Below, piece by piece: positions 1-46,667 of a stretch of DNA of 46,667 bases; position 1 is the stretch's first letter; each line of letters starts with the position of its first letter. Source of the DNA: Acetobacter senegalensis (GTDB lineage Bacteria; Pseudomonadota; Alphaproteobacteria; Acetobacterales; Acetobacteraceae); the NCBI RefSeq assembly GCF_001580995.1, contig NZ_LHZU01000119.1, forward strand, positions 1 to 46,667. Reading direction: 5' to 3'. Position numbers and translations under genes: made by a program. The notes under the pieces were generated by a model. The model was not told the origin of the DNA. It was given only the letters and a program-made list of their open reading frames with translations, and made no database searches.

Positions 1-41
1 AAGCCAAAGCCAAAGCCAAAGCCAAAGCCAAAGCCAAAGCC
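1..41. repeat. AAGCCA hexanucleotide tandem repeat
   Basis: Six perfect copies of AAGCCA (equivalently CCAAAG) followed by a partial copy. The array touches the window edge, so its full length is unknown. A close relative, CCAAAA, is repeated at 10350. Short period-6 arrays like this change length by slippage. Confidence 0.9.
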
Positions 42-78
42 CATCGCGCCATTTACGGCCTGTTACGCTCACGGCCTG

Positions 79-363
79 TCACAGAGCAGCCGCCTCCTGC
101 ACTGTCGCAACATCATCGCGCTCAATTTCTTCCGCCAGAGCTTCCAGCATGATGCAACTTTCCTTCACGGCCAGCGGCAGGGTGCCATAGGTCAGCCGCT
201 GTATGATGGGCGTAATAGAACCAGCCGTTTTCCGCAAAAGGTCGCTTATGGCTTCAAGGTCACGGCAATCTTGCTCCGCCTGATCAAGCCTGAACGCCGC
301 ACTGCCGGGCAGGGGCATGTGGCGTAAATCATCCTGTAACGGACGCATCTTACTCGTCGGCAT
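79..363 (-). CDS. Hypothetical protein, 94 aa
   Basis: A leftward frame beginning MPTSKMRPLQ and ending EAAAL. The frame is open further upstream to 432, but the ATG at 363 has a GAG-type ribosome site and removes a low-complexity leader. The product is mostly helical in appearance and rich in Leu, Ala and Glu, with no signal peptide or membrane segment. I recognise no family. The gene sits between a hexamer repeat and an AT-rich stretch, so context gives no function. Confidence 0.45.
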   Translation of the reverse strand: MPTSKMRPLQDDLRHMPLPGSAAFRLDQAEQDCRDLEAISDLLRKTAGSITPIIQRLTYGTLPLAVKESCIMLEALAEEIERDDVATVQEAAAL

Positions 364-432
364 TATCAGTCTCGCGTTGCGGCACAAAGGGGGAGGCGCT
401 TCCCCTGTAACGCTGACCACGCCAGCACACAC

Positions 433-982
433 GCATCAGAACAGCCCGGCTTAATCTGCCAAGGAAGGAACCACCGCACACGCTGATCCTCATGTGCGGA
501 ATGGCTGATCTGTGTTCTGTTATTCTCGCGCAGTTTCTTTTTCTCTTCTTTCCTAATGCTACTGTGATCTCTGTAATAACAGACCTTCATACAACGCGTA
601 TGACGCATCATGCTCTTATAATGAAGAAAAAACATCATCTTTCTAGCGGGTCAAAAAAAATACAACCCGGAGAAGGCCAGATATCATACGAATTTCGACG
701 ACAAATTAATGGAGAAAATAAAACAATATTAAAAATATTCTAAATTTTACATCATCATAAATCATACTTATGAATATATACACAATAATTACTGTAATAA
801 TTCTGTAACACACATTGCTTTGCTTGATGGCTCTTTATACAGTCCGGCTCAGATACACCACGGATGACGGTTAAGACTGAACATTCCTTCTGCCACGCGT
901 TGACAGTTATGAGCCTGCACGCGGGCCGGGGGATCAGTCCCCATCCTTGGGTCGAACCGTAAGACATAAAGGATGAAAAGAC
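433..982. other. AT-rich intergenic stretch
   Basis: No convincing gene. From about 530 to 840 the DNA is clearly richer in A and T than the rest of the window, which may mark foreign or regulatory DNA. A small perfect hairpin, GGGGA-TCAG-TCCCC, lies at 929-942. A TTGACA hexamer lies at 900-905, but no good -10 box follows at normal spacing. Confidence 0.5.
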
Positions 983-1162
983 ATGAGCGGAAAAAACAAA
1001 AAAGCGATCTGTCTCGCCCTGCTCACACTCGCCCTGGCCCCCGCCCTTTCCGGCTGTGCAAACGGAGATATGACCGGCGCAGACGGAAAACTTTCTCTGA
1101 ACAAGATTGTCTCAAACATCGCGCCAGATGAAGGCACTATTCCAGATCGTGCCCTGTTCTGA
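983..1162 (+). CDS. Small predicted lipoprotein, 59 aa
   Basis: A 59-residue protein with a basic N-terminus (SGKNKK), a hydrophobic stretch at residues 9-22 and a lipobox ending LSGC, so Cys25 would be the lipidated residue. The mature part is only about 35 residues (CANGDMTGADGKLSLNKIV and onward). An AAGGA ribosome site stands just upstream of the ATG at 983. Membrane attachment follows from the known signal peptidase II rule; the function is unknown. It stands alone downstream of an AT-rich region. Confidence 0.7.
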   Translation: MSGKNKKAICLALLTLALAPALSGCANGDMTGADGKLSLNKIVSNIAPDEGTIPDRALF

Positions 1163-1568
1163 TTGCACGGTGCTGTTTGAAAAATCAGCAGGAAAGGGCA
1201 GGAAGATATATGCGCGGCAGAAAAACGGCTTTGACGGCGCAATACGCAGCCAACGGGGGTAACTCCGCGCAAAGGGCCATCAAAAACTACCTGATCAACT
1301 TGACAGATTTTTCAAACAGCTTCCCATTAATTCCCTAAAAAACGCGGAAGGAGACCGATCTTTCTGACACGTGGCGAACGCCCCAGCCCTCTGCCCCTGC
1401 CGGGTTCCCGGGGCAGACACATAGGGACAAAGCAGGCACTTTCCTGAGAAAGCAGGATAGAAAGTGCTCCAGATTCCTTTATTTGAAGAGAGACCGCAGG
1501 CCACATAGCGTTTCCTGAGGATGTGCGATACGATGCGCTTCCAATATAAAAACAGGAAAGAGCAGCCC
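1163..1568. other. Intergenic region, nothing clear
   Basis: Between the lipoprotein and the LysE-type exporter. The open frames here look like chance frames. A TTGACA hexamer at about 1300 could belong to a promoter, but the best -10 match (CATTAAT) is too far away for normal spacing. Confidence 0.35.
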
Positions 1569-2294
1569 ATGTCCTGGCATGTGTGGTGGGTGTTTAGCGG
1601 TATCGTCTTTTTTCTTTGCGCCGTTCCGGGGCCTAACATGCTGCATGTGCTCAACCGTAGCGCACAGGTCGGGATCAAACGGTGCACCATGACCATGGCT
1701 GGCTGCCTGAGCGCATTGGTGGTGGTGCTCAGCCTCTCCGCCGCCGGGTTAGGGGCCGCACTGGCCGCAGCCCCCCGTTTGTTTGGTGTGCTGCGTGTGG
1801 CTGGCGCGCTTTATCTGATCTATCTGGGCATCAAGGCGTGGCGCGGGGCAGGGGCCGTGCCGGAAGCAGCATCCCCCTCCATGCAAGATGGCAACGGGGT
1901 GGCAGACAATACGGGTGTCTCTCTGGTGCCGGGCGAGCATGGCACCCATAGCGGCGCAGAAACACTCTCTGCCGCCATGGCCAACCCTCATCTGTCCCTG
2001 CGTGTTCTGTGGCGTGATGGGTTTTTTGTGGGGCTTAGCAATCCCAAACTGTTACTGTTCGCAACAGCATTTTTCCCACAGTTCATTTCCCCGCATGAGG
2101 CTCGGGTGCCACAGTTTCTGGTGCTCATCCTGACCTTTCTCGCGTTGGAACTGTTCTGGTACAGCCTCTACGCTTTTGGCGGAACCAGCCTCTCCCGCAT
2201 GTTGCAACGGCCTGATCTGCGGAAACTGTTTGATCGCGTCACAGGCGTTGTGTTCATGGGGTTCGGCGGCGTTCTGCTGCGTGGTCGGCTGTGA
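1569..2294 (+). CDS. LysE/RhtB-family amino-acid exporter
   Basis: About 241 residues of a polytopic inner-membrane protein. The N-terminal helix is followed by the family signature PGPNMLHV, and a hydrophobic pair of helices ends in YLIYLGIKAWRG. The second half carries FFVGLSNPKLLLFATAFFPQFI, which is typical of LysE/RhtB carriers exporting amino acids or related metabolites. The hydrophilic loop in the middle (about residues 98-145) is longer than usual and rich in Gly, Ser and Ala. The ATG at 1569 is chosen because AGGAAAGAG lies just upstream. The frame is open from 1521. The substrate cannot be told from the sequence. Confidence 0.88.
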   Translation: MSWHVWWVFSGIVFFLCAVPGPNMLHVLNRSAQVGIKRCTMTMAGCLSALVVVLSLSAAGLGAALAAAPRLFGVLRVAGALYLIYLGIKAWRGAGAVPEAASPSMQDGNGVADNTGVSLVPGEHGTHSGAETLSAAMANPHLSLRVLWRDGFFVGLSNPKLLLFATAFFPQFISPHEARVPQFLVLILTFLALELFWYSLYAFGGTSLSRMLQRPDLRKLFDRVTGVVFMGFGGVLLRGRL

Positions 2295-2303
2295 CATCCC
2301 GTT

Positions 2304-2327
2304 CTGCCCACCGTGAAGGGTGGGCAG
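2304..2327. terminator. Hairpin between convergent genes
   Basis: CTGCCCACC pairs perfectly with GGTGGGCAG around a six-base loop. It lies between the stop of the LysE-type gene (2294) and the stop of the leftward Hint gene (2334). There is no clear T-run, so it may act as a weak bidirectional terminator or a 3'-end stabiliser. Confidence 0.55.
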
Positions 2328-2333
2328 GCAGGC

Positions 2334-4073
2334 TCAGGCGCAGCGGGCAGCCTCGCCATGTTCGGCCCTGTCCACCAGATACGGGCCTGCCGCAACAGTT
2401 TCCAGTATCAGAAGTGTCAGGCCATTCCGCGCGGAACCGTTTTCCGCAAGCTCGGGCAACGGTAAGTCCGCATTCCCGCCGGTCCAGCGCATCTGCTCGT
2501 TTTCCAGACCATGCCAGCCAGACAGATCACTGACTGTCAGATGCTCCCGCACACTGTGCCGGTTTTGCCCGTTCAGCAGCGTAATCTCGCCAATCAGCAC
2601 ACCCAACTGGCGACGATCATCCACAAACGGCCCGATCACATCTGCCGGACGGCTGGTGCGGGAGAGGATACGCACAGCGTGCGTGCCCGGCGGCAGCAGA
2701 AAAACCGAACGCCCGTTCTGCGCGCGCAGGGAGCGCACAACGGTGCCTGTGTTGGTCAGCAGGTGCAGGTCAGCATCATGCACCACAGCAGGAGCATCCG
2801 CCGAAGTCAGACCGGCCCGCGCGGCAAGAGCGTGGAAAAGCGGCTCCACCCAGGCGCGTGAGACCTCCAGCGGCGCAGCCGCATGCTCAGCCCAGTTCAG
2901 GGTGCGGCTACCAAGGCGCGCGACGATGCCTTCCTGCTGAAAGCTCATGCGGTTGCCCGTGTCCAGATAGCTTTCCGTCAACATGCCATCCGCCAGAATG
3001 ACCGAGTGTTCATCCGTCTCGATATGATAGTAATCGTAAGAAAGGATGCTCCGGTCATAAAAAATGGAGGTGCCATTTACCAGCATCCGCACCGGCACAA
3101 ACCGGCCGTCAAAAAACAGGCAATGGTCGGGCGTGATCAGCATGTCCTTGTAAGGCACGCCCTCTGCAATGGCATCCTGCTTCACCCTTACCGGGTATCC
3201 GGCTTCATCATCCGGCAGATGCGCCCGCACGGTGGCGCGCTTGCACCCCGCCCAGACCACCGGGCGCCCCACGGCTTCCCCGTTGATGTAAGCCACAACC
3301 TCATCCCCCACACGGATGTCTTCAACCGCCACATCACCCGTCGGGGTCCGGATCATGCTGCCCGCCAGAAAGCAGACCACAGTGGTGTTGGCGCTATCGG
3401 TTGTGACCGTGAAGTCGCTTGGGGTGAGATTGCCCGCCAGCGTTACGGAACTGGAGATCACAAAAGTCTTGTTGCCCCAAGCCGGAATGGTTCCGGTAAG
3501 AGAATACGTCCCGTCTCCGTTAGCGGTCATGCTCAGCGTCACGGCGGTAGAGCCGGTTCCGGCAATAACAATCTTGTCGTAGGTGCTCAGATTCTGAATG
3601 GAGGGAATCTGGTTCGCTGTGCCACCGTTGAAATCAATGGTCAGCGTGTTGCCCAGAACGGCCCCTGTCGCATCCGTGTTCTGCTTGAAGATAACGGTAG
3701 AAGCGATCTCCGATCCGTTAGAACTCTTCAGCGAAGCCCCGTTTTCCAGGGTGATGGTGCCTGTTCCCTTGGCTCCGCCACCAAAAGTGGCAGAAACGCC
3801 ATTCAGTGTCAGATTACTGCCGGAAGCAAAGGAGGCAGAGCCAAAGCTAAGGCTGCTGCCACTGTCCGCACTATTGAATGTGGCGTCGCCGTTAACAGTC
3901 AACGTGCCTGATGAAGAATAGGATGCAGGCAGATCAACAACGGCATCGTTATTGACTGTGATCCCTTCCCATGTGGTCGGAACGCCAGAATTGCCGCCAC
4001 CGAGATCTGTCCAGTTTTCGCTATTTGACCAGCTTTTGTTGACTGTAGTGCTTGTGCCAATCCAGATTGCCAT
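2334..4073 (-). CDS. Hint-domain protein with beta-rich N-terminus
   Basis: About 579 residues. The N-terminal 230 residues are Ser/Thr/Gly-rich and repetitive (NGDATFNSADSGSS, LTLNGVSATFGG), like beta-helical adhesin regions. From Cys234 a Hint (hedgehog/intein) domain begins (CFLAGSMIRTPTGDVAVEDI), with the later block ITPDHCLFFDGRFVPVRML, as in Hint_2 proteins common in acetic acid bacteria. The last 180 residues are a variable tail. Such proteins are thought to be surface-exposed and possibly self-processing, but the reaction is unproven. The ATG at 4073 (MAIWIGTS) is preferred because family members start near WIG and an AGGAAAG lies upstream. The frame is open to 4181. Confidence 0.85.
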   Translation of the reverse strand: MAIWIGTSTTVNKSWSNSENWTDLGGGNSGVPTTWEGITVNNDAVVDLPASYSSSGTLTVNGDATFNSADSGSSLSFGSASFASGSNLTLNGVSATFGGGAKGTGTITLENGASLKSSNGSEIASTVIFKQNTDATGAVLGNTLTIDFNGGTANQIPSIQNLSTYDKIVIAGTGSTAVTLSMTANGDGTYSLTGTIPAWGNKTFVISSSVTLAGNLTPSDFTVTTDSANTTVVCFLAGSMIRTPTGDVAVEDIRVGDEVVAYINGEAVGRPVVWAGCKRATVRAHLPDDEAGYPVRVKQDAIAEGVPYKDMLITPDHCLFFDGRFVPVRMLVNGTSIFYDRSILSYDYYHIETDEHSVILADGMLTESYLDTGNRMSFQQEGIVARLGSRTLNWAEHAAAPLEVSRAWVEPLFHALAARAGLTSADAPAVVHDADLHLLTNTGTVVRSLRAQNGRSVFLLPPGTHAVRILSRTSRPADVIGPFVDDRRQLGVLIGEITLLNGQNRHSVREHLTVSDLSGWHGLENEQMRWTGGNADLPLPELAENGSARNGLTLLILETVAAGPYLVDRAEHGEAARCA

Positions 4074-4428
4074 ACGCGTCAATACTTTCCTAACAAACAG
4101 TTCGTGCATCACCAATATCAAATAAACGTGAGAAACAGGAGTAATTTGGTCCTTAAATATATTTAATTTTTCCAAACGCAAAAAAGTCGCATTTGCGCGG
4201 CAGGCTTTATCGTCCCCGAAAAGGAAAGAATGCTTCTGTCATCAGGAAGAAATGCTGCCGCTGTTTCGCACCACGCACTGTTTCGGGTGAAAGGCCACCC
4301 GGAAAAATCAGAAACCGCTCCCCTGAAGCGGCTGTTTTAAGGCCACTCCGTTCCTCCTGCCTGCGGTGGTCAGGGCGCTGAAAGGGCGGGCTGCTGCGGC
4401 GGCAAAACCATCATAAAATTGAAATACG

Positions 4429-4437
4429 CCCCCCCCC
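4429..4437. repeat. Run of nine C before the M16 gene
   Basis: Nine consecutive C bases about 40 bases before the start codon of the M16 peptidase, in the gap between divergent genes (4074-4477). Such runs are prone to slippage and can alter promoter or leader length. No promoter is clearly visible around it. Confidence 0.6.
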
Positions 4438-4477
4438 TCCCGCCAGTGTTACAGACGCTGAAGCCGGGGAGGGGATA

Positions 4478-7180
4478 ATGCGCTGGATCAAAACACTTAA
4501 GATCGGGCTGTTTCTGGCCGCAACAGGCTTTGCAAGCCCCGCCCTGGCGGAAGACGGTGTGGTGCAGGCAACCCTTCCCAACGGATTACGTGTGGTGATT
4601 GTGCGCGATGCACTGGCCCCTATGGTGGCCACGCGGCTGGTCTATCTGGCAGGCTCCACAGCCGCCTCAGCCGATTTCCCCGGCACGGCGCACGCGCTGG
4701 AACACATGATGTTCCGTGGTACGTCCACCCTTAACAATGATCAGTTAAGCCGTATTTTTCAGGCCACCGGCAGCCGTGCCAACGTCTTCACCGCTTACGA
4801 GCAGACGCAATATGTGTTTGATATCGCCCCGGTTGATCTCGGCGTCATGCTGCATATCGAGGCCGACCGGATGCAGAACCTCTCGCTTGATCCAGCCCAA
4901 TGGGCGCGCGAACGCGGGGCTATTGAGCAGGAAGTCTCGCGCGATCGCTCCAGCTCCGTGATGCGGGCAAGGGAGCAGTTTGACGAAGCCTTGTTTGAGG
5001 GCACTCCTTTTGCGTGGAGCGCCCTTGGCACACGCCAGTCTTTTGATGCCACAACACCAGAACGCCTGCGCCAGTTCTATCAGGCATGGTATGCGCCCAA
5101 TAACGCCATCCTGTTTGTTGTGGGGGATGTTCAGCCCAAAGCCACGCTGAAACTGGTGCAGCAGGCTTTCGGCACAATACCCTCCCGCCCCCTTCCGGCG
5201 CGCCCGACAGTTCCCCTCACACAGCCCACCGCCCGCACGCTCACCGCCCCCACGGATGCCGCGGTCGGGCGAATCACCATCGGGTGGCGCGTGCCCGGCC
5301 TGCATCAGTCTGATGCCCCCGCACTGGCCATTCTGGCAGATGCCATCTCAAACAGCCGCAGCAAGCTCGGTGTGCTGGGGCTGGATGGCAAAAGTCTCGG
5401 AACATCATTCTTTTACGCCGGAACAGCCAATAACGCCGCTCTTACAGCCTCCATTTCTTTCCCCCGTGGGCAGGATCCTGCCTCTTATCAGGCGAATCTG
5501 AACGCAGTTCTTGCTGAGTACCGCGCCCACGGTATTCCGGCTGATCTGGTGGAGGCCGCCAAGCGGGCGCGCCTTAAAGGGGCCGAGTTTGAACGCAACA
5601 GCATTGCCGGCCTGACCCACGCCTGGACCATGGCCGTGGCGGAATGGGGCGTCAGCAGCCCGGAGGCCCTTACAAAAGCCTATGCGTCCGTCACGCCAGA
5701 ACAGGTAAACGCGCTTGCGGTTCGCTATCTGGACCCAGATCACGCCATTACCCAGATCTCGCTCCCGCAGGGCAACATTCCTCCCACGCAGGATAAAGGG
5801 TTCGGCGGTGCGGAATCGTTTGGGGATAAACCAGTGGGCGCGGTTCCGCTGCCAGACTGGGCGCAATCCGTGCTGACTATGCCACCCGCGCCGCAATGGC
5901 CTCTGCCGCGCTCCGTTTCCACCCTGCCAAACGGGCTGCGGCTGATCGTCCGACCTTACCACGCGTCCCATACCATTCAGGTCTTCGGGATGGTCCGCAT
6001 CAACTCGGCGCTGGAAGAACCCGCTGGCAAGGATGGTGTTGCCTCCCTCACGTCTCAACTTCTGCTCTACGGCACCCCTGAGCATGATCGGCTGAGTATT
6101 GTAAAACGATCAGATGATATCGGCAGTTCGCTCTGGATTGGTTCTAGGTTCGGGGCCGCGGCCCAGACGCAGGATTTTCCCGCCACTCTGGCCCTGCTTG
6201 CAGACACCCAACTGAATCCCGCTTTCCGTGAGGCCGATCTTGCCACAGTGCGGGAGAAACTGGCGGTTGCCCGGCAAGGCCTGTTGCAAACCCCGAACCA
6301 CATGTTCCAGCGCGCAGCACTTGAACGCCTGCTGCCACCCAATGATCCGCAATTACGGCAGGCAACACCCCAGACCATCCGCAGCGTGAACCGGGATGAT
6401 GTCACGGCATTTTTCCAGAAAGCCTACCGGCCTGATATGACGGTTATTGAAGTGATTGGGGATATCGAACCCGATGCTGCAAAAGCGGCGGTCATGGCCG
6501 CGTTCGGAAACTGGCATGCAAGCGGCCCCAAGCCGGATGTGGTTTTTTCCCCGCTTCCCGATATCCCGACTGTCTCCCTCCAGATGGAGGGAGAAGGCCG
6601 CACACAGGATATGGTTGAATTCCTCCAGCCGGTTGGGCTCCGGCTGGGGCAGCCGGACACAATGGTGTTTTCTCTGGGGAACCAGATCCTGAGCCTCGGT
6701 TTTCCCTCCCGCTTCTATCAGGCGCTGCGGGTTAAGACCGGATATGTCTATGGCGTGCGCAGTGCGACCTCCGTGGATGAAACCCGAGGCACCTTTCAGG
6801 TCTCGTTCGGGGCCGATCCCGCCAAGGTGCCGCTGGCAGAAACCCTGACGCGGTCTTTGCTGAAGGATATGCAGACAACCCCCGTCAGCACCGCAGAACT
6901 GGCGCGGGTCAAAGGGGGCTATCTTCGCACCCAGCCTTTCGGAACAGCTTCACTCAACAGCATTGCCAGTCGCGATCTTTTCCTCATCAGCCACGATCTG
7001 CCTCTTGATCAACCCAATCGTGACATCTCAACCGTGGCCGCCGCCACGCCGGAACAGATCCGCGCCGTGTTTGAGCGGGAGGTTCACCCAGATGCCCTCT
7101 CCACCTTCATTTATGGGCCCAGGCCGCCCGAACCAGCACCCGCTATAGCCGCCGGGCAAACCACACCACACGGCCAATGA
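4478..7180 (+). CDS. M16-family zinc peptidase, two-domain, periplasmic
   Basis: A 900-residue protein with a cleavable signal peptide (residues 1-24, ending ALA). The inverted zinc motif HALEH is at residues 72-76, with the family context GTAHALEHMMFRGT, and a second Glu-rich block follows about 75 residues later (ERGAIEQEVSRD). The N-terminal half resembles an active M16 core. The second half (from about residue 480, STLPNGLRLIVRPY) repeats the fold without HxxEH, as in PqqL/YmxG-type proteins. It probably degrades peptides in the periplasm. The start has a GGGGAGGGG site. Its 3' end overlaps the leftward repressor by 38 bases. Confidence 0.93.
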   Translation: MRWIKTLKIGLFLAATGFASPALAEDGVVQATLPNGLRVVIVRDALAPMVATRLVYLAGSTAASADFPGTAHALEHMMFRGTSTLNNDQLSRIFQATGSRANVFTAYEQTQYVFDIAPVDLGVMLHIEADRMQNLSLDPAQWARERGAIEQEVSRDRSSSVMRAREQFDEALFEGTPFAWSALGTRQSFDATTPERLRQFYQAWYAPNNAILFVVGDVQPKATLKLVQQAFGTIPSRPLPARPTVPLTQPTARTLTAPTDAAVGRITIGWRVPGLHQSDAPALAILADAISNSRSKLGVLGLDGKSLGTSFFYAGTANNAALTASISFPRGQDPASYQANLNAVLAEYRAHGIPADLVEAAKRARLKGAEFERNSIAGLTHAWTMAVAEWGVSSPEALTKAYASVTPEQVNALAVRYLDPDHAITQISLPQGNIPPTQDKGFGGAESFGDKPVGAVPLPDWAQSVLTMPPAPQWPLPRSVSTLPNGLRLIVRPYHASHTIQVFGMVRINSALEEPAGKDGVASLTSQLLLYGTPEHDRLSIVKRSDDIGSSLWIGSRFGAAAQTQDFPATLALLADTQLNPAFREADLATVREKLAVARQGLLQTPNHMFQRAALERLLPPNDPQLRQATPQTIRSVNRDDVTAFFQKAYRPDMTVIEVIGDIEPDAAKAAVMAAFGNWHASGPKPDVVFSPLPDIPTVSLQMEGEGRTQDMVEFLQPVGLRLGQPDTMVFSLGNQILSLGFPSRFYQALRVKTGYVYGVRSATSVDETRGTFQVSFGADPAKVPLAETLTRSLLKDMQTTPVSTAELARVKGGYLRTQPFGTASLNSIASRDLFLISHDLPLDQPNRDISTVAAATPEQIRAVFEREVHPDALSTFIYGPRPPEPAPAIAAGQTTPHGQ

Positions 7181-7856
7181 TCTGCACCATCTCGGCCGGA
7201 ACTTCATAAGGAGAAAAGCGCGGATTTTCAGATTTAATGCGGATCATGGGTTCGGTGGCCTCATGGGCCCGCTCCACCCATTTGCACACCACGCCATCGC
7301 CATCAAACAGCACAAAAATGCCGGGCTCTATAATGGACACCTTGCGGGTATCCACCAGCACCATGTCTCCATTCTTGAGCATCGGCTCCATGGACTGGCC
7401 TTCAACTTCTATCACCCGCAAATCCGCCGGGTGGGCGCGCAGGGTGCCGCGCACAAACTCTTCCTCAAAAAACTTGGGGCGCCCCAGAAGCTGATCTTCC
7501 ACATACCCGCCGCCACCCATGCCCGCACGCAGTGAAATGAACGGCACCGCCACATAACCGGGCGGGTTCAGTTCCACACACACGCTGGGCATATCCGATG
7601 GCGGGGTATAACGGGCGGGCTTATCCTGTTCGGCCACCCCGCGCGCATGGGCAGGAAACAGCAGGTCCCGCGCCGTGCAGCCCAGAATGGCCGCAATCCG
7701 CTCAAGCTTCTCGCCCCCCGGATTGCGGGATTTCCCCTTCAGAATATCGCGCACGTAGGTATCGCCCACGCCAGCATTGCGGGCCAGAGCCTTCTGGGTC
7801 AGGCCCAGCAGCGCCATGCGCCGTTCAAGTTCATCAGCAACAGGGGAGCGTATCAT
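7143..7856 (-). CDS. XRE-HTH/S24 repressor, LexA-like
   Basis: 237 residues from the ATG at 7856. An N-terminal helix-turn-helix spans residues 8-45 (LGLTQKALARNAGVGDTYVR). The C-terminal S24 domain has GQSMEP with Ser155 and VVCKWV with Lys192. The 37-residue spacing equals the catalytic Ser-Lys spacing of LexA. An Ala111-Gly112 pair is a candidate autocleavage site. This is the layout of a CI-type phage repressor that RecA can inactivate. A promoter and an operator-like palindrome lie directly upstream, suggesting autoregulation. No strong Shine-Dalgarno is visible before 7856, and the frame is open to 7940, so the start is not certain. It marks the left edge of the phage genes. Confidence 0.88.
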   Translation of the reverse strand: MIRSPVADELERRMALLGLTQKALARNAGVGDTYVRDILKGKSRNPGGEKLERIAAILGCTARDLLFPAHARGVAEQDKPARYTPPSDMPSVCVELNPPGYVAVPFISLRAGMGGGGYVEDQLLGRPKFFEEEFVRGTLRAHPADLRVIEVEGQSMEPMLKNGDMVLVDTRKVSIIEPGIFVLFDGDGVVCKWVERAHEATEPMIRIKSENPRFSPYEVPAEMVQIIGRVVWFARRL

Positions 7857-7897
7857 AGGGGGAGGTATCCCATAAGAACGAAGCAAGATCAAAAAGG

Positions 7898-7926
7898 GAT
7901 ATATCACACCATTTCTGCTTGACCAA
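7898..7926 (-). promoter_or_regulatory. Putative promoter of the S24 repressor
   Basis: On the minus strand TTGGTC (7921-7926) and TATATC (7898-7903) are separated by 17 bases, fitting a sigma-70 promoter that would start about 35 bases before the repressor ATG. The -35 box overlaps the palindrome at 7920-7939. Confidence 0.55.
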
Positions 7927-7939
7927 GAGGGACTGGTCA
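7920..7939. promoter_or_regulatory. Candidate operator, TGACCA-N8-TGGTCA
   Basis: A perfect inverted repeat with six-base arms and an eight-base spacer in the divergent gap between repressor and early genes. Its position over the repressor -35 box suggests repressor binding. A further TGACCA half-site occurs shortly downstream at about 7986. Confidence 0.55.
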
Positions 7940-8193
7940 CACTAGCGTTCCCCTTAAGCCTCCCACCTCAAGGCCGGGGGCTCCTGACCAGCTTTCATAA
8001 CGGAAAAGCCTCCATGCCTGTTCTTCAGCCTGTGCGTGAAACACCTCTCTATCATATTGATATGTCTTCCATAAATCCGCGTTCTGCTTCAGTGTCATCA
8101 CGACCAATGGCGCAACCGCGCGGCACTGCTTCGTCCACGCACGGCCTCCCCCGTCAACAGGCATCGGCAGCCTCTTCCACCACGGAGGATATG

Positions 8194-8769
8194 ATGCGTC
8201 ACACCCGCTCTCTCATGCCGTCAAGTGGGTGTGATTTATCCCTCTCCGAATCGCCTCATCCCACCGCTGCGGCAGATGTCGCGTGTCAGGCCGCAGCCCG
8301 TCCGGGCACCAGCGTCACCCTGCTTGAGCAAATGGTCGCCCTGCGGCGCGCCGGGCGTTCCCTGCGTCAGATCGGCCGCCACACAGGCCGCTGCATGGAA
8401 AGCGTGCGTCAGGCGCTCATGCGGTACGAACACGCCCGCCTTGCCTCCGCCCCCTCTGCAACAGATGAGGACGAATGGAACGAACCCCTGCGGGATGCCG
8501 AACCCCTTCCTCCCGGCCACCCCATCGCCCTGCGTGGCCTGTGGCGTGGGCTGGAACACTGGCAAACAGATGAACCGCCCCCCACAAACGCCAGCCCCGC
8601 ATCCGGCCACCAGACCGCCATGCGCCACAGAAAGACGCACCACACAGATGCGTGTCCGGGCAATGAGAGCCTGACCCCAACCGGTCACAGCGTGTCCAGA
8701 TGCCCCAACGCCATGCTTCACAACACGCGTGCGCATAACGGCACTTTTCCTGAAAAGGCACAGGCATGA
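8194..8769 (+). CDS. Helix-turn-helix phage early protein
   Basis: About 191 residues from the ATG at 8194, which has GGAGG five bases upstream. The frame is open from 8014, but the extra leader is Ser-rich and lacks a good ribosome site. Residues 42-75 (LLEQMVALRRAGRSLRQIGR and following) look like a helix-turn-helix with the pattern seen in sigma-like or GcrA-type DNA-binding proteins. The C-terminal third is disordered and rich in His, Pro and Thr. It is the first rightward gene after the operator, so a regulator of early phage expression is likely by position. Its TGA overlaps the next ATG (ATGA). Confidence 0.65.
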   Translation: MRHTRSLMPSSGCDLSLSESPHPTAAADVACQAAARPGTSVTLLEQMVALRRAGRSLRQIGRHTGRCMESVRQALMRYEHARLASAPSATDEDEWNEPLRDAEPLPPGHPIALRGLWRGLEHWQTDEPPPTNASPASGHQTAMRHRKTHHTDACPGNESLTPTGHSVSRCPNAMLHNTRAHNGTFPEKAQA

Positions 8770-9575
8770 GCAAGCGTCTCTGGTCCAAATTCTGGTGGCA
8801 GGATTATGAACGAGACCCGGCACTCCGCCTGTGCTCGCTGGCCGCGCAGGGGCTGTGGATGCGCCTGCTGTGCCTGATGCATGAGGGCGAACCCTACGGC
8901 CATCTATGCGTCAATCACCGGCCCCTGCATTCGCGCCAGCTTGCGCTTATGCTGGGTGTGGCAGAACGGCAGATCGCGCGCCTGATGGCAGAACTGCGGG
9001 ACGCCGGGGTGTTCAGCACCACGCCTGAAGGCTGTATCTACAGTCGTCGCCTGTTGCGCGATAAAGCAGTGTCAGACCAAGGGGCTGCATGGGGCCGCAC
9101 GGGCGGTAATCCCAGCCTGAAAGCCGCCAGCCAAACACCTGCATCTTCACCGCCTTCCACACAGCCCGCGGGTGTGGGGGAGGGGTTAAGCCCGCCCCAT
9201 AAACACCAAGAAGCAGAGGCAGAGTCAGAAGCAGACTGTACCCTCACTGCGTTCGGGCCGAACGATGATGTGCGTTTGCATCTTTTTAAACACGGGCTAA
9301 GTTTTTTGCAGAAAGCAACAGGGCGGCCAGAGCGCTCAACCCGTGCCCTTCTCGGGAAATGGCTGAAAATGCTGCATGATGATGCCGCCTGCCTGCTGGC
9401 AGTGCTAGCCGAATGTGCGGCATTCAACCCGGCAGAACCTGTTTCATGGATAGAAGCCAAGGTGCGTGCCCGCGTGGCCGAACTGGCCCAGCCCATGGCT
9501 CATCCCGCTTCTGCCTCACCCCATGCTCAGCGGCTGGCCGCATGGCAGAACGTGCCCGATATGGAAGGCGTGTGA
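8766..9575 (+). CDS. Phage replication-type winged-helix protein
   Basis: 269 residues. The N-terminus (KFWWQDYERDPALRLCSLAA, then GLWMRLLCLMHEGEPYGHL) followed by LMLGVAERQIARLMAELRDAGVF and IYSRRLLRD is the winged-helix layout of replisome-organiser or initiator proteins in alphaproteobacterial phages. A linker at about 110-155 is Pro/Ser/Glu-rich. The C-terminal part (residues 165-250) is helical and may contact helicase or origin partners, which is inference. The ATG overlaps the preceding stop, implying coupled translation. No helicase or primase gene is visible nearby. Confidence 0.68.
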   Translation: MSKRLWSKFWWQDYERDPALRLCSLAAQGLWMRLLCLMHEGEPYGHLCVNHRPLHSRQLALMLGVAERQIARLMAELRDAGVFSTTPEGCIYSRRLLRDKAVSDQGAAWGRTGGNPSLKAASQTPASSPPSTQPAGVGEGLSPPHKHQEAEAESEADCTLTAFGPNDDVRLHLFKHGLSFLQKATGRPERSTRALLGKWLKMLHDDAACLLAVLAECAAFNPAEPVSWIEAKVRARVAELAQPMAHPASASPHAQRLAAWQNVPDMEGV

Positions 9576-9577
9576 TC

Positions 9578-10309
9578 ATGCTGCATTTCTTCGCCGCACA
9601 GTCGGAAAACGCCGGAGCCTGCTTGCCAAATGCCAGCACCCCAGCGGCTACGTCGCACGCTGGAACACGCAATGCGCCGTGCGCTGCCAGAGCGCCATGG
9701 ATGGATCAGTCAGAAAACGCAGAAAATACTTTGTTACAAGCATCTTTTTCCGGAACACCCCACACATCTCCGGCACTCCAACCCACCCGCTATACGCCTG
9801 CCACACCTGCCCTGCGTGCCGTATTTGCGGCACGGGCTGCTGGCGTACCGCTCACAGTGCGCGATGTTTCGCCGGACATGATGGAGGCCATACGGCAGCA
9901 ATGGGGGCTCGTGCAGCACGCGCTCCAGCCTGTTACAGAACTGCATGTTGCTGCGTGGCTGAAAAAACTCAGTCAGCTTGTCACCAACCCGCCGGGGGCT
10001 GAAACCGCCGCCAGCCAATGCCGCGCCATTTTTGAGGTGTGTGGTGATATCCCGTCAGGCGCATGGGGGCGGGACGCCCGCCTTGCATGGGCACGGCAAC
10101 CACCCCGCAACGGCTACCCCACCGGCGCCCGCTGGCCCAGCCCCAACGAACTCCGCACCCTGCTGCTGCCCTTTGCTGAAACCATCAGGCGGGATGCAGA
10201 AGGATGCCGCGCTCTGCTCCGCCTGCACTCCCAGAGTGACGCCACACTCCAAAGCACCATATCCCAGACCACAGCACCCCAAACCCACGCCACGCCGCCC
10301 ATCCATTAA
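9578..10309 (+). CDS. Phage hypothetical protein, 243 aa
   Basis: The ATG at 9578 follows the previous TGA by two bases, with GGAAGG upstream. The frame is open to 9413 but that part overlaps the previous gene. Residues 1-75 are low in complexity. The core from about residue 85 (VFAARAAGVPLTVRDVSPDM to WPSPNELRTLLLPFAETI) looks folded and mixed alpha/beta. I do not recognise a named domain. Its place after the replication gene suggests a role in early DNA metabolism, without direct evidence. The last 25 residues are Thr/Gln/Pro-rich. Confidence 0.6.
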   Translation: MLHFFAAQSENAGACLPNASTPAATSHAGTRNAPCAARAPWMDQSENAENTLLQASFSGTPHTSPALQPTRYTPATPALRAVFAARAAGVPLTVRDVSPDMMEAIRQQWGLVQHALQPVTELHVAAWLKKLSQLVTNPPGAETAASQCRAIFEVCGDIPSGAWGRDARLAWARQPPRNGYPTGARWPSPNELRTLLLPFAETIRRDAEGCRALLRLHSQSDATLQSTISQTTAPQTHATPPIH

Positions 10310-10710
10310 TTAGGCCTGCATCTGCACTCAACGCCCTCCATCCTTCACTCCAAAACCAAAACCAAAACCAAAACCAAAACCAGAGCCAGCATCACAGAAC
10401 CAGCATCCCATGCCTTTTCCAGCACACCCGGCATCGCAGCCGTCATCTCTCATAACCAAAACCCGCGATCAGCACCCACTGGTTCGTATTCCACATTTTG
10501 CCCGGTGCGACACACCACTAACCTGCCAGCCAAACCATGTCTCTCAGCCGGAAGCACAGAAGCACCATTCCATAATCAGCCTCACAGCACGCACCAGATA
10601 ACCGGACCACACACCCCTCTACCTCCTCGTAGCGCGACCTCTGCACCAGCCAATCCGAACATTACTCTCCACAAAGAGAGTGAAAACAAACAGATGAGAA
10701 AGGATTTTTC
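10310..10710. other. Gap with hexamer repeat, no clear gene
   Basis: About 400 bases between two early genes. It holds the CCAAAA array at 10350. Short frames at 10410-10601 and 10505-10714 lack ribosome sites and look like chance frames. Confidence 0.5.
10350..10382. repeat. CCAAAA hexanucleotide tandem repeat
   Basis: Five perfect CCAAAA copies (10350-10379) plus a partial one, then degenerate variants (CCAGAG, CCAGCA). It differs by one base per unit from the CCAAAG array at the window start. It is non-coding here. Confidence 0.9.
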
Positions 10711-11301
10711 ATGACACTCAGGAAAAACCGCACCACTGCCTCTTCCCTGCGGTCCGCCACACCACCGTCTGTCATGGAAGTGGCACCCACACCAGAACGG
10801 CTGACCCATTCTGAATTTGTGGGCACGCACCCCATGCGTGTGCGCCGTACCGTGCAGGCGCTTCTGAACGCGGGGGATATCACCCAATCCGCCGCCGATT
10901 CCGCTGAACGCTGGTATCAGGATTATGTGTTTGGTTATTGTGATTATAAGGAGTTTTCACAGGACCACCGCCCAAGCACTCTTACAAAACATGATGCAGT
11001 TTCCTGGCAGATGGTGCGGGGCAAAGCTGTTGCGCGTATTACAAGCGTGCGGGAAGCGCTTGGCCTGTGCGCCCACCAACGCTTACGCATGATGCTGGTA
11101 GATGAACTCTCTTTCCGCGCCATGGGGGCAGCCCTGTTTCCGCAACTCTCCGCCAGTTCCGCCCAACGCAAGATTGCCGCCCAGTGCGCCCTGTTGCTTG
11201 AGCAACTGGAAGCGTTTGAAGAAAACGCCCGCAAAGCCGCAAAACAAGCCCGCATGGCGCGCAAGGCAGCCGCGCCTGCCACCACTTTGCCCTCGCCGTA
11301 G
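10711..11301 (+). CDS. Phage hypothetical protein, possible late regulator
   Basis: 196 residues, with a weak GGATTTTTC leader before the ATG. After a Thr/Ser-rich start, residues 37-175 look helical: MRVRRTVQALLNAGDITQSA, AERWYQDYVFGYCDYKEF, then SVREALGLCAHQRLRMMLVD and a coiled C-terminal end (QLEAFEENARKAAKQARMAR). The helical pattern and its place between replication and packaging genes recall late-gene regulators of phages, but I see no diagnostic motif. The basic Ala/Lys tail could bind nucleic acid. Function is inference only. Confidence 0.6.
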   Translation: MTLRKNRTTASSLRSATPPSVMEVAPTPERLTHSEFVGTHPMRVRRTVQALLNAGDITQSAADSAERWYQDYVFGYCDYKEFSQDHRPSTLTKHDAVSWQMVRGKAVARITSVREALGLCAHQRLRMMLVDELSFRAMGAALFPQLSASSAQRKIAAQCALLLEQLEAFEENARKAAKQARMARKAAAPATTLPSP

Positions 11302-11356
11302 CACAGCGCAAGCGCTCGTCTGGCCCAAGGCTTTTCATGTCGTGAAAGGGGGACAT

Positions 11357-11836
11357 ATGTCTCGCTTCGCAGTGCTTTCTGCTCTGGCGTTCTTATGCGC
11401 AGCACAGGCGCACGCAGCAGCAACATCATGCCCGGGTACCAACACGATTGAGATGAACCAGTGCGAGGGCGATGCACTGGCGCAGGACGAAGCAACGCAT
11501 CAGAAATATGCCAAGGCCGCACTTGCGTTTCTTCAGAAACAGATCACCGATACAAAAGATGATGACACAGTAAAGGTTCTGAAAGAGAGCCAGAAAGCCT
11601 TCCAGCACTCAGAAACCGCATGGAAGGCTTATCGGGACGCTGAATGCGGCGCCGTATTTACAAACTGGCAGCAGGGTACACTCCGGGTCATGATGCAACT
11701 GGGGTGTGAAAGACGCCTGACCCGCCAGCGCACATACACCATATGGCAGAACTGGCTGACGTTTCAGGACAGCACCCCACCCGTGTTGCCCAGCCCAGAG
11801 ACCGACCTTCCGGGTGATAATACTCACAACAGATGA
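11357..11836 (+). CDS. Secreted LprI-like (DUF1311) protein
   Basis: 159 residues from the ATG at 11357, preceded by GGGGGAC. The signal peptide (residues 1-20, LSALAFLCAAQAHA) is followed by the DUF1311/LprI-type core: NTIEMNQCEGDALAQDEATH, later SETAWKAYRDAECGAVF and LGCERRLTRQRTYTIW. Four cysteines fit two periplasmic disulfides. Family members include inhibitors of lysozyme. In a phage setting it could protect the cell wall or delay lysis, but this is inference. The frame extends to 11102, where it only overlaps the previous gene. Confidence 0.8.
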   Translation: MSRFAVLSALAFLCAAQAHAAATSCPGTNTIEMNQCEGDALAQDEATHQKYAKAALAFLQKQITDTKDDDTVKVLKESQKAFQHSETAWKAYRDAECGAVFTNWQQGTLRVMMQLGCERRLTRQRTYTIWQNWLTFQDSTPPVLPSPETDLPGDNTHNR

Positions 11837-12018
11837 AACGTCAGTCCAGTCCGGCTGGCGGAGCTTCTTGTGGAGCCATACGTTGGATTTTTCTCTCCAC
11901 GCCTTCCGACCTCAGAAGGGAGGCTTCAAATTTACGGTTTCACCCTTAAAAAACGCCTGACTCCACCTCAAGTAAGGGCCTAGCCAACGCGCCTCTTTTT
12001 TACTCACGGAGAATCCTC

Positions 12019-12201
12019 ATGCCCTGGACACCTGATGACGCCCAACACCACACGCACAAGGCCACAACGGAAATGCTCCAGTCCCTATGGGCAAAGGTTG
12101 CCAATGAGTGTCTGGAGCGCACGGGGGATGAAGGCCGTGCAGTGCGGGAGGCCAACGCTGTTGTCGCCCGCACCGCTGCCCGCCACCCGGAGGATGATTA
12201 A
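12019..12201 (+). CDS. Small MPWT-type phage protein, 60 aa
   Basis: Begins [11 protein letters not shown] and carries [20 protein letters not shown] followed by REANAVV. This pattern (MPWT, then W..VAN, then DE..A.R.AN.VV) belongs to a small conserved family seen in phages and bacteria, of unknown function. GGAGA lies upstream of the ATG. Its last bases overlap the stop of the leftward dehydrogenase by three bases. Confidence 0.72.
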
Positions 12202-13589
12202 GGCTGCATCTGTGGCTGGGGTTCCGGGGCGGCAGCCTGCTGCGGTTGAGGCTGTTCCGGCACACCGGCTACCCGCCACACGGCATTGCCCACATCATCC
12301 GCCACCAGCAGCGCGCCGGTGTGGTCCAGTGCCAACCCAACCGGGCGGCCATGGGCATGTTTTTTATCCGCGGTCAAAAAGCCCGTCAGAACATCCACCG
12401 GCGGCCCATTGGGTGCACCGCTTTGAAACGGCACAAATATTACCTTGTAGCCACTTTTCGGCCTGCGGTTCCATGATCCGTGCTGGGCAACAAACAGCCC
12501 ATTCCGCCAGATTTCCGGTAAGGTGCTGTTCTGTCCGAACGCAATGCCCAGGCTGGCTGTATGCGCGCCTACCGCATAATCCGGCACAACCGCCTTGCTG
12601 ACCAGATCATGGTTCTGTGGCTGCACGCGTTCATCCACATGGCCACCGTAATAGCTGTAGGGCCAGCCGTAAAAAGCGCCTTCCTTTACAGCCGTTATGT
12701 AATCGGGCACCAGATCGCTGCCAATTTCGTCACGCTCGTTCACCACGGCCCACAGCGCACCGCTTTGCGGGTCCCACGCCAGACCGTTCGGGTTACGCAG
12801 CCCGGTGGCGTACGGTGTCATCTCACCCGTGGCAAGCGTCAGCCGGTTAATGCGCGCACGGCCTTCTTCCGCTGGCAGCCCGTTTTCCCCCACATTGCTG
12901 TTAGACCCCACCGTTACGTAAAGATACTGTCCATCCGGGCTGGCCAGAATGTTCTTGGTCCAGTGGTGATTATAGCCTGAAGGCAGATCCACCACCTTTT
13001 TCCCCGCAGCCGTGATGGATTTTTCACCGTCCTGATACGGAAAACGCCAGATGGCATTGGCGTTGGCCACATAAAAACTGTCTCCCACAAGCGCCATGCC
13101 AAAGGGCGAATAAAGCTTGTCCAGAAACACGGTGCGCTCATCCGCCACACCATCTCCATCCGTGTCGCGCAGCAGCATAATCCGGTTGGGGCTGGGCGTA
13201 TCCGCGCCCGCCATACCCTGTATCAGCCCCGCAATCCGCTTTTTCAGGCCGGGTGCATCCGTGCCGGGGCTGTTGGTTTCCGCCACCAGAACATCCCCAT
13301 TGGGCAGGGTGTAAAGCCAGCGCGGGTGGTTCAGCCCTCTGGCAAACGCCTTGACCGCAAGCCCCGTGGTGGGGTGGGGGGCTTCATCCTCTTTCCACCC
13401 AACGGGGCGGGCAATGTTCACCGTGGGCACCAGGGTGGCATTGGGCTGCGGCAGTTTGGGGCGGGAACCCATGCTCTCGCTTATGGGCAGTCTGGCCCGT
13501 TCCGGCCGCATCACCACGGCATATGTGGCTGTTCCCAAAGCCAGAACAACAAGTCCTGCCGCCAGAAGATACCGGCTTGTTCGGTTCAT
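12198..13589 (-). CDS. PQQ-type L-sorbosone dehydrogenase family protein
   Basis: 463 residues. An N-terminal membrane anchor or uncleaved signal spans residues 7-27. The rest is a beta-propeller of the soluble aldose/sorbosone dehydrogenase family: [15 protein letters not shown], an aspartate-rich [10 protein letters not shown] that may bind calcium, [31 protein letters not shown] and [14 protein letters not shown]. These fit PQQ-dependent oxidation of sugars or aldehydes on the periplasmic face, as in L-sorbosone dehydrogenase of acetic acid bacteria. The substrate is not provable here. The tail is Gln/Pro-rich. It is a bacterial metabolic gene, opposite in direction to the surrounding phage genes. 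Confidence 0.87.
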
Positions 13590-13741
13590 GATGGTGTATC
13601 CTTTGCAGGGTGCCGTGTCAGGCTGCCTCCGCTATCCCCTGAATGAAAGGGGATGGGCGCCTGCGGGCCTTATGGAGCAGAGAAAGAAAAACTTTAGGGC
13701 ATAAACGGTGTTTCTTTCATTGCGTTCCACATGGCCGTTGC

Positions 13742-13990
13742 AAAAAAGCCCACGCCAGGCCACGACTGCGTCTTCAAGGGGAAAGACGGAATGCAGCGTG
13801 GCCTGGAGCCGTTACACTGGCGCGCCTGCAGAAGGAGGGAGAGCCAACGCGCCAGTGTAAAGCCGGGAAGTGACTGCCGGGCAGGGGCTAAACCCGGCAT
13901 GCCTGTGGGAGAGACAGGCAGGGAGTGGGCTTCAGATCCTGTGGTTGATCCACAGCGTTGTTGTGTCAGACACCCTCTTGTGCGGGGCTT
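13742..13990 (-). ncRNA. Putative structured sRNA with C/U-rich loops
   Basis: In the gap upstream of the sorbosone dehydrogenase gene, five hairpins follow one another. Arms: 13939-13944/13950-13955, 13900-13906/13914-13920, 13875-13881/13893-13899, 13812-13824/13848-13860 (13 perfect pairs) and 13755-13764/13797-13806 (10 pairs). Read leftward, the last hairpin runs into six U (13747-13742) via a short outer pairing, GCTC with GGGC, so it looks like an intrinsic terminator. Three loops are C/U-rich on that strand (CTCTCCC, CTCTCCCTCC, TCCCCTTG) and could pair with Shine-Dalgarno sequences. A weak CATAAT -10 box at 13997-14002 sets the tentative 5' end. Homology to CcsR/alpha-r14-type RNAs is not shown. 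Confidence 0.55.
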
Positions 13991-14308
13991 GAGGTCATTA
14001 TGTGGATTTATCTAAAAAACGCATATCACTTATCTGTGTAATAACATGAGAACGCACCATCCTCCCCGCACAAACCGAAATGAAATGTGCCCTAACAGCC
14101 AGAAAAAACACAAAAACCCGTTTTCTCTTCACAGGTCTGTTAGGCTCAGCCCCGCTTTGATCCACGCCTGAAAAACGCAGAATCCATCCCGCCAAAAGGC
14201 GTTTGCCAGCGCGCGTGGTCAGGCTTAGAGAACGGTCATCCTCACAAAAAAGCCGCCCGGAGCCCTCCCGCTCCACTTGCCCCGCTCTCTGTTTTTTCAG
14301 GAGTTTGC
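13991..14308. other. Gap before phage packaging genes
   Basis: About 320 bases. It holds a tentative minus-strand -10 box (13997-14002) and no convincing gene. A leftward frame across it (to 14372) lacks family features. Confidence 0.4.
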
Positions 14309-14716
14309 ATGCCTGTGTCTGCATCCCCTGCGGCCCTTGCGTGTGGAGACGTTGTGCGAACCTCCCACACACGCTGGGTTATCATGCATCATCAGGGCAC
14401 GCACCTGTTGCTCTGTCCTCTCCAGCCCGCGGGGGCTCCCCGTCACCGCGCGGATGTCCCCCTTCCATGGCAGGATGGCCTGCACCTCGGCTGCATGGGG
14501 GACTATGTCGTGCAATGCCGCCCGGTACGCCGCCTCGCAGGGCAGGGGATGCAGAAAATAGGCACTCTCAGCCGTTCCTGCTTCCGCCACGCCCGCGCCG
14601 CTCTGGCAACGGAACTGCTCCAGCGCCGTACGGAAACACCGCATAAACCGCCCTACGCTCTGGCAGCCTCCCATATCCGGTTGCCCCGGCATCCGCTCCA
14701 TATCGTGTTTTCCTGA
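14309..14716 (+). CDS. Phage hypothetical protein, 135 aa
   Basis: The ATG at 14309 follows AGGAG at good distance. The N-terminal half (ACGDVVRTSHTRWVIMHHQG, then LLLCPLQ and DVPLPWQDGL) is a run of short beta strands starting with GDVV, as in small SH3-like barrels. GDYVVQCRPVRRL forms a last strand. The C-terminal 45 residues are basic. I see no MazF-type catalytic set, so a toxin call is not supported. It lies eight bases upstream of the TerS-like gene and probably belongs to the packaging operon. Confidence 0.55.
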   Translation: MPVSASPAALACGDVVRTSHTRWVIMHHQGTHLLLCPLQPAGAPRHRADVPLPWQDGLHLGCMGDYVVQCRPVRRLAGQGMQKIGTLSRSCFRHARAALATELLQRRTETPHKPPYALAASHIRLPRHPLHIVFS

Positions 14717-14722
14717 CTGTTC

Positions 14723-15553
14723 ATGGCCTTATCACGGAAAAACCCGGACCCCTCCGTTTTGCAGGAAGATCCCCCAGCCCGTCCGGCAACCCTTTCACCA
14801 CAGCCGCCCGCCATGCAGACAAGGGAAGACACATCTCTTTTCCCCCACGGCGCACCTGCCACACAACTTCCCACCAAAAAGCCAGCCCCTCGCAAACGGC
14901 GAACAACCCGTTCCACCACCTCGGCCCACTCTGTTGCAGCCACGCCCGCTTTCACAGCGACAGGCGCACCACAACCCCGCGATGCCGGTCCTGATCTCTC
15001 CTTATCCCCTCAACCAGCACCTTCCGAACCCAGTTCACTTGTTCCGCCAAGCAAGGGCTCGTCTCTACTCTTGCCTCTGCTGCCCGATACCCCCACCATT
15101 CCCTCAGCCTCAGCCTCAGCCTCAGCCTCAGCCTCAGCCCGCGCCTCCGCGCCACTCTCCACCCGGCCCACAGAAAACGCTTCCCGCCAGCCGTCCTCAC
15201 GCACCCAAGCATCGGAACCAGCGCCACCCACTCCACAACCATCCACGCAGACCGTCGCTCCACCACCACAACCGCCTGCCGCTGAACCATCCGCTCCCTT
15301 CGCGTCTTCTCCTGCACCTCTTCCGTCGGCTGCACCGCCCGTCACGCCGCTGGAAATTTTCACCCGTGTCATGCAGGGGGACGAGACCATAACGGACCGA
15401 CAGTTCGATGCCGCAAAGGTGGCAGCCCCTTACCTGCACCCCAAACTTGCGGGCCTGTCCATGAACGCGGTTGTGCGCAAAGGTCTTGAAGATTTCACGG
15501 ATGATGAACTCAATGCCCTTGCACAGGCAGGTCAGTCAGAACGCACAGGCTGA
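14723..15553 (+). CDS. Terminase small subunit-like protein with disordered N-terminus
   Basis: 276 residues. The C-terminal 70 (PVTPLEIFTRVMQGDETITD, RQFDAAKVAAPYLHPKLAGL) match the short helical module found just upstream of TerL in many alphaproteobacterial phages (the AAK.AAPY.HPKLA pattern). It would recognise DNA for packaging. Residues 1-205 are a long Pro/Ser/Ala/Thr-rich tract with an SA dipeptide array encoded by CTCAGC repeats at 15103-15138. That extension is far longer than usual. The ATG at 14723 lacks a clear ribosome site. It overlaps TerL. Confidence 0.68.
   Translation: MALSRKNPDPSVLQEDPPARPATLSPQPPAMQTREDTSLFPHGAPATQLPTKKPAPRKRRTTRSTTSAHSVAATPAFTATGAPQPRDAGPDLSLSPQPAPSEPSSLVPPSKGSSLLLPLLPDTPTIPSASASASASASARASAPLSTRPTENASRQPSSRTQASEPAPPTPQPSTQTVAPPPQPPAAEPSAPFASSPAPLPSAAPPVTPLEIFTRVMQGDETITDRQFDAAKVAAPYLHPKLAGLSMNAVVRKGLEDFTDDELNALAQAGQSERTG
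15103..15138. repeat. CTCAGC tandem repeat inside terS-like gene
   Basis: Six perfect CTCAGC copies, encoding alternating Ser-Ala. Changes in copy number stay in frame, so the array can vary without breaking the gene. Confidence 0.92.
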
Positions 15554-17021
15554 ACTGAAAAATCGCAGTCATGCACGCCAGAATCTGCTGGATTTCACCC
15601 GCTACACCATGCCCGGCTACCAGTCTGGAGCTCACCACCACCTGCTCTGTCAGAAACTGGATGCAGTGGAACGTGGCACCATCACACGTCTGATGGTATT
15701 CATGCCCCCACGGCATGGAAAATCCGAGCTTGTCAGCAGGCGTTTTCCGGCATGGTATCTTGGTCGTCACCCCCATAAACAGGTCATATCCGCATCCTAT
15801 GGAGCCACGTTGGCGCAGGATTTCGGGCGTGATGTGCGTAATCTTGTGGCCTCCCGCCGCTTCCACGCTCTGTTCCCTTCTGTCACGCTGGCGGCAGATA
15901 GCGCCGCGCGTGATGTCTGGCATACCAACGCGGGCGGCGTTTATGCCGCAATGGGCATTGGCGGCGGCTTGACAGGCAAGGGCGCGCACCTCGCCATTGT
16001 GGATGATCCCATAAAAGACCGGCAGGAAGCGGAAAGCCCAACCCGCCGCGCCGCCGTGTGGGACTGGTATCGCGCCGTGCTGCGCACCCGCCTTATGCCC
16101 GGCGGTGCCATCGTGCTGGTCATGACCCGCTGGTCCCCGGATGATCTCGCAGGCCGCCTGCTGGATGACATGCAGAATAACACCGGCGAGGCATGGGATG
16201 TCCTCTCTCTTCCTGCCCTCGCTGGCCCGCAGGATGCCTTGGGTCGTCCCATTGGCGCGTCTCTGTGGCCGCAGGCCTTCCCGGCAGAAGACCTCGCCCA
16301 CATCCGCCTGGCCATCGGCGCGCGGGAGTGGAGCGCGCTCTATCAGCAAAACCCCACGCCAGCAGAAGGCGCTTTGTTCAAAACAGCTTTCATTTCCGTG
16401 GTGGATGCCATTCCAATAGGGTCTTTCCCCACCCAATCTGACCCCACTCATCCGGCCCGCCCTTTCACGACTGATCGCGCACCGACCCCCATGTCTGGCA
16501 AAGCCACCGTTCGCCGGTGGGATCTGGCCGCCACGCGCGCCAGCACGCGCCCCAATGCGGACTGGACGGTGGGCGTCAAAATGATGCGGCTGTCAGATGG
16601 CCGCTTCTGCGTGGCGGATGTCGCCCGTCTGCGCGGAGACCCCGCACAGGTTGAAGCCGCCATCCTCGCCACCGCCGCGCAGGACGGCCCGCAAACCGAG
16701 ATCATCCTGCCCCAGGACCCCGGACAGGCAGGCGTGGCGCAGGCCCGTTACCTCACCGGTAGACTAGCGGGCTACCGTGTCCGCACCGTGCGCGAAAGTG
16801 GAGACAAAGCCACCCGCGCAGCACCTTTTGCAGCACAGGTCAATGCCGGGAATGTCCTCGCTTTGCGTGCCGCATGGACCCCGGCTTTTCTGGAAGAACT
16901 CGCAGCCTTCCCCGCCGCCGCACATGATGATCAGGTCGATGCCGCCGCCGGAGCCTTCACAGCGCTCACAGAAACCACACCACTCCCCACCTTCAACCGC
17001 ACTTTTCTGGCCCGAATTTGA
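15501..17021 (+). CDS. Terminase large subunit
   Basis: 506 residues from the ATG at 15501. ATPase motifs: Walker A PPRHGKSE (residues 69-76), Walker B HLAIVDDP (163-170), and the motif III-like TRWSPDDLAGRL. Nuclease motifs: RRWDLAAT in the middle and HDDQVDAAAGAF near the end. Together these are a full packaging motor and nuclease. It pumps DNA into the prohead through the portal. The frame is open from a TTG at 15471. Alternative ATGs are at 15504 and 15513. All overlap the terS-like gene. The portal gene normally comes next but lies 7 kb away behind bacterial genes. Confidence 0.92.
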   Translation: MMNSMPLHRQVSQNAQAELKNRSHARQNLLDFTRYTMPGYQSGAHHHLLCQKLDAVERGTITRLMVFMPPRHGKSELVSRRFPAWYLGRHPHKQVISASYGATLAQDFGRDVRNLVASRRFHALFPSVTLAADSAARDVWHTNAGGVYAAMGIGGGLTGKGAHLAIVDDPIKDRQEAESPTRRAAVWDWYRAVLRTRLMPGGAIVLVMTRWSPDDLAGRLLDDMQNNTGEAWDVLSLPALAGPQDALGRPIGASLWPQAFPAEDLAHIRLAIGAREWSALYQQNPTPAEGALFKTAFISVVDAIPIGSFPTQSDPTHPARPFTTDRAPTPMSGKATVRRWDLAATRASTRPNADWTVGVKMMRLSDGRFCVADVARLRGDPAQVEAAILATAAQDGPQTEIILPQDPGQAGVAQARYLTGRLAGYRVRTVRESGDKATRAAPFAAQVNAGNVLALRAAWTPAFLEELAAFPAAAHDDQVDAAAGAFTALTETTPLPTFNRTFLARI

Positions 17022-17133
17022 GAAGGAAAATAGGAAACCTCTTTGTCACAAAATTGGAAATCAAGAACTCTTGTTTCCTCTTCCATGGCTGTGGCATTTA
17101 GAGAAACGGAATCAAAGCCAGGAGGGCGCGTGC

Positions 17134-17751
17134 GTGATTGTGGTTGTGGAAGGAATGAGTGCCGCAGGAAAAACCACATGGTGCTGTCAGGCTGCGGGTG
17201 ACACCCTCTTGCCAGAAACCTTCCCGGCGGACCGGCACAACCAGCCGCTGGAGGGGCCAGAGGTCGCTGCATATTGGGTAGAGTGGAACACCCAGCGTTG
17301 GCGTAACGCTCTTACTCTTGAAGCCTCCAAAGGCATGGCTGTTTGCGATACAGATCCGTTGAAGCTCCATTATAGTTGGGGCCTGTGGCAGCTTGGTGAA
17401 AAACAGGAGGCAGACTGGCAATTCTCTTTGCAGGAAACCCGGCGCGCCATTGCGCAACACCAGCTTGGCTTTGCTGATATGGTCCTTGTCAAACCCATTG
17501 ATGCCTCTACCGCACGGCATCAAATGGAAACGGATACCACCCGCACACGCTCCCGGTTCGACCTCCATCTCCGCCTGCAAAGGTTTCTTATCGAGTGGTA
17601 TAGCGCCCTTGAGGCAGTCTTTCCCACGCGCGTAAAATGGGCGCTCCCCGAGGATTTCAAAATCCCGCCTGTTACTGTGAACCCAGGCCGGTATGATCTC
17701 AAAGCGTTCGACGCCTTCATCGCCTCGCTGCCCAAACCGCTGTCGTCCTAA
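17134..17751 (+). CDS. P-loop kinase-like NTPase, 205 aa
   Basis: Starts at a GTG (17134) with AGGAGG eight bases upstream. The frame runs back to 16777 inside terL, which is not credible. The Walker A motif GMSAAGKT is at residues 7-14, right after a hydrophobic strand (IVVVEG). The fold pattern resembles thymidylate-kinase-like or small-molecule kinases: MVLVKPIDASTARHQM and the basic stretch TRTRSRFDLHLRLQRF could form the lid. The substrate is unknown. It lies 112 bases after terL on the same strand, but resembles bacterial rather than virion genes. Confidence 0.72.
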   Translation: MIVVVEGMSAAGKTTWCCQAAGDTLLPETFPADRHNQPLEGPEVAAYWVEWNTQRWRNALTLEASKGMAVCDTDPLKLHYSWGLWQLGEKQEADWQFSLQETRRAIAQHQLGFADMVLVKPIDASTARHQMETDTTRTRSRFDLHLRLQRFLIEWYSALEAVFPTRVKWALPEDFKIPPVTVNPGRYDLKAFDAFIASLPKPLSS

Positions 17752-17935
17752 AAAACAGACCAACCCGGCAGGAAAAAGTTTTCCCTTGCATTCGTCCGAA
17801 CATAGGCGCATCAAAGGTGCAGCGGGTGCTTTTATCCGAGTTATTGACGCATGTTGCGTTTCTCTTTCTCCTTAAAAGTTATGATTTCGTGTGTGTTTTG
17901 TGCACGACCGCTATTGTTTAAGAAGGAGCCTTGTT

Positions 17936-18142
17936 ATGGCAACAGGCACCGTAAAATGGTTTAACCCCACAAAGGGTTTCGGTTTCATTCAGCCCGACAG
18001 CGGGGGGCAGGATGCGTTCGTTCACATCTCTGAACTTGAGCGCGCTGGTATGCACACCCTGACCGAAGGACAGCAGGTCTCTTACGAGCTCGAAGCTGGC
18101 CGTAACGGCAAAACATCTGCAGTGAGCATCAAAGCAGCGTAA
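17936..18142 (+). CDS. cspA: Cold-shock protein, CspA family
   Basis: 68 residues forming one cold-shock domain: GTVKWFNPTKGFGFIQPD with the RNP1 motif KGFGFI, and DAFVHISELE carrying RNP2 (AFVHI). It binds single-stranded RNA or DNA and melts RNA structure. The ATG at 17936 follows AAGGAGCC. The long 5' leader (about 180 bases to the previous gene) fits the leader-based control known for this family, but no element was proved. A clear terminator follows. Confidence 0.95.
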   Translation: MATGTVKWFNPTKGFGFIQPDSGGQDAFVHISELERAGMHTLTEGQQVSYELEAGRNGKTSAVSIKAA

Positions 18143-18176
18143 CGCTGCTTTTACTCACACGCGTGATGTGAAGAAA

Positions 18177-18202
18177 GCCGCCCTTCGGGGCGGCTTTTTT
18201 TT
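18177..18202 (+). terminator. Rho-independent terminator of cspA
   Basis: GCCGCCC (18177-18183), loop TTCG, GGGCGGC (18188-18194), followed by eight T (18195-18202). Confidence 0.93.
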
Positions 18203-18218
18203 ATGTCTGCTTTCTTAA

Positions 18219-18401
18219 AAAAACGGGCTATGCGGCCTTCCGCAGGAAACGTTGGGCACACAGCTTGGCGTCTCCCGGCAGACCATCAACGCCATAGAGG
18301 CCGGGCGCTATGACCCAAGCCTGCCTCTTGCCTTCCGGTTTGCCCGCTTTTTCGGCACCTCAATCGAGGCGTTGTTTGACTATGATGGGGAAGATGCGTA
18401 G
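18219..18401 (+). pseudogene. Truncated XRE-type HTH regulator remnant
   Basis: A frame ending at TAG 18399-18401 translates as QETLGTQLGVSRQTINAIEA, then GRYDPSLPLAF and FARFFGTSIEALFD. This is the second half of the small Cro/CI-like regulator family of about 70 residues. The first recognition helices and any start codon are absent: an in-frame TAA at 18216 lies directly upstream, next to the cspA terminator. A TTG inside would give about 50 residues lacking the first helix. It is probably a decayed or 5'-truncated gene. It ends seven bases from the trhO stop on the other strand. Confidence 0.72.
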
Positions 18402-18407
18402 GCGTTG

Positions 18408-19619
18408 TTACTCCTGCAAGCGGGCAAGCGCCATGTCCCGCAGCATGTTCTGGCGTTCAATTTCCGCGTCCCGTTCGCGGCGTTTGCGCTCACGGATTGC
18501 GTCCATTTCCGCACCCAGATGCGCTTCGCCACGCTCGGCGGCCAGTTTGGCCTGCCGTTCCCGCTCGGCATAACGGGCGCGCTGCTTTTCATCCCGCTCA
18601 TCGTAACAATGCGGGCAGCTTACCCCATGCTCATACTTGGGTGAGGCCATTTCTTCCGCCGTCAGCGGCGTGCGGCAGGCATGGCACTGTTCCAGAGAAC
18701 CCGGCTCCAGCCCGTGCTTGACCGTCACCCGCTGGTCAAACACAAAACATTCACCACGCCACAGGCTCTTTTCTTCCGGCACAGTTTCCAGATATTTCAG
18801 AATGCCGCCCTGAAGGTGATACACCTCATCCAGCCCTTCAGCCTTCACAAAGGCCGTGGCTTTCTCACACCGGATTCCCCCGGTGCAGAACATGGCAATA
18901 CGCGGTGTGCGGCCCTTGGCCAGCAGTTCCTCGCGGTGGGCGCGGAACCAGTCTGGAAATTCGCGGAAGGTCTTTGTCTTGGGGTCAATCGCCCCAACAA
19001 ACGTGCCGGTTGCCACTTCATAGTCATTGCGCGTGTCAATCAGAATGGTGTCCGGGTCTTCCAGCAGGGCATTCCACTCCTCGGGCGGCACGTAATGGCC
19101 GACGTCAGACCGAGGGTCCAGCCCCGACACACCCATGGTCACGATCTCTTTCTTCAGCCGCACCTTCATGCGCAAAAACGGCATGGCGGGCGCACGGGAG
19201 AATTTAACCTCAATCTCCGCACAGCCCGGCATGGCGCGCACATGGGCAAGCACTGCGGCAATGCCCTCATCCGTGCCAGCAATGGTGCCGTTTATGCCTT
19301 CATGCGCCAGCAGCAACGTGCCCTTTACGCCGTTGGCCACGCACACATCCTGCAAGGGCTCGCGTAATGCGGGCAGATCCTCAAAGGGGGTGAAGCGATA
19401 CAGCGCCGCTACACAGAAGGGCAGATCGTGCTCGCCAGCGTGATCACCTTGCGCCGCGTGTGCTGTTCCGTTCCGTTCGTTACCATCCGGCGTCACGTCA
19501 GATACCGCAGCCGCCACACCAGTGCTGCTGGCAGGCGTCCGCGCAGCAGGGCCAGCCGCCGGTGTGGTCGCGGTTCCACAGGCAGGGTCGGCATGGGGGG
19601 CGTTCTTGGGGTCAGTCAC
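18408..19619 (-). CDS. trhO: tRNA uridine(34) hydroxylase, rhodanese-type
   Basis: About 403 residues from a GTG at 19619 ([10 protein letters not shown]). The frame runs to 19697, so the start is uncertain. Residues 1-62 are Ala/Thr-rich and unlike the compact E. coli protein. The core has the TrhO N-terminal domain ([26 protein letters not shown]) and a rhodanese domain with the active loop [10 protein letters not shown]. It hydroxylates U34 of some tRNAs using prephenate-linked chemistry, as known for the family. The tail holds two CxxC pairs and a charged coiled end. It converges on the HTH remnant. Confidence 0.9.
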
Positions 19620-19917
19620 GGCAACAACTATCCACTGGTAGGATTGCAGGCCACTCCGGGCGCGGCACATGCCGGCCCCTGCTGCAATCAGGGTCACGTC
19701 AGGCCATCAAAAGGCACCCCAGACTTACTCCTCCGCCCATGGGCAGGACAAGAGGCAACAGCCGCCCAAACGCCACAAAAAGCCAGCCCGCGCCCTGTTT
19801 GCACCCCCGCCTGCAACGCCGCGTGCCGGCCTGCGTTGTCACCATCTTGTCATGAAGCTCTTTTCTTTTTCGCGGCATGCTTCATATGGAGAAGAGCAGT
19901 GTCAGAAAGGACCGACC

Positions 19918-20190
19918 ATGCAAGATACCGATGAAGTTGTCGTAGGCTACCTGATCCAGCGCGAAGACAATGATGGGGAAATCACCTTCTGGGACCCCAC
20001 CAATGAATGGCTGGAAGACCCCAACGAAGCCAAACTGTACGAAAAACAGGAAGAAGCTGAAGCCGACGCAAAGTCCCTTCAGGATGGCGACACCACCGGC
20101 ACTGTCACCGTCGAACTCGTGTTCGAAGCAGGCGATGATGATGACTGGGATGATGAAGAAGACGAAGAAGAAGAAAACAAGAAGGCCTGA
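19918..20190 (+). CDS. Acidic conserved hypothetical protein, 90 aa
   Basis: The ATG at 19918 follows GAAAGGA. The N-terminal 65 residues (MQDTDEVVVGYLIQREDNDG, ITFWDPTNEWLEDPNEAKLY) look like a small mixed fold. The last 20 residues are almost only Asp and Glu, ending in NKKA. No signal peptide. I do not know the family. The reading frame extends upstream to 19669, but that part overlaps trhO's leader and has no support. Confidence 0.72.
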   Translation: MQDTDEVVVGYLIQREDNDGEITFWDPTNEWLEDPNEAKLYEKQEEAEADAKSLQDGDTTGTVTVELVFEAGDDDDWDDEEDEEEENKKA

Positions 20191-20209
20191 ACCGGCTCTC
20201 CTTTTTCTC

Positions 20210-20255
20210 GCCACGTCAGCCTCTCAGGCGTGGCGCACGGGGGGCAACCCCCGTG
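20210..20255. terminator. Tandem hairpins between convergent genes
   Basis: GCCACG (20210-20215) pairs with CGTGGC (20229-20234). Next to it CACGGGGG (20236-20243) pairs with CCCCCGTG (20248-20255) around a GCAA tetraloop. They lie between the stops at 20190 and 20266 and probably end both transcripts, though no T-run is seen. Confidence 0.65.
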
Positions 20256-20265
20256 TCCGGTTCTG

Positions 20266-21453
20266 TCACCGGCCCAGCAGCCGGGAGACAAAACTGCTCC
20301 GCCTGATGGTATGGGGCACAATGGGCGATGTATGGCGGATAATCCTGTCAGCACTCTCCCGCATGGTAATGCCCGCAAAACTATGTCCAATCACCCACGC
20401 CCCGACAGAGGCCGTAACGCCCTGAATGCTGTGGTCCGCAAACGCCTGATAGACTTTGGGGTAAGCCCCGTAAGTGCCGCCTTCCGCACACAAAATCCGA
20501 TCCGCCTTTAGCAGCCGCACGTTCTCGCCCCCACGGGCATGGATCGGCTTTTCCACATACCAGCCTCCGGGCCGATGCGCCGTTACGGCCGCAGGGTCAA
20601 ACCCTGCTGGCAACAGGTTGGGGTGCTCCGGGTAACGCTGCCACAACACAGGCAACAATGCCTTGTTGGAGAGCAGGGCCGTCCAGGGCGGATTCAGAAA
20701 AACGCACCCACACTGCGCCAGATGCCGCGCGCCAGGGTCACGAAACATCAGCTCCCACGGATACATCCGTAACATGCTACGCACCACGCGGCCCTTGTGC
20801 AGCAGGTGGCCACGGGTGCTGATCTCAAGATCCCGCAACTCGCACTGCACGGCCTCCAATCCGGCCTGCTGCGCCCAGTCCCGGTAATAACGGGCATGCA
20901 CCGCATCTTCCGTATTGTCAGGGTAGGGCACAATATGCAGCGTCTGGCTCACGCGCGCTTCGGCCCGCAACTGGAGCAGCCGCGCCACAACGCGCCCGGC
21001 ATCAAGCGGCATCTGCTCCGCCTGCGGCGCAACCTCTGCCCGCCACAGGCTCTGCATGCGGGTGCTTTCCGGCACTGTGGCCGGGGTGTCTGCATTATAT
21101 TCAATCAGCTTGGGCTGACCATCGCACCAGGCAAAATCAAACCGCCCCAACAGAAACGGCTCATCCCGCCGCCAGGATGCCCGCACAACATCCTGCACCA
21201 GCGGCGGAATATGAAACACATCCAGCCCGCCCGGTGTGCTGATCGCGTCGTCCACCACACGCAGGCATAATGTGTGCAGGTCTTCCGTTACCCGGCGCAA
21301 AGTCTGCACCGCCTGGGAGCTGAAGTCGTAACGCACATCTTCCCGCCAGGCAGGGCTACCGTCTTCATTGCGAAAATACGTATAGCCAATCTGCCGTGCG
21401 CGGGCCTGCCAGTCCGGTCGCGGGGCGGAGGGAAGGCGGCGCAGAGTACCCAT
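20266..21453 (-). CDS. Glutathionylspermidine synthase family protein
   Basis: 395 residues with the ATP-grasp pattern of the GSP_synth family: FDFAWCDGQPKLIEYNADTP, PESTRMQSLW, YVEKPIHARGGENVRLL and a final GITMRESADRIIRHTSPIVP. In E. coli the paralogue YgiC is a ligase of this type, of unsettled substrate. True glutathionylspermidine synthesis is therefore not proven. It starts nine bases after the stop of a small membrane protein gene, so the two probably share an operon with the Dabb gene further upstream. Confidence 0.85.
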   Translation of the reverse strand: MGTLRRLPSAPRPDWQARARQIGYTYFRNEDGSPAWREDVRYDFSSQAVQTLRRVTEDLHTLCLRVVDDAISTPGGLDVFHIPPLVQDVVRASWRRDEPFLLGRFDFAWCDGQPKLIEYNADTPATVPESTRMQSLWRAEVAPQAEQMPLDAGRVVARLLQLRAEARVSQTLHIVPYPDNTEDAVHARYYRDWAQQAGLEAVQCELRDLEISTRGHLLHKGRVVRSMLRMYPWELMFRDPGARHLAQCGCVFLNPPWTALLSNKALLPVLWQRYPEHPNLLPAGFDPAAVTAHRPGGWYVEKPIHARGGENVRLLKADRILCAEGGTYGAYPKVYQAFADHSIQGVTASVGAWVIGHSFAGITMRESADRIIRHTSPIVPHTIRRSSFVSRLLGR

Positions 21454-21462
21454 CAGGTCAGG

Positions 21463-21825
21463 TTACTCTCCGCCTCCCGCATGGCCCGCGGCCCCTTCGC
21501 CAAATCCCGCATGGCCAGCAGACTCCTCGCCAGCACCGCCACCACGTCGGCCTTCTCCCTCATCACCCTCGTCGGCCCCATCATGTCCATAACGGCGGGA
21601 AGAAACAAACACCCCATGGCCACCGCCTCCATGCTGTTCAGTGTCGTCACAATCCTCAGGCCGTCGGGCCGGGTCCGCCTGAGCGCAGGCTTCCGCATGC
21701 TGCCGTTGCGCGGCCTCTCTGCTGCGCTGAAAATTCCCAAACCCGATCACCCCGATTGAACCCACCAGCGCACCCAGCACCACCGTCCAGCCCAGCACAC
21801 GTCTTGAAAGAGGGTCTTTCTCCAC
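21463..21825 (-). CDS. Small membrane protein with Gly/His-rich tail
   Basis: About 120 residues from a GTG at 21825, chosen because GGAGAG lies eight bases before it. The frame is open to 22080 but that part overlaps the Dabb gene. One membrane helix at about residues 10-30 (VLGWTVVLGALVGSIGVIGF). After it come a charged stretch with two Cys and a Gly/Glu/His-rich tail (GEGRRGGGAGEESAGHAGFG). It stands where E. coli has ygiB beside ygiC, but the sequences do not clearly match. Function unknown. Confidence 0.55.
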   Translation of the reverse strand: MEKDPLSRRVLGWTVVLGALVGSIGVIGFGNFQRSREAAQRQHAEACAQADPARRPEDCDDTEQHGGGGHGVFVSSRRYGHDGADEGDEGEGRRGGGAGEESAGHAGFGEGAAGHAGGGE

Positions 21826-21826
21826 C

Positions 21827-22387
21827 TTATGTCTCTCCGTTACGGCGTACCGTGAAGTCAAACACAACCGCCTTGGCCAGATAAGGGGCGGCAAACGCCT
21901 TGAAGGCATCATGGGCGGGGTCATAATGGCCGTGACCCTGCACAATAGGGCGGCCCACATAATAATTCCTGTCCCCTTCTGATCGGAACGTGACCAGATA
22001 CCCGTAATCCAGCCCCAGATCCGCATTTTCCCCACTGGTCTGCGGCCCAGCTTCCAATGCCTGAATGACAGCGCTGCCATCAGGGCGGCGGGAAGCCTGA
22101 GCCAGCGCCAGAAAACGGCGCGTCACCTCCTGCCGCTGTGCCTGCGTGGTCTCTGGTCTGAACTGAAACATCACCATATGCCGCACCACACCGGGCCGAA
22201 AATCCGGTGCTGTAAAGCGGTCTTCCCCAACCTGCCGCACAAGAGCCTGCACAGCCTGCGCGGCTTTATCCAGCGTGGGCACAGCAGCAGCGCGCGCCAT
22301 ATGCGGGGCCACTACGGGCACACCTGTTATCAGAGCCCCAACCATCAGGGAAGAAAGTGCAAACATGCGAGAACAGCGCATCATCAA
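21827..22387 (-). CDS. Secreted Dabb (stress-responsive A/B barrel) protein
   Basis: 186 residues with a signal peptide (residues 1-34, ending MARAAA). The domain begins with GVVRHMVMFQFRPETTQAQR, the hallmark HxVxFxF strand of Dabb domains, and ends YDPAHDAFKAFAAPYLAKAV followed by VFDF. The family forms dimeric alpha/beta barrels with varied or unknown roles. Export is unusual for some members but typical for those with a leader. The start could be any of three adjacent ATGs. Its stop lies two bases from the next start. Confidence 0.82.
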   Translation of the reverse strand: MMMRCSRMFALSSLMVGALITGVPVVAPHMARAAAVPTLDKAAQAVQALVRQVGEDRFTAPDFRPGVVRHMVMFQFRPETTQAQRQEVTRRFLALAQASRRPDGSAVIQALEAGPQTSGENADLGLDYGYLVTFRSEGDRNYYVGRPIVQGHGHYDPAHDAFKAFAAPYLAKAVVFDFTVRRNGET

Positions 22388-22729
22388 AACGGAAAAACCT
22401 TACGTGTTGCAGAGAAACCGGAGCACAGCTTAAAGGCTGTTTCAAAACGTACCTAGCGCAATCGGGTCTTCCTTTTTAAGGCACGGTTTTAAAAATCAGC
22501 AGGTCAGAGCAGGCGTGGCGGTTTCCACCTGAAAGTCTTATCTGTCTGCTCCACTATCCCCGTTTCATGGGGGCCAAGCGCTCTTTATCAGCCACAGAAC
22601 ACCCACGCCTTTTTCACCGCCAGATTTTTTTTGGAAGCAGCGTCTCAGGCGTATTTCTTGCCACCGTCCTGCCTTTGCCGAGAAAGATGCCCTGACCCTG
22701 TCTTCCACCGGCATACGCCATCCCACGCC
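22388..22729. other. Intergenic gap, nothing clear
   Basis: About 340 bases between two leftward genes. I see no gene or strong hairpin. It must hold the promoter of the Dabb operon, but no pair of boxes stands out. Confidence 0.35.
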
Positions 22730-23692
22730 TTACGGTGCTTTTTTGATAAAGCCCGCAATCGAGTCCACCACGCCGGGGGCCAATGGCAGGTTGGGGTCTG
22801 CATAGGTCGCAAGATTTTCGCGCGGAATATCGGAAGAAACCGTTTTCAGCACATGGTTTGTGTCCGGCAGCAAAACCAGCTTGGCTGCCGGGTCTGCCGC
22901 CTTGAGCTTCTGCGCATCCTCCACACCCACCTGCAAATCACGCTCGCCCTGTATAATCATCACCGGCAACTTGATTTTTGCAATCAGGTCCGTAGGGTCA
23001 TATGAAAACGCGCTTATCCAGAACCCTTGTATGCTTGGCCGGAACATTGCGCGCAGGCGCGGGGGCTCCGTGCTCACATCCACCTGCTGCCCACTGGCCA
23101 GAGCATCAACAATCCGGTTAACCTGAGAAGACAAAGGCGTTTTAGCCATCTGGGCTTTTAACAGGTCATTGGCACGCCTGCCGCTGGTTGCCACCAGCAC
23201 AACACCGCAAATCTGTGCCGGGTTGTCCGCTGCCGTGGCCAGCGCAATCAGCCCGCCTTCACTATGGCCCATCAGCCAGACACAATGCGCGCCCGTCTGT
23301 TTCTGAATACTTGTCATCCAGTTGCGCGTGTCCTGAACGTAATTGTCAACGGTCACACTGTCTCCGTTGGCAACGGCGGCCAGGCTCGCAAACAATCCCC
23401 GCTTGTCCACACGCACGCTGGAGATACCCTGCGCCGCCAGCCCTTCCGCCAGCAGCTTATAGGTGGCAGCTTTTACCCCCAGCGGATTATTGCCATCGCG
23501 GTCTGTCGGGCCGGAACCGGGCAGTATCAACATCACGGGGGCATTGTTCCCCGCGCGGGTCAGGGTGCCTTTCAGCAGCCCAAGCGGGCCGGGGGCGGAA
23601 ATATCCTCATCTGTCGCCGCGTGGGCCAAGCCGGATGCCCCCATCAACGCCCCAGCCATCAGGGCACCCACCACACGCGTTCTCAGCTTCAC
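22730..23692 (-). CDS. Secreted alpha/beta hydrolase
   Basis: About 320 residues from a GTG at 23692, chosen because GGGAGAG lies upstream. The frame is open to 23713. Signal peptide residues 1-25 (ending GLAHA). The alpha/beta-hydrolase core has the nucleophile elbow GHSEGG, an oxyanion-type LPGSGPTDRDGN, PVMIIQGERDLQV with the acid, and DTNHVLK with the catalytic His. It probably cleaves an ester in the periplasm; the substrate is unknown. Leftward, just upstream of the phage portal gene on the other strand. Confidence 0.85.
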   Translation of the reverse strand: MKLRTRVVGALMAGALMGASGLAHAATDEDISAPGPLGLLKGTLTRAGNNAPVMLILPGSGPTDRDGNNPLGVKAATYKLLAEGLAAQGISSVRVDKRGLFASLAAVANGDSVTVDNYVQDTRNWMTSIQKQTGAHCVWLMGHSEGGLIALATAADNPAQICGVVLVATSGRRANDLLKAQMAKTPLSSQVNRIVDALASGQQVDVSTEPPRLRAMFRPSIQGFWISAFSYDPTDLIAKIKLPVMIIQGERDLQVGVEDAQKLKAADPAAKLVLLPDTNHVLKTVSSDIPRENLATYADPNLPLAPGVVDSIAGFIKKAP

Positions 23693-24030
23693 GCCATCTC
23701 TCCCAATCGTCACGCCGCCAGTGCTGGAGTATCACCCGGTTTTTCACAAAAACGAAACCAAAAAATACGTGGTCTCATATCTGTCACACATCAGCATGTG
23801 CCCGATGAGCACACAATAACATTCAAAAAACACCCACGCTTGGCTTAACGAGCGGACCATTGCTGCCTCCACAGGGCACCCAGCACTGTCTCCCATAGCG
23901 CTTTTCGGCACACGCAAAATTGCTGCATTTCTTCCTGCCAAGCCCCGGGGAGAAAACCGCTCAGTCGGCTCTCCGCCTCCGCCTCGTTATCCGCTTTCCG
24001 TCCATGCCATTCCATCACGCAAGAGGGCAC

Positions 24031-25638
24031 ATGCCGCCATTTTTTCCAGCCTGTCCTGCCAGCCCGCAGCAGCCTGACCCAGAAAAAAGTCTGCCCGAAG
24101 CACAGTCGGAAAACAGGCTGCCTCAAACAACAGGACCATTCAAAAGCTTTTTCAAACGGCTTTCACACGCCTTGCCGCACACACGCACGTTTCAGCCAGA
24201 CCGACGGGAACCCACGTTCACGCCCCCTCTTGGCCAGCACCTACGCAAACCTGCTGCAAATGGCGTTTTGCCAAACGGTATGGCAGATGCCTTGCGTTCT
24301 TCCAACGCACCATCTCCTCCGCAGGCGCAGTTTCGCCCCTATCAGCCCCCCAAAGGCGTGCGCGGCGATAACCGCACTCATCTGGCGTTTGATAGCGCCG
24401 CCAGCAGCCAGCCCACCACACTGGCCTGGCTGCGCAACGCCGCAGGGGAGGGAACGGTTTTTCCCGGTTATCCGCATCTGGCTGAACTGGCCCAGCGGGC
24501 GGAATACCGGCACATGGTGGAAGTGATCGCCACGGAGGCCACGCGCGAATGGATTGTGTTCCGCACGCGGGGCGCAACCACCAAACAGGCCCGCATTGCC
24601 GAAATCGAGGCTGAATTCACCCGCCTGAACGTGCGTGATGTGCTGCGCCGCATGGCGGAGTATGATGGCTATTACGGCATGGGCCTGCTGTATGTTGATA
24701 CCGGCCTCAGCCAGACAACCGGCGGGCGTGAAACCCCGTTGCTTCTCAAGCCGGAAACCGTGCGCAAGGGCACCCTGCGCGCCCTTGTGCCCATAGACCC
24801 CGTATGGACCACGCCAGACAGTTACGGCACGGCAGATCCCCTCAGCCCGGATTTCTACCAGCCGACCCACTGGTGGGTGCAGGGCAGTCTGATCCACAGT
24901 ACACGCCTTCTGCGCTTTGTCTCGCGTGATGTGCCGGACATTCTTAAACCGGCTTATAATTTCGGCGGTTTGTCCCTCAGCCAGATGGCCCAGCCCTATG
25001 TCAATAACTGGCTGCGCACCCGTCAGTCCGTGTCTGATCTGCTCAACGCCTTTTCCATCGTCGCGCTCTCAACGGATATGGCCGCCTACGCGCAAGACCC
25101 AGAGGGCCTGCTCAGCCGAGTGGAAGCCTTCAACCGCTTCCGGTCCAACCGCGGCACGTTCGTTCTGGATAAGGAGCGTGAAAAACTGGACCTTCTGGCA
25201 GCACCGCTCTCCGGGCTGGACCGCTTGCAGGCCCAGGCGCAGGAACAGATGTGCAGCGTTGCGCAGGAGCCGCTGGTCAAGTTCACGGGCATTACCCCCA
25301 GCGGGCTCAACGCCTCGGCAGAAGGTGAAATCCGCGTTTTTTATGATCGCATCCACGCCTTTCAGGAAAACGTCTTCCGCACCCCGCTTACCACCATCCT
25401 GCACCTGATCATGCTCAACCTGTGGGGCGAGATTGACCCGGATATCACCTTCAGCTTTGCCTCCCTGTGGCAGATGGATGAGGCCACACAGGCTAACGTG
25501 CAGAAAACCCGCACGGAAATTGATGCCCAGAACATCCGCGCCGGCATCGTCACCCCTCAGGAAGCCCGCAGCCGCACCGCCCATGATCTGCACAGCCCCT
25601 ATGATGGCATCCCCGCAAACAGAACGCCCCATTTCTAA
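24031..25638 (+). CDS. Phage portal protein, DUF1073 type
   Basis: About 535 residues from the ATG at 24031 (AAGAG upstream). An ATG at 24004 and a TTG at 23920 are alternatives. Residues 1-105 are Pro/Ser-rich. The DUF1073 portal core follows: GDNRTHLAFDSA, AEYRHMVEVIATEATREWIV, MAEYDGYYGMGLLYVDTG, YNFGGLSLSQMAQPYVNNWL, FVLDKEREKLDLL and GLNASAEGEIRVFYDRIHAF. It forms the dodecameric DNA gate at the head vertex. It begins the structural operon, about 7 kb from terL. Confidence 0.9.
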   Translation: MPPFFPACPASPQQPDPEKSLPEAQSENRLPQTTGPFKSFFKRLSHALPHTRTFQPDRREPTFTPPLGQHLRKPAANGVLPNGMADALRSSNAPSPPQAQFRPYQPPKGVRGDNRTHLAFDSAASSQPTTLAWLRNAAGEGTVFPGYPHLAELAQRAEYRHMVEVIATEATREWIVFRTRGATTKQARIAEIEAEFTRLNVRDVLRRMAEYDGYYGMGLLYVDTGLSQTTGGRETPLLLKPETVRKGTLRALVPIDPVWTTPDSYGTADPLSPDFYQPTHWWVQGSLIHSTRLLRFVSRDVPDILKPAYNFGGLSLSQMAQPYVNNWLRTRQSVSDLLNAFSIVALSTDMAAYAQDPEGLLSRVEAFNRFRSNRGTFVLDKEREKLDLLAAPLSGLDRLQAQAQEQMCSVAQEPLVKFTGITPSGLNASAEGEIRVFYDRIHAFQENVFRTPLTTILHLIMLNLWGEIDPDITFSFASLWQMDEATQANVQKTRTEIDAQNIRAGIVTPQEARSRTAHDLHSPYDGIPANRTPHF

Positions 25639-25761
25639 ACGTTCCGACGATACTTTTTTGTCACGCTTACCCTTTTTTCAAAATGCAGCTTCAGAAGCAG
25701 GCTCTGCCATATCGGCACGGCAGTTCCTTCCGGTTTCCCGCTCCTTCCTCCGGTACCTTGC

Positions 25762-27234
25762 ATGACCTTTCAGTCCCATGTCCCATCTCTATCCGCGTCA
25801 ACGCCAGCTCCTCTTGCTTCCCCACAGTTAGCGCGGCCATTCACATCGATTACCACCAGTCCCGCTGCCTCCACTCAGCCGCAAACCGCAGAAGCCCCGG
25901 GGCCGCCGTACGGCACAGTCGAGTTTGCGCTGGACCGGTCCGTGCGGCGCATAGATGCAGATGGCCACCTGCATATTGCGGCCTGCATCCTTTCCGCGGC
26001 CACGGTCTGCCCCTATTACGGGCACGAAATCCCGAACGCCGCAGCCCTCGGCCTTGATCCGAATGCGCTATATCAGGTGTATCGGGACCCAACAGCGCTA
26101 CAGGCCGCAGCGGCCAGCATGGCGGGCAAACCCATCCTCATGCGGCACCAGCCGGTTTCCGCGCAGGCCCACCCCAGCATGCTGACAGTCGGCGCAGTGG
26201 GCAGTGATGTTCACTTCACCCCGCCCAATCTGATCGGCAGCCTGACCATCTGGCAAAGCGCTGCCATTGCCGCCATTCAGAGCGGCCAGCAGAAAGCCGT
26301 CTCCGCCGGATACCGCTACTGCGCTGTCTCGCAAACGGGCACGCATGACGGCACGCCCTACACCCTTGTCATGGCGGATATCGTCTTTAATCACCTCGCC
26401 CTTGTCACGGAACCTCGTGTCAAAACCGCCATCATTGGTGATGCGTCTCCCGCCAATTCGTCACGCGCAAACGGCAAAAGGCCCCACACCGGCGCACCGG
26501 GCTCCGGTCCGTCGTCCATGGCTGGCGCGCGTGCTCCGGCCATCCAGCCATCCTCGGCCTCTGTTCCCTCGTTCATCGCCGCATCAGGCGGCACGGACCC
26601 GTCCAGTCCATCGCAGCCCTGCCTGCAACAGGGCGCCCTCACATCCAACAGCACAAGGCAGGCCATGCCCACACACGCACACGCCACCTCTCACGCCCAT
26701 CCGGCCGCATCTTCCTCCGTGCAGACAGACGCTTCAGCCATTCCGGCTGCTGCACACACGTCCACGGCTACACCGTCTGAAGCCACCGCCAGAACCGTAT
26801 CTTCCCTGCCAGCAGCAGCACCATTGGCAGGTTCAGGAGGTACCCAACCGCACTCTACCACCATACCGTCCTGCACGGCGGCTCAGCCCGCCCTCAGCAT
26901 GGATGCCGCCATCGCGCAGGCCGTTCAGCAGGCCGAGGCCGGGGCCATGCGCCGCATGGAAGCCCTGCATACGGCCCGCGCCGCAGTGCGCCCGTTTGTG
27001 GGGGATGTCACAATGGACAGTGCCGCCGCTGTCTATGGTTTTGCCCTGCGTGAAAACGGAGTGGACACCACCGCTCTGCCAGAAGCCGCGCTTCAGCCGC
27101 TGTTCCAGCAGTTCGCGCGCCTGCATGCGCAAACGCAGGCAGCAGGGCAGGGCGCTGCACTGGGAATGGATTCCTCAAAAACCGTTTCCTTCCGTGAAGA
27201 ATTCGGTCTCAACCGTATTACGGTGAAAGCATAA
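25762..27234 (+). CDS. DUF2213 head maturation/scaffold protein
   Basis: 490 residues. Residues 50-230 are the DUF2213 domain: [56 protein letters not shown] and [17 protein letters not shown]. It occupies the slot of the prohead protease in phages with DUF1073 portals. A long Thr/Ser/Ala/Pro-rich linker spans about 235-385. The C-terminal 100 residues are helical and scaffold-like ([32 protein letters not shown]). Fusion of processing and scaffolding functions is inferred. Confidence 0.85.
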
Positions 27235-27237
27235 CTC

Positions 27238-27741
27238 ATGGCGTTTCAGACACAGATCACCAGCCAGCCCGCGCCTGCCGTGCCGGGAGATTTCGCCTCT
27301 CTCAACCCCACCGCCACCTTCCCGGCAGGCGATGGCGCTCTGGTGGCCGCCAGCGGCGGTTGTGCAGTAGGCGCGTTCGGGTGGGTGCAGAGTGATGGCC
27401 GCAGCGTGGCCAACACCCCGCCCAACGGCACCACCACCGCGCCAGATGGTTTTGTGCATCGTGACCTTACGGGCCAGGTCACCAGTTTTTCTGATGAAGC
27501 CAGCCTGATCATTCCGGAAGGCTTTCCCGTAACCCTGTTCACGGCGGGGGATTTCTGGGCCACCAGCACCACTGCCGCCACACCGGGGCAGGCAGTGTTC
27601 GCCTCCACCACCAACGGCAGTATTGCCACCGGCACGGCGGGCAGCACAGTGCCAGATGCCGTGCAAACGTCTTTTGTCACCGCCTCCACCTGTAGCGCGG
27701 GTGAACTTGTCAAACTCTCCACATGGAGCCACGCAGTATGA
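27238..27741 (+). CDS. Head structural cement protein
   Basis: 167 residues, rich in Gly, Ala, Thr and Ser, with a beta-rich pattern (GCAVGAFGWVQSDG, GFVHRDLTGQVTSF, GFPVTLFTAGDFWATST). This fits the gp24-like structural cement or decoration proteins found between DUF2213 and DUF2184 genes. It would stabilise the capsid lattice from outside. It begins three bases after the previous stop and overlaps the capsid gene start. Confidence 0.75.
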   Translation: MAFQTQITSQPAPAVPGDFASLNPTATFPAGDGALVAASGGCAVGAFGWVQSDGRSVANTPPNGTTTAPDGFVHRDLTGQVTSFSDEASLIIPEGFPVTLFTAGDFWATSTTAATPGQAVFASTTNGSIATGTAGSTVPDAVQTSFVTASTCSAGELVKLSTWSHAV

Positions 27742-28775
27742 GCCTCTTCCCTTCAGAACTGGCGGAACTCAACCGCCTTGGCTTCATCATGCCGCAGGCC
27801 CGCGGCATGATCGCCAACGCGCTGCTGGCAACAGATGCCATGGCGCTGGATGCCCAGCCTACCCTGTCCACCAGTGCCAATGCCGGTATTCCGGCTTTCA
27901 TGAGCGCATGGGTTGATCCGGCCCTCATCAAGGTGGCCTTCGCCCCCATGCGCGCGGCAGAACTGCTGGGCGAGGTCCGCAAGGGCGATTGGGTTACCCG
28001 CACCGCCATTTTCCCCATGCTTGAAACCACTGGTGAAATCAGCAGTTATGGGGACTGGAACGCAAACGGGCAGGTCAGCCTCAACCCTTCCTACCCTGAA
28101 CGTCAGTCCTACCATTATCAAGTCTTCCTCTTCTGGGGGGAAATGGAACTGGCGCTGGCAGGGCAGGCGCGCCTGCAATGGGTGGCCAGCCTGCGTGAAG
28201 CCGCAGCCCTCAAGCTCAACAAGTTCCAGAACCAGACTTACTTTTTTGGTGTCAGTGGCCTGCGCCTGTATGGCTACCTGAATGATCCACGCCTACCCGC
28301 CGCCATTACGCCCGCCATCAAGGCCGCAGGCGGTACAACGTGGGATACCGCCACGCCGGAAGAACGGCAGGATGATGTGATCGCCCTCATCAACCAGCTC
28401 CGTAAACAGACCGCCGGGCTGGTGGATACGGAAACCCCCATGGTGCTGGGCCTCTCCCCCACGCGCATGGGTCTGCTCACCCGCCGTAACAGCTTTGGTC
28501 TTTCTGCGGCGTCTCTGCTGAAAGATACCTACCCCAATCTGCGTTTTGTGCAGGCTGTCGAGTATGGAGATGTAACCGGAAGCACCGTGCAGACCATGCA
28601 GATCATGGCCGAACATGTGGACGCCCAGAAAACGGCGGAAACCGCCTTTACGGAAAAACTGCGCGCCCACGCCGTGGTGACAGATGCCTCCGCCTGGAAG
28701 CAGAAACTCTCGCAGGGCACATGGGGCGCCATCATCTACATGCCCGCTGGCATTGCCACCATGACAGGCCTGTAA
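27738..28775 (+). CDS. Major capsid protein, DUF2184 type
   Basis: 345 residues from the ATG at 27738, overlapping the previous TGA (ATGA). Typical DUF2184 blocks: FMSAWVDPALIKVAFAPMRA, GEVRKGDWVTRTAIFPMLE, GEISSYGDWNANGQVSLNPS, YHYQVFLFWGEMELALA and FQNQTYFFGVSGLRLYGYLN. It forms the HK97-fold shell. A two-part hairpin follows its stop (28794-28838). Confidence 0.92.
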   Translation: MSLFPSELAELNRLGFIMPQARGMIANALLATDAMALDAQPTLSTSANAGIPAFMSAWVDPALIKVAFAPMRAAELLGEVRKGDWVTRTAIFPMLETTGEISSYGDWNANGQVSLNPSYPERQSYHYQVFLFWGEMELALAGQARLQWVASLREAAALKLNKFQNQTYFFGVSGLRLYGYLNDPRLPAAITPAIKAAGGTTWDTATPEERQDDVIALINQLRKQTAGLVDTETPMVLGLSPTRMGLLTRRNSFGLSAASLLKDTYPNLRFVQAVEYGDVTGSTVQTMQIMAEHVDAQKTAETAFTEKLRAHAVVTDASAWKQKLSQGTWGAIIYMPAGIATMTGL

Positions 28776-28793
28776 ACCACACGCCCACAAGGG

Positions 28794-28838
28794 GATGTTT
28801 TACACAGAGCTTTCACAATCCCTCTGAAAAAAAACATC
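28794..28838 (+). other. Hairpin after the capsid gene
   Basis: GATGTTTT (28794-28801) pairs with AAAACATC (28831-28838), and inside CAGAG (28805-28809) pairs with CTCTG (28822-28826). It sits just after the capsid stop. It could protect the capsid transcript's 3' end or reduce read-through. Confidence 0.5.
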
Positions 28839-28877
28839 TCCTTCCCTAAAACTTTCCCGAACAGACGGATCTTCCCT

Positions 28878-29198
28878 ATGGCATCACCCGCAACCGTTAC
28901 CATCGGCTGCAAACTGCCCAATGGCCTTGTTCTGGCATTGGATGAAACCCGCCACACACTGGCTGGCACACGCGCTTCCGCCGTGGTGGGTGGCTACGGC
29001 CTTACCCCTGTCCCGGCAGATTTCTGGGCAGCGTGGTCCCGCCAGTATGCAGCGTTTCCGCCCTTGCAGCAGGGGCTGATTTTTGCACAGCCCACGGTGG
29101 ATAAAGCCGCAGCGCAGGCGCGCGAACACGCCGCCCTTCGCACCGGTCTGGAACCCATCAACCCGCAAACTCCGGCCCCCGGCATCATCCCCGCCTGA
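28878..29198 (+). CDS. Small phage head protein, 106 aa
   Basis: Begins MASPATVTIGCKLPNGLVL, a pattern (TIGCKLP.GL.L) known from small head-associated proteins next to capsid genes. The centre has VVGGYGLTPVPADFWAAWSR, and the C-terminal half is helical and Ala-rich with a Pro-rich end. It probably belongs to the capsid-to-connector region, but its exact role is unknown. No clear ribosome site precedes the ATG. Confidence 0.68.
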   Translation: MASPATVTIGCKLPNGLVLALDETRHTLAGTRASAVVGGYGLTPVPADFWAAWSRQYAAFPPLQQGLIFAQPTVDKAAAQAREHAALRTGLEPINPQTPAPGIIPA

Positions 29199-29202
29199 AT
29201 AA

Positions 29203-29730
<528 letters not shown>

Positions 29731-29757
29731 TATAAATTCGCGCTATTACATTTTACA

Positions 29758-29868
29758 GAAACAGGTTTTGTAAAATGGTCAAGGACAGGACTTTATAGTC
29801 CTTTTGCACCGCAGAGCCCTTTGGTCTCTGGATCAGATACCTGCCCATCAGGATGCAAAACCTGTTTC
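29758..29868. other. 111-base multi-hairpin element
   Basis: GAAACAGGTTTTG (29758-29770) and CAAAACCTGTTTC (29856-29868) form a perfect 13-base inverted repeat around 85 bases. Inside lie three smaller hairpins: AGGACT/AGTCCT (29787-29802, loop TTAT), CAGAG/CTCTG (29812-29830) and CCTG/CAGG (29840-29852). The outline is a closed multibranch like a cloverleaf, but it lacks tRNA signature bases. It may be a cis-acting RNA in the structural transcript or a small inverted-repeat (MITE-like) element. No target duplication is seen. Confidence 0.6.
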
Positions 29869-29995
29869 CACCCATCAAAATTGCGCTCCCTTTTGCGTAG
29901 TGGGCCTCTCATCCACCGCTCCCAAAACCCCTGCGGGTGCTCCGCCAGCGTTTTCGTCCGCTATCCCTTAGGTTTTTCACAGACAGGACACCTGC

Positions 29996-30703
29996 ATGAT
30001 CCTTACGCTGCAAGGCGGAGCACAGGCGCGTACCCTCCTGCGCATGCTGGCCGCCGGATCGTCCCGGCCCGGTGCTGACACGGCTCCCGCCGCGCAGGGG
30101 AACCAGCCCTCGTACGCAACAAGTCCCTCGGCTTCAACCGGCACACAGTATGCGGAAATGTCTGGTTCACACACCCAGAATCCCAACCTGTCAAACACGT
30201 CATTCCAAAGCACAGCACGCAACCCATCATCCGGTGCAGCGTCCACGTCCTGCACCGCATCAGTAAAAGCAGGGTTTCTACGGGGCAGATCTTACCCGAA
30301 TGGCACGCCGGTCGCTGCCATTGCTGCCGTGCAGGAATTTGGTGCTGTCATCCGCAAGGCAACATCCCGGAGCGGTGCCGTATCCATCGTTATTCCGCCC
30401 CGGCCATTCATGCGGGCGGCCGTGGCGCAGGATGCTCCAAAATGGAAAGAAATCTTCCGTCAGGCTCTTGCTGAAAGCCTCGCAGCGAGCCACCAACCAG
30501 AGGCTACACGCCGTATTCTGAACACGCCCACCACTGCCTTGCAGCGCACCGGCCAAGCCATGCAGGCCAGCATCACCCACGCCATTCAGGCCGTCCATAC
30601 GCCACCCAACAGCCGGGCTACCATCCACCATAAAGGGTCTGATAAACCGCTTGAAGACACAAAAACACTTCTAAACAGCGTCTCTTTTCAGGTGCAGTCA
30701 TGA
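29996..30703 (+). CDS. Phage tail completion/virion morphogenesis protein
   Basis: 235 residues. The core (VKAGFLRGRSYPNGTPVAAI, AAVQEFGAVI, IPPRPFMRAAVAQDAPKWKE, LQRTGQAMQASITHAIQAVH) and the ending TIHHKGSDKPLEDTKTLLNSVSF followed by VQ fit the gpS or HK97 gp10-like tail completion family. Residues 22-85 are a Ser/Thr/Asn-rich insertion absent from compact homologues. The ATG lies in a region without strong ribosome site. It overlaps the next gene by four bases. Confidence 0.78.
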   Translation: MILTLQGGAQARTLLRMLAAGSSRPGADTAPAAQGNQPSYATSPSASTGTQYAEMSGSHTQNPNLSNTSFQSTARNPSSGAASTSCTASVKAGFLRGRSYPNGTPVAAIAAVQEFGAVIRKATSRSGAVSIVIPPRPFMRAAVAQDAPKWKEIFRQALAESLAASHQPEATRRILNTPTTALQRTGQAMQASITHAIQAVHTPPNSRATIHHKGSDKPLEDTKTLLNSVSFQVQS

Positions 30704-31074
30704 ATGGCCTGTTCGGCATCGCGGCAGCGGCAACCACGGCTCTGCTGCCATCAATCCTAGCCACCTTGCGGGTGCAGGATGGCACCATCACGCTGCCAGA
30801 TGGCTCCGTGCAGCCGTGCTATACGGATGTGCTTGTCACTATCAAGGTGCAGGCCGCCACCAGCGCGGATCTCATACAAACGGCTGGGCTCAACCAGAGT
30901 TCTGAAAACCGATTGGTCTATCTGCCCGGTCTTATCAAAGGGCTGGACCGTACCCATCAGTTTGGGGGAGACAGTCTGTTTTTTGAAGGCGCGGAATGGC
31001 TGGTCACAAGCCAGCCCGAAACATGGGGAGGCGGCCAATGGTCCAAACTTCTCGTCACCCGGCAACTGTCATGA
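30700..31074 (+). CDS. Phage neck-region hypothetical protein, 124 aa
   Basis: Begins MNGLFGIAAAATTALLPSIL (a hydrophobic stretch), then beta-strand-like CYTDVLVTIKVQAATSADLI, ENRLVYLPGL and WLVTSQPETWGGGQWSKLLV. ATGA overlaps at both ends indicate tight coupling with neck and tail genes. By position it is a head-tail joining protein; I do not recognise a named domain. Confidence 0.7.
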   Translation: MNGLFGIAAAATTALLPSILATLRVQDGTITLPDGSVQPCYTDVLVTIKVQAATSADLIQTAGLNQSSENRLVYLPGLIKGLDRTHQFGGDSLFFEGAEWLVTSQPETWGGGQWSKLLVTRQLS

Positions 31075-31889
31075 CCATCCAGCCCGTTACGGCCAGCATC
31101 ACCACGGCGCTAAGGGAGTTCCTCCGTGCCGTTTTGCCACTAGGTCTGCCGGTGCAACTGGCACAGCAGAACCGCACCGTCGCCCCCGCAGGCCCGTTCG
31201 TTCTGCTTACTCTTCTCACACGCCAGCCACTCGCCACTGTTGCCCAAACAGAAACAGAAGCCATAACGATCCTGAGCGTGCCGGAGGAGGTGAGGGTGCA
31301 GGTCAGCATCTTCGGGCCCGGCGCGGGGGATAACGCCCAGAGTATCGCTACCCTGTTCCGCACGGACTGGGCATGCCGTTATTTTGAAAACCTGTTTCAA
31401 AATAATAAGGAAGAACAGTCATTAGACGCAGAACCGTCCCTCGGCACAGCCGCAGAGTGGCTGGAAAAATACGCTCCCGTCGCACCAGAACCTCCCGCTG
31501 CCGCTCAGTCCCATCCTCTCCCGGGTGAAGCCCCGAAACCGGGCAGTGAACGCCCTCTTACACCCTTATCACGCACGCCCCCTCCCAGCGCGGAGGCGTT
31601 TCCTCAAAACGCTCCATGCCAGAATACAGGGCCTTGCAACGCCTTTCCGGCATCGGTGCCGGCACAACCGGGCGCTCCATGCTACGCACCGGCCCGCATT
31701 GTCCCACTTTATGCCGGGCCGCCACGGCAGATGCCTTTTGTAAATGGTGAACGCCAGTTTGAAGAACATTGGCTTCTGGACCTGCATTGTCAGGTGCGCA
31801 CCACTCTTACGCTTCCCACCACCACGGCCAGCGCCGCCAGCCTTGCGCTGATATGCGCAGATACCCTCACGGATGAGCCCCCTGCATGA
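31071..31889 (+). CDS. Tail terminator-like protein, LIC_12616 type, with insertion
   Basis: 272 residues from the ATG at 31071 (ATGA overlap). Residues 8-107 (ITTALREFLRAVLPLGLPVQ, EEVRVQVSIFGPGAGDNAQS, ATLFRTDWACRYF) and 208-272 (IVPLYAGPPRQMPFVNGERQ, EEHWLLDLHCQVRTTLTLP) form the two halves of a LIC_12616-like tail-terminator fold. Between them is a 100-residue Pro/Ala/Ser-rich insertion (about 110-207). The protein would cap the tail tube at the neck. Confidence 0.74.
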   Translation: MTIQPVTASITTALREFLRAVLPLGLPVQLAQQNRTVAPAGPFVLLTLLTRQPLATVAQTETEAITILSVPEEVRVQVSIFGPGAGDNAQSIATLFRTDWACRYFENLFQNNKEEQSLDAEPSLGTAAEWLEKYAPVAPEPPAAAQSHPLPGEAPKPGSERPLTPLSRTPPPSAEAFPQNAPCQNTGPCNAFPASVPAQPGAPCYAPARIVPLYAGPPRQMPFVNGERQFEEHWLLDLHCQVRTTLTLPTTTASAASLALICADTLTDEPPA

Positions 31890-33043
31890 CCCTACCCATC
31901 AGTTCCCTTGTTTCCGTCACGCCGGGCGTGATCTCCCCCGGTGGCACCGTCAGTCTGCTGACCGGCATGCTGTTCTCCACACATGCCGCGCTGTCCTCCG
32001 GCGTTTCAGTGTTCACCTCGGCGGCGGATGTCGCAACGTTATGTGGCGCTTCCAGCCCGGAAGCCGCCATCGCCAGCGTGTATTTTTCAGCCTATACCAA
32101 CGCGCAGGATACGCCTGAAAAACTCTATATTTTTCAAATTCCTGCCACCCCGACGGATGCAGAATACGGCACTTACCTCAGCACTGCTGCTGTAACGGTG
32201 AGTGACTGGGCACCCTTCCTGTTTGCACAGGAACCCTCAGCCGCTGCAAAAACACAAATCGCTACCTGGATGGCCGCCAACCCCAACCGATACTGGGGTG
32301 TTGTGCCAGATGCAGATGCCACGATCCTCAGCCCCAACGCCACCGACAGTTTCGGTTCAACCGTCAAGGCGCAGTCCACGCCCGGCATGACCTGCCTGTG
32401 CAATAAGGATGGCACGGGCCTTCTGGCCGGGGCGCTGTGTCTGGGCTGGGCGGCCAGCCTCAACCCGCAACGCACGGGTGGCCGTACCACCCTGATGTTC
32501 CGCAACAATGGCGGCGTGACCCCGGCTAACCTCACGCCATCTCAGGCAGAGGCCCTGCTGGCTAACGGCTACAGCTTTTACGGCAGCTATAAAAGCACGG
32601 ACAGCACATTCAGTTTTCTCAATAACGGGGCGGTCTCCGGTCCGTTCGGTTGGGCAGATAGCTACATCAATCAGATCTGGATGAACGCCAGCTTCCAGTC
32701 AGATCTGCTGACCCTGTTCTCCAGCGTTGGTCAAATCCCCTATACCACACAAGGGGATTCCCTGATCGCCACTGCCGTGCAGGGCACCATTGATACCGCT
32801 CTGGCGTTCGGGGCCATCCAGCCCAATGTCACCCTTTCCGCGGCGGAGGCACAGGCCGTCAACGCACAGGCAGGCCGCACCATTGATAGCGTGCTCTCTA
32901 CCCGTGGCTGGTATCTGCTGCCCGGCGCGTCCTCCGCTTCCGCCAGCACCCGCGCCAGCCGTGGCGCCGTGCAGGGGCGCTTCTTCTACACGGATGGAGA
33001 GTCCGTGCAGTCCATCACTCTGGCATCGGTAGAGGTTCAGTAA
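31886..33043 (+). CDS. Contractile tail sheath, DUF3383 type
   Basis: 385 residues. Opens with SLVSVTPGVISPGGTVSLLT, then SGVSVFTSAADVATLCGASS and PEAAIASVYFSAYTNAQDTP, the standard N-terminus of DUF3383 sheath proteins. Later blocks include MFRNNGGVTPANLTPSQAEA and GPFGWADSYINQIWMNASFQ, and the end carries RGWYLLPGASS. Its presence makes the tail a contractile (myovirus-like) one. ATGA overlap with the previous gene. Confidence 0.92.
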   Translation: MTLPISSLVSVTPGVISPGGTVSLLTGMLFSTHAALSSGVSVFTSAADVATLCGASSPEAAIASVYFSAYTNAQDTPEKLYIFQIPATPTDAEYGTYLSTAAVTVSDWAPFLFAQEPSAAAKTQIATWMAANPNRYWGVVPDADATILSPNATDSFGSTVKAQSTPGMTCLCNKDGTGLLAGALCLGWAASLNPQRTGGRTTLMFRNNGGVTPANLTPSQAEALLANGYSFYGSYKSTDSTFSFLNNGAVSGPFGWADSYINQIWMNASFQSDLLTLFSSVGQIPYTTQGDSLIATAVQGTIDTALAFGAIQPNVTLSAAEAQAVNAQAGRTIDSVLSTRGWYLLPGASSASASTRASRGAVQGRFFYTDGESVQSITLASVEVQ

Positions 33044-33045
33044 TC

Positions 33046-33483
33046 ATGGCCGATTATGATATTACAGCCGCCAACTCGGTTTTTACCATCACGGTTCCGG
33101 GTCTGTATAACGCGCCCATAACATTGCAGAACTACGCCGCAGACCGTGCTTTTGAAACAGAAGCGCGTGAACTGGCTGAAACGGCCATGAGCATTGATGG
33201 TTACCTCAATGCAGGCTGGGTGCCCAACCCCGTAACGCAGACCATTGCGCTGGCCGCCAGTAGTGAAAGTGCTTTGGTATTTGAAGCCATTGTCATGGCG
33301 CAGGACTCCCGCCGAGGTCTGTACCGCATGGGGGCTGAAATCCAGATCCCGGCCATTGGCCGTAAATATACCATGGTGCGTGGCCTGCTGCGGTCTATTG
33401 TCAGCATTCCCGGCGCAGGCCGCGTGCTGGAAGCCCGGCATTTTGAAATCACGTGGGAGCGTGTTCTGCCCGCCGCCATTTAA
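33046..33483 (+). CDS. Tail tube protein, DUF3277 type
   Basis: 145 residues: YDITAANSVFTITVPGLYNA, APITLQNYAADRAFETEA and GAEIQIPAIGRKYTMVRGLL, matching the DUF3277 (KPP10-type) tube family. It stacks in hexameric rings inside the sheath. It starts three bases after the sheath stop, the usual sheath-tube order. Confidence 0.9.
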   Translation: MADYDITAANSVFTITVPGLYNAPITLQNYAADRAFETEARELAETAMSIDGYLNAGWVPNPVTQTIALAASSESALVFEAIVMAQDSRRGLYRMGAEIQIPAIGRKYTMVRGLLRSIVSIPGAGRVLEARHFEITWERVLPAAI

Positions 33484-33503
33484 GCGGCAGAAAGGAAGAG
33501 CCC

Positions 33504-33962
33504 ATGAAAACCATTGATTACACACATAGCAAACCCGGTGCCGATCACGGCAAACGCTTCTGCCTGACCCGCATGGATGCCTTCGCTGCAGATCAGTGGG
33601 CGCGGCACGCTCTTCAGGCTGCCATACGCGGTGGCGCACGCATTGGGGCTGATCTGGCAGAGGCCGGTGTGGCCGGACTAGCCAGTCTGGGGATAGAGAT
33701 TTTCGGGTTCATGGAAGAAGCCGATCTTGATAAAGCCCTCAACCGCCTGATGCAGTGCGTCACCATCCGCCCCGACCCCGCCAACCCGGATCTGACCCGC
33801 GCCGTTATTGCCGCCGATTTTGAAGAACCGGAAACACTGGGCATGGTGCGTTCTGAAGTGTTCCGTCTGCATGTGGGTTTTTTACTGGCCGCCGCACACC
33901 AGCTTTTCCCCGTTGTGGCGGCCCTGCTGGGAGAAACAACGCCCCGCCCGTCCACTGCGTAA
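33504..33962 (+). CDS. Tail assembly chaperone, first frame
   Basis: 152 residues from the ATG at 33504 (AAGGAAGAG upstream). Domain: GKRFCLTRMDAFAADQWARH, GVAGLASLGIEIFGFMEEAD, LDKALNRLMQCVTIRPDP. This is the small helical protein encoded between tube and tape measure that coats the tape measure during tail assembly. A slippery T_TTC_CCC at codons 135-136 can shift ribosomes into the next frame, making a longer form of about 203 residues, as in lambda gpG/gpGT. Confidence 0.82.
   Translation: MKTIDYTHSKPGADHGKRFCLTRMDAFAADQWARHALQAAIRGGARIGADLAEAGVAGLASLGIEIFGFMEEADLDKALNRLMQCVTIRPDPANPDLTRAVIAADFEEPETLGMVRSEVFRLHVGFLLAAAHQLFPVVAALLGETTPRPSTA
33905..33911 (+). promoter_or_regulatory. Candidate -1 frameshift site T_TTC_CCC
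   Basis: In the chaperone frame the codons TTC and CCC can re-pair one base back as TTT and CCC. The -1 frame stays open from before this site to 34112. A weak hairpin (33912-33916 with 33936-33940) follows directly. Confidence 0.6.
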
Positions 33963-34114
33963 ACATCTCTTCTGCGCTGGCCATGGTTCTGTCCTCCGGC
34001 CTGGCGACCCTGCGGGACCTCAAAACGGTTTATGACAGTGAAGACCTTTATACCCTTCTTGAAGTGGCCTCCGTCACGAACTGGAACACGGCGCAGGCCC
34101 GCAATACGCCCTAA
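33911..34114 (+). CDS. Tail assembly chaperone, frameshift extension
   Basis: 67 codons in the -1 frame relative to the chaperone, ending at TAA 34112-34114. The second half reads LATLRDLKTVYDSEDLYTLL, then EVASVTNWNTAQAR. The LYxLLEV pattern followed by a conserved WN is like the T domains that follow tail chaperones. The only internal ATG (33983) has no ribosome site, so independent translation is less likely than frameshifting. Without the shift this region has no start. Confidence 0.62.
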   Translation, partial: RCGGPAGRNNAPPVHCVNISSALAMVLSSGLATLRDLKTVYDSEDLYTLLEVASVTNWNTAQARNTP

Positions 34115-34182
34115 AGCCACATGGCCTCCTTCTCTGGCGGCTGGTAGACCAGTTTTAAAACATCTAGCAAGGAACACCCATA

Positions 34183-35709
34183 ATGTCTGAAACCGTGCTG
34201 GATGAACTGGTCATCCGTCTTGGGCTGGATACCTCTTCCCTTCAGTCAGATGCCAGACAGGCAGTGGGCGTTCTGGATACCCTGACCCAGAAAACGCAAA
34301 CGATCACCAGCCAGAGTGAAAAAGCCAGCAAGCAGGCAGCCTCCTCTTTCAGCCAGACGCGAAAGGAAGCACTGGGCCTGCTGGGTGTCTTATCCGGCGG
34401 CCGAGGGCTTGCAAGTCTCCTGAAACAGATGCAGGGAGCCTCTCAAAAAACAACTCTTAGCGGCTCTTCACAACAGGGAGGAGGAGCAGGGCAGTCCTCC
34501 CGTTCCGGTTTTGCACGTGGAATTAACCGTTTTTCACACGCACCACATACCATGCACGCGCCGGCTTCATCCCGTGCCAGCAGGTCAAAAGGTCCACTGC
34601 TTCCGCTGCAGAGAATGCAGCAACAGCCGTCAGCATTTTTTACACCCAGCCCTCTTTCCGTTCCCGAGCGACATTTCCAAGTGCAGGCTCCGTCAAGGCC
34701 TTCACAACAGGCTCCCGCTTTTTTATCGTCTCATGATCGGTCTCTATCCACCACCAGCGCCCTTGTACGGCCAGCGTCCCTGTCCTCCCGTGTCACCCTC
34801 CAGCACACGACAGTTCTAACGCAACCTACTTCGGTTTCAGGTAGGGCGTATAACGGCGTTCTCCCAACAAAGAGTCTGACAGAAGCTCTGCGTAGTACGG
34901 TAAGCGCGGCTATGGCCTTATACCGACCTCAGAGCCTCCGCACGCCCCGTCCTCTCTTTACGGCCTTCTCCGTCATCCGGCAGGCAAACCCCAAAAGCCG
35001 TGGAGAAACTTCCCCTCTTTCCTTCAACAGAATGCAGAATCCGGTAAGCTCTTTTCCAAACGCTGCCGGGTTGATGCCACCTACCACAAAACAGCAGACT
35101 GACTGGCGCAGACGACAGCCTTCCCACAATGGAATACCGCCCAATTCCGTCAGAGGATTATCATACAGCAAGGCTGCATCCCCTTTCGAGACTTTCGGGA
35201 AAAACCATCGCCCACTAAGCGGGAAGTCTCCATCCAGTCGTACTAACCATCTTTACAGATACCAAAATCACACCTTAGCCATGCAGCACGTGCCCATGGT
35301 GCCCTCGGTGCCAGAACAGCGGCTCTCGGCTCAGGCACGTCGGCAATTTTCCCTGTTAGAGCCATCGTCTTCCAGTCGGACAAATTTCCCGCCAGCACCG
35401 AATGCACGCCTTGCACCAGTCTCTCCCATGCTGGAAAATAATCTGCTGCATCAGGGCGTTTTCCTGTCCTCTGATGCACTAAAACTCATGCAGCCATTTC
35501 TGCCCGGCTCACCTATGCTGCGTGCAGCCAGCAGCGCGGCAGCAAGCGTGCCCGCACCGCAGGCGCCCGTGCAGAACACCACGCATATCGGGTCTGTCAC
35601 CATCAGCGTGCCATCCGGCAACCCGCAGAAGATCGCACAGGCGCTGCGTGGCCTTGGTGGTGGAGACAGCCATACGCTGACCAGCCTCGCTACATACGGG
35701 GCCGTATAA
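34183..35709 (+). CDS. Tape measure-like tail protein, disordered centre
   Basis: 508 residues; AAGGA before the ATG at 34183. The N-terminus (MSETVLDELVIRLGLDTSSL, QSDARQAVGVLDTLTQ, then a coiled stretch) and C-terminus (GSVTISVPSGNPQKIAQALR) are typical ends of tape measure proteins. The middle (about 95-440) is Ser/Pro/Arg/Gln-rich with no membrane helices and few long helices, unlike normal tape measures. At about 1.5 angstrom per residue a tail of roughly 75 nm would be expected if the centre is still helical. No lytic domain is seen. Confidence 0.75.
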   Translation: MSETVLDELVIRLGLDTSSLQSDARQAVGVLDTLTQKTQTITSQSEKASKQAASSFSQTRKEALGLLGVLSGGRGLASLLKQMQGASQKTTLSGSSQQGGGAGQSSRSGFARGINRFSHAPHTMHAPASSRASRSKGPLLPLQRMQQQPSAFFTPSPLSVPERHFQVQAPSRPSQQAPAFLSSHDRSLSTTSALVRPASLSSRVTLQHTTVLTQPTSVSGRAYNGVLPTKSLTEALRSTVSAAMALYRPQSLRTPRPLFTAFSVIRQANPKSRGETSPLSFNRMQNPVSSFPNAAGLMPPTTKQQTDWRRRQPSHNGIPPNSVRGLSYSKAASPFETFGKNHRPLSGKSPSSRTNHLYRYQNHTLAMQHVPMVPSVPEQRLSAQARRQFSLLEPSSSSRTNFPPAPNARLAPVSPMLENNLLHQGVFLSSDALKLMQPFLPGSPMLRAASSAAASVPAPQAPVQNTTHIGSVTISVPSGNPQKIAQALRGLGGGDSHTLTSLATYGAV

Positions 35710-35742
35710 TGTCTTTTCCGTTTTTATAAAGGATTTTCCTAC

Positions 35743-36531
35743 ATGCCCATGGTGCCGGTTACGCTGCCATCCGTCTGGACTGTGCCGGTGGCAGCAGGCG
35801 TGCCGCTTCTGCTGGGGCAATCTGTTACGCATGGGGTGCAGGCGGCGGCGTCTGTCAGTATCGGCACGGTGCTGGATGATCTGCTCATCAGTCAGGCGGC
35901 AGGGCAGTGGGGCATTTTCAACAGTGCGGGCCAAAGTGTGCTCTCCGCCGCGCGCGTGCTCTCCGTGGCAGGGGAGAGTGAACACCATATTGCCACAGCC
36001 CCTTTGGAAGACGGCAGTTTTCTGTCCTACAGCAAGGTTGCTACGCCCCGAACGCACAGGGTGCTGATGGTGTGCGATGGTTCGGAAACAGGCTTGGACT
36101 CTCAGGCTCTTTCAGCGTTGCTGCCTCAGGCAGCCTCATCGCTTGCCGGAGCAGAGGGATTATATGTGCGCAAGGCGTTCTTCGCGACTCTTGCCGCGTT
36201 GGAGGCCGACCTGTCACTTTATTCCGTCATTACGCCAGAGCGGAAATATGAGAATGTCAACATTACCGGCCACCGCTGGCTGCGCGATGCGCGGCACGGT
36301 ATTACCATGCCAGTTGTGGAAATCACTCTTCAGGAAGTACGCGTGTCTGCCACGCAGAGTTTCACAACAACTCAGCAGCCGCAAGGGCAGCGCATGCTCT
36401 GCGGTGGCGTTGTGCCCTCCCAGTCATCCCCTACGCTAACATCCAGCAATAGCCTCTATGAGAGCGTGGTAACAGACGAGACGTCTCAAAACATAACCGG
36501 CTGGGCCAACCTTGCAGGATCTCCGCTATGA
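35743..36531 (+). CDS. Baseplate/tail protein, Dit-like position
   Basis: 262 residues after an AAAGGA site. First third is Val/Ala-rich and beta-like (VPVAAGVPLLLGQSVTHGVQ, IGTVLDDLLISQ), and a central part (ENVNITGHRWLRDARHGITM, VVEITLQEVRVSATQ) has the strand pattern of baseplate proteins that join tube and hub. A Ser/Thr-rich end carries NSLYESVVTDE. No lysozyme or LysM motif is visible. Assigned by order and strand pattern only. It overlaps the plug gene by four bases. Confidence 0.68.
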   Translation: MPMVPVTLPSVWTVPVAAGVPLLLGQSVTHGVQAAASVSIGTVLDDLLISQAAGQWGIFNSAGQSVLSAARVLSVAGESEHHIATAPLEDGSFLSYSKVATPRTHRVLMVCDGSETGLDSQALSALLPQAASSLAGAEGLYVRKAFFATLAALEADLSLYSVITPERKYENVNITGHRWLRDARHGITMPVVEITLQEVRVSATQSFTTTQQPQGQRMLCGGVVPSQSSPTLTSSNSLYESVVTDETSQNITGWANLAGSPL

Positions 36532-36863
36532 GCACGTCTTCTTCCTCGTCTGGCAGCACCGCAGATCTGGTAATGATCCCCCTTGCCAGCACCGCCGCCC
36601 AGATGCTCCGGGTCACACTTTCCGGCCAGAATATTCAGATCGCCGTGCGTCAACGTTCCACAGGGCTGTATGCAGATTTCTGGCTTGCCAACACCCGATT
36701 GCTCTCGGGCGTGTTGTGTCAGGACCGCACATGGCTTGTGCGTGATGAAGCCATTGGCCTGCCGGGAGATTTCACATTTGCTGATACCCAGGGCACGCAG
36801 GACCCCACCTATGATGGTCTGGGCAGCCGCTACCTTCTCCTCTACCGTGCGGGATGGACGTAG
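36528..36863 (+). CDS. Phage baseplate plug protein
   Basis: 111 residues. After a Ser-rich start: VMIPLASTAAQMLRVTLSGQ, NIQIAVRQRSTGLYADFW, LLSGVLCQDRTWLVRDEAIG, LPGDFTFADTQGTQDPTYDG and a YLLLYRAGWT end. This is the usual pattern of small baseplate plug proteins (strand-rich, LPGDFxFxDTQGxxDP). It closes the tail tube at the baseplate until contraction. Confidence 0.82.
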   Translation: MSTSSSSSGSTADLVMIPLASTAAQMLRVTLSGQNIQIAVRQRSTGLYADFWLANTRLLSGVLCQDRTWLVRDEAIGLPGDFTFADTQGTQDPTYDGLGSRYLLLYRAGWT

Positions 36864-37174
36864 CAGCAAGTTCCGATAAGCCTATTTCCGTTTGCGCGCG
36901 CCTGTTTGATCAGTGCTCTCTTGTGCACGGACCACCGTCTGGCGCGTGCGGCATAGTCTCATGATATATGGCGCGTTTCACGTCTTGCCGTCTCTTCCTA
37001 TTTTCCCCACATTGTCGTGCCGTCGTGCGGAGAGTATGCGGTGCCGCGCCTCAGGCCGCTTCAACCGGCGGGGCCCCCACCCACACAGCCTATGCGCTCC
37101 TCCAGTGCCGTCTGCTTCATGCGTGATGCAAAGCCTCTGCGCGTCCGGCTTCTTCAAACACGGTTGGCATATTC
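36864..37174. other. Gap between plug and hub genes, no clear gene
   Basis: About 310 bases. Several frames are partly open, but none has a ribosome site, a plausible start and a folded-looking product together. A rightward frame spanning 36954-37232 is long and Arg/Pro-rich but overlaps the hub gene. Confidence 0.45.
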
Positions 37175-38149
37175 ATGGCCCAGTCAGGCTCTTTTACGTC
37201 ACGCGCGTTGCGCATCACTTTCCGTCTGCTGACAAATGCCTTTGGCCCAAGCGGCGCAGATACCGTCACGCTTACCGGCCTGCGGGTAACGGCAGATATC
37301 ACACAGGCGCAGTTTCCAACAGGAGAGATTGCAACCTTGCGGATTGAAGGTCTCTCGCCCGATCTGATGAACCGCCTCAGTCTTGCAGCACCTGACCCAA
37401 CCAGCCAGAGTGCGAGTGAAGTGCTGGTGGAAACGGAGGAGGGGACCTCTCCCGCCGCACTGGTGTTTCAGGGCGGTGTCACACTGGCCTATGCGGACTA
37501 CACCAACGCACCGGATGTCGCCTTTATGGTGCAGGCATTTTCAACAGCATTGCCCAATGCCATGGCGGCCACCCCAACCAGTTTTCGTGGCGCGGTGCCT
37601 GTTGCGACCGTACTGGCAACCGTTGCCCGGAAAGCCGGGCTGACACTCTCCTGCAACGGGGTTGGCGGCACGTTCCATAACCCGTATCTGGATGGCAGCC
37701 CCGGCCAGCAACTGGCTTACTGTATGGATATGCTGCCCATGCGGGTCAGCCTCGGGCGCGGGCAACTGGCAGTCTGGCCCGCGCGCATGGCGGGAAACGC
37801 CCCGCTGGCAGATCTACAAGCAGAAGGTTCAGGTGCTCTGTCAGCCTCAGAAACAAGCGTTGTACAACAGGCTGTTTCTGTATCATCCGAAACGGGCCTT
37901 ATTGGATACCCGTCCTGGTCCGCAGGCGGGCTGGCTGTGCGGATGTTGTTTAATCCTCAGGTCAGTTTCAATAGTGTGATCAGCCTGCAAAGCCGCTATC
38001 AGCCTGCCGGGTGGGGGGCGCAGTCTGGGCCCGTTACCACCGGCCTTTGGGTCGTCACGCAGGTTCGCCACAGCCTGCAAAGTGAAACCCCACACGGGGC
38101 CTGGTTTACAGACATCGTGGCACAGGCGTTTCAGGAGCACACGGCATAA
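37175..38149 (+). CDS. Baseplate hub protein
   Basis: 324 residues. Pattern: SGSFTSRALRITFRLLTNAF, DTVTLTGLRVTADITQAQFP, GEIATLRIEGLSPDLMNRL, later RKAGLTLSCNGVGGTF, QQLAYCMDMLPMRVSLGRGQ and a C-terminal VTTGLWVVTQVRHSLQSETP with GAWFT. These are the strand repeats and the HxLxS.xPxGxW end seen in baseplate hub subunits with Gp138-type spikes. It forms the trimeric hub carrying the spike. It shares one base with the next gene. Confidence 0.8.
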   Translation: MAQSGSFTSRALRITFRLLTNAFGPSGADTVTLTGLRVTADITQAQFPTGEIATLRIEGLSPDLMNRLSLAAPDPTSQSASEVLVETEEGTSPAALVFQGGVTLAYADYTNAPDVAFMVQAFSTALPNAMAATPTSFRGAVPVATVLATVARKAGLTLSCNGVGGTFHNPYLDGSPGQQLAYCMDMLPMRVSLGRGQLAVWPARMAGNAPLADLQAEGSGALSASETSVVQQAVSVSSETGLIGYPSWSAGGLAVRMLFNPQVSFNSVISLQSRYQPAGWGAQSGPVTTGLWVVTQVRHSLQSETPHGAWFTDIVAQAFQEHTA

Positions 38150-38802
38150 TGCCTCTTACTGCCAGCACATATCCCGTTCTTAACCGGGCGGATGCCGCAG
38201 CGTCTGACTTCAATGCACTGAACCGGGTTGTGGCACGGCTATTGTCCGCGCGGCGCACAGTGGTTGTGGTGCAGGTCAAGGCTGTTTCCGGTAGCGGGCT
38301 GAACCCCGTTGGTTTTGTGGATGTCCAGCCCATGGTGCACCAGCAGAACGCGGCAGGCGCGGTTACGCCGCATGGGGTGCTGTATCAGGTGCCCTATTTT
38401 CGGTTGCAGGGTGGCAGCCGCGCCGTGATTGTGGACCCCGCCGTGGGGGATATCGGGCTGGCCCTTGTGGCGGACCGCGATATCTTCAATGTCAAAACGG
38501 CCCGAACCCCGGCGGCTCCAGGTTCCTTCCGCCAGCAGAATATGGCGGATGCACTCTATCTGGGCGGGTTTCTGAATGGCGCACCACAGACATATGTGTG
38601 GCTGCATGATCAGGGCGTCACTGTAAAAACCGCAGGAACGGTGGATATTACAGCCCAGAGCCTGACCCTGAATGGGGACGCCACAATCAACGGGGCGCTG
38701 CATGTTTCAAAGGATGTCACGGCTTCAGGCATTTCCCTCACGCAGCATATTCATCCCGGTGTGCAGCCGGGTAGTGGCACAACGGGAACCCCACAAAGCT
38801 GA
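38149..38802 (+). CDS. Baseplate central spike, Gp138-like
   Basis: 217 residues. OB-like domain (VVVVQVKAVSGSGLNPVGFV, DVQPMVHQQN, YFRLQGGSRAVIVDPAVGDI, GLALVADRD) followed by a beta-helical shaft (VTVKTAGTVDITAQSLTLNG). His200 and His202 (QHIHPG) near the end resemble the iron-binding tip histidines of spike proteins. It pierces the target cell envelope. A strong hairpin starts two bases after its stop. Confidence 0.86.
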   Translation: MPLTASTYPVLNRADAAASDFNALNRVVARLLSARRTVVVVQVKAVSGSGLNPVGFVDVQPMVHQQNAAGAVTPHGVLYQVPYFRLQGGSRAVIVDPAVGDIGLALVADRDIFNVKTARTPAAPGSFRQQNMADALYLGGFLNGAPQTYVWLHDQGVTVKTAGTVDITAQSLTLNGDATINGALHVSKDVTASGISLTQHIHPGVQPGSGTTGTPQS

Positions 38803-38804
38803 AA

Positions 38805-38834
38805 TCCGGGCACGGTTTCAAAACCGTGCCCGGA
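38805..38834 (+). terminator. Strong palindrome after the spike gene
   Basis: TCCGGGCACGGTTT pairs perfectly with AAACCGTGCCCGGA over 14 bases, with only CA between. It starts two bases after the spike stop and probably ends the tail operon. No T-run follows. Confidence 0.75.
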
Positions 38835-38886
38835 TCATCACACTCTGTTCTAGCGTTTTAGCTAAACGGTTCTTTAGCCTGTTAAC

Positions 38887-38912
38887 GCGCACCGTAACGT
38901 CAAACGGTGCGC
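38887..38912 (-). terminator. Hairpin after the catalase gene
   Basis: GCGCACCGT pairs with ACGGTGCGC around an eight-base loop, 15 bases beyond the catalase stop (38927) in the leftward direction. Likely its transcript end, although no U-tract is seen. Confidence 0.65.
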
Positions 38913-38926
38913 AGGAAAATCAGGCG

Positions 38927-41044
38927 TCAGACTGCATGCACTTTTGCCTCACGCTGCCAGAAGCGCAGGGCGCGGCAGGTTTTGACAAATTCCGGAACCG
39001 AGGAGGGTTTTTCCAGCGTAATAACCCCTTCATCCAGCGCATCATCCGTCAGGCCCGCCTTTTTCAGCAGCGGAGCAGCTTCAGGCACATGCGCAATGAA
39101 TTTTGCATGCGCATAGGCATCCGTCACAAAATCCTTGGCGTCTGCGTCGTTCGCAAGCTGTTTGGCTCCGTCTTCAGAAAGCAGAAGCACAACCGCATCA
39201 TACAACACAGATGGGCCGCCCGGCACCCGCTGCCCTGCCGGAACATGGCGACCGCTTGATGTCTTGATCCCGCCAATCTGCGGTGCCACCAGTTCCAGAT
39301 CAACGCCTTCAGCCTTGGCGGTTTTTTCCAACGCTTCCAGAATGGCTTCATCCGCACCGTTGGTAATCAGCACACCAATTTTGCGGCCTTCAAAGGTTTT
39401 TGGACCATTTTTCAGAATGCTCAGGGCAGGGGACTCTGGCAGGTCAATCACCTTGCTGGCAGGTGGTGCGGCGTCTGGCAGTTTTTCCAGCCCCAACCCG
39501 TCAGCCACGGCCTGTGCCAGTCCCTTGTCAATATTCAACAGGTGAGAGACCACGCGGGCACGAATAGCCGGTGTTTCCACCTTGCTGAGTTCAAAGGTAA
39601 TGGCCTGCTGAATATGCGTCTGCTCCACCTCGGTCTGGCTTTTGTAGAACTGCCGCGCCTGACTGTAATGGTCCGCAAACTTTTCTGACCGCACACGCTC
39701 TTTCCGGCCCTCTACGTCCTGCGGATAAGACGTAAAGCCTTTCTGCGGGTTTTCACGCGGGCCACCGGCTTCTCCGCCCCAGGAGTTGGGCTCATAATTC
39801 ACCCGCCCTTTAGGGTTATGCATCGCGCCGTGGCCATCCTGCTGAAAATGATGGAACGGGCATTTAGGCGCATTGATGGGAATATGCGTAAAGTTCGGCC
39901 CACCCAGCCGCTTCAACTGCGTATCCAGATAGGAGAAATTGCGGCCCTGAAGCAGCGGATCATTGGTAAAATCAATCCCCGGCACCACGTTCTGGGTGCA
40001 GAAGGCCACCTGCTCGGTTTCCGCAAAGAAATTATCCACCATGCGGTCCAGCACCAGCCGGCCAACAGGCTGCACGGGCACCAGTTCTTCCGGAATCAGC
40101 TTTGTTGCATCCAGAATGTCAAAATCGAACGTGTCAGCAAATTCATCGTCAAAAAGCTGCACACCCAGTTCCCATTCCGGGTAGTTGCCTGCCTGAATGG
40201 CGTTCCACAAATCACGACGGTGAAAATCAGGGTCAGCACCGTTTATTTTGACGGCCTCGTTCCACACAACAGATTGCAGCCCCTGTTTGGGCTTCCAGTG
40301 GAACTTGGCAAAGGTGGATTTGCCATCCGCCGTGACAAAACGGAACGTGTGAACGGCAAAGCCTTCCATAAAGCGGAAGGACCGCGGAATTCCCCGGTCA
40401 GACATCACCCACATGATCATGTTCATGCTCTCAGGGGTGAGGGAAATGAAGTCCCAGAAATTATCATGCGCGGATTGTGCCTGCGGAAAAGCGCGGTCCG
40501 GCTCTTCCTTCACGGCATGCACCATGTCCGGAAATTTGATGGCGTCCTGAATGAAGAATACGGGAATGTTGTTGCCAACAAGATCCCAGTTGCCTTCCTT
40601 GGTGTACAGCTTGACCGCAAAGCCACGCGCATCACGCGCAAGGTCAAAAGATCCCTTGCTGCCCGCCACGGTGGAAAACCGCACAAACGCGGGCACACGC
40701 TCGCCCACACGCTGCAACACATCCGCCCGTGTGATGTCAGACAGGGAATGGGTCAGTTCAAAAAAACCATGCGCGCCATAGCCACGGGCATGCACAACCC
40801 GTTCTGGAATACGCTCATGGTCAAAATGGAAAATCTTTTCTCTGAAATGAAAATCTTCCAGAAGGCTTGGGCCGCGTGCGCCTGCTTTCAGTGTGTTCTG
40901 ATCATCCGCTACAGGCACGCCCTGCTGGGTGGTCAGGGTTGGCACGTCACCGTGGGCGGTCTGGTGTGTTTCGCCACCTGCGCCGCGCTGTACCTTTTCT
41001 TCGCCCAATGTTACGGGTTTGCGGTCTGTATCCGTCGTGCTCAT
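38927..41044 (-). CDS. katE: Large-subunit monofunctional catalase
   Basis: 705 residues, the length of HPII-type (clade 2) catalases. Catalytic His85 ([12 protein letters not shown]), an Asn in [11 protein letters not shown] (158/159) and proximal heme Tyr372 ([13 protein letters not shown]) are present, with the core [20 protein letters not shown]. The C-terminal part (about 540-690, [20 protein letters not shown]) is the DJ-1/PfpI-like domain of large catalases. It dismutates hydrogen peroxide, which suits the oxidative metabolism of acetic acid bacteria. It is leftward, with no phage gene on that strand near it. Confidence 0.96.
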
Positions 41045-41350
41045 ATGCCTGCGCCTTCCCTTTAAAATCCTGAAACATGCGGAACCCCACGCAGAACACG
41101 GCCCGATGAAGCGGAGTATTCCCCCTCCATCAGTCGTTTTCTGCCGGGTGCAGTCTTCTCCTCTGCGTCGCTCCGGGGTGCCGGGGTGTGATGTGCTGAA
41201 ATGGGCCCGTCAGCCGTGCGTTATGTCGGGCCTCTAACGCGTGTGTCCTCGTCAGAGTTTCCTCTCTCCCGGCAAAGTCAGCCATGCCCCAGGCGCAAGG
41301 CTAAGGCGGCGCATGGCCTTTCTTCCCTCAGAAAACAAAGAGTTTATGTC
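41045..41350. other. Divergent gap: catalase and gp25 promoters
   Basis: About 306 bases between the katE start and the baseplate wedge gene. Both promoters should lie here, but I see no clear box pairs. No gene is evident. Confidence 0.4.
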
Positions 41351-41704
41351 ATGCAAACATTGCTGCTTGACTGCGCAACGTGGGACCTGGCGGTTAATGC
41401 CGCCGGAAACATAGCCGTGGCCTCCGCCCCCTATGCCGTGGCGCAGAATGTGGCCTGTGCAGTCCGGGTGTTCCTGGGCGAGTGCTGGTACAACACCAGC
41501 CTTGGGCTGCCCTATCTCAGCAATATTCTGGGCCGCACCCAGTCCGCCGCTCTCTTCCGGGCAGATGTGGAGCAGACAGCCCAGAGCGTGCAGGGCGTGG
41601 CCCGCGCGGTGTGTGTGCTGACAGCCATCAGCCCCCAGCGCCGTCTCTCCGGCGTTATCCAGCTTATTCTTGCAGACGGGAGCCAGACTGTTGTCAGCCT
41701 CTGA
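41351..41704 (+). CDS. Baseplate wedge protein, gp25/gpW-like
   Basis: 117 residues from the ATG at 41351; the frame is open to 41201 without support. Typical features: WDLAVNAAGNIAVASAPYAV, AQNVACAVRVFLGECWYNTS, GLPYLSNILG and RADVEQTAQSVQGV. The sheath-initiating gp25/gpW family has the same order (QNVxxAxRxFLGExWYDxxxGxPY). It lies next to gpJ, as in other contractile phages, but is cut off from the rest of the baseplate by katE. Confidence 0.87.
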   Translation: MQTLLLDCATWDLAVNAAGNIAVASAPYAVAQNVACAVRVFLGECWYNTSLGLPYLSNILGRTQSAALFRADVEQTAQSVQGVARAVCVLTAISPQRRLSGVIQLILADGSQTVVSL

Positions 41705-42950
41705 AACCGCACAAACCACCAGCACAGGCCAGACCACATCTGGCGGCACAACATCCGTCCCGGCTCCAGTGCTGGATGCCACAGGCTTCATCATGCCGGA
41801 GGAGCCGGACATGCTGGCTGGCGTGCTGGCCGATCTGAACGCAGCCTTCGGCAATACCCTCAATACGGATCTTTCCACCCCGCAAGGGCAACTGGCCATG
41901 TCGCTCACCGCCATTCTGGGGGATGCGTATGATCAGTTTCTGGCACTTGCCAACGGGGTAGATCCGGCCCGTGCCTCCGGCCGGATGCAGGATGCCATCG
42001 GCCGCCTTTATTTCATGTCCCGTCTGCCTGCCACCGCCACGGTTGTCACCTGCCTGTGTACGGGGGTTGCCGGTACTGTTATTCCGCAGGGCGCGCTGGT
42101 GCAGGATGCGTCAGGCAACAGTTACGCGGCAGATGCCGCCATCACGCTGGATGCCACAGGCACCGGCAGCGGCACGTTTTCCTGCACGCAGGCGGGCGAG
42201 GTTGTTTGCCCGGCGCAAAGCGTTGGCATCAGCCAGTCTCTGGCCGGGTGGGCAACTGTTACCAACCCAGTTGCCGGGGTAACGGGCAGCGCTGTAGAAA
42301 GCCGCACTGCGTTTGAAGAAAGACGCCGCGTATCGGTCGCCGCCAACGCCATCGGTCCGCTGGATGCCATATCCGCCGCTGTGCAAGCCGTTCCGGGCGT
42401 AACTGATGCGTTTGTCACGGATAACAGCACGGCTTCGGCCACCACGATGGGCGGTGTTACGCTTGCGCCCTATAGCCTGTATGTCTGTGCCAACGGCGGC
42501 GCCGATCAGGCCATTGCGCAGGCTATCCTGCGTAAAAAGCCACCAGGGTGCGCTTATACCGGCAGCACGACCGTTACCGTGACAGACCCCAACAGCGCTT
42601 ATAATACAGCGCCAAGCTATACCGTCAGTTTTCAGCGTGCCACCCCCACACCGCTTTTTGTAAAAGTGACAATGGTGGCGTCTTCCACCGTGCCCTCTAC
42701 GGCCACAACAGCCGTGCAGGCCGCCATACAGGCCGCATTTTCAGGGGATGACGGGGGCAGCCGCGCGCGTATTGGGGCCACGCTGTATGCCAGCCGCTTT
42801 TATGCGAGTATCGCAGCACTGGGCACGTGGGCGCAGATTGCGGATATCACGCTTGGTATGACCGCCACGCCAACCGGGTTCAGCGCGACTTTCGGCATCA
42901 GTCAGGTGCCTACGCTTGATCCGGCAAATATCAGTGTGGTGTTTGCCTGA
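41691..42950 (+). CDS. Baseplate J-like protein
   Basis: About 419 residues from a TTG at 41691 with GGAG upstream. The frame is open to a TTG at 41670. After a Ser/Thr-rich leader: GFIMPEEPDMLAGVLADLNA, FGNTLNTDLSTPQGQLAMSL, DPARASGRMQDAIGRLYFMS, RLPATATVV, and the ESRTAFEERRRVSVAANAIG, AVQAVPGVTDAFVTDN blocks typical of gpJ. It links the wedge into the baseplate ring. It overlaps gp25. Confidence 0.9.
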   Translation: MSASETAQTTSTGQTTSGGTTSVPAPVLDATGFIMPEEPDMLAGVLADLNAAFGNTLNTDLSTPQGQLAMSLTAILGDAYDQFLALANGVDPARASGRMQDAIGRLYFMSRLPATATVVTCLCTGVAGTVIPQGALVQDASGNSYAADAAITLDATGTGSGTFSCTQAGEVVCPAQSVGISQSLAGWATVTNPVAGVTGSAVESRTAFEERRRVSVAANAIGPLDAISAAVQAVPGVTDAFVTDNSTASATTMGGVTLAPYSLYVCANGGADQAIAQAILRKKPPGCAYTGSTTVTVTDPNSAYNTAPSYTVSFQRATPTPLFVKVTMVASSTVPSTATTAVQAAIQAAFSGDDGGSRARIGATLYASRFYASIAALGTWAQIADITLGMTATPTGFSATFGISQVPTLDPANISVVFA

Positions 42951-43519
42951 TGCAGAATGTGCAGAAAACCGTTCTGTCCCAATATGCATGTTCTCCTACC
43001 CTGAATGCCCTGATTGCGGCCTGGAACCAGGCGTTTGATCCCGCTACGCTGATCGAGACGTGGTACCAGCAGATATGGAACCTGGAAACCGCCCAAGGGT
43101 ACGGTCTGGATGTCTGGGGTCGGATTGTAGGCGTGCAGCGCATTCTGAGCATAACATCAGACACATTCTGCGGGTTTGAAGAAGCGGAAGATCTGACAGA
43201 GGACAGTTTCAACAGTGCTCCGTGGTATTCCGGCACTGTCTCAAGCGGCAATTATCGCCTGTCTGATGATGGGTTTCGCCAACTGATCTACGCCAAGGCC
43301 ATGGCCAATATTACAGATGGCTCCATTACCAGCCTGAACGCCATTCTCATGACACTGTTCGCAGGGCAGGGGGATGCCTGGGTGTCTGATCATGGCGGCA
43401 TGAGCATGACTTACACGTTCGGTTTTGTGCCATCTGCGGTGCAGATTTCCATTATCCAGAATTCCGGTGTCCTGCCTCGCCCTGCGGGTGTGCGGGTAAC
43501 CTACGCCATTAAAGGCTGA
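42950..43519 (+). CDS. Baseplate protein gpI-like, DUF2612
   Basis: 189 residues. ATLIETWYQQIWNLETAQGY, GLDVWGRIVGVQRIL, FRQLIYAKAMANITDGSITS and SVLPRPAGVRVTY-like end (SGVLPRPAGVRVTYAIKG) match DUF2612, the gpI equivalent. It sits between gpJ and the fibre gene and shares one base with gpJ. It anchors the tail fibre to the baseplate. Confidence 0.88.
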   Translation: MQNVQKTVLSQYACSPTLNALIAAWNQAFDPATLIETWYQQIWNLETAQGYGLDVWGRIVGVQRILSITSDTFCGFEEAEDLTEDSFNSAPWYSGTVSSGNYRLSDDGFRQLIYAKAMANITDGSITSLNAILMTLFAGQGDAWVSDHGGMSMTYTFGFVPSAVQISIIQNSGVLPRPAGVRVTYAIKG

Positions 43520-43521
43520 GC

Positions 43522-44592
43522 ATGAAACAATCTGATTTTCCTGAACGGTTTGCAAAGCCCATTGCGGATTCCGCCAGTGCAGGCAACCTTGCCACCATTC
43601 CGGCCACACAGTCCACTGTGGGCGATGGCACGGCGTCTGTCTCCCTTGGCTTTCCGCCAGAAACCTTTATCGGGCGGTCCGCTGGTGGGGTGCCCCCACG
43701 CGGGCAGGACATGAACGGTTTTCTGCATCGCCTCTCTGCCGTGTTGCAGGCTTATCAGGCGGGCATGATCGGCCAGTATGATGCCACTTTTGCTTCTGGC
43801 ATCGGCGGCTATCCTGCCGGAGCCGTGGTGGCAGGTGCAACGCCGGGCACGTTCTGGGTGTCCACCGCAGAAAACAACATGACCATCCCTGGTGCAAATG
43901 GGGCGGCGTGGCAAAATCTTTTTGCAAATTATCTGCCTCTTGCCGGGGGCAAGCTGCAAGGCTCCCTTGCCATAGGCAATGCCTATTCCTTTGACGGTGC
44001 GGGCGGCTACAGCATGCTGTATCGTCTTTCATCCGTTGCGTCAGATGGTGTGCTGGATGTGTATTCCAACGTGGGGGGCACCCGCGTCAATGTGGCGCGC
44101 ATCAGCGCGGATGGGTCCATTGCCATATTTGGAGGCGGCCATTTTTCAGAAAATGGGCAACAGGTAGCAACCCAAAGCTGGGCCAACGCACAATTTGCCA
44201 CCCCCTCCTGGGTCAGTTCACAATTCGCAACATCGGCGTGGGTTTCTGGCCAGTTTGCTACCTCATCATGGGTAAACGGCACCTTTGAACGTGCTGGCGT
44301 ATGCCTGACACTCTCAAACTACAACAATGATTTTGCCACAAATGATGACCGGATCATCAACCTGCCATACGGGAACATGATGCAATGCTTCAGTGTGGAT
44401 AACGTTTCTTCCGGGCGAATCACTTTTCCGGTGGCGTTTTCCGCAGCGCCCCAATCCATTCTGGTGCAGGCGGTAACGGGCGGTGTGATCTCGCACTATC
44501 ATTGCGTGTGGGAACCAGATGCCGCTGGCTTCACCCTGAATCTATATGGCTCCTACAACGCTATTTATGTTGAGGCAAAAGGGAAGAAATAA
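43522..44592 (+). CDS. Tail fibre protein
   Basis: 356 residues after an AAAGG site. N-terminal baseplate-attachment part (FPPETFIGRSAGGVPPRGQD, MNGFLHRLSAVLQAYQAG), a shaft (YLPLAGGKLQGSLAIG), and at residues 220-250 four exact 10-residue repeats of the form W(V/A)xxQFATxx, with Trp at 220, 230, 240 and 250. The C-terminal domain (VCLTLSNYNNDFATNDDRII, FPVAFSAAPQSILVQAVTGG) resembles receptor-binding fibre tips. It recognises the host. Confidence 0.85.
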   Translation: MKQSDFPERFAKPIADSASAGNLATIPATQSTVGDGTASVSLGFPPETFIGRSAGGVPPRGQDMNGFLHRLSAVLQAYQAGMIGQYDATFASGIGGYPAGAVVAGATPGTFWVSTAENNMTIPGANGAAWQNLFANYLPLAGGKLQGSLAIGNAYSFDGAGGYSMLYRLSSVASDGVLDVYSNVGGTRVNVARISADGSIAIFGGGHFSENGQQVATQSWANAQFATPSWVSSQFATSAWVSGQFATSSWVNGTFERAGVCLTLSNYNNDFATNDDRIINLPYGNMMQCFSVDNVSSGRITFPVAFSAAPQSILVQAVTGGVISHYHCVWEPDAAGFTLNLYGSYNAIYVEAKGKK

Positions 44593-44594
44593 CC

Positions 44595-45203
44595 ATGTCA
44601 GATAAGGGGATTTCCAGTTCTTCTCTCTCCGTTGCCGCGCAGGTGCAGGCAGCCTACCCCGCACGCTATTACGCCGGGTATGATGCCACTGCCACACAGC
44701 CCGCCCCCGTTACCGCATGGTATGACACATGGAGCATGAGCAGTGTGGAGAGCCTTCCGCCCGCAAGCCAGCTTGTGCCCATCAGCGCGGCAGACTGGGC
44801 GAACACCACCGGCTTCCGTCTGCCAGCCGGAAAAGCGGTGCAGAATGGCGGCATTGTGGATTACACTGCTCCGCCGCTCCCTTTGGCCACTCAGGCTGCC
44901 AATGCCCTGCAACAGGCAGCCACCACCAGTTGGGCAGCCTATGGCATGTATGGCGAGACGCCGCCCGCCGCCTGGCAGACCTATCTTGCCAGCCTGCGTG
45001 TACTGGCCAGCGGGGCAGACACCACCAGCACGCAGCTTCCTGCACAGCCCGCACTGAGCGCCGCCGCCATGCCCGCACCGGGGGTAAGCGTCAGGGCTGT
45101 TCAGAAAACACACTCTGAAGGAAACGCTGTTTCGTGTCTTGAACAGGCTCCAGTACCGCACCTGACGCAGCCAATACCGACCACAGCAGGGCAGCACGCA
45201 TGA
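44595..45203 (+). CDS. Tail fibre assembly-like protein
   Basis: 202 residues. AYPARYYAGYDATATQPAPV, TAWYDTWSMSSVESLPPAS, LVPISAADWANTTGFRLPAG and ATTSWAAYGMYGETPPAAWQ resemble fibre-assembly chaperones that stand after fibre genes. The last 60 residues are Pro/Thr/Ala-rich. Family assignment is from order and pattern, so moderate. Confidence 0.62.
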   Translation: MSDKGISSSSLSVAAQVQAAYPARYYAGYDATATQPAPVTAWYDTWSMSSVESLPPASQLVPISAADWANTTGFRLPAGKAVQNGGIVDYTAPPLPLATQAANALQQAATTSWAAYGMYGETPPAAWQTYLASLRVLASGADTTSTQLPAQPALSAAAMPAPGVSVRAVQKTHSEGNAVSCLEQAPVPHLTQPIPTTAGQHA

Positions 45204-45727
45204 TTGCTCCCTTGCCTTCCACCGGCTGGCAGCCCGCACCGGCCCGCACCCTGCCTGTGGCTGTGCCTGCCAGCCTGCGCCTGCGTGGACTGCTGGGGCA
45301 AACCGTTGCTCTGGCATGGGCCCCAAAAGCGAGTGCCGACACGCTGGATTTTACGCTGGATGCCACTGAATGGCTGCGCGGCACGGGGGATTACCTCGCC
45401 AGTGTTGCCGCCAGCGTGCCTACGGCCTCCGGGCAGGAGACGGATATGCGTGTGCTGTGGGCCACTTTGGTCAATGGCATGGCGTGCCTGTTTCTCAGCG
45501 GCGGTGCTCCCGGCACGGTGCAAACGGTTCTGGTCAGTGTTACCACACAGCAGGGCCGTAGTCTCAGTCAGCCGGTTTCCATAGCCATTCACTCCACCAG
45601 CCCGGCCACACCGGCCGCCACAGCCCCCAGCCTGCCAGATGGCACGGCGGTGCCTCCAAATGCCCTTGCACTTTCCAATACGGTCATTCTGACAACGGAA
45701 AGCGGGTGCCCCTATCTTCTAGCCTGA
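45200..45727 (+). CDS. Phage fibre-tail adaptor protein
   Basis: 175 residues. LDFTLDATEWLRGTGDYLAS, ACLFLSGGAPGTVQTVLVSV and TTQQGRSLSQPVSIAI fit the pattern of fibre-tail adaptor proteins (dTLdxTlDxxxWL, LSGGxpGtxytvxvxvtTxxGR). The C-terminus is Pro/Thr/Ser-rich. It overlaps the previous gene by four bases. It would connect a fibre to the baseplate edge. Confidence 0.72.
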   Translation: MIAPLPSTGWQPAPARTLPVAVPASLRLRGLLGQTVALAWAPKASADTLDFTLDATEWLRGTGDYLASVAASVPTASGQETDMRVLWATLVNGMACLFLSGGAPGTVQTVLVSVTTQQGRSLSQPVSIAIHSTSPATPAATAPSLPDGTAVPPNALALSNTVILTTESGCPYLLA

Positions 45728-45742
45728 AGGACACAACCCCCA

Positions 45743-46303
45743 ATGTCCGGGTCTTCCACCACGGCGGCCACCCTAAGTGGCACGCCGCTTTCCGCGTTGC
45801 CGGTGCAGGCCCAGCCTGCGGCAACTGATCTTGTTTTTGGTATTTTCAACGGGCAGGGGCAGTTTGTGCCCCAGGGCAAGATCTGGTCCGGCGCGGTTGA
45901 TAAAACAGGCGATACACTCTCCGGTTTGCTGGCCTGTCCAATTGCCCCATCTGCCCCTGCGCATCTGGCCAACAAAGCCTATGTGGATGCCATGAGCGGG
46001 CAGGTGCAGGGGGCAGTCTCCACCCTTGTGACACAGGCGCAGGATGCCGCAACACAGGCCGGGCAGGCGGCCTCTGGCGCGGCGGGTGCTGCCGCCACCA
46101 TTGTAGATGCGCAAAAAGGCACCCCCAACGGGCTTGCGGCACTTTCCGCATCCGGCAACCTGCTTCTGGGTGGGCTGGAATGTCTGGGCGTGCGGAATGG
46201 CCATGTGCTGATGACGCTTGAACTCCCCACCACAGACCCCGGCGTAGCGGGCGCATGGTGGAACAATGGCGGCTATATCTGCATCTCTCAGGAAAACACA
46301 TGA
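45743..46303 (+). CDS. Tail fibre-like protein, short
   Basis: 186 residues; AAGGA lies upstream. Begins SGSSTTAATLSGTPLSALPV, followed by LANKAYVDAMSGQVQGAVST (the NKAYVD linker is common in tail fibres), a coiled Ala/Gly-rich stretch, and the end LPTTDPGVAGAWWNNGGYIC with ISQ, which is typical of short phage fibre ends. It may be a side fibre or fibre cap. ATGA overlap with the next gene. Confidence 0.76.
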   Translation: MSGSSTTAATLSGTPLSALPVQAQPAATDLVFGIFNGQGQFVPQGKIWSGAVDKTGDTLSGLLACPIAPSAPAHLANKAYVDAMSGQVQGAVSTLVTQAQDAATQAGQAASGAAGAAATIVDAQKGTPNGLAALSASGNLLLGGLECLGVRNGHVLMTLELPTTDPGVAGAWWNNGGYICISQENT

Positions 46304-46667
46304 GCATGAAATCTGTTCTTAAAGCCCGTATTCTGCTCAGTGCCTGTTCCGGGCTGCTTTTGGTGGCCTCTGTTCATACAGTTGCCGCCACGCGCCCCAA
46401 CCATCTGCTACCCCAATACCAGCAGAGCGTTCCCGCAGTGCGGGCAGCCCTCCATGGTCCGTTGCCGTCCGTGCAAACCGCGCCAGTATCGTCGCCAGAA
46501 GGACCCGGCACCTCCATCACTGGCACACCTGTAAGCCAGTCACGCAAGGCGATGCTGAAACATGCTGTGGAAACAGCGCCCGGCGTGAAAAAGAGCTTGC
46601 AGAAACGGCTTCTTTCCGCACCGATCGCCGCCACAGCCGCCACAGCCGCCACAGCCGCCACAGCCGC
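46300..46667 (+). CDS. Secreted protein with AAT repeats, partial
   Basis: Starts at 46300 (ATGA overlap) and runs off the window. The N-terminus (MSMKSVLKARILLSACSGLL, LVASVHTVAA) is a signal peptide or anchor. About 80 residues of a charged, Ser/Pro-rich segment follow, then Ala-Ala-Thr repeats from the GCCGCCACA array. A lysis or wall-acting role is possible from position at the end of the fibre genes, but no catalytic domain is seen in the part present. Confidence 0.6.
   Translation, partial: MSMKSVLKARILLSACSGLLLVASVHTVAATRPNHLLPQYQQSVPAVRAALHGPLPSVQTAPVSSPEGPGTSITGTPVSQSRKAMLKHAVETAPGVKKSLQKRLLSAPIAATAATAATAATA
46627..46667. repeat. GCCGCCACA nonamer tandem repeat
   Basis: Four perfect nine-base copies and a partial one, cut by the window edge. 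Each unit encodes Ala-Ala-Thr, so copy changes keep frame. It lies inside the partial secreted-protein gene. Confidence 0.92.

Follow-up and report, generated by a model that had tools for sequence, protein, structure and literature searches.

A probably domesticated, host-inherited contractile-tailed prophage interlaced with bacterial genes in Acetobacter

The ancestor of a large Acetobacter clade probably acquired a contractile-tailed prophage, which from then on was mostly handed down with the host; its domestication is well supported. The locus itself has already been published as phage phiAO1 (LC644971; Omata et al., 2021; PMC8566455), recovered from DNase-treated fractions of A. orleanensis after mitomycin induction. 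What is new compared to that record is the genus-wide presence and constraint of the locus, of which the accessible part of that paper makes no mention, portraying phiAO1 as the predicted degenerate prophage of one strain (PHAST 'incomplete').

The window, a stretch of 46,667 nucleotides from Acetobacter senegalensis, is one entire contig, the end of which truncates the last fibre gene. From this sequence an earlier note had claimed a contractile-phage cluster in canonical order on the plus strand, interrupted by three blocks of bacterial genes and lacking visible integrase or lysis genes. Family searches bear this out: the cluster spans 7.1-46.7 kb, its three bacterial blocks lie on the minus strand, and among the window proteins scanned (ORFs of at least about 90 aa) no integrase, lysis or endolysin family was matched. 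Rfam and tRNA scans of the window gave no match either. The true start of the cluster is the S24 repressor, the genes at 1521-7180 being flank, and its right end lies approximately 2.2 kb past the point equivalent to the window's contig end in the genome of a second species (G047). The features are as follows.

7143..7940, minus strand: S24/CI-type repressor (phrog_4, family search), predicted Ser/Lys autocleavage pair retained
8014..8769, plus strand: early gene with a weak helix-turn-helix match (HTH_28)
8766..9575, plus strand: replication-initiator O-like gene (weak phrog_345 match, E 0.018)
9413..10309, plus strand: early ORF without assigned function
10711..11301, plus strand: early gene phrog_16492, present in element carriers and related prophages
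11102..11836, plus strand: ORF with LprI-like domain, membership of block 1 uncertain
12198..13589, minus strand: block 1, glucose/sorbosone dehydrogenase
14309..15553, plus strand: two ORFs, of which the second, in its G047 copy, weakly matches a terminase small subunit (TerS; phrog_641, E 0.0042)
15471..17021, plus strand: terminase large subunit (TerL; Terminase_6N/6C)
17098..17814, minus strand: block 2, gene without family, whose one match in the compared loci is that of G047
18408..19697, minus strand: block 2, TrhO/UPF0176 rhodanese sulfurtransferase
20266..21453, minus strand: block 2, glutathionylspermidine-synthase-like ATP-grasp protein
21827..22387, minus strand: block 2, Dabb stress-responsive barrel protein
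22730..23713, minus strand: block 2, alpha/beta hydrolase
23920..25638, plus strand: portal (Phage_portal_3, phrog_146)
25762..28775, plus strand: head protease, minor head protein and major capsid protein (phrog_264)
28878..31889, plus strand: head-completion, neck and tail terminator genes
31886..33962, plus strand: tail sheath, virion protein called tube by position, tail assembly chaperone
34183..35709, plus strand: tape measure, assigned from its position and a weak match at the N terminus
35743..38802, plus strand: Dit-like protein, small virion protein, baseplate hub, spike with Apex motif
38927..41044, minus strand: block 3, large-subunit catalase with long C-terminal domain (HPII/KatE type)
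41201..43519, plus strand: baseplate wedge genes gpW and gpJ and a gene in the gpI position (phrog_587)
43522..46667, plus strand: tail fibre and fibre-adaptor genes, the last truncated by the contig end

The three bacterial blocks inside the cluster are real. The layout is the same in G047, where the locus measures about 42 kb on a 61-kb contig. G003 and G026 have a simpler version on contigs of 2.8-2.9 Mb, and this sharing among independent species rules out an assembly chimera. The phiAO1 record has the same order and strands (dehydrogenase, TerS/TerL, sulfurtransferase, portal to spike, catalase, gpW to fibres), with best segments 75% (TerL), 78% (portal), 90% (capsid), 80% (sheath), 89% (TrhO) and 87% (catalase) identical. 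It differs in block 2, where peroxiredoxin and superoxide dismutase (SOD) stand in place of the glutathionylspermidine-synthase-like, Dabb and hydrolase genes, and it lacks the repressor and early module while extending into flanking genes. We dropped these contig ends as proof of host-DNA packaging, since phiAX1 and phiKM1, two other records from PMC8566455, likewise have host-like genes at a start or an end. The gene names of phiAX1 suggest a podovirus, and PMC8566455 calls it myovirus-like.

Among 49 Acetobacter genomes, the cross-genome comparison that the earlier note had proposed found the element with its portal gene in 15 (portal identity 67-100%) and in part in three more. The S24 repressor occurs in 18 of the 49, namely in 17 with a whole, partial or decayed element and in G013, where it belongs to a prophage. 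Each of the three carrier clades has members with the same right flank (F6, antiporter, TonB receptor), and no close relative was found among plasmids (best 47.8%). The phage genes broadly track the host tree: rpoB and phage trees have eight of 14 splits in common, against at most three in 2000 label shuffles, and host and phage distances correlate with r 0.85, a value reached by none of 10,000 permutations (14 taxa). Four of the eight common splits have an rpoB support of just 14-59, and in the malorum/orleanensis clade the phage tree contradicts rpoB with support on both sides. In a host tree that left out the other 19 of the 49 genomes, ten species without the element group beside the G003 group, so that loss or extra gains are needed. 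Between the window and G047, dS is 0.06-0.16 from TerL to the chaperone, 0.48-1.44 from Dit to the first fibre and 0.108 for rpoB; this contrast indicates that segments have been exchanged and that inheritance is not purely vertical.

The structural genes are constrained about as much as host genes. Over six genome pairs, dN/dS is 0.015-0.066 for the capsid, 0.026-0.129 for TerL and 0.069-0.169 for the portal, and 0 to 0.31 for head, sheath, tube and baseplate genes; in the four pairs that allowed the comparison, genes of the host flanks range over 0.009-0.266. In most carriers the matches span the phage genes in one piece, over distances covering deep Acetobacter clades. Decay is seen in single genomes: G027 holds a decayed copy with portal and tail deletions, the G024 portal has one stop codon, the O-like gene of G003 is split, and G031 has broken frames, its rpoB frame included. 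The tape measure has ends common to near relatives and an eroded, unconserved middle rich in Ser, Thr, Pro and Arg.

Five related Acetobacter prophages (G026 C1, 379 kb; G027 C1, 2.15 Mb; G000 C107, truncated by the contig end after the tube; G013 C1, 808 kb; G048 C1, 1.99 Mb) share order and families with the element from portal to fibres, and in part its early genes. They contain none of the three bacterial blocks, and all five match an integrase (that of G027 in two pieces), unlike the element. Searched with the integrase proteins of three of them (one a 153-aa fragment), 22 element pieces, taken from 17 genomes and phiAO1, gave no match at E 0.05, and Pfam Phage_integrase was absent from the elements among the matches listed (down to E about 2.5e-13). 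An integration system as expected of a temperate phage was hence not found within the scope of related-prophage integrases and Pfam Phage_integrase. By our own reading, the G003 group carries a resolvase-like gene. Putative lysis genes are present in four of the five prophages, and the four proteins of this group behind the fibres of one of them had no match in any of the 22 element pieces. Apart from weak XhlA and Rz-like matches the group is uninformative and its lysis role a guess, and we downgraded its absence: it is weak evidence for the loss of lysis genes, small or unrelated versions of which could remain in the element. Our judgement on domestication is unchanged by this because it is founded on integrase, place, tree and selection. 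The one prophage tape measure tested carries Phage_lysozyme2, in contrast to that of the element; its lysozyme part had no match in the 22 pieces, nor did lysozyme families match any of the 11 element tape measures scanned. Such an absence would be expected to hinder injection and argues against a classical GTA.

In all 15 portal carriers and in the phiAO1 record, TerL and portal are separated by the sulfurtransferase gene trhO, and the other nested bacterial genes (dehydrogenase, catalase, SOD, peroxiredoxin, glutathionylspermidine-synthase-like) vary by clade. In six Acetobacter neighbourhoods without the element, trhO adjoins the gene F31 in four (G013, G045, G016, G009) and in two (G012, G048) is no more than about 0.2 kb away from F6, which means that in G003-type carriers keeping F31, phage DNA flanks trhO on both sides. 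In 15 genomes of other genera, neither F31 nor F6 was found within 1.5 kb of trhO. Either the phage took in trhO and subsequently disappeared from around it, or pieces of phage inserted to the left and right of trhO; the tree slightly favours the former.

A course of events that would fit these observations starts with a prophage entering the chromosome of the ancestor of the large clade and passing thereafter mainly from host to host offspring. Its head, packaging and contractile-tail parts would have stayed encoded under purifying selection, and integrase, tail lysozyme and, as far as visible, lysis genes would have been lost. Bacterial genes may have settled at transcription-unit borders, trhO before the carrier clades split and the dehydrogenase, redox and catalase genes later, in particular clades. 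The S24 repressor would keep the locus silent until DNA damage leads to its autocleavage in lineages retaining the Ser/Lys pair; these predicted catalytic residues are replaced in five of 15 repressors, all of one clade, with Ala/Arg occurring in place of Ser/Lys, and the G003 group would have to respond to another signal. The late operons could then be expressed around the minus-strand host genes, and TerS/TerL would fill the head with DNA to give a short-tailed particle. The locus probably makes such a phage-like particle, GTA- or PBSX-like. Its cargo would be random chromosomal DNA, as packaged by GTAs and PBSX-like particles, or its own locus, its outside role transfer or killing; the chances that it packages host DNA are about even.

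The published particle data on phiAO1 are a loose guide here. Tailed particles were seen in mitomycin-treated A. orleanensis NBRC 3170, with a head of 43.1 nm (n=3) and a tail of 46.6 nm, compared to 38 and 49 nm in RcGTA (PMC8566455; PMC9662315). Set against GTAs, whose particles do not take up their full genome (PMC9662315), the 43 nm head reported from three particles seems small for a locus of about 42 kb in G047, and heads of 44.8 and 47.4 nm are given for two further records of 50.7 and 52.0 kb (PMC8566455); the comparison with phiAX1 and phiKM1 led us to drop head size as proof of small capacity.

Three readings had been put forward in the earlier note. That of a domesticated particle is supported by the fixed position in the chromosome, a phylogeny that largely mirrors the host's, dN/dS values far under 1 and the lack of matches to related-prophage integrases. 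A phage carrying cargo fits less well: a mobile phage with captured genes is disfavoured by the missing integrase matches and the host-like tree, the locus not behaving as a mobile element. We likewise regard as improbable what the phiAO1 record implies, an active temperate phage with host-fitness (moron) genes. Induced fractions treated with DNase did yield the locus, which was deposited as a complete genome of a phage (PMC8566455), some segments move between species and a CI-like repressor is retained; however, the lack of integrase matches, place and tree speak against it, no integrase was found in phiAO1 by its authors either (PMC8566455), the phiAO1 record runs into flank genes without the early module, and the early module of G003 is separated by 1.8 Mb from its late genes on a contig of 2.86 Mb (or by about 1.0 Mb in the other direction, if that contig is circular). 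The third reading, a decayed prophage with bacterial insertions (taken here as kept by chance), holds for G027 and, to judge by the split O-like gene of G003, the eroded tape measure middle and the G024 portal stop, has traces elsewhere, but for the carriers at large the low dN/dS and the one-piece matches across deep clades make it unlikely. The same note had named uninterrupted relatives and a lack of particles as refuting evidence; the related prophages are uninterrupted but form a separate lineage (capsids 44-76% identical to that of the window), and particles are reported for A. orleanensis.

Within the preferred reading of a domesticated prophage, two kinds of particle were considered. 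The locus may tentatively be seen as a new, independently exapted contractile-tailed GTA in about a third of the sampled Acetobacter genomes, with nested host redox genes and with one clade uncoupled from SOS autocleavage and under other host control. Like RcGTA and other recognised GTAs, it is an endogenised locus, here with a recurrent right flank and, in G003, two separate loci; it is mostly vertically inherited, with intragenus recombination and some supported conflicts; and it appears linked to a small particle (PMC9662315). By sequence similarity its proteins would be caudoviricete-derived and form caudovirion-like particles, the images of which come from another strain through phiAO1. 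The tail of RcGTA is non-contractile. So are those of the Bartonella and Brachyspira GTAs (PMC9662315), whereas the Acetobacter locus encodes a sheath. A PBSX-like killing particle, with host DNA in the head, a contractile tail and bacteriocin activity but no useful gene transfer, is possible, if doubtful. PBSX-like Bacillus phages share with the locus its conservation, sheath gene, early/late cassette order and variable tape measure, and the Bacillus pumilus particle, induced by mitomycin, is filled with random host DNA and lethal to relatives (PMC8347963). The CI-like repressor would agree with this, as would mitomycin-induced particles, the Acetobacter counterpart of which is reported for phiAO1 only (PMC8566455). 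On the other hand, the Bacillus pumilus locus has a lysis module and tape measures are described as bearing a transglycosylase domain, where no lysis family or lysozyme domain was found here, and the available part of that paper mentions no nested host genes of such kind (PMC8347963). A headless tailocin is contradicted by the terminase and capsid, which are still constrained.

If the particle is a GTA, it would add a contractile-tailed case to those formally recognised. Acetobacter are the vinegar bacteria, and a domesticated particle common to their deep clades would offer a knock-out-ready test of DNA transfer versus killing. The locus also indicates that a domesticated phage can interlace with genes of its host and in consequence be caught only in part by prophage callers: of 19 matching IMG/VR stretches, none reaches TrhO or TerL, their starts falling within the final genes of block 2, within the portal or within the protease. 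The locus forms a natural series, from the simplest form in G046, with trhO alone between TerL and portal and neither dehydrogenase nor catalase, through the crowded form of A. orleanensis and the decayed copy of G027 to absence.

Family searches of the window, one entire contig of 46,667 bases, bear out what the earlier note had read there, a contractile phage cluster in order that is split by three bacterial blocks. The layout is as follows, with the tube, tape measure and gpI among a few phage genes named by position and weaker matches:

7143 to contig end: the element, opening with an S24/CI-type repressor (7143-7940), then early genes and TerS/TerL
After TerL: portal, head, sheath, tube, tape measure, baseplate, spike, gpW, gpJ, gpI, fibres
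Block 1, minus strand: glucose/sorbosone dehydrogenase
Block 2, minus strand: TrhO rhodanese, an unknown gene, glutathionylspermidine-synthase-like, Dabb, alpha/beta hydrolase
Block 3, minus strand: large-subunit catalase

The GC content (0.55-0.63) is even over the phage and bacterial parts. The element is probably a domesticated, particle-coding contractile phage that is mainly vertically inherited; the domestication proposed earlier agrees with a fixed chromosomal place, mainly vertical inheritance, constrained genes and an integrase without match. Three of the six criteria for gene transfer agents (GTAs) in the accessible part of PMC9662315 are found in the element. In our literature search no Acetobacter locus turned up that had been described as domesticated or GTA-like; phiAO1 is named once in a survey of prophages of the genus, and the main text of that survey, as far as available, contains neither 'gene transfer agent' nor 'catalase' (PMC9379143).

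Among 505 matching phage records, the nearest is Acetobacter phage phiAO1 (capsid 90%), and the remaining 504 fall below 60%. Gene order and strands equal those of the window, including dehydrogenase, sulfurtransferase and catalase, whereas block 2 of phiAO1 holds a peroxiredoxin and a superoxide dismutase (SOD). According to the available part of the original study, mitomycin C treatment of A. orleanensis NBRC 3170 yielded tailed particles with a head of 43.1 nm and a tail of 46.6 nm (n = 3), DNA of DNase-treated fractions was sequenced, an integrase was not found and the prophage was reported as incomplete (Omata et al., 2021, PMC8566455). The repressor and early genes are absent from the phiAO1 record, which terminates in two flank genes. 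This is no more than suggestive, as two further records of that study, phiAX1 and phiKM1, likewise start or finish in host-looking genes. In phiAX1 (LC644973; L178) both record ends are such genes, and the names of its genes point to a podovirus, in contrast to the myovirus-like particle in the paper's microscopy.

Related prophages of Acetobacter that share the gene order number five, and each has an integrase match (that of G027 in two pieces). When the integrases of three of them were searched against 22 element pieces (17 genomes plus phiAO1), no match emerged at E 0.05, in line with the earlier observation that no integrase is visible. In the G026 prophage the fibres are followed by four proteins; these putative lysis genes, some with homologues in three other prophages, are missing from the same 22 pieces. 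As they match families weakly (XhlA, Rz-like) or match families whose function is unknown, loss of lysis genes is a lead only. The tape measure of the G026 prophage contains a Phage_lysozyme2 part, to which nothing in these 22 pieces is similar, and none of 11 scanned element tape measures contains a lysozyme family. The genome of the window also holds an uninterrupted relative with integrase (G000:C107:13129-43180; loci L029, L027, L028), with portal and capsid 55% and 64% identical to those of the window, on a contig that stops after the tube gene.

The portal is present at 67-100% identity in 15 of 49 Acetobacter genomes; each of these, like phiAO1, has trhO between TerL and portal. Capsids 82-100% identical occur in 13 genomes and, in two pieces, in G031; the next-best belong to separate prophages (75-76% and 63-64%), and the best outside Acetobacter, among 200 genomes of the family, reaches 45%. 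A capsid match is absent in G005, in G042 (element in fragments at contig ends) and in G004 (partial element, also without portal match), all at or near contig ends. In a decayed copy in G027 (G027:C1:525096-531270, locus L104) what remains of the portal continues into the sheath, the stretch from hub to gpI is deleted, and trhO is intact. The capsid was found in 24 IMG/VR loci, 19 of them the element (83-100%) and five 46% relatives; the prophage integrases and putative lysis proteins had no match in the fetched IMG/VR stretches.

To the right, members of all three carrier clades share, as far as contigs extend, the flank gene F6, an NhaP-like antiporter, a TonB receptor, a kinase-like and a PnuC-like gene, while on the left a D-amino-acid-oxidase-like gene, LysE and Hint genes are found repeatedly, though not uniformly (names read by us from the sequences, except LysE and Hint, which come from family search). 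Many carrier flank genes group loosely with the Hint-domain gene at 2334-4181 (minus strand) and are possibly repeated surface proteins. In G003 the early module and left flank lie 1.8 Mb away from the late genes on a 2.86-Mb contig, with repeated genes, probably insertion sequences, shared by both breaks.

The carriers form three clades (supports 86, 100 and 100) in an rpoB tree that covers 30 of the 49 genomes, and the sister of the G003 clade comprises ten element-free species. The same clades come out of a tree built from concatenated phage proteins (up to 15). With 17 taxa in common, the two trees agree in 8 of 14 splits, versus 0-3 in 2000 shuffles, and four of these eight have an rpoB support as low as 14-59. 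Distances correlate at 0.85 (14 taxa), with none of 10,000 permutations as high. The other six splits differ, with conflict supported on both sides inside the malorum/orleanensis group. Between the window and G047, whose portals are 98% identical, dS is 0.06-0.16 from TerL to the chaperone and 0.48-1.44 from Dit to the first fibre, compared to 0.108 for rpoB. The dS is thus uneven along the locus, and taken together inheritance is mainly vertical, with exchange within the genus.

Across six genome pairs dN/dS is 0.015-0.066 for the capsid, 0.026-0.129 for TerL, 0.069-0.169 for the portal and 0.061-0.103 for gpJ, and the head protease reaches 0.31, the highest among the head genes; in the four pairs that include flanking host genes, these give 0.009-0.266. 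For the final fibre gene, truncated in the window, one pair gives 0.62 (122 residues) and two further pairs 0.14-0.15. The exception is the tape measure (0.28-0.64, five pairs), which measures 332-534 aa in 12 elements versus 664 and 698 in the prophages. Its middle, 30-50% Ser/Thr/Pro/Arg versus 20-24% in prophages, is low-complexity, acid-poor and poorly conserved between species, yet open (window 34183-35709; L060:16086-17633); near relatives have short N- and C-terminal parts in common, the N-terminus differing in the G003 group. The DNA-binding part of the repressor is nearly invariant. The predicted Ser/Lys pair of the repressor, which we take to be the catalytic pair for autocleavage of S24 repressors, at a presumed neighbouring Ala-Gly site, is kept in 10 of 15 aligned proteins and replaced by Ala and Arg in all five of the G003 group (G003, G026, G027, G029, G032).

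The gene trhO is present in 45 of 49 genomes, in two of them in two pieces, and since there is one copy per genome, the one within the phage is the cell's own. Six neighbourhoods that lack the element have trhO beside F31 (four) or F6 (two) and no phage genes; in 15 genomes from other genera neither lies within 1.5 kb of it. Either trhO may have entered the phage, which was later lost around it, or phage pieces may have settled on either side, with the tree leaning slightly to the former history. The tropicalis/indonesiensis, orientalis and malorum/orleanensis groups have the catalase within the element (no match in G011 of the last), the G003 group elsewhere. The spike directly adjoins gpW in G046, G005 and the G003 group, so the catalase was inserted later or lost in some carriers. 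Further clade-specific genes, several named from our reading of the sequences, are glutaredoxin-2-like, peroxiredoxin, SOD, SIR2-like, acyltransferase and radical-SAM; oxidants, thiols or sulfur are the targets of five, six with TrhO, which may reflect either a function or the lifestyle of the host. In one species a gene with SIR2-like and repeat domains lies between spike and catalase (G017:C56, ~274.8-276.7 kb, locus L071); from our reading of its sequence it would possibly serve in phage defence.
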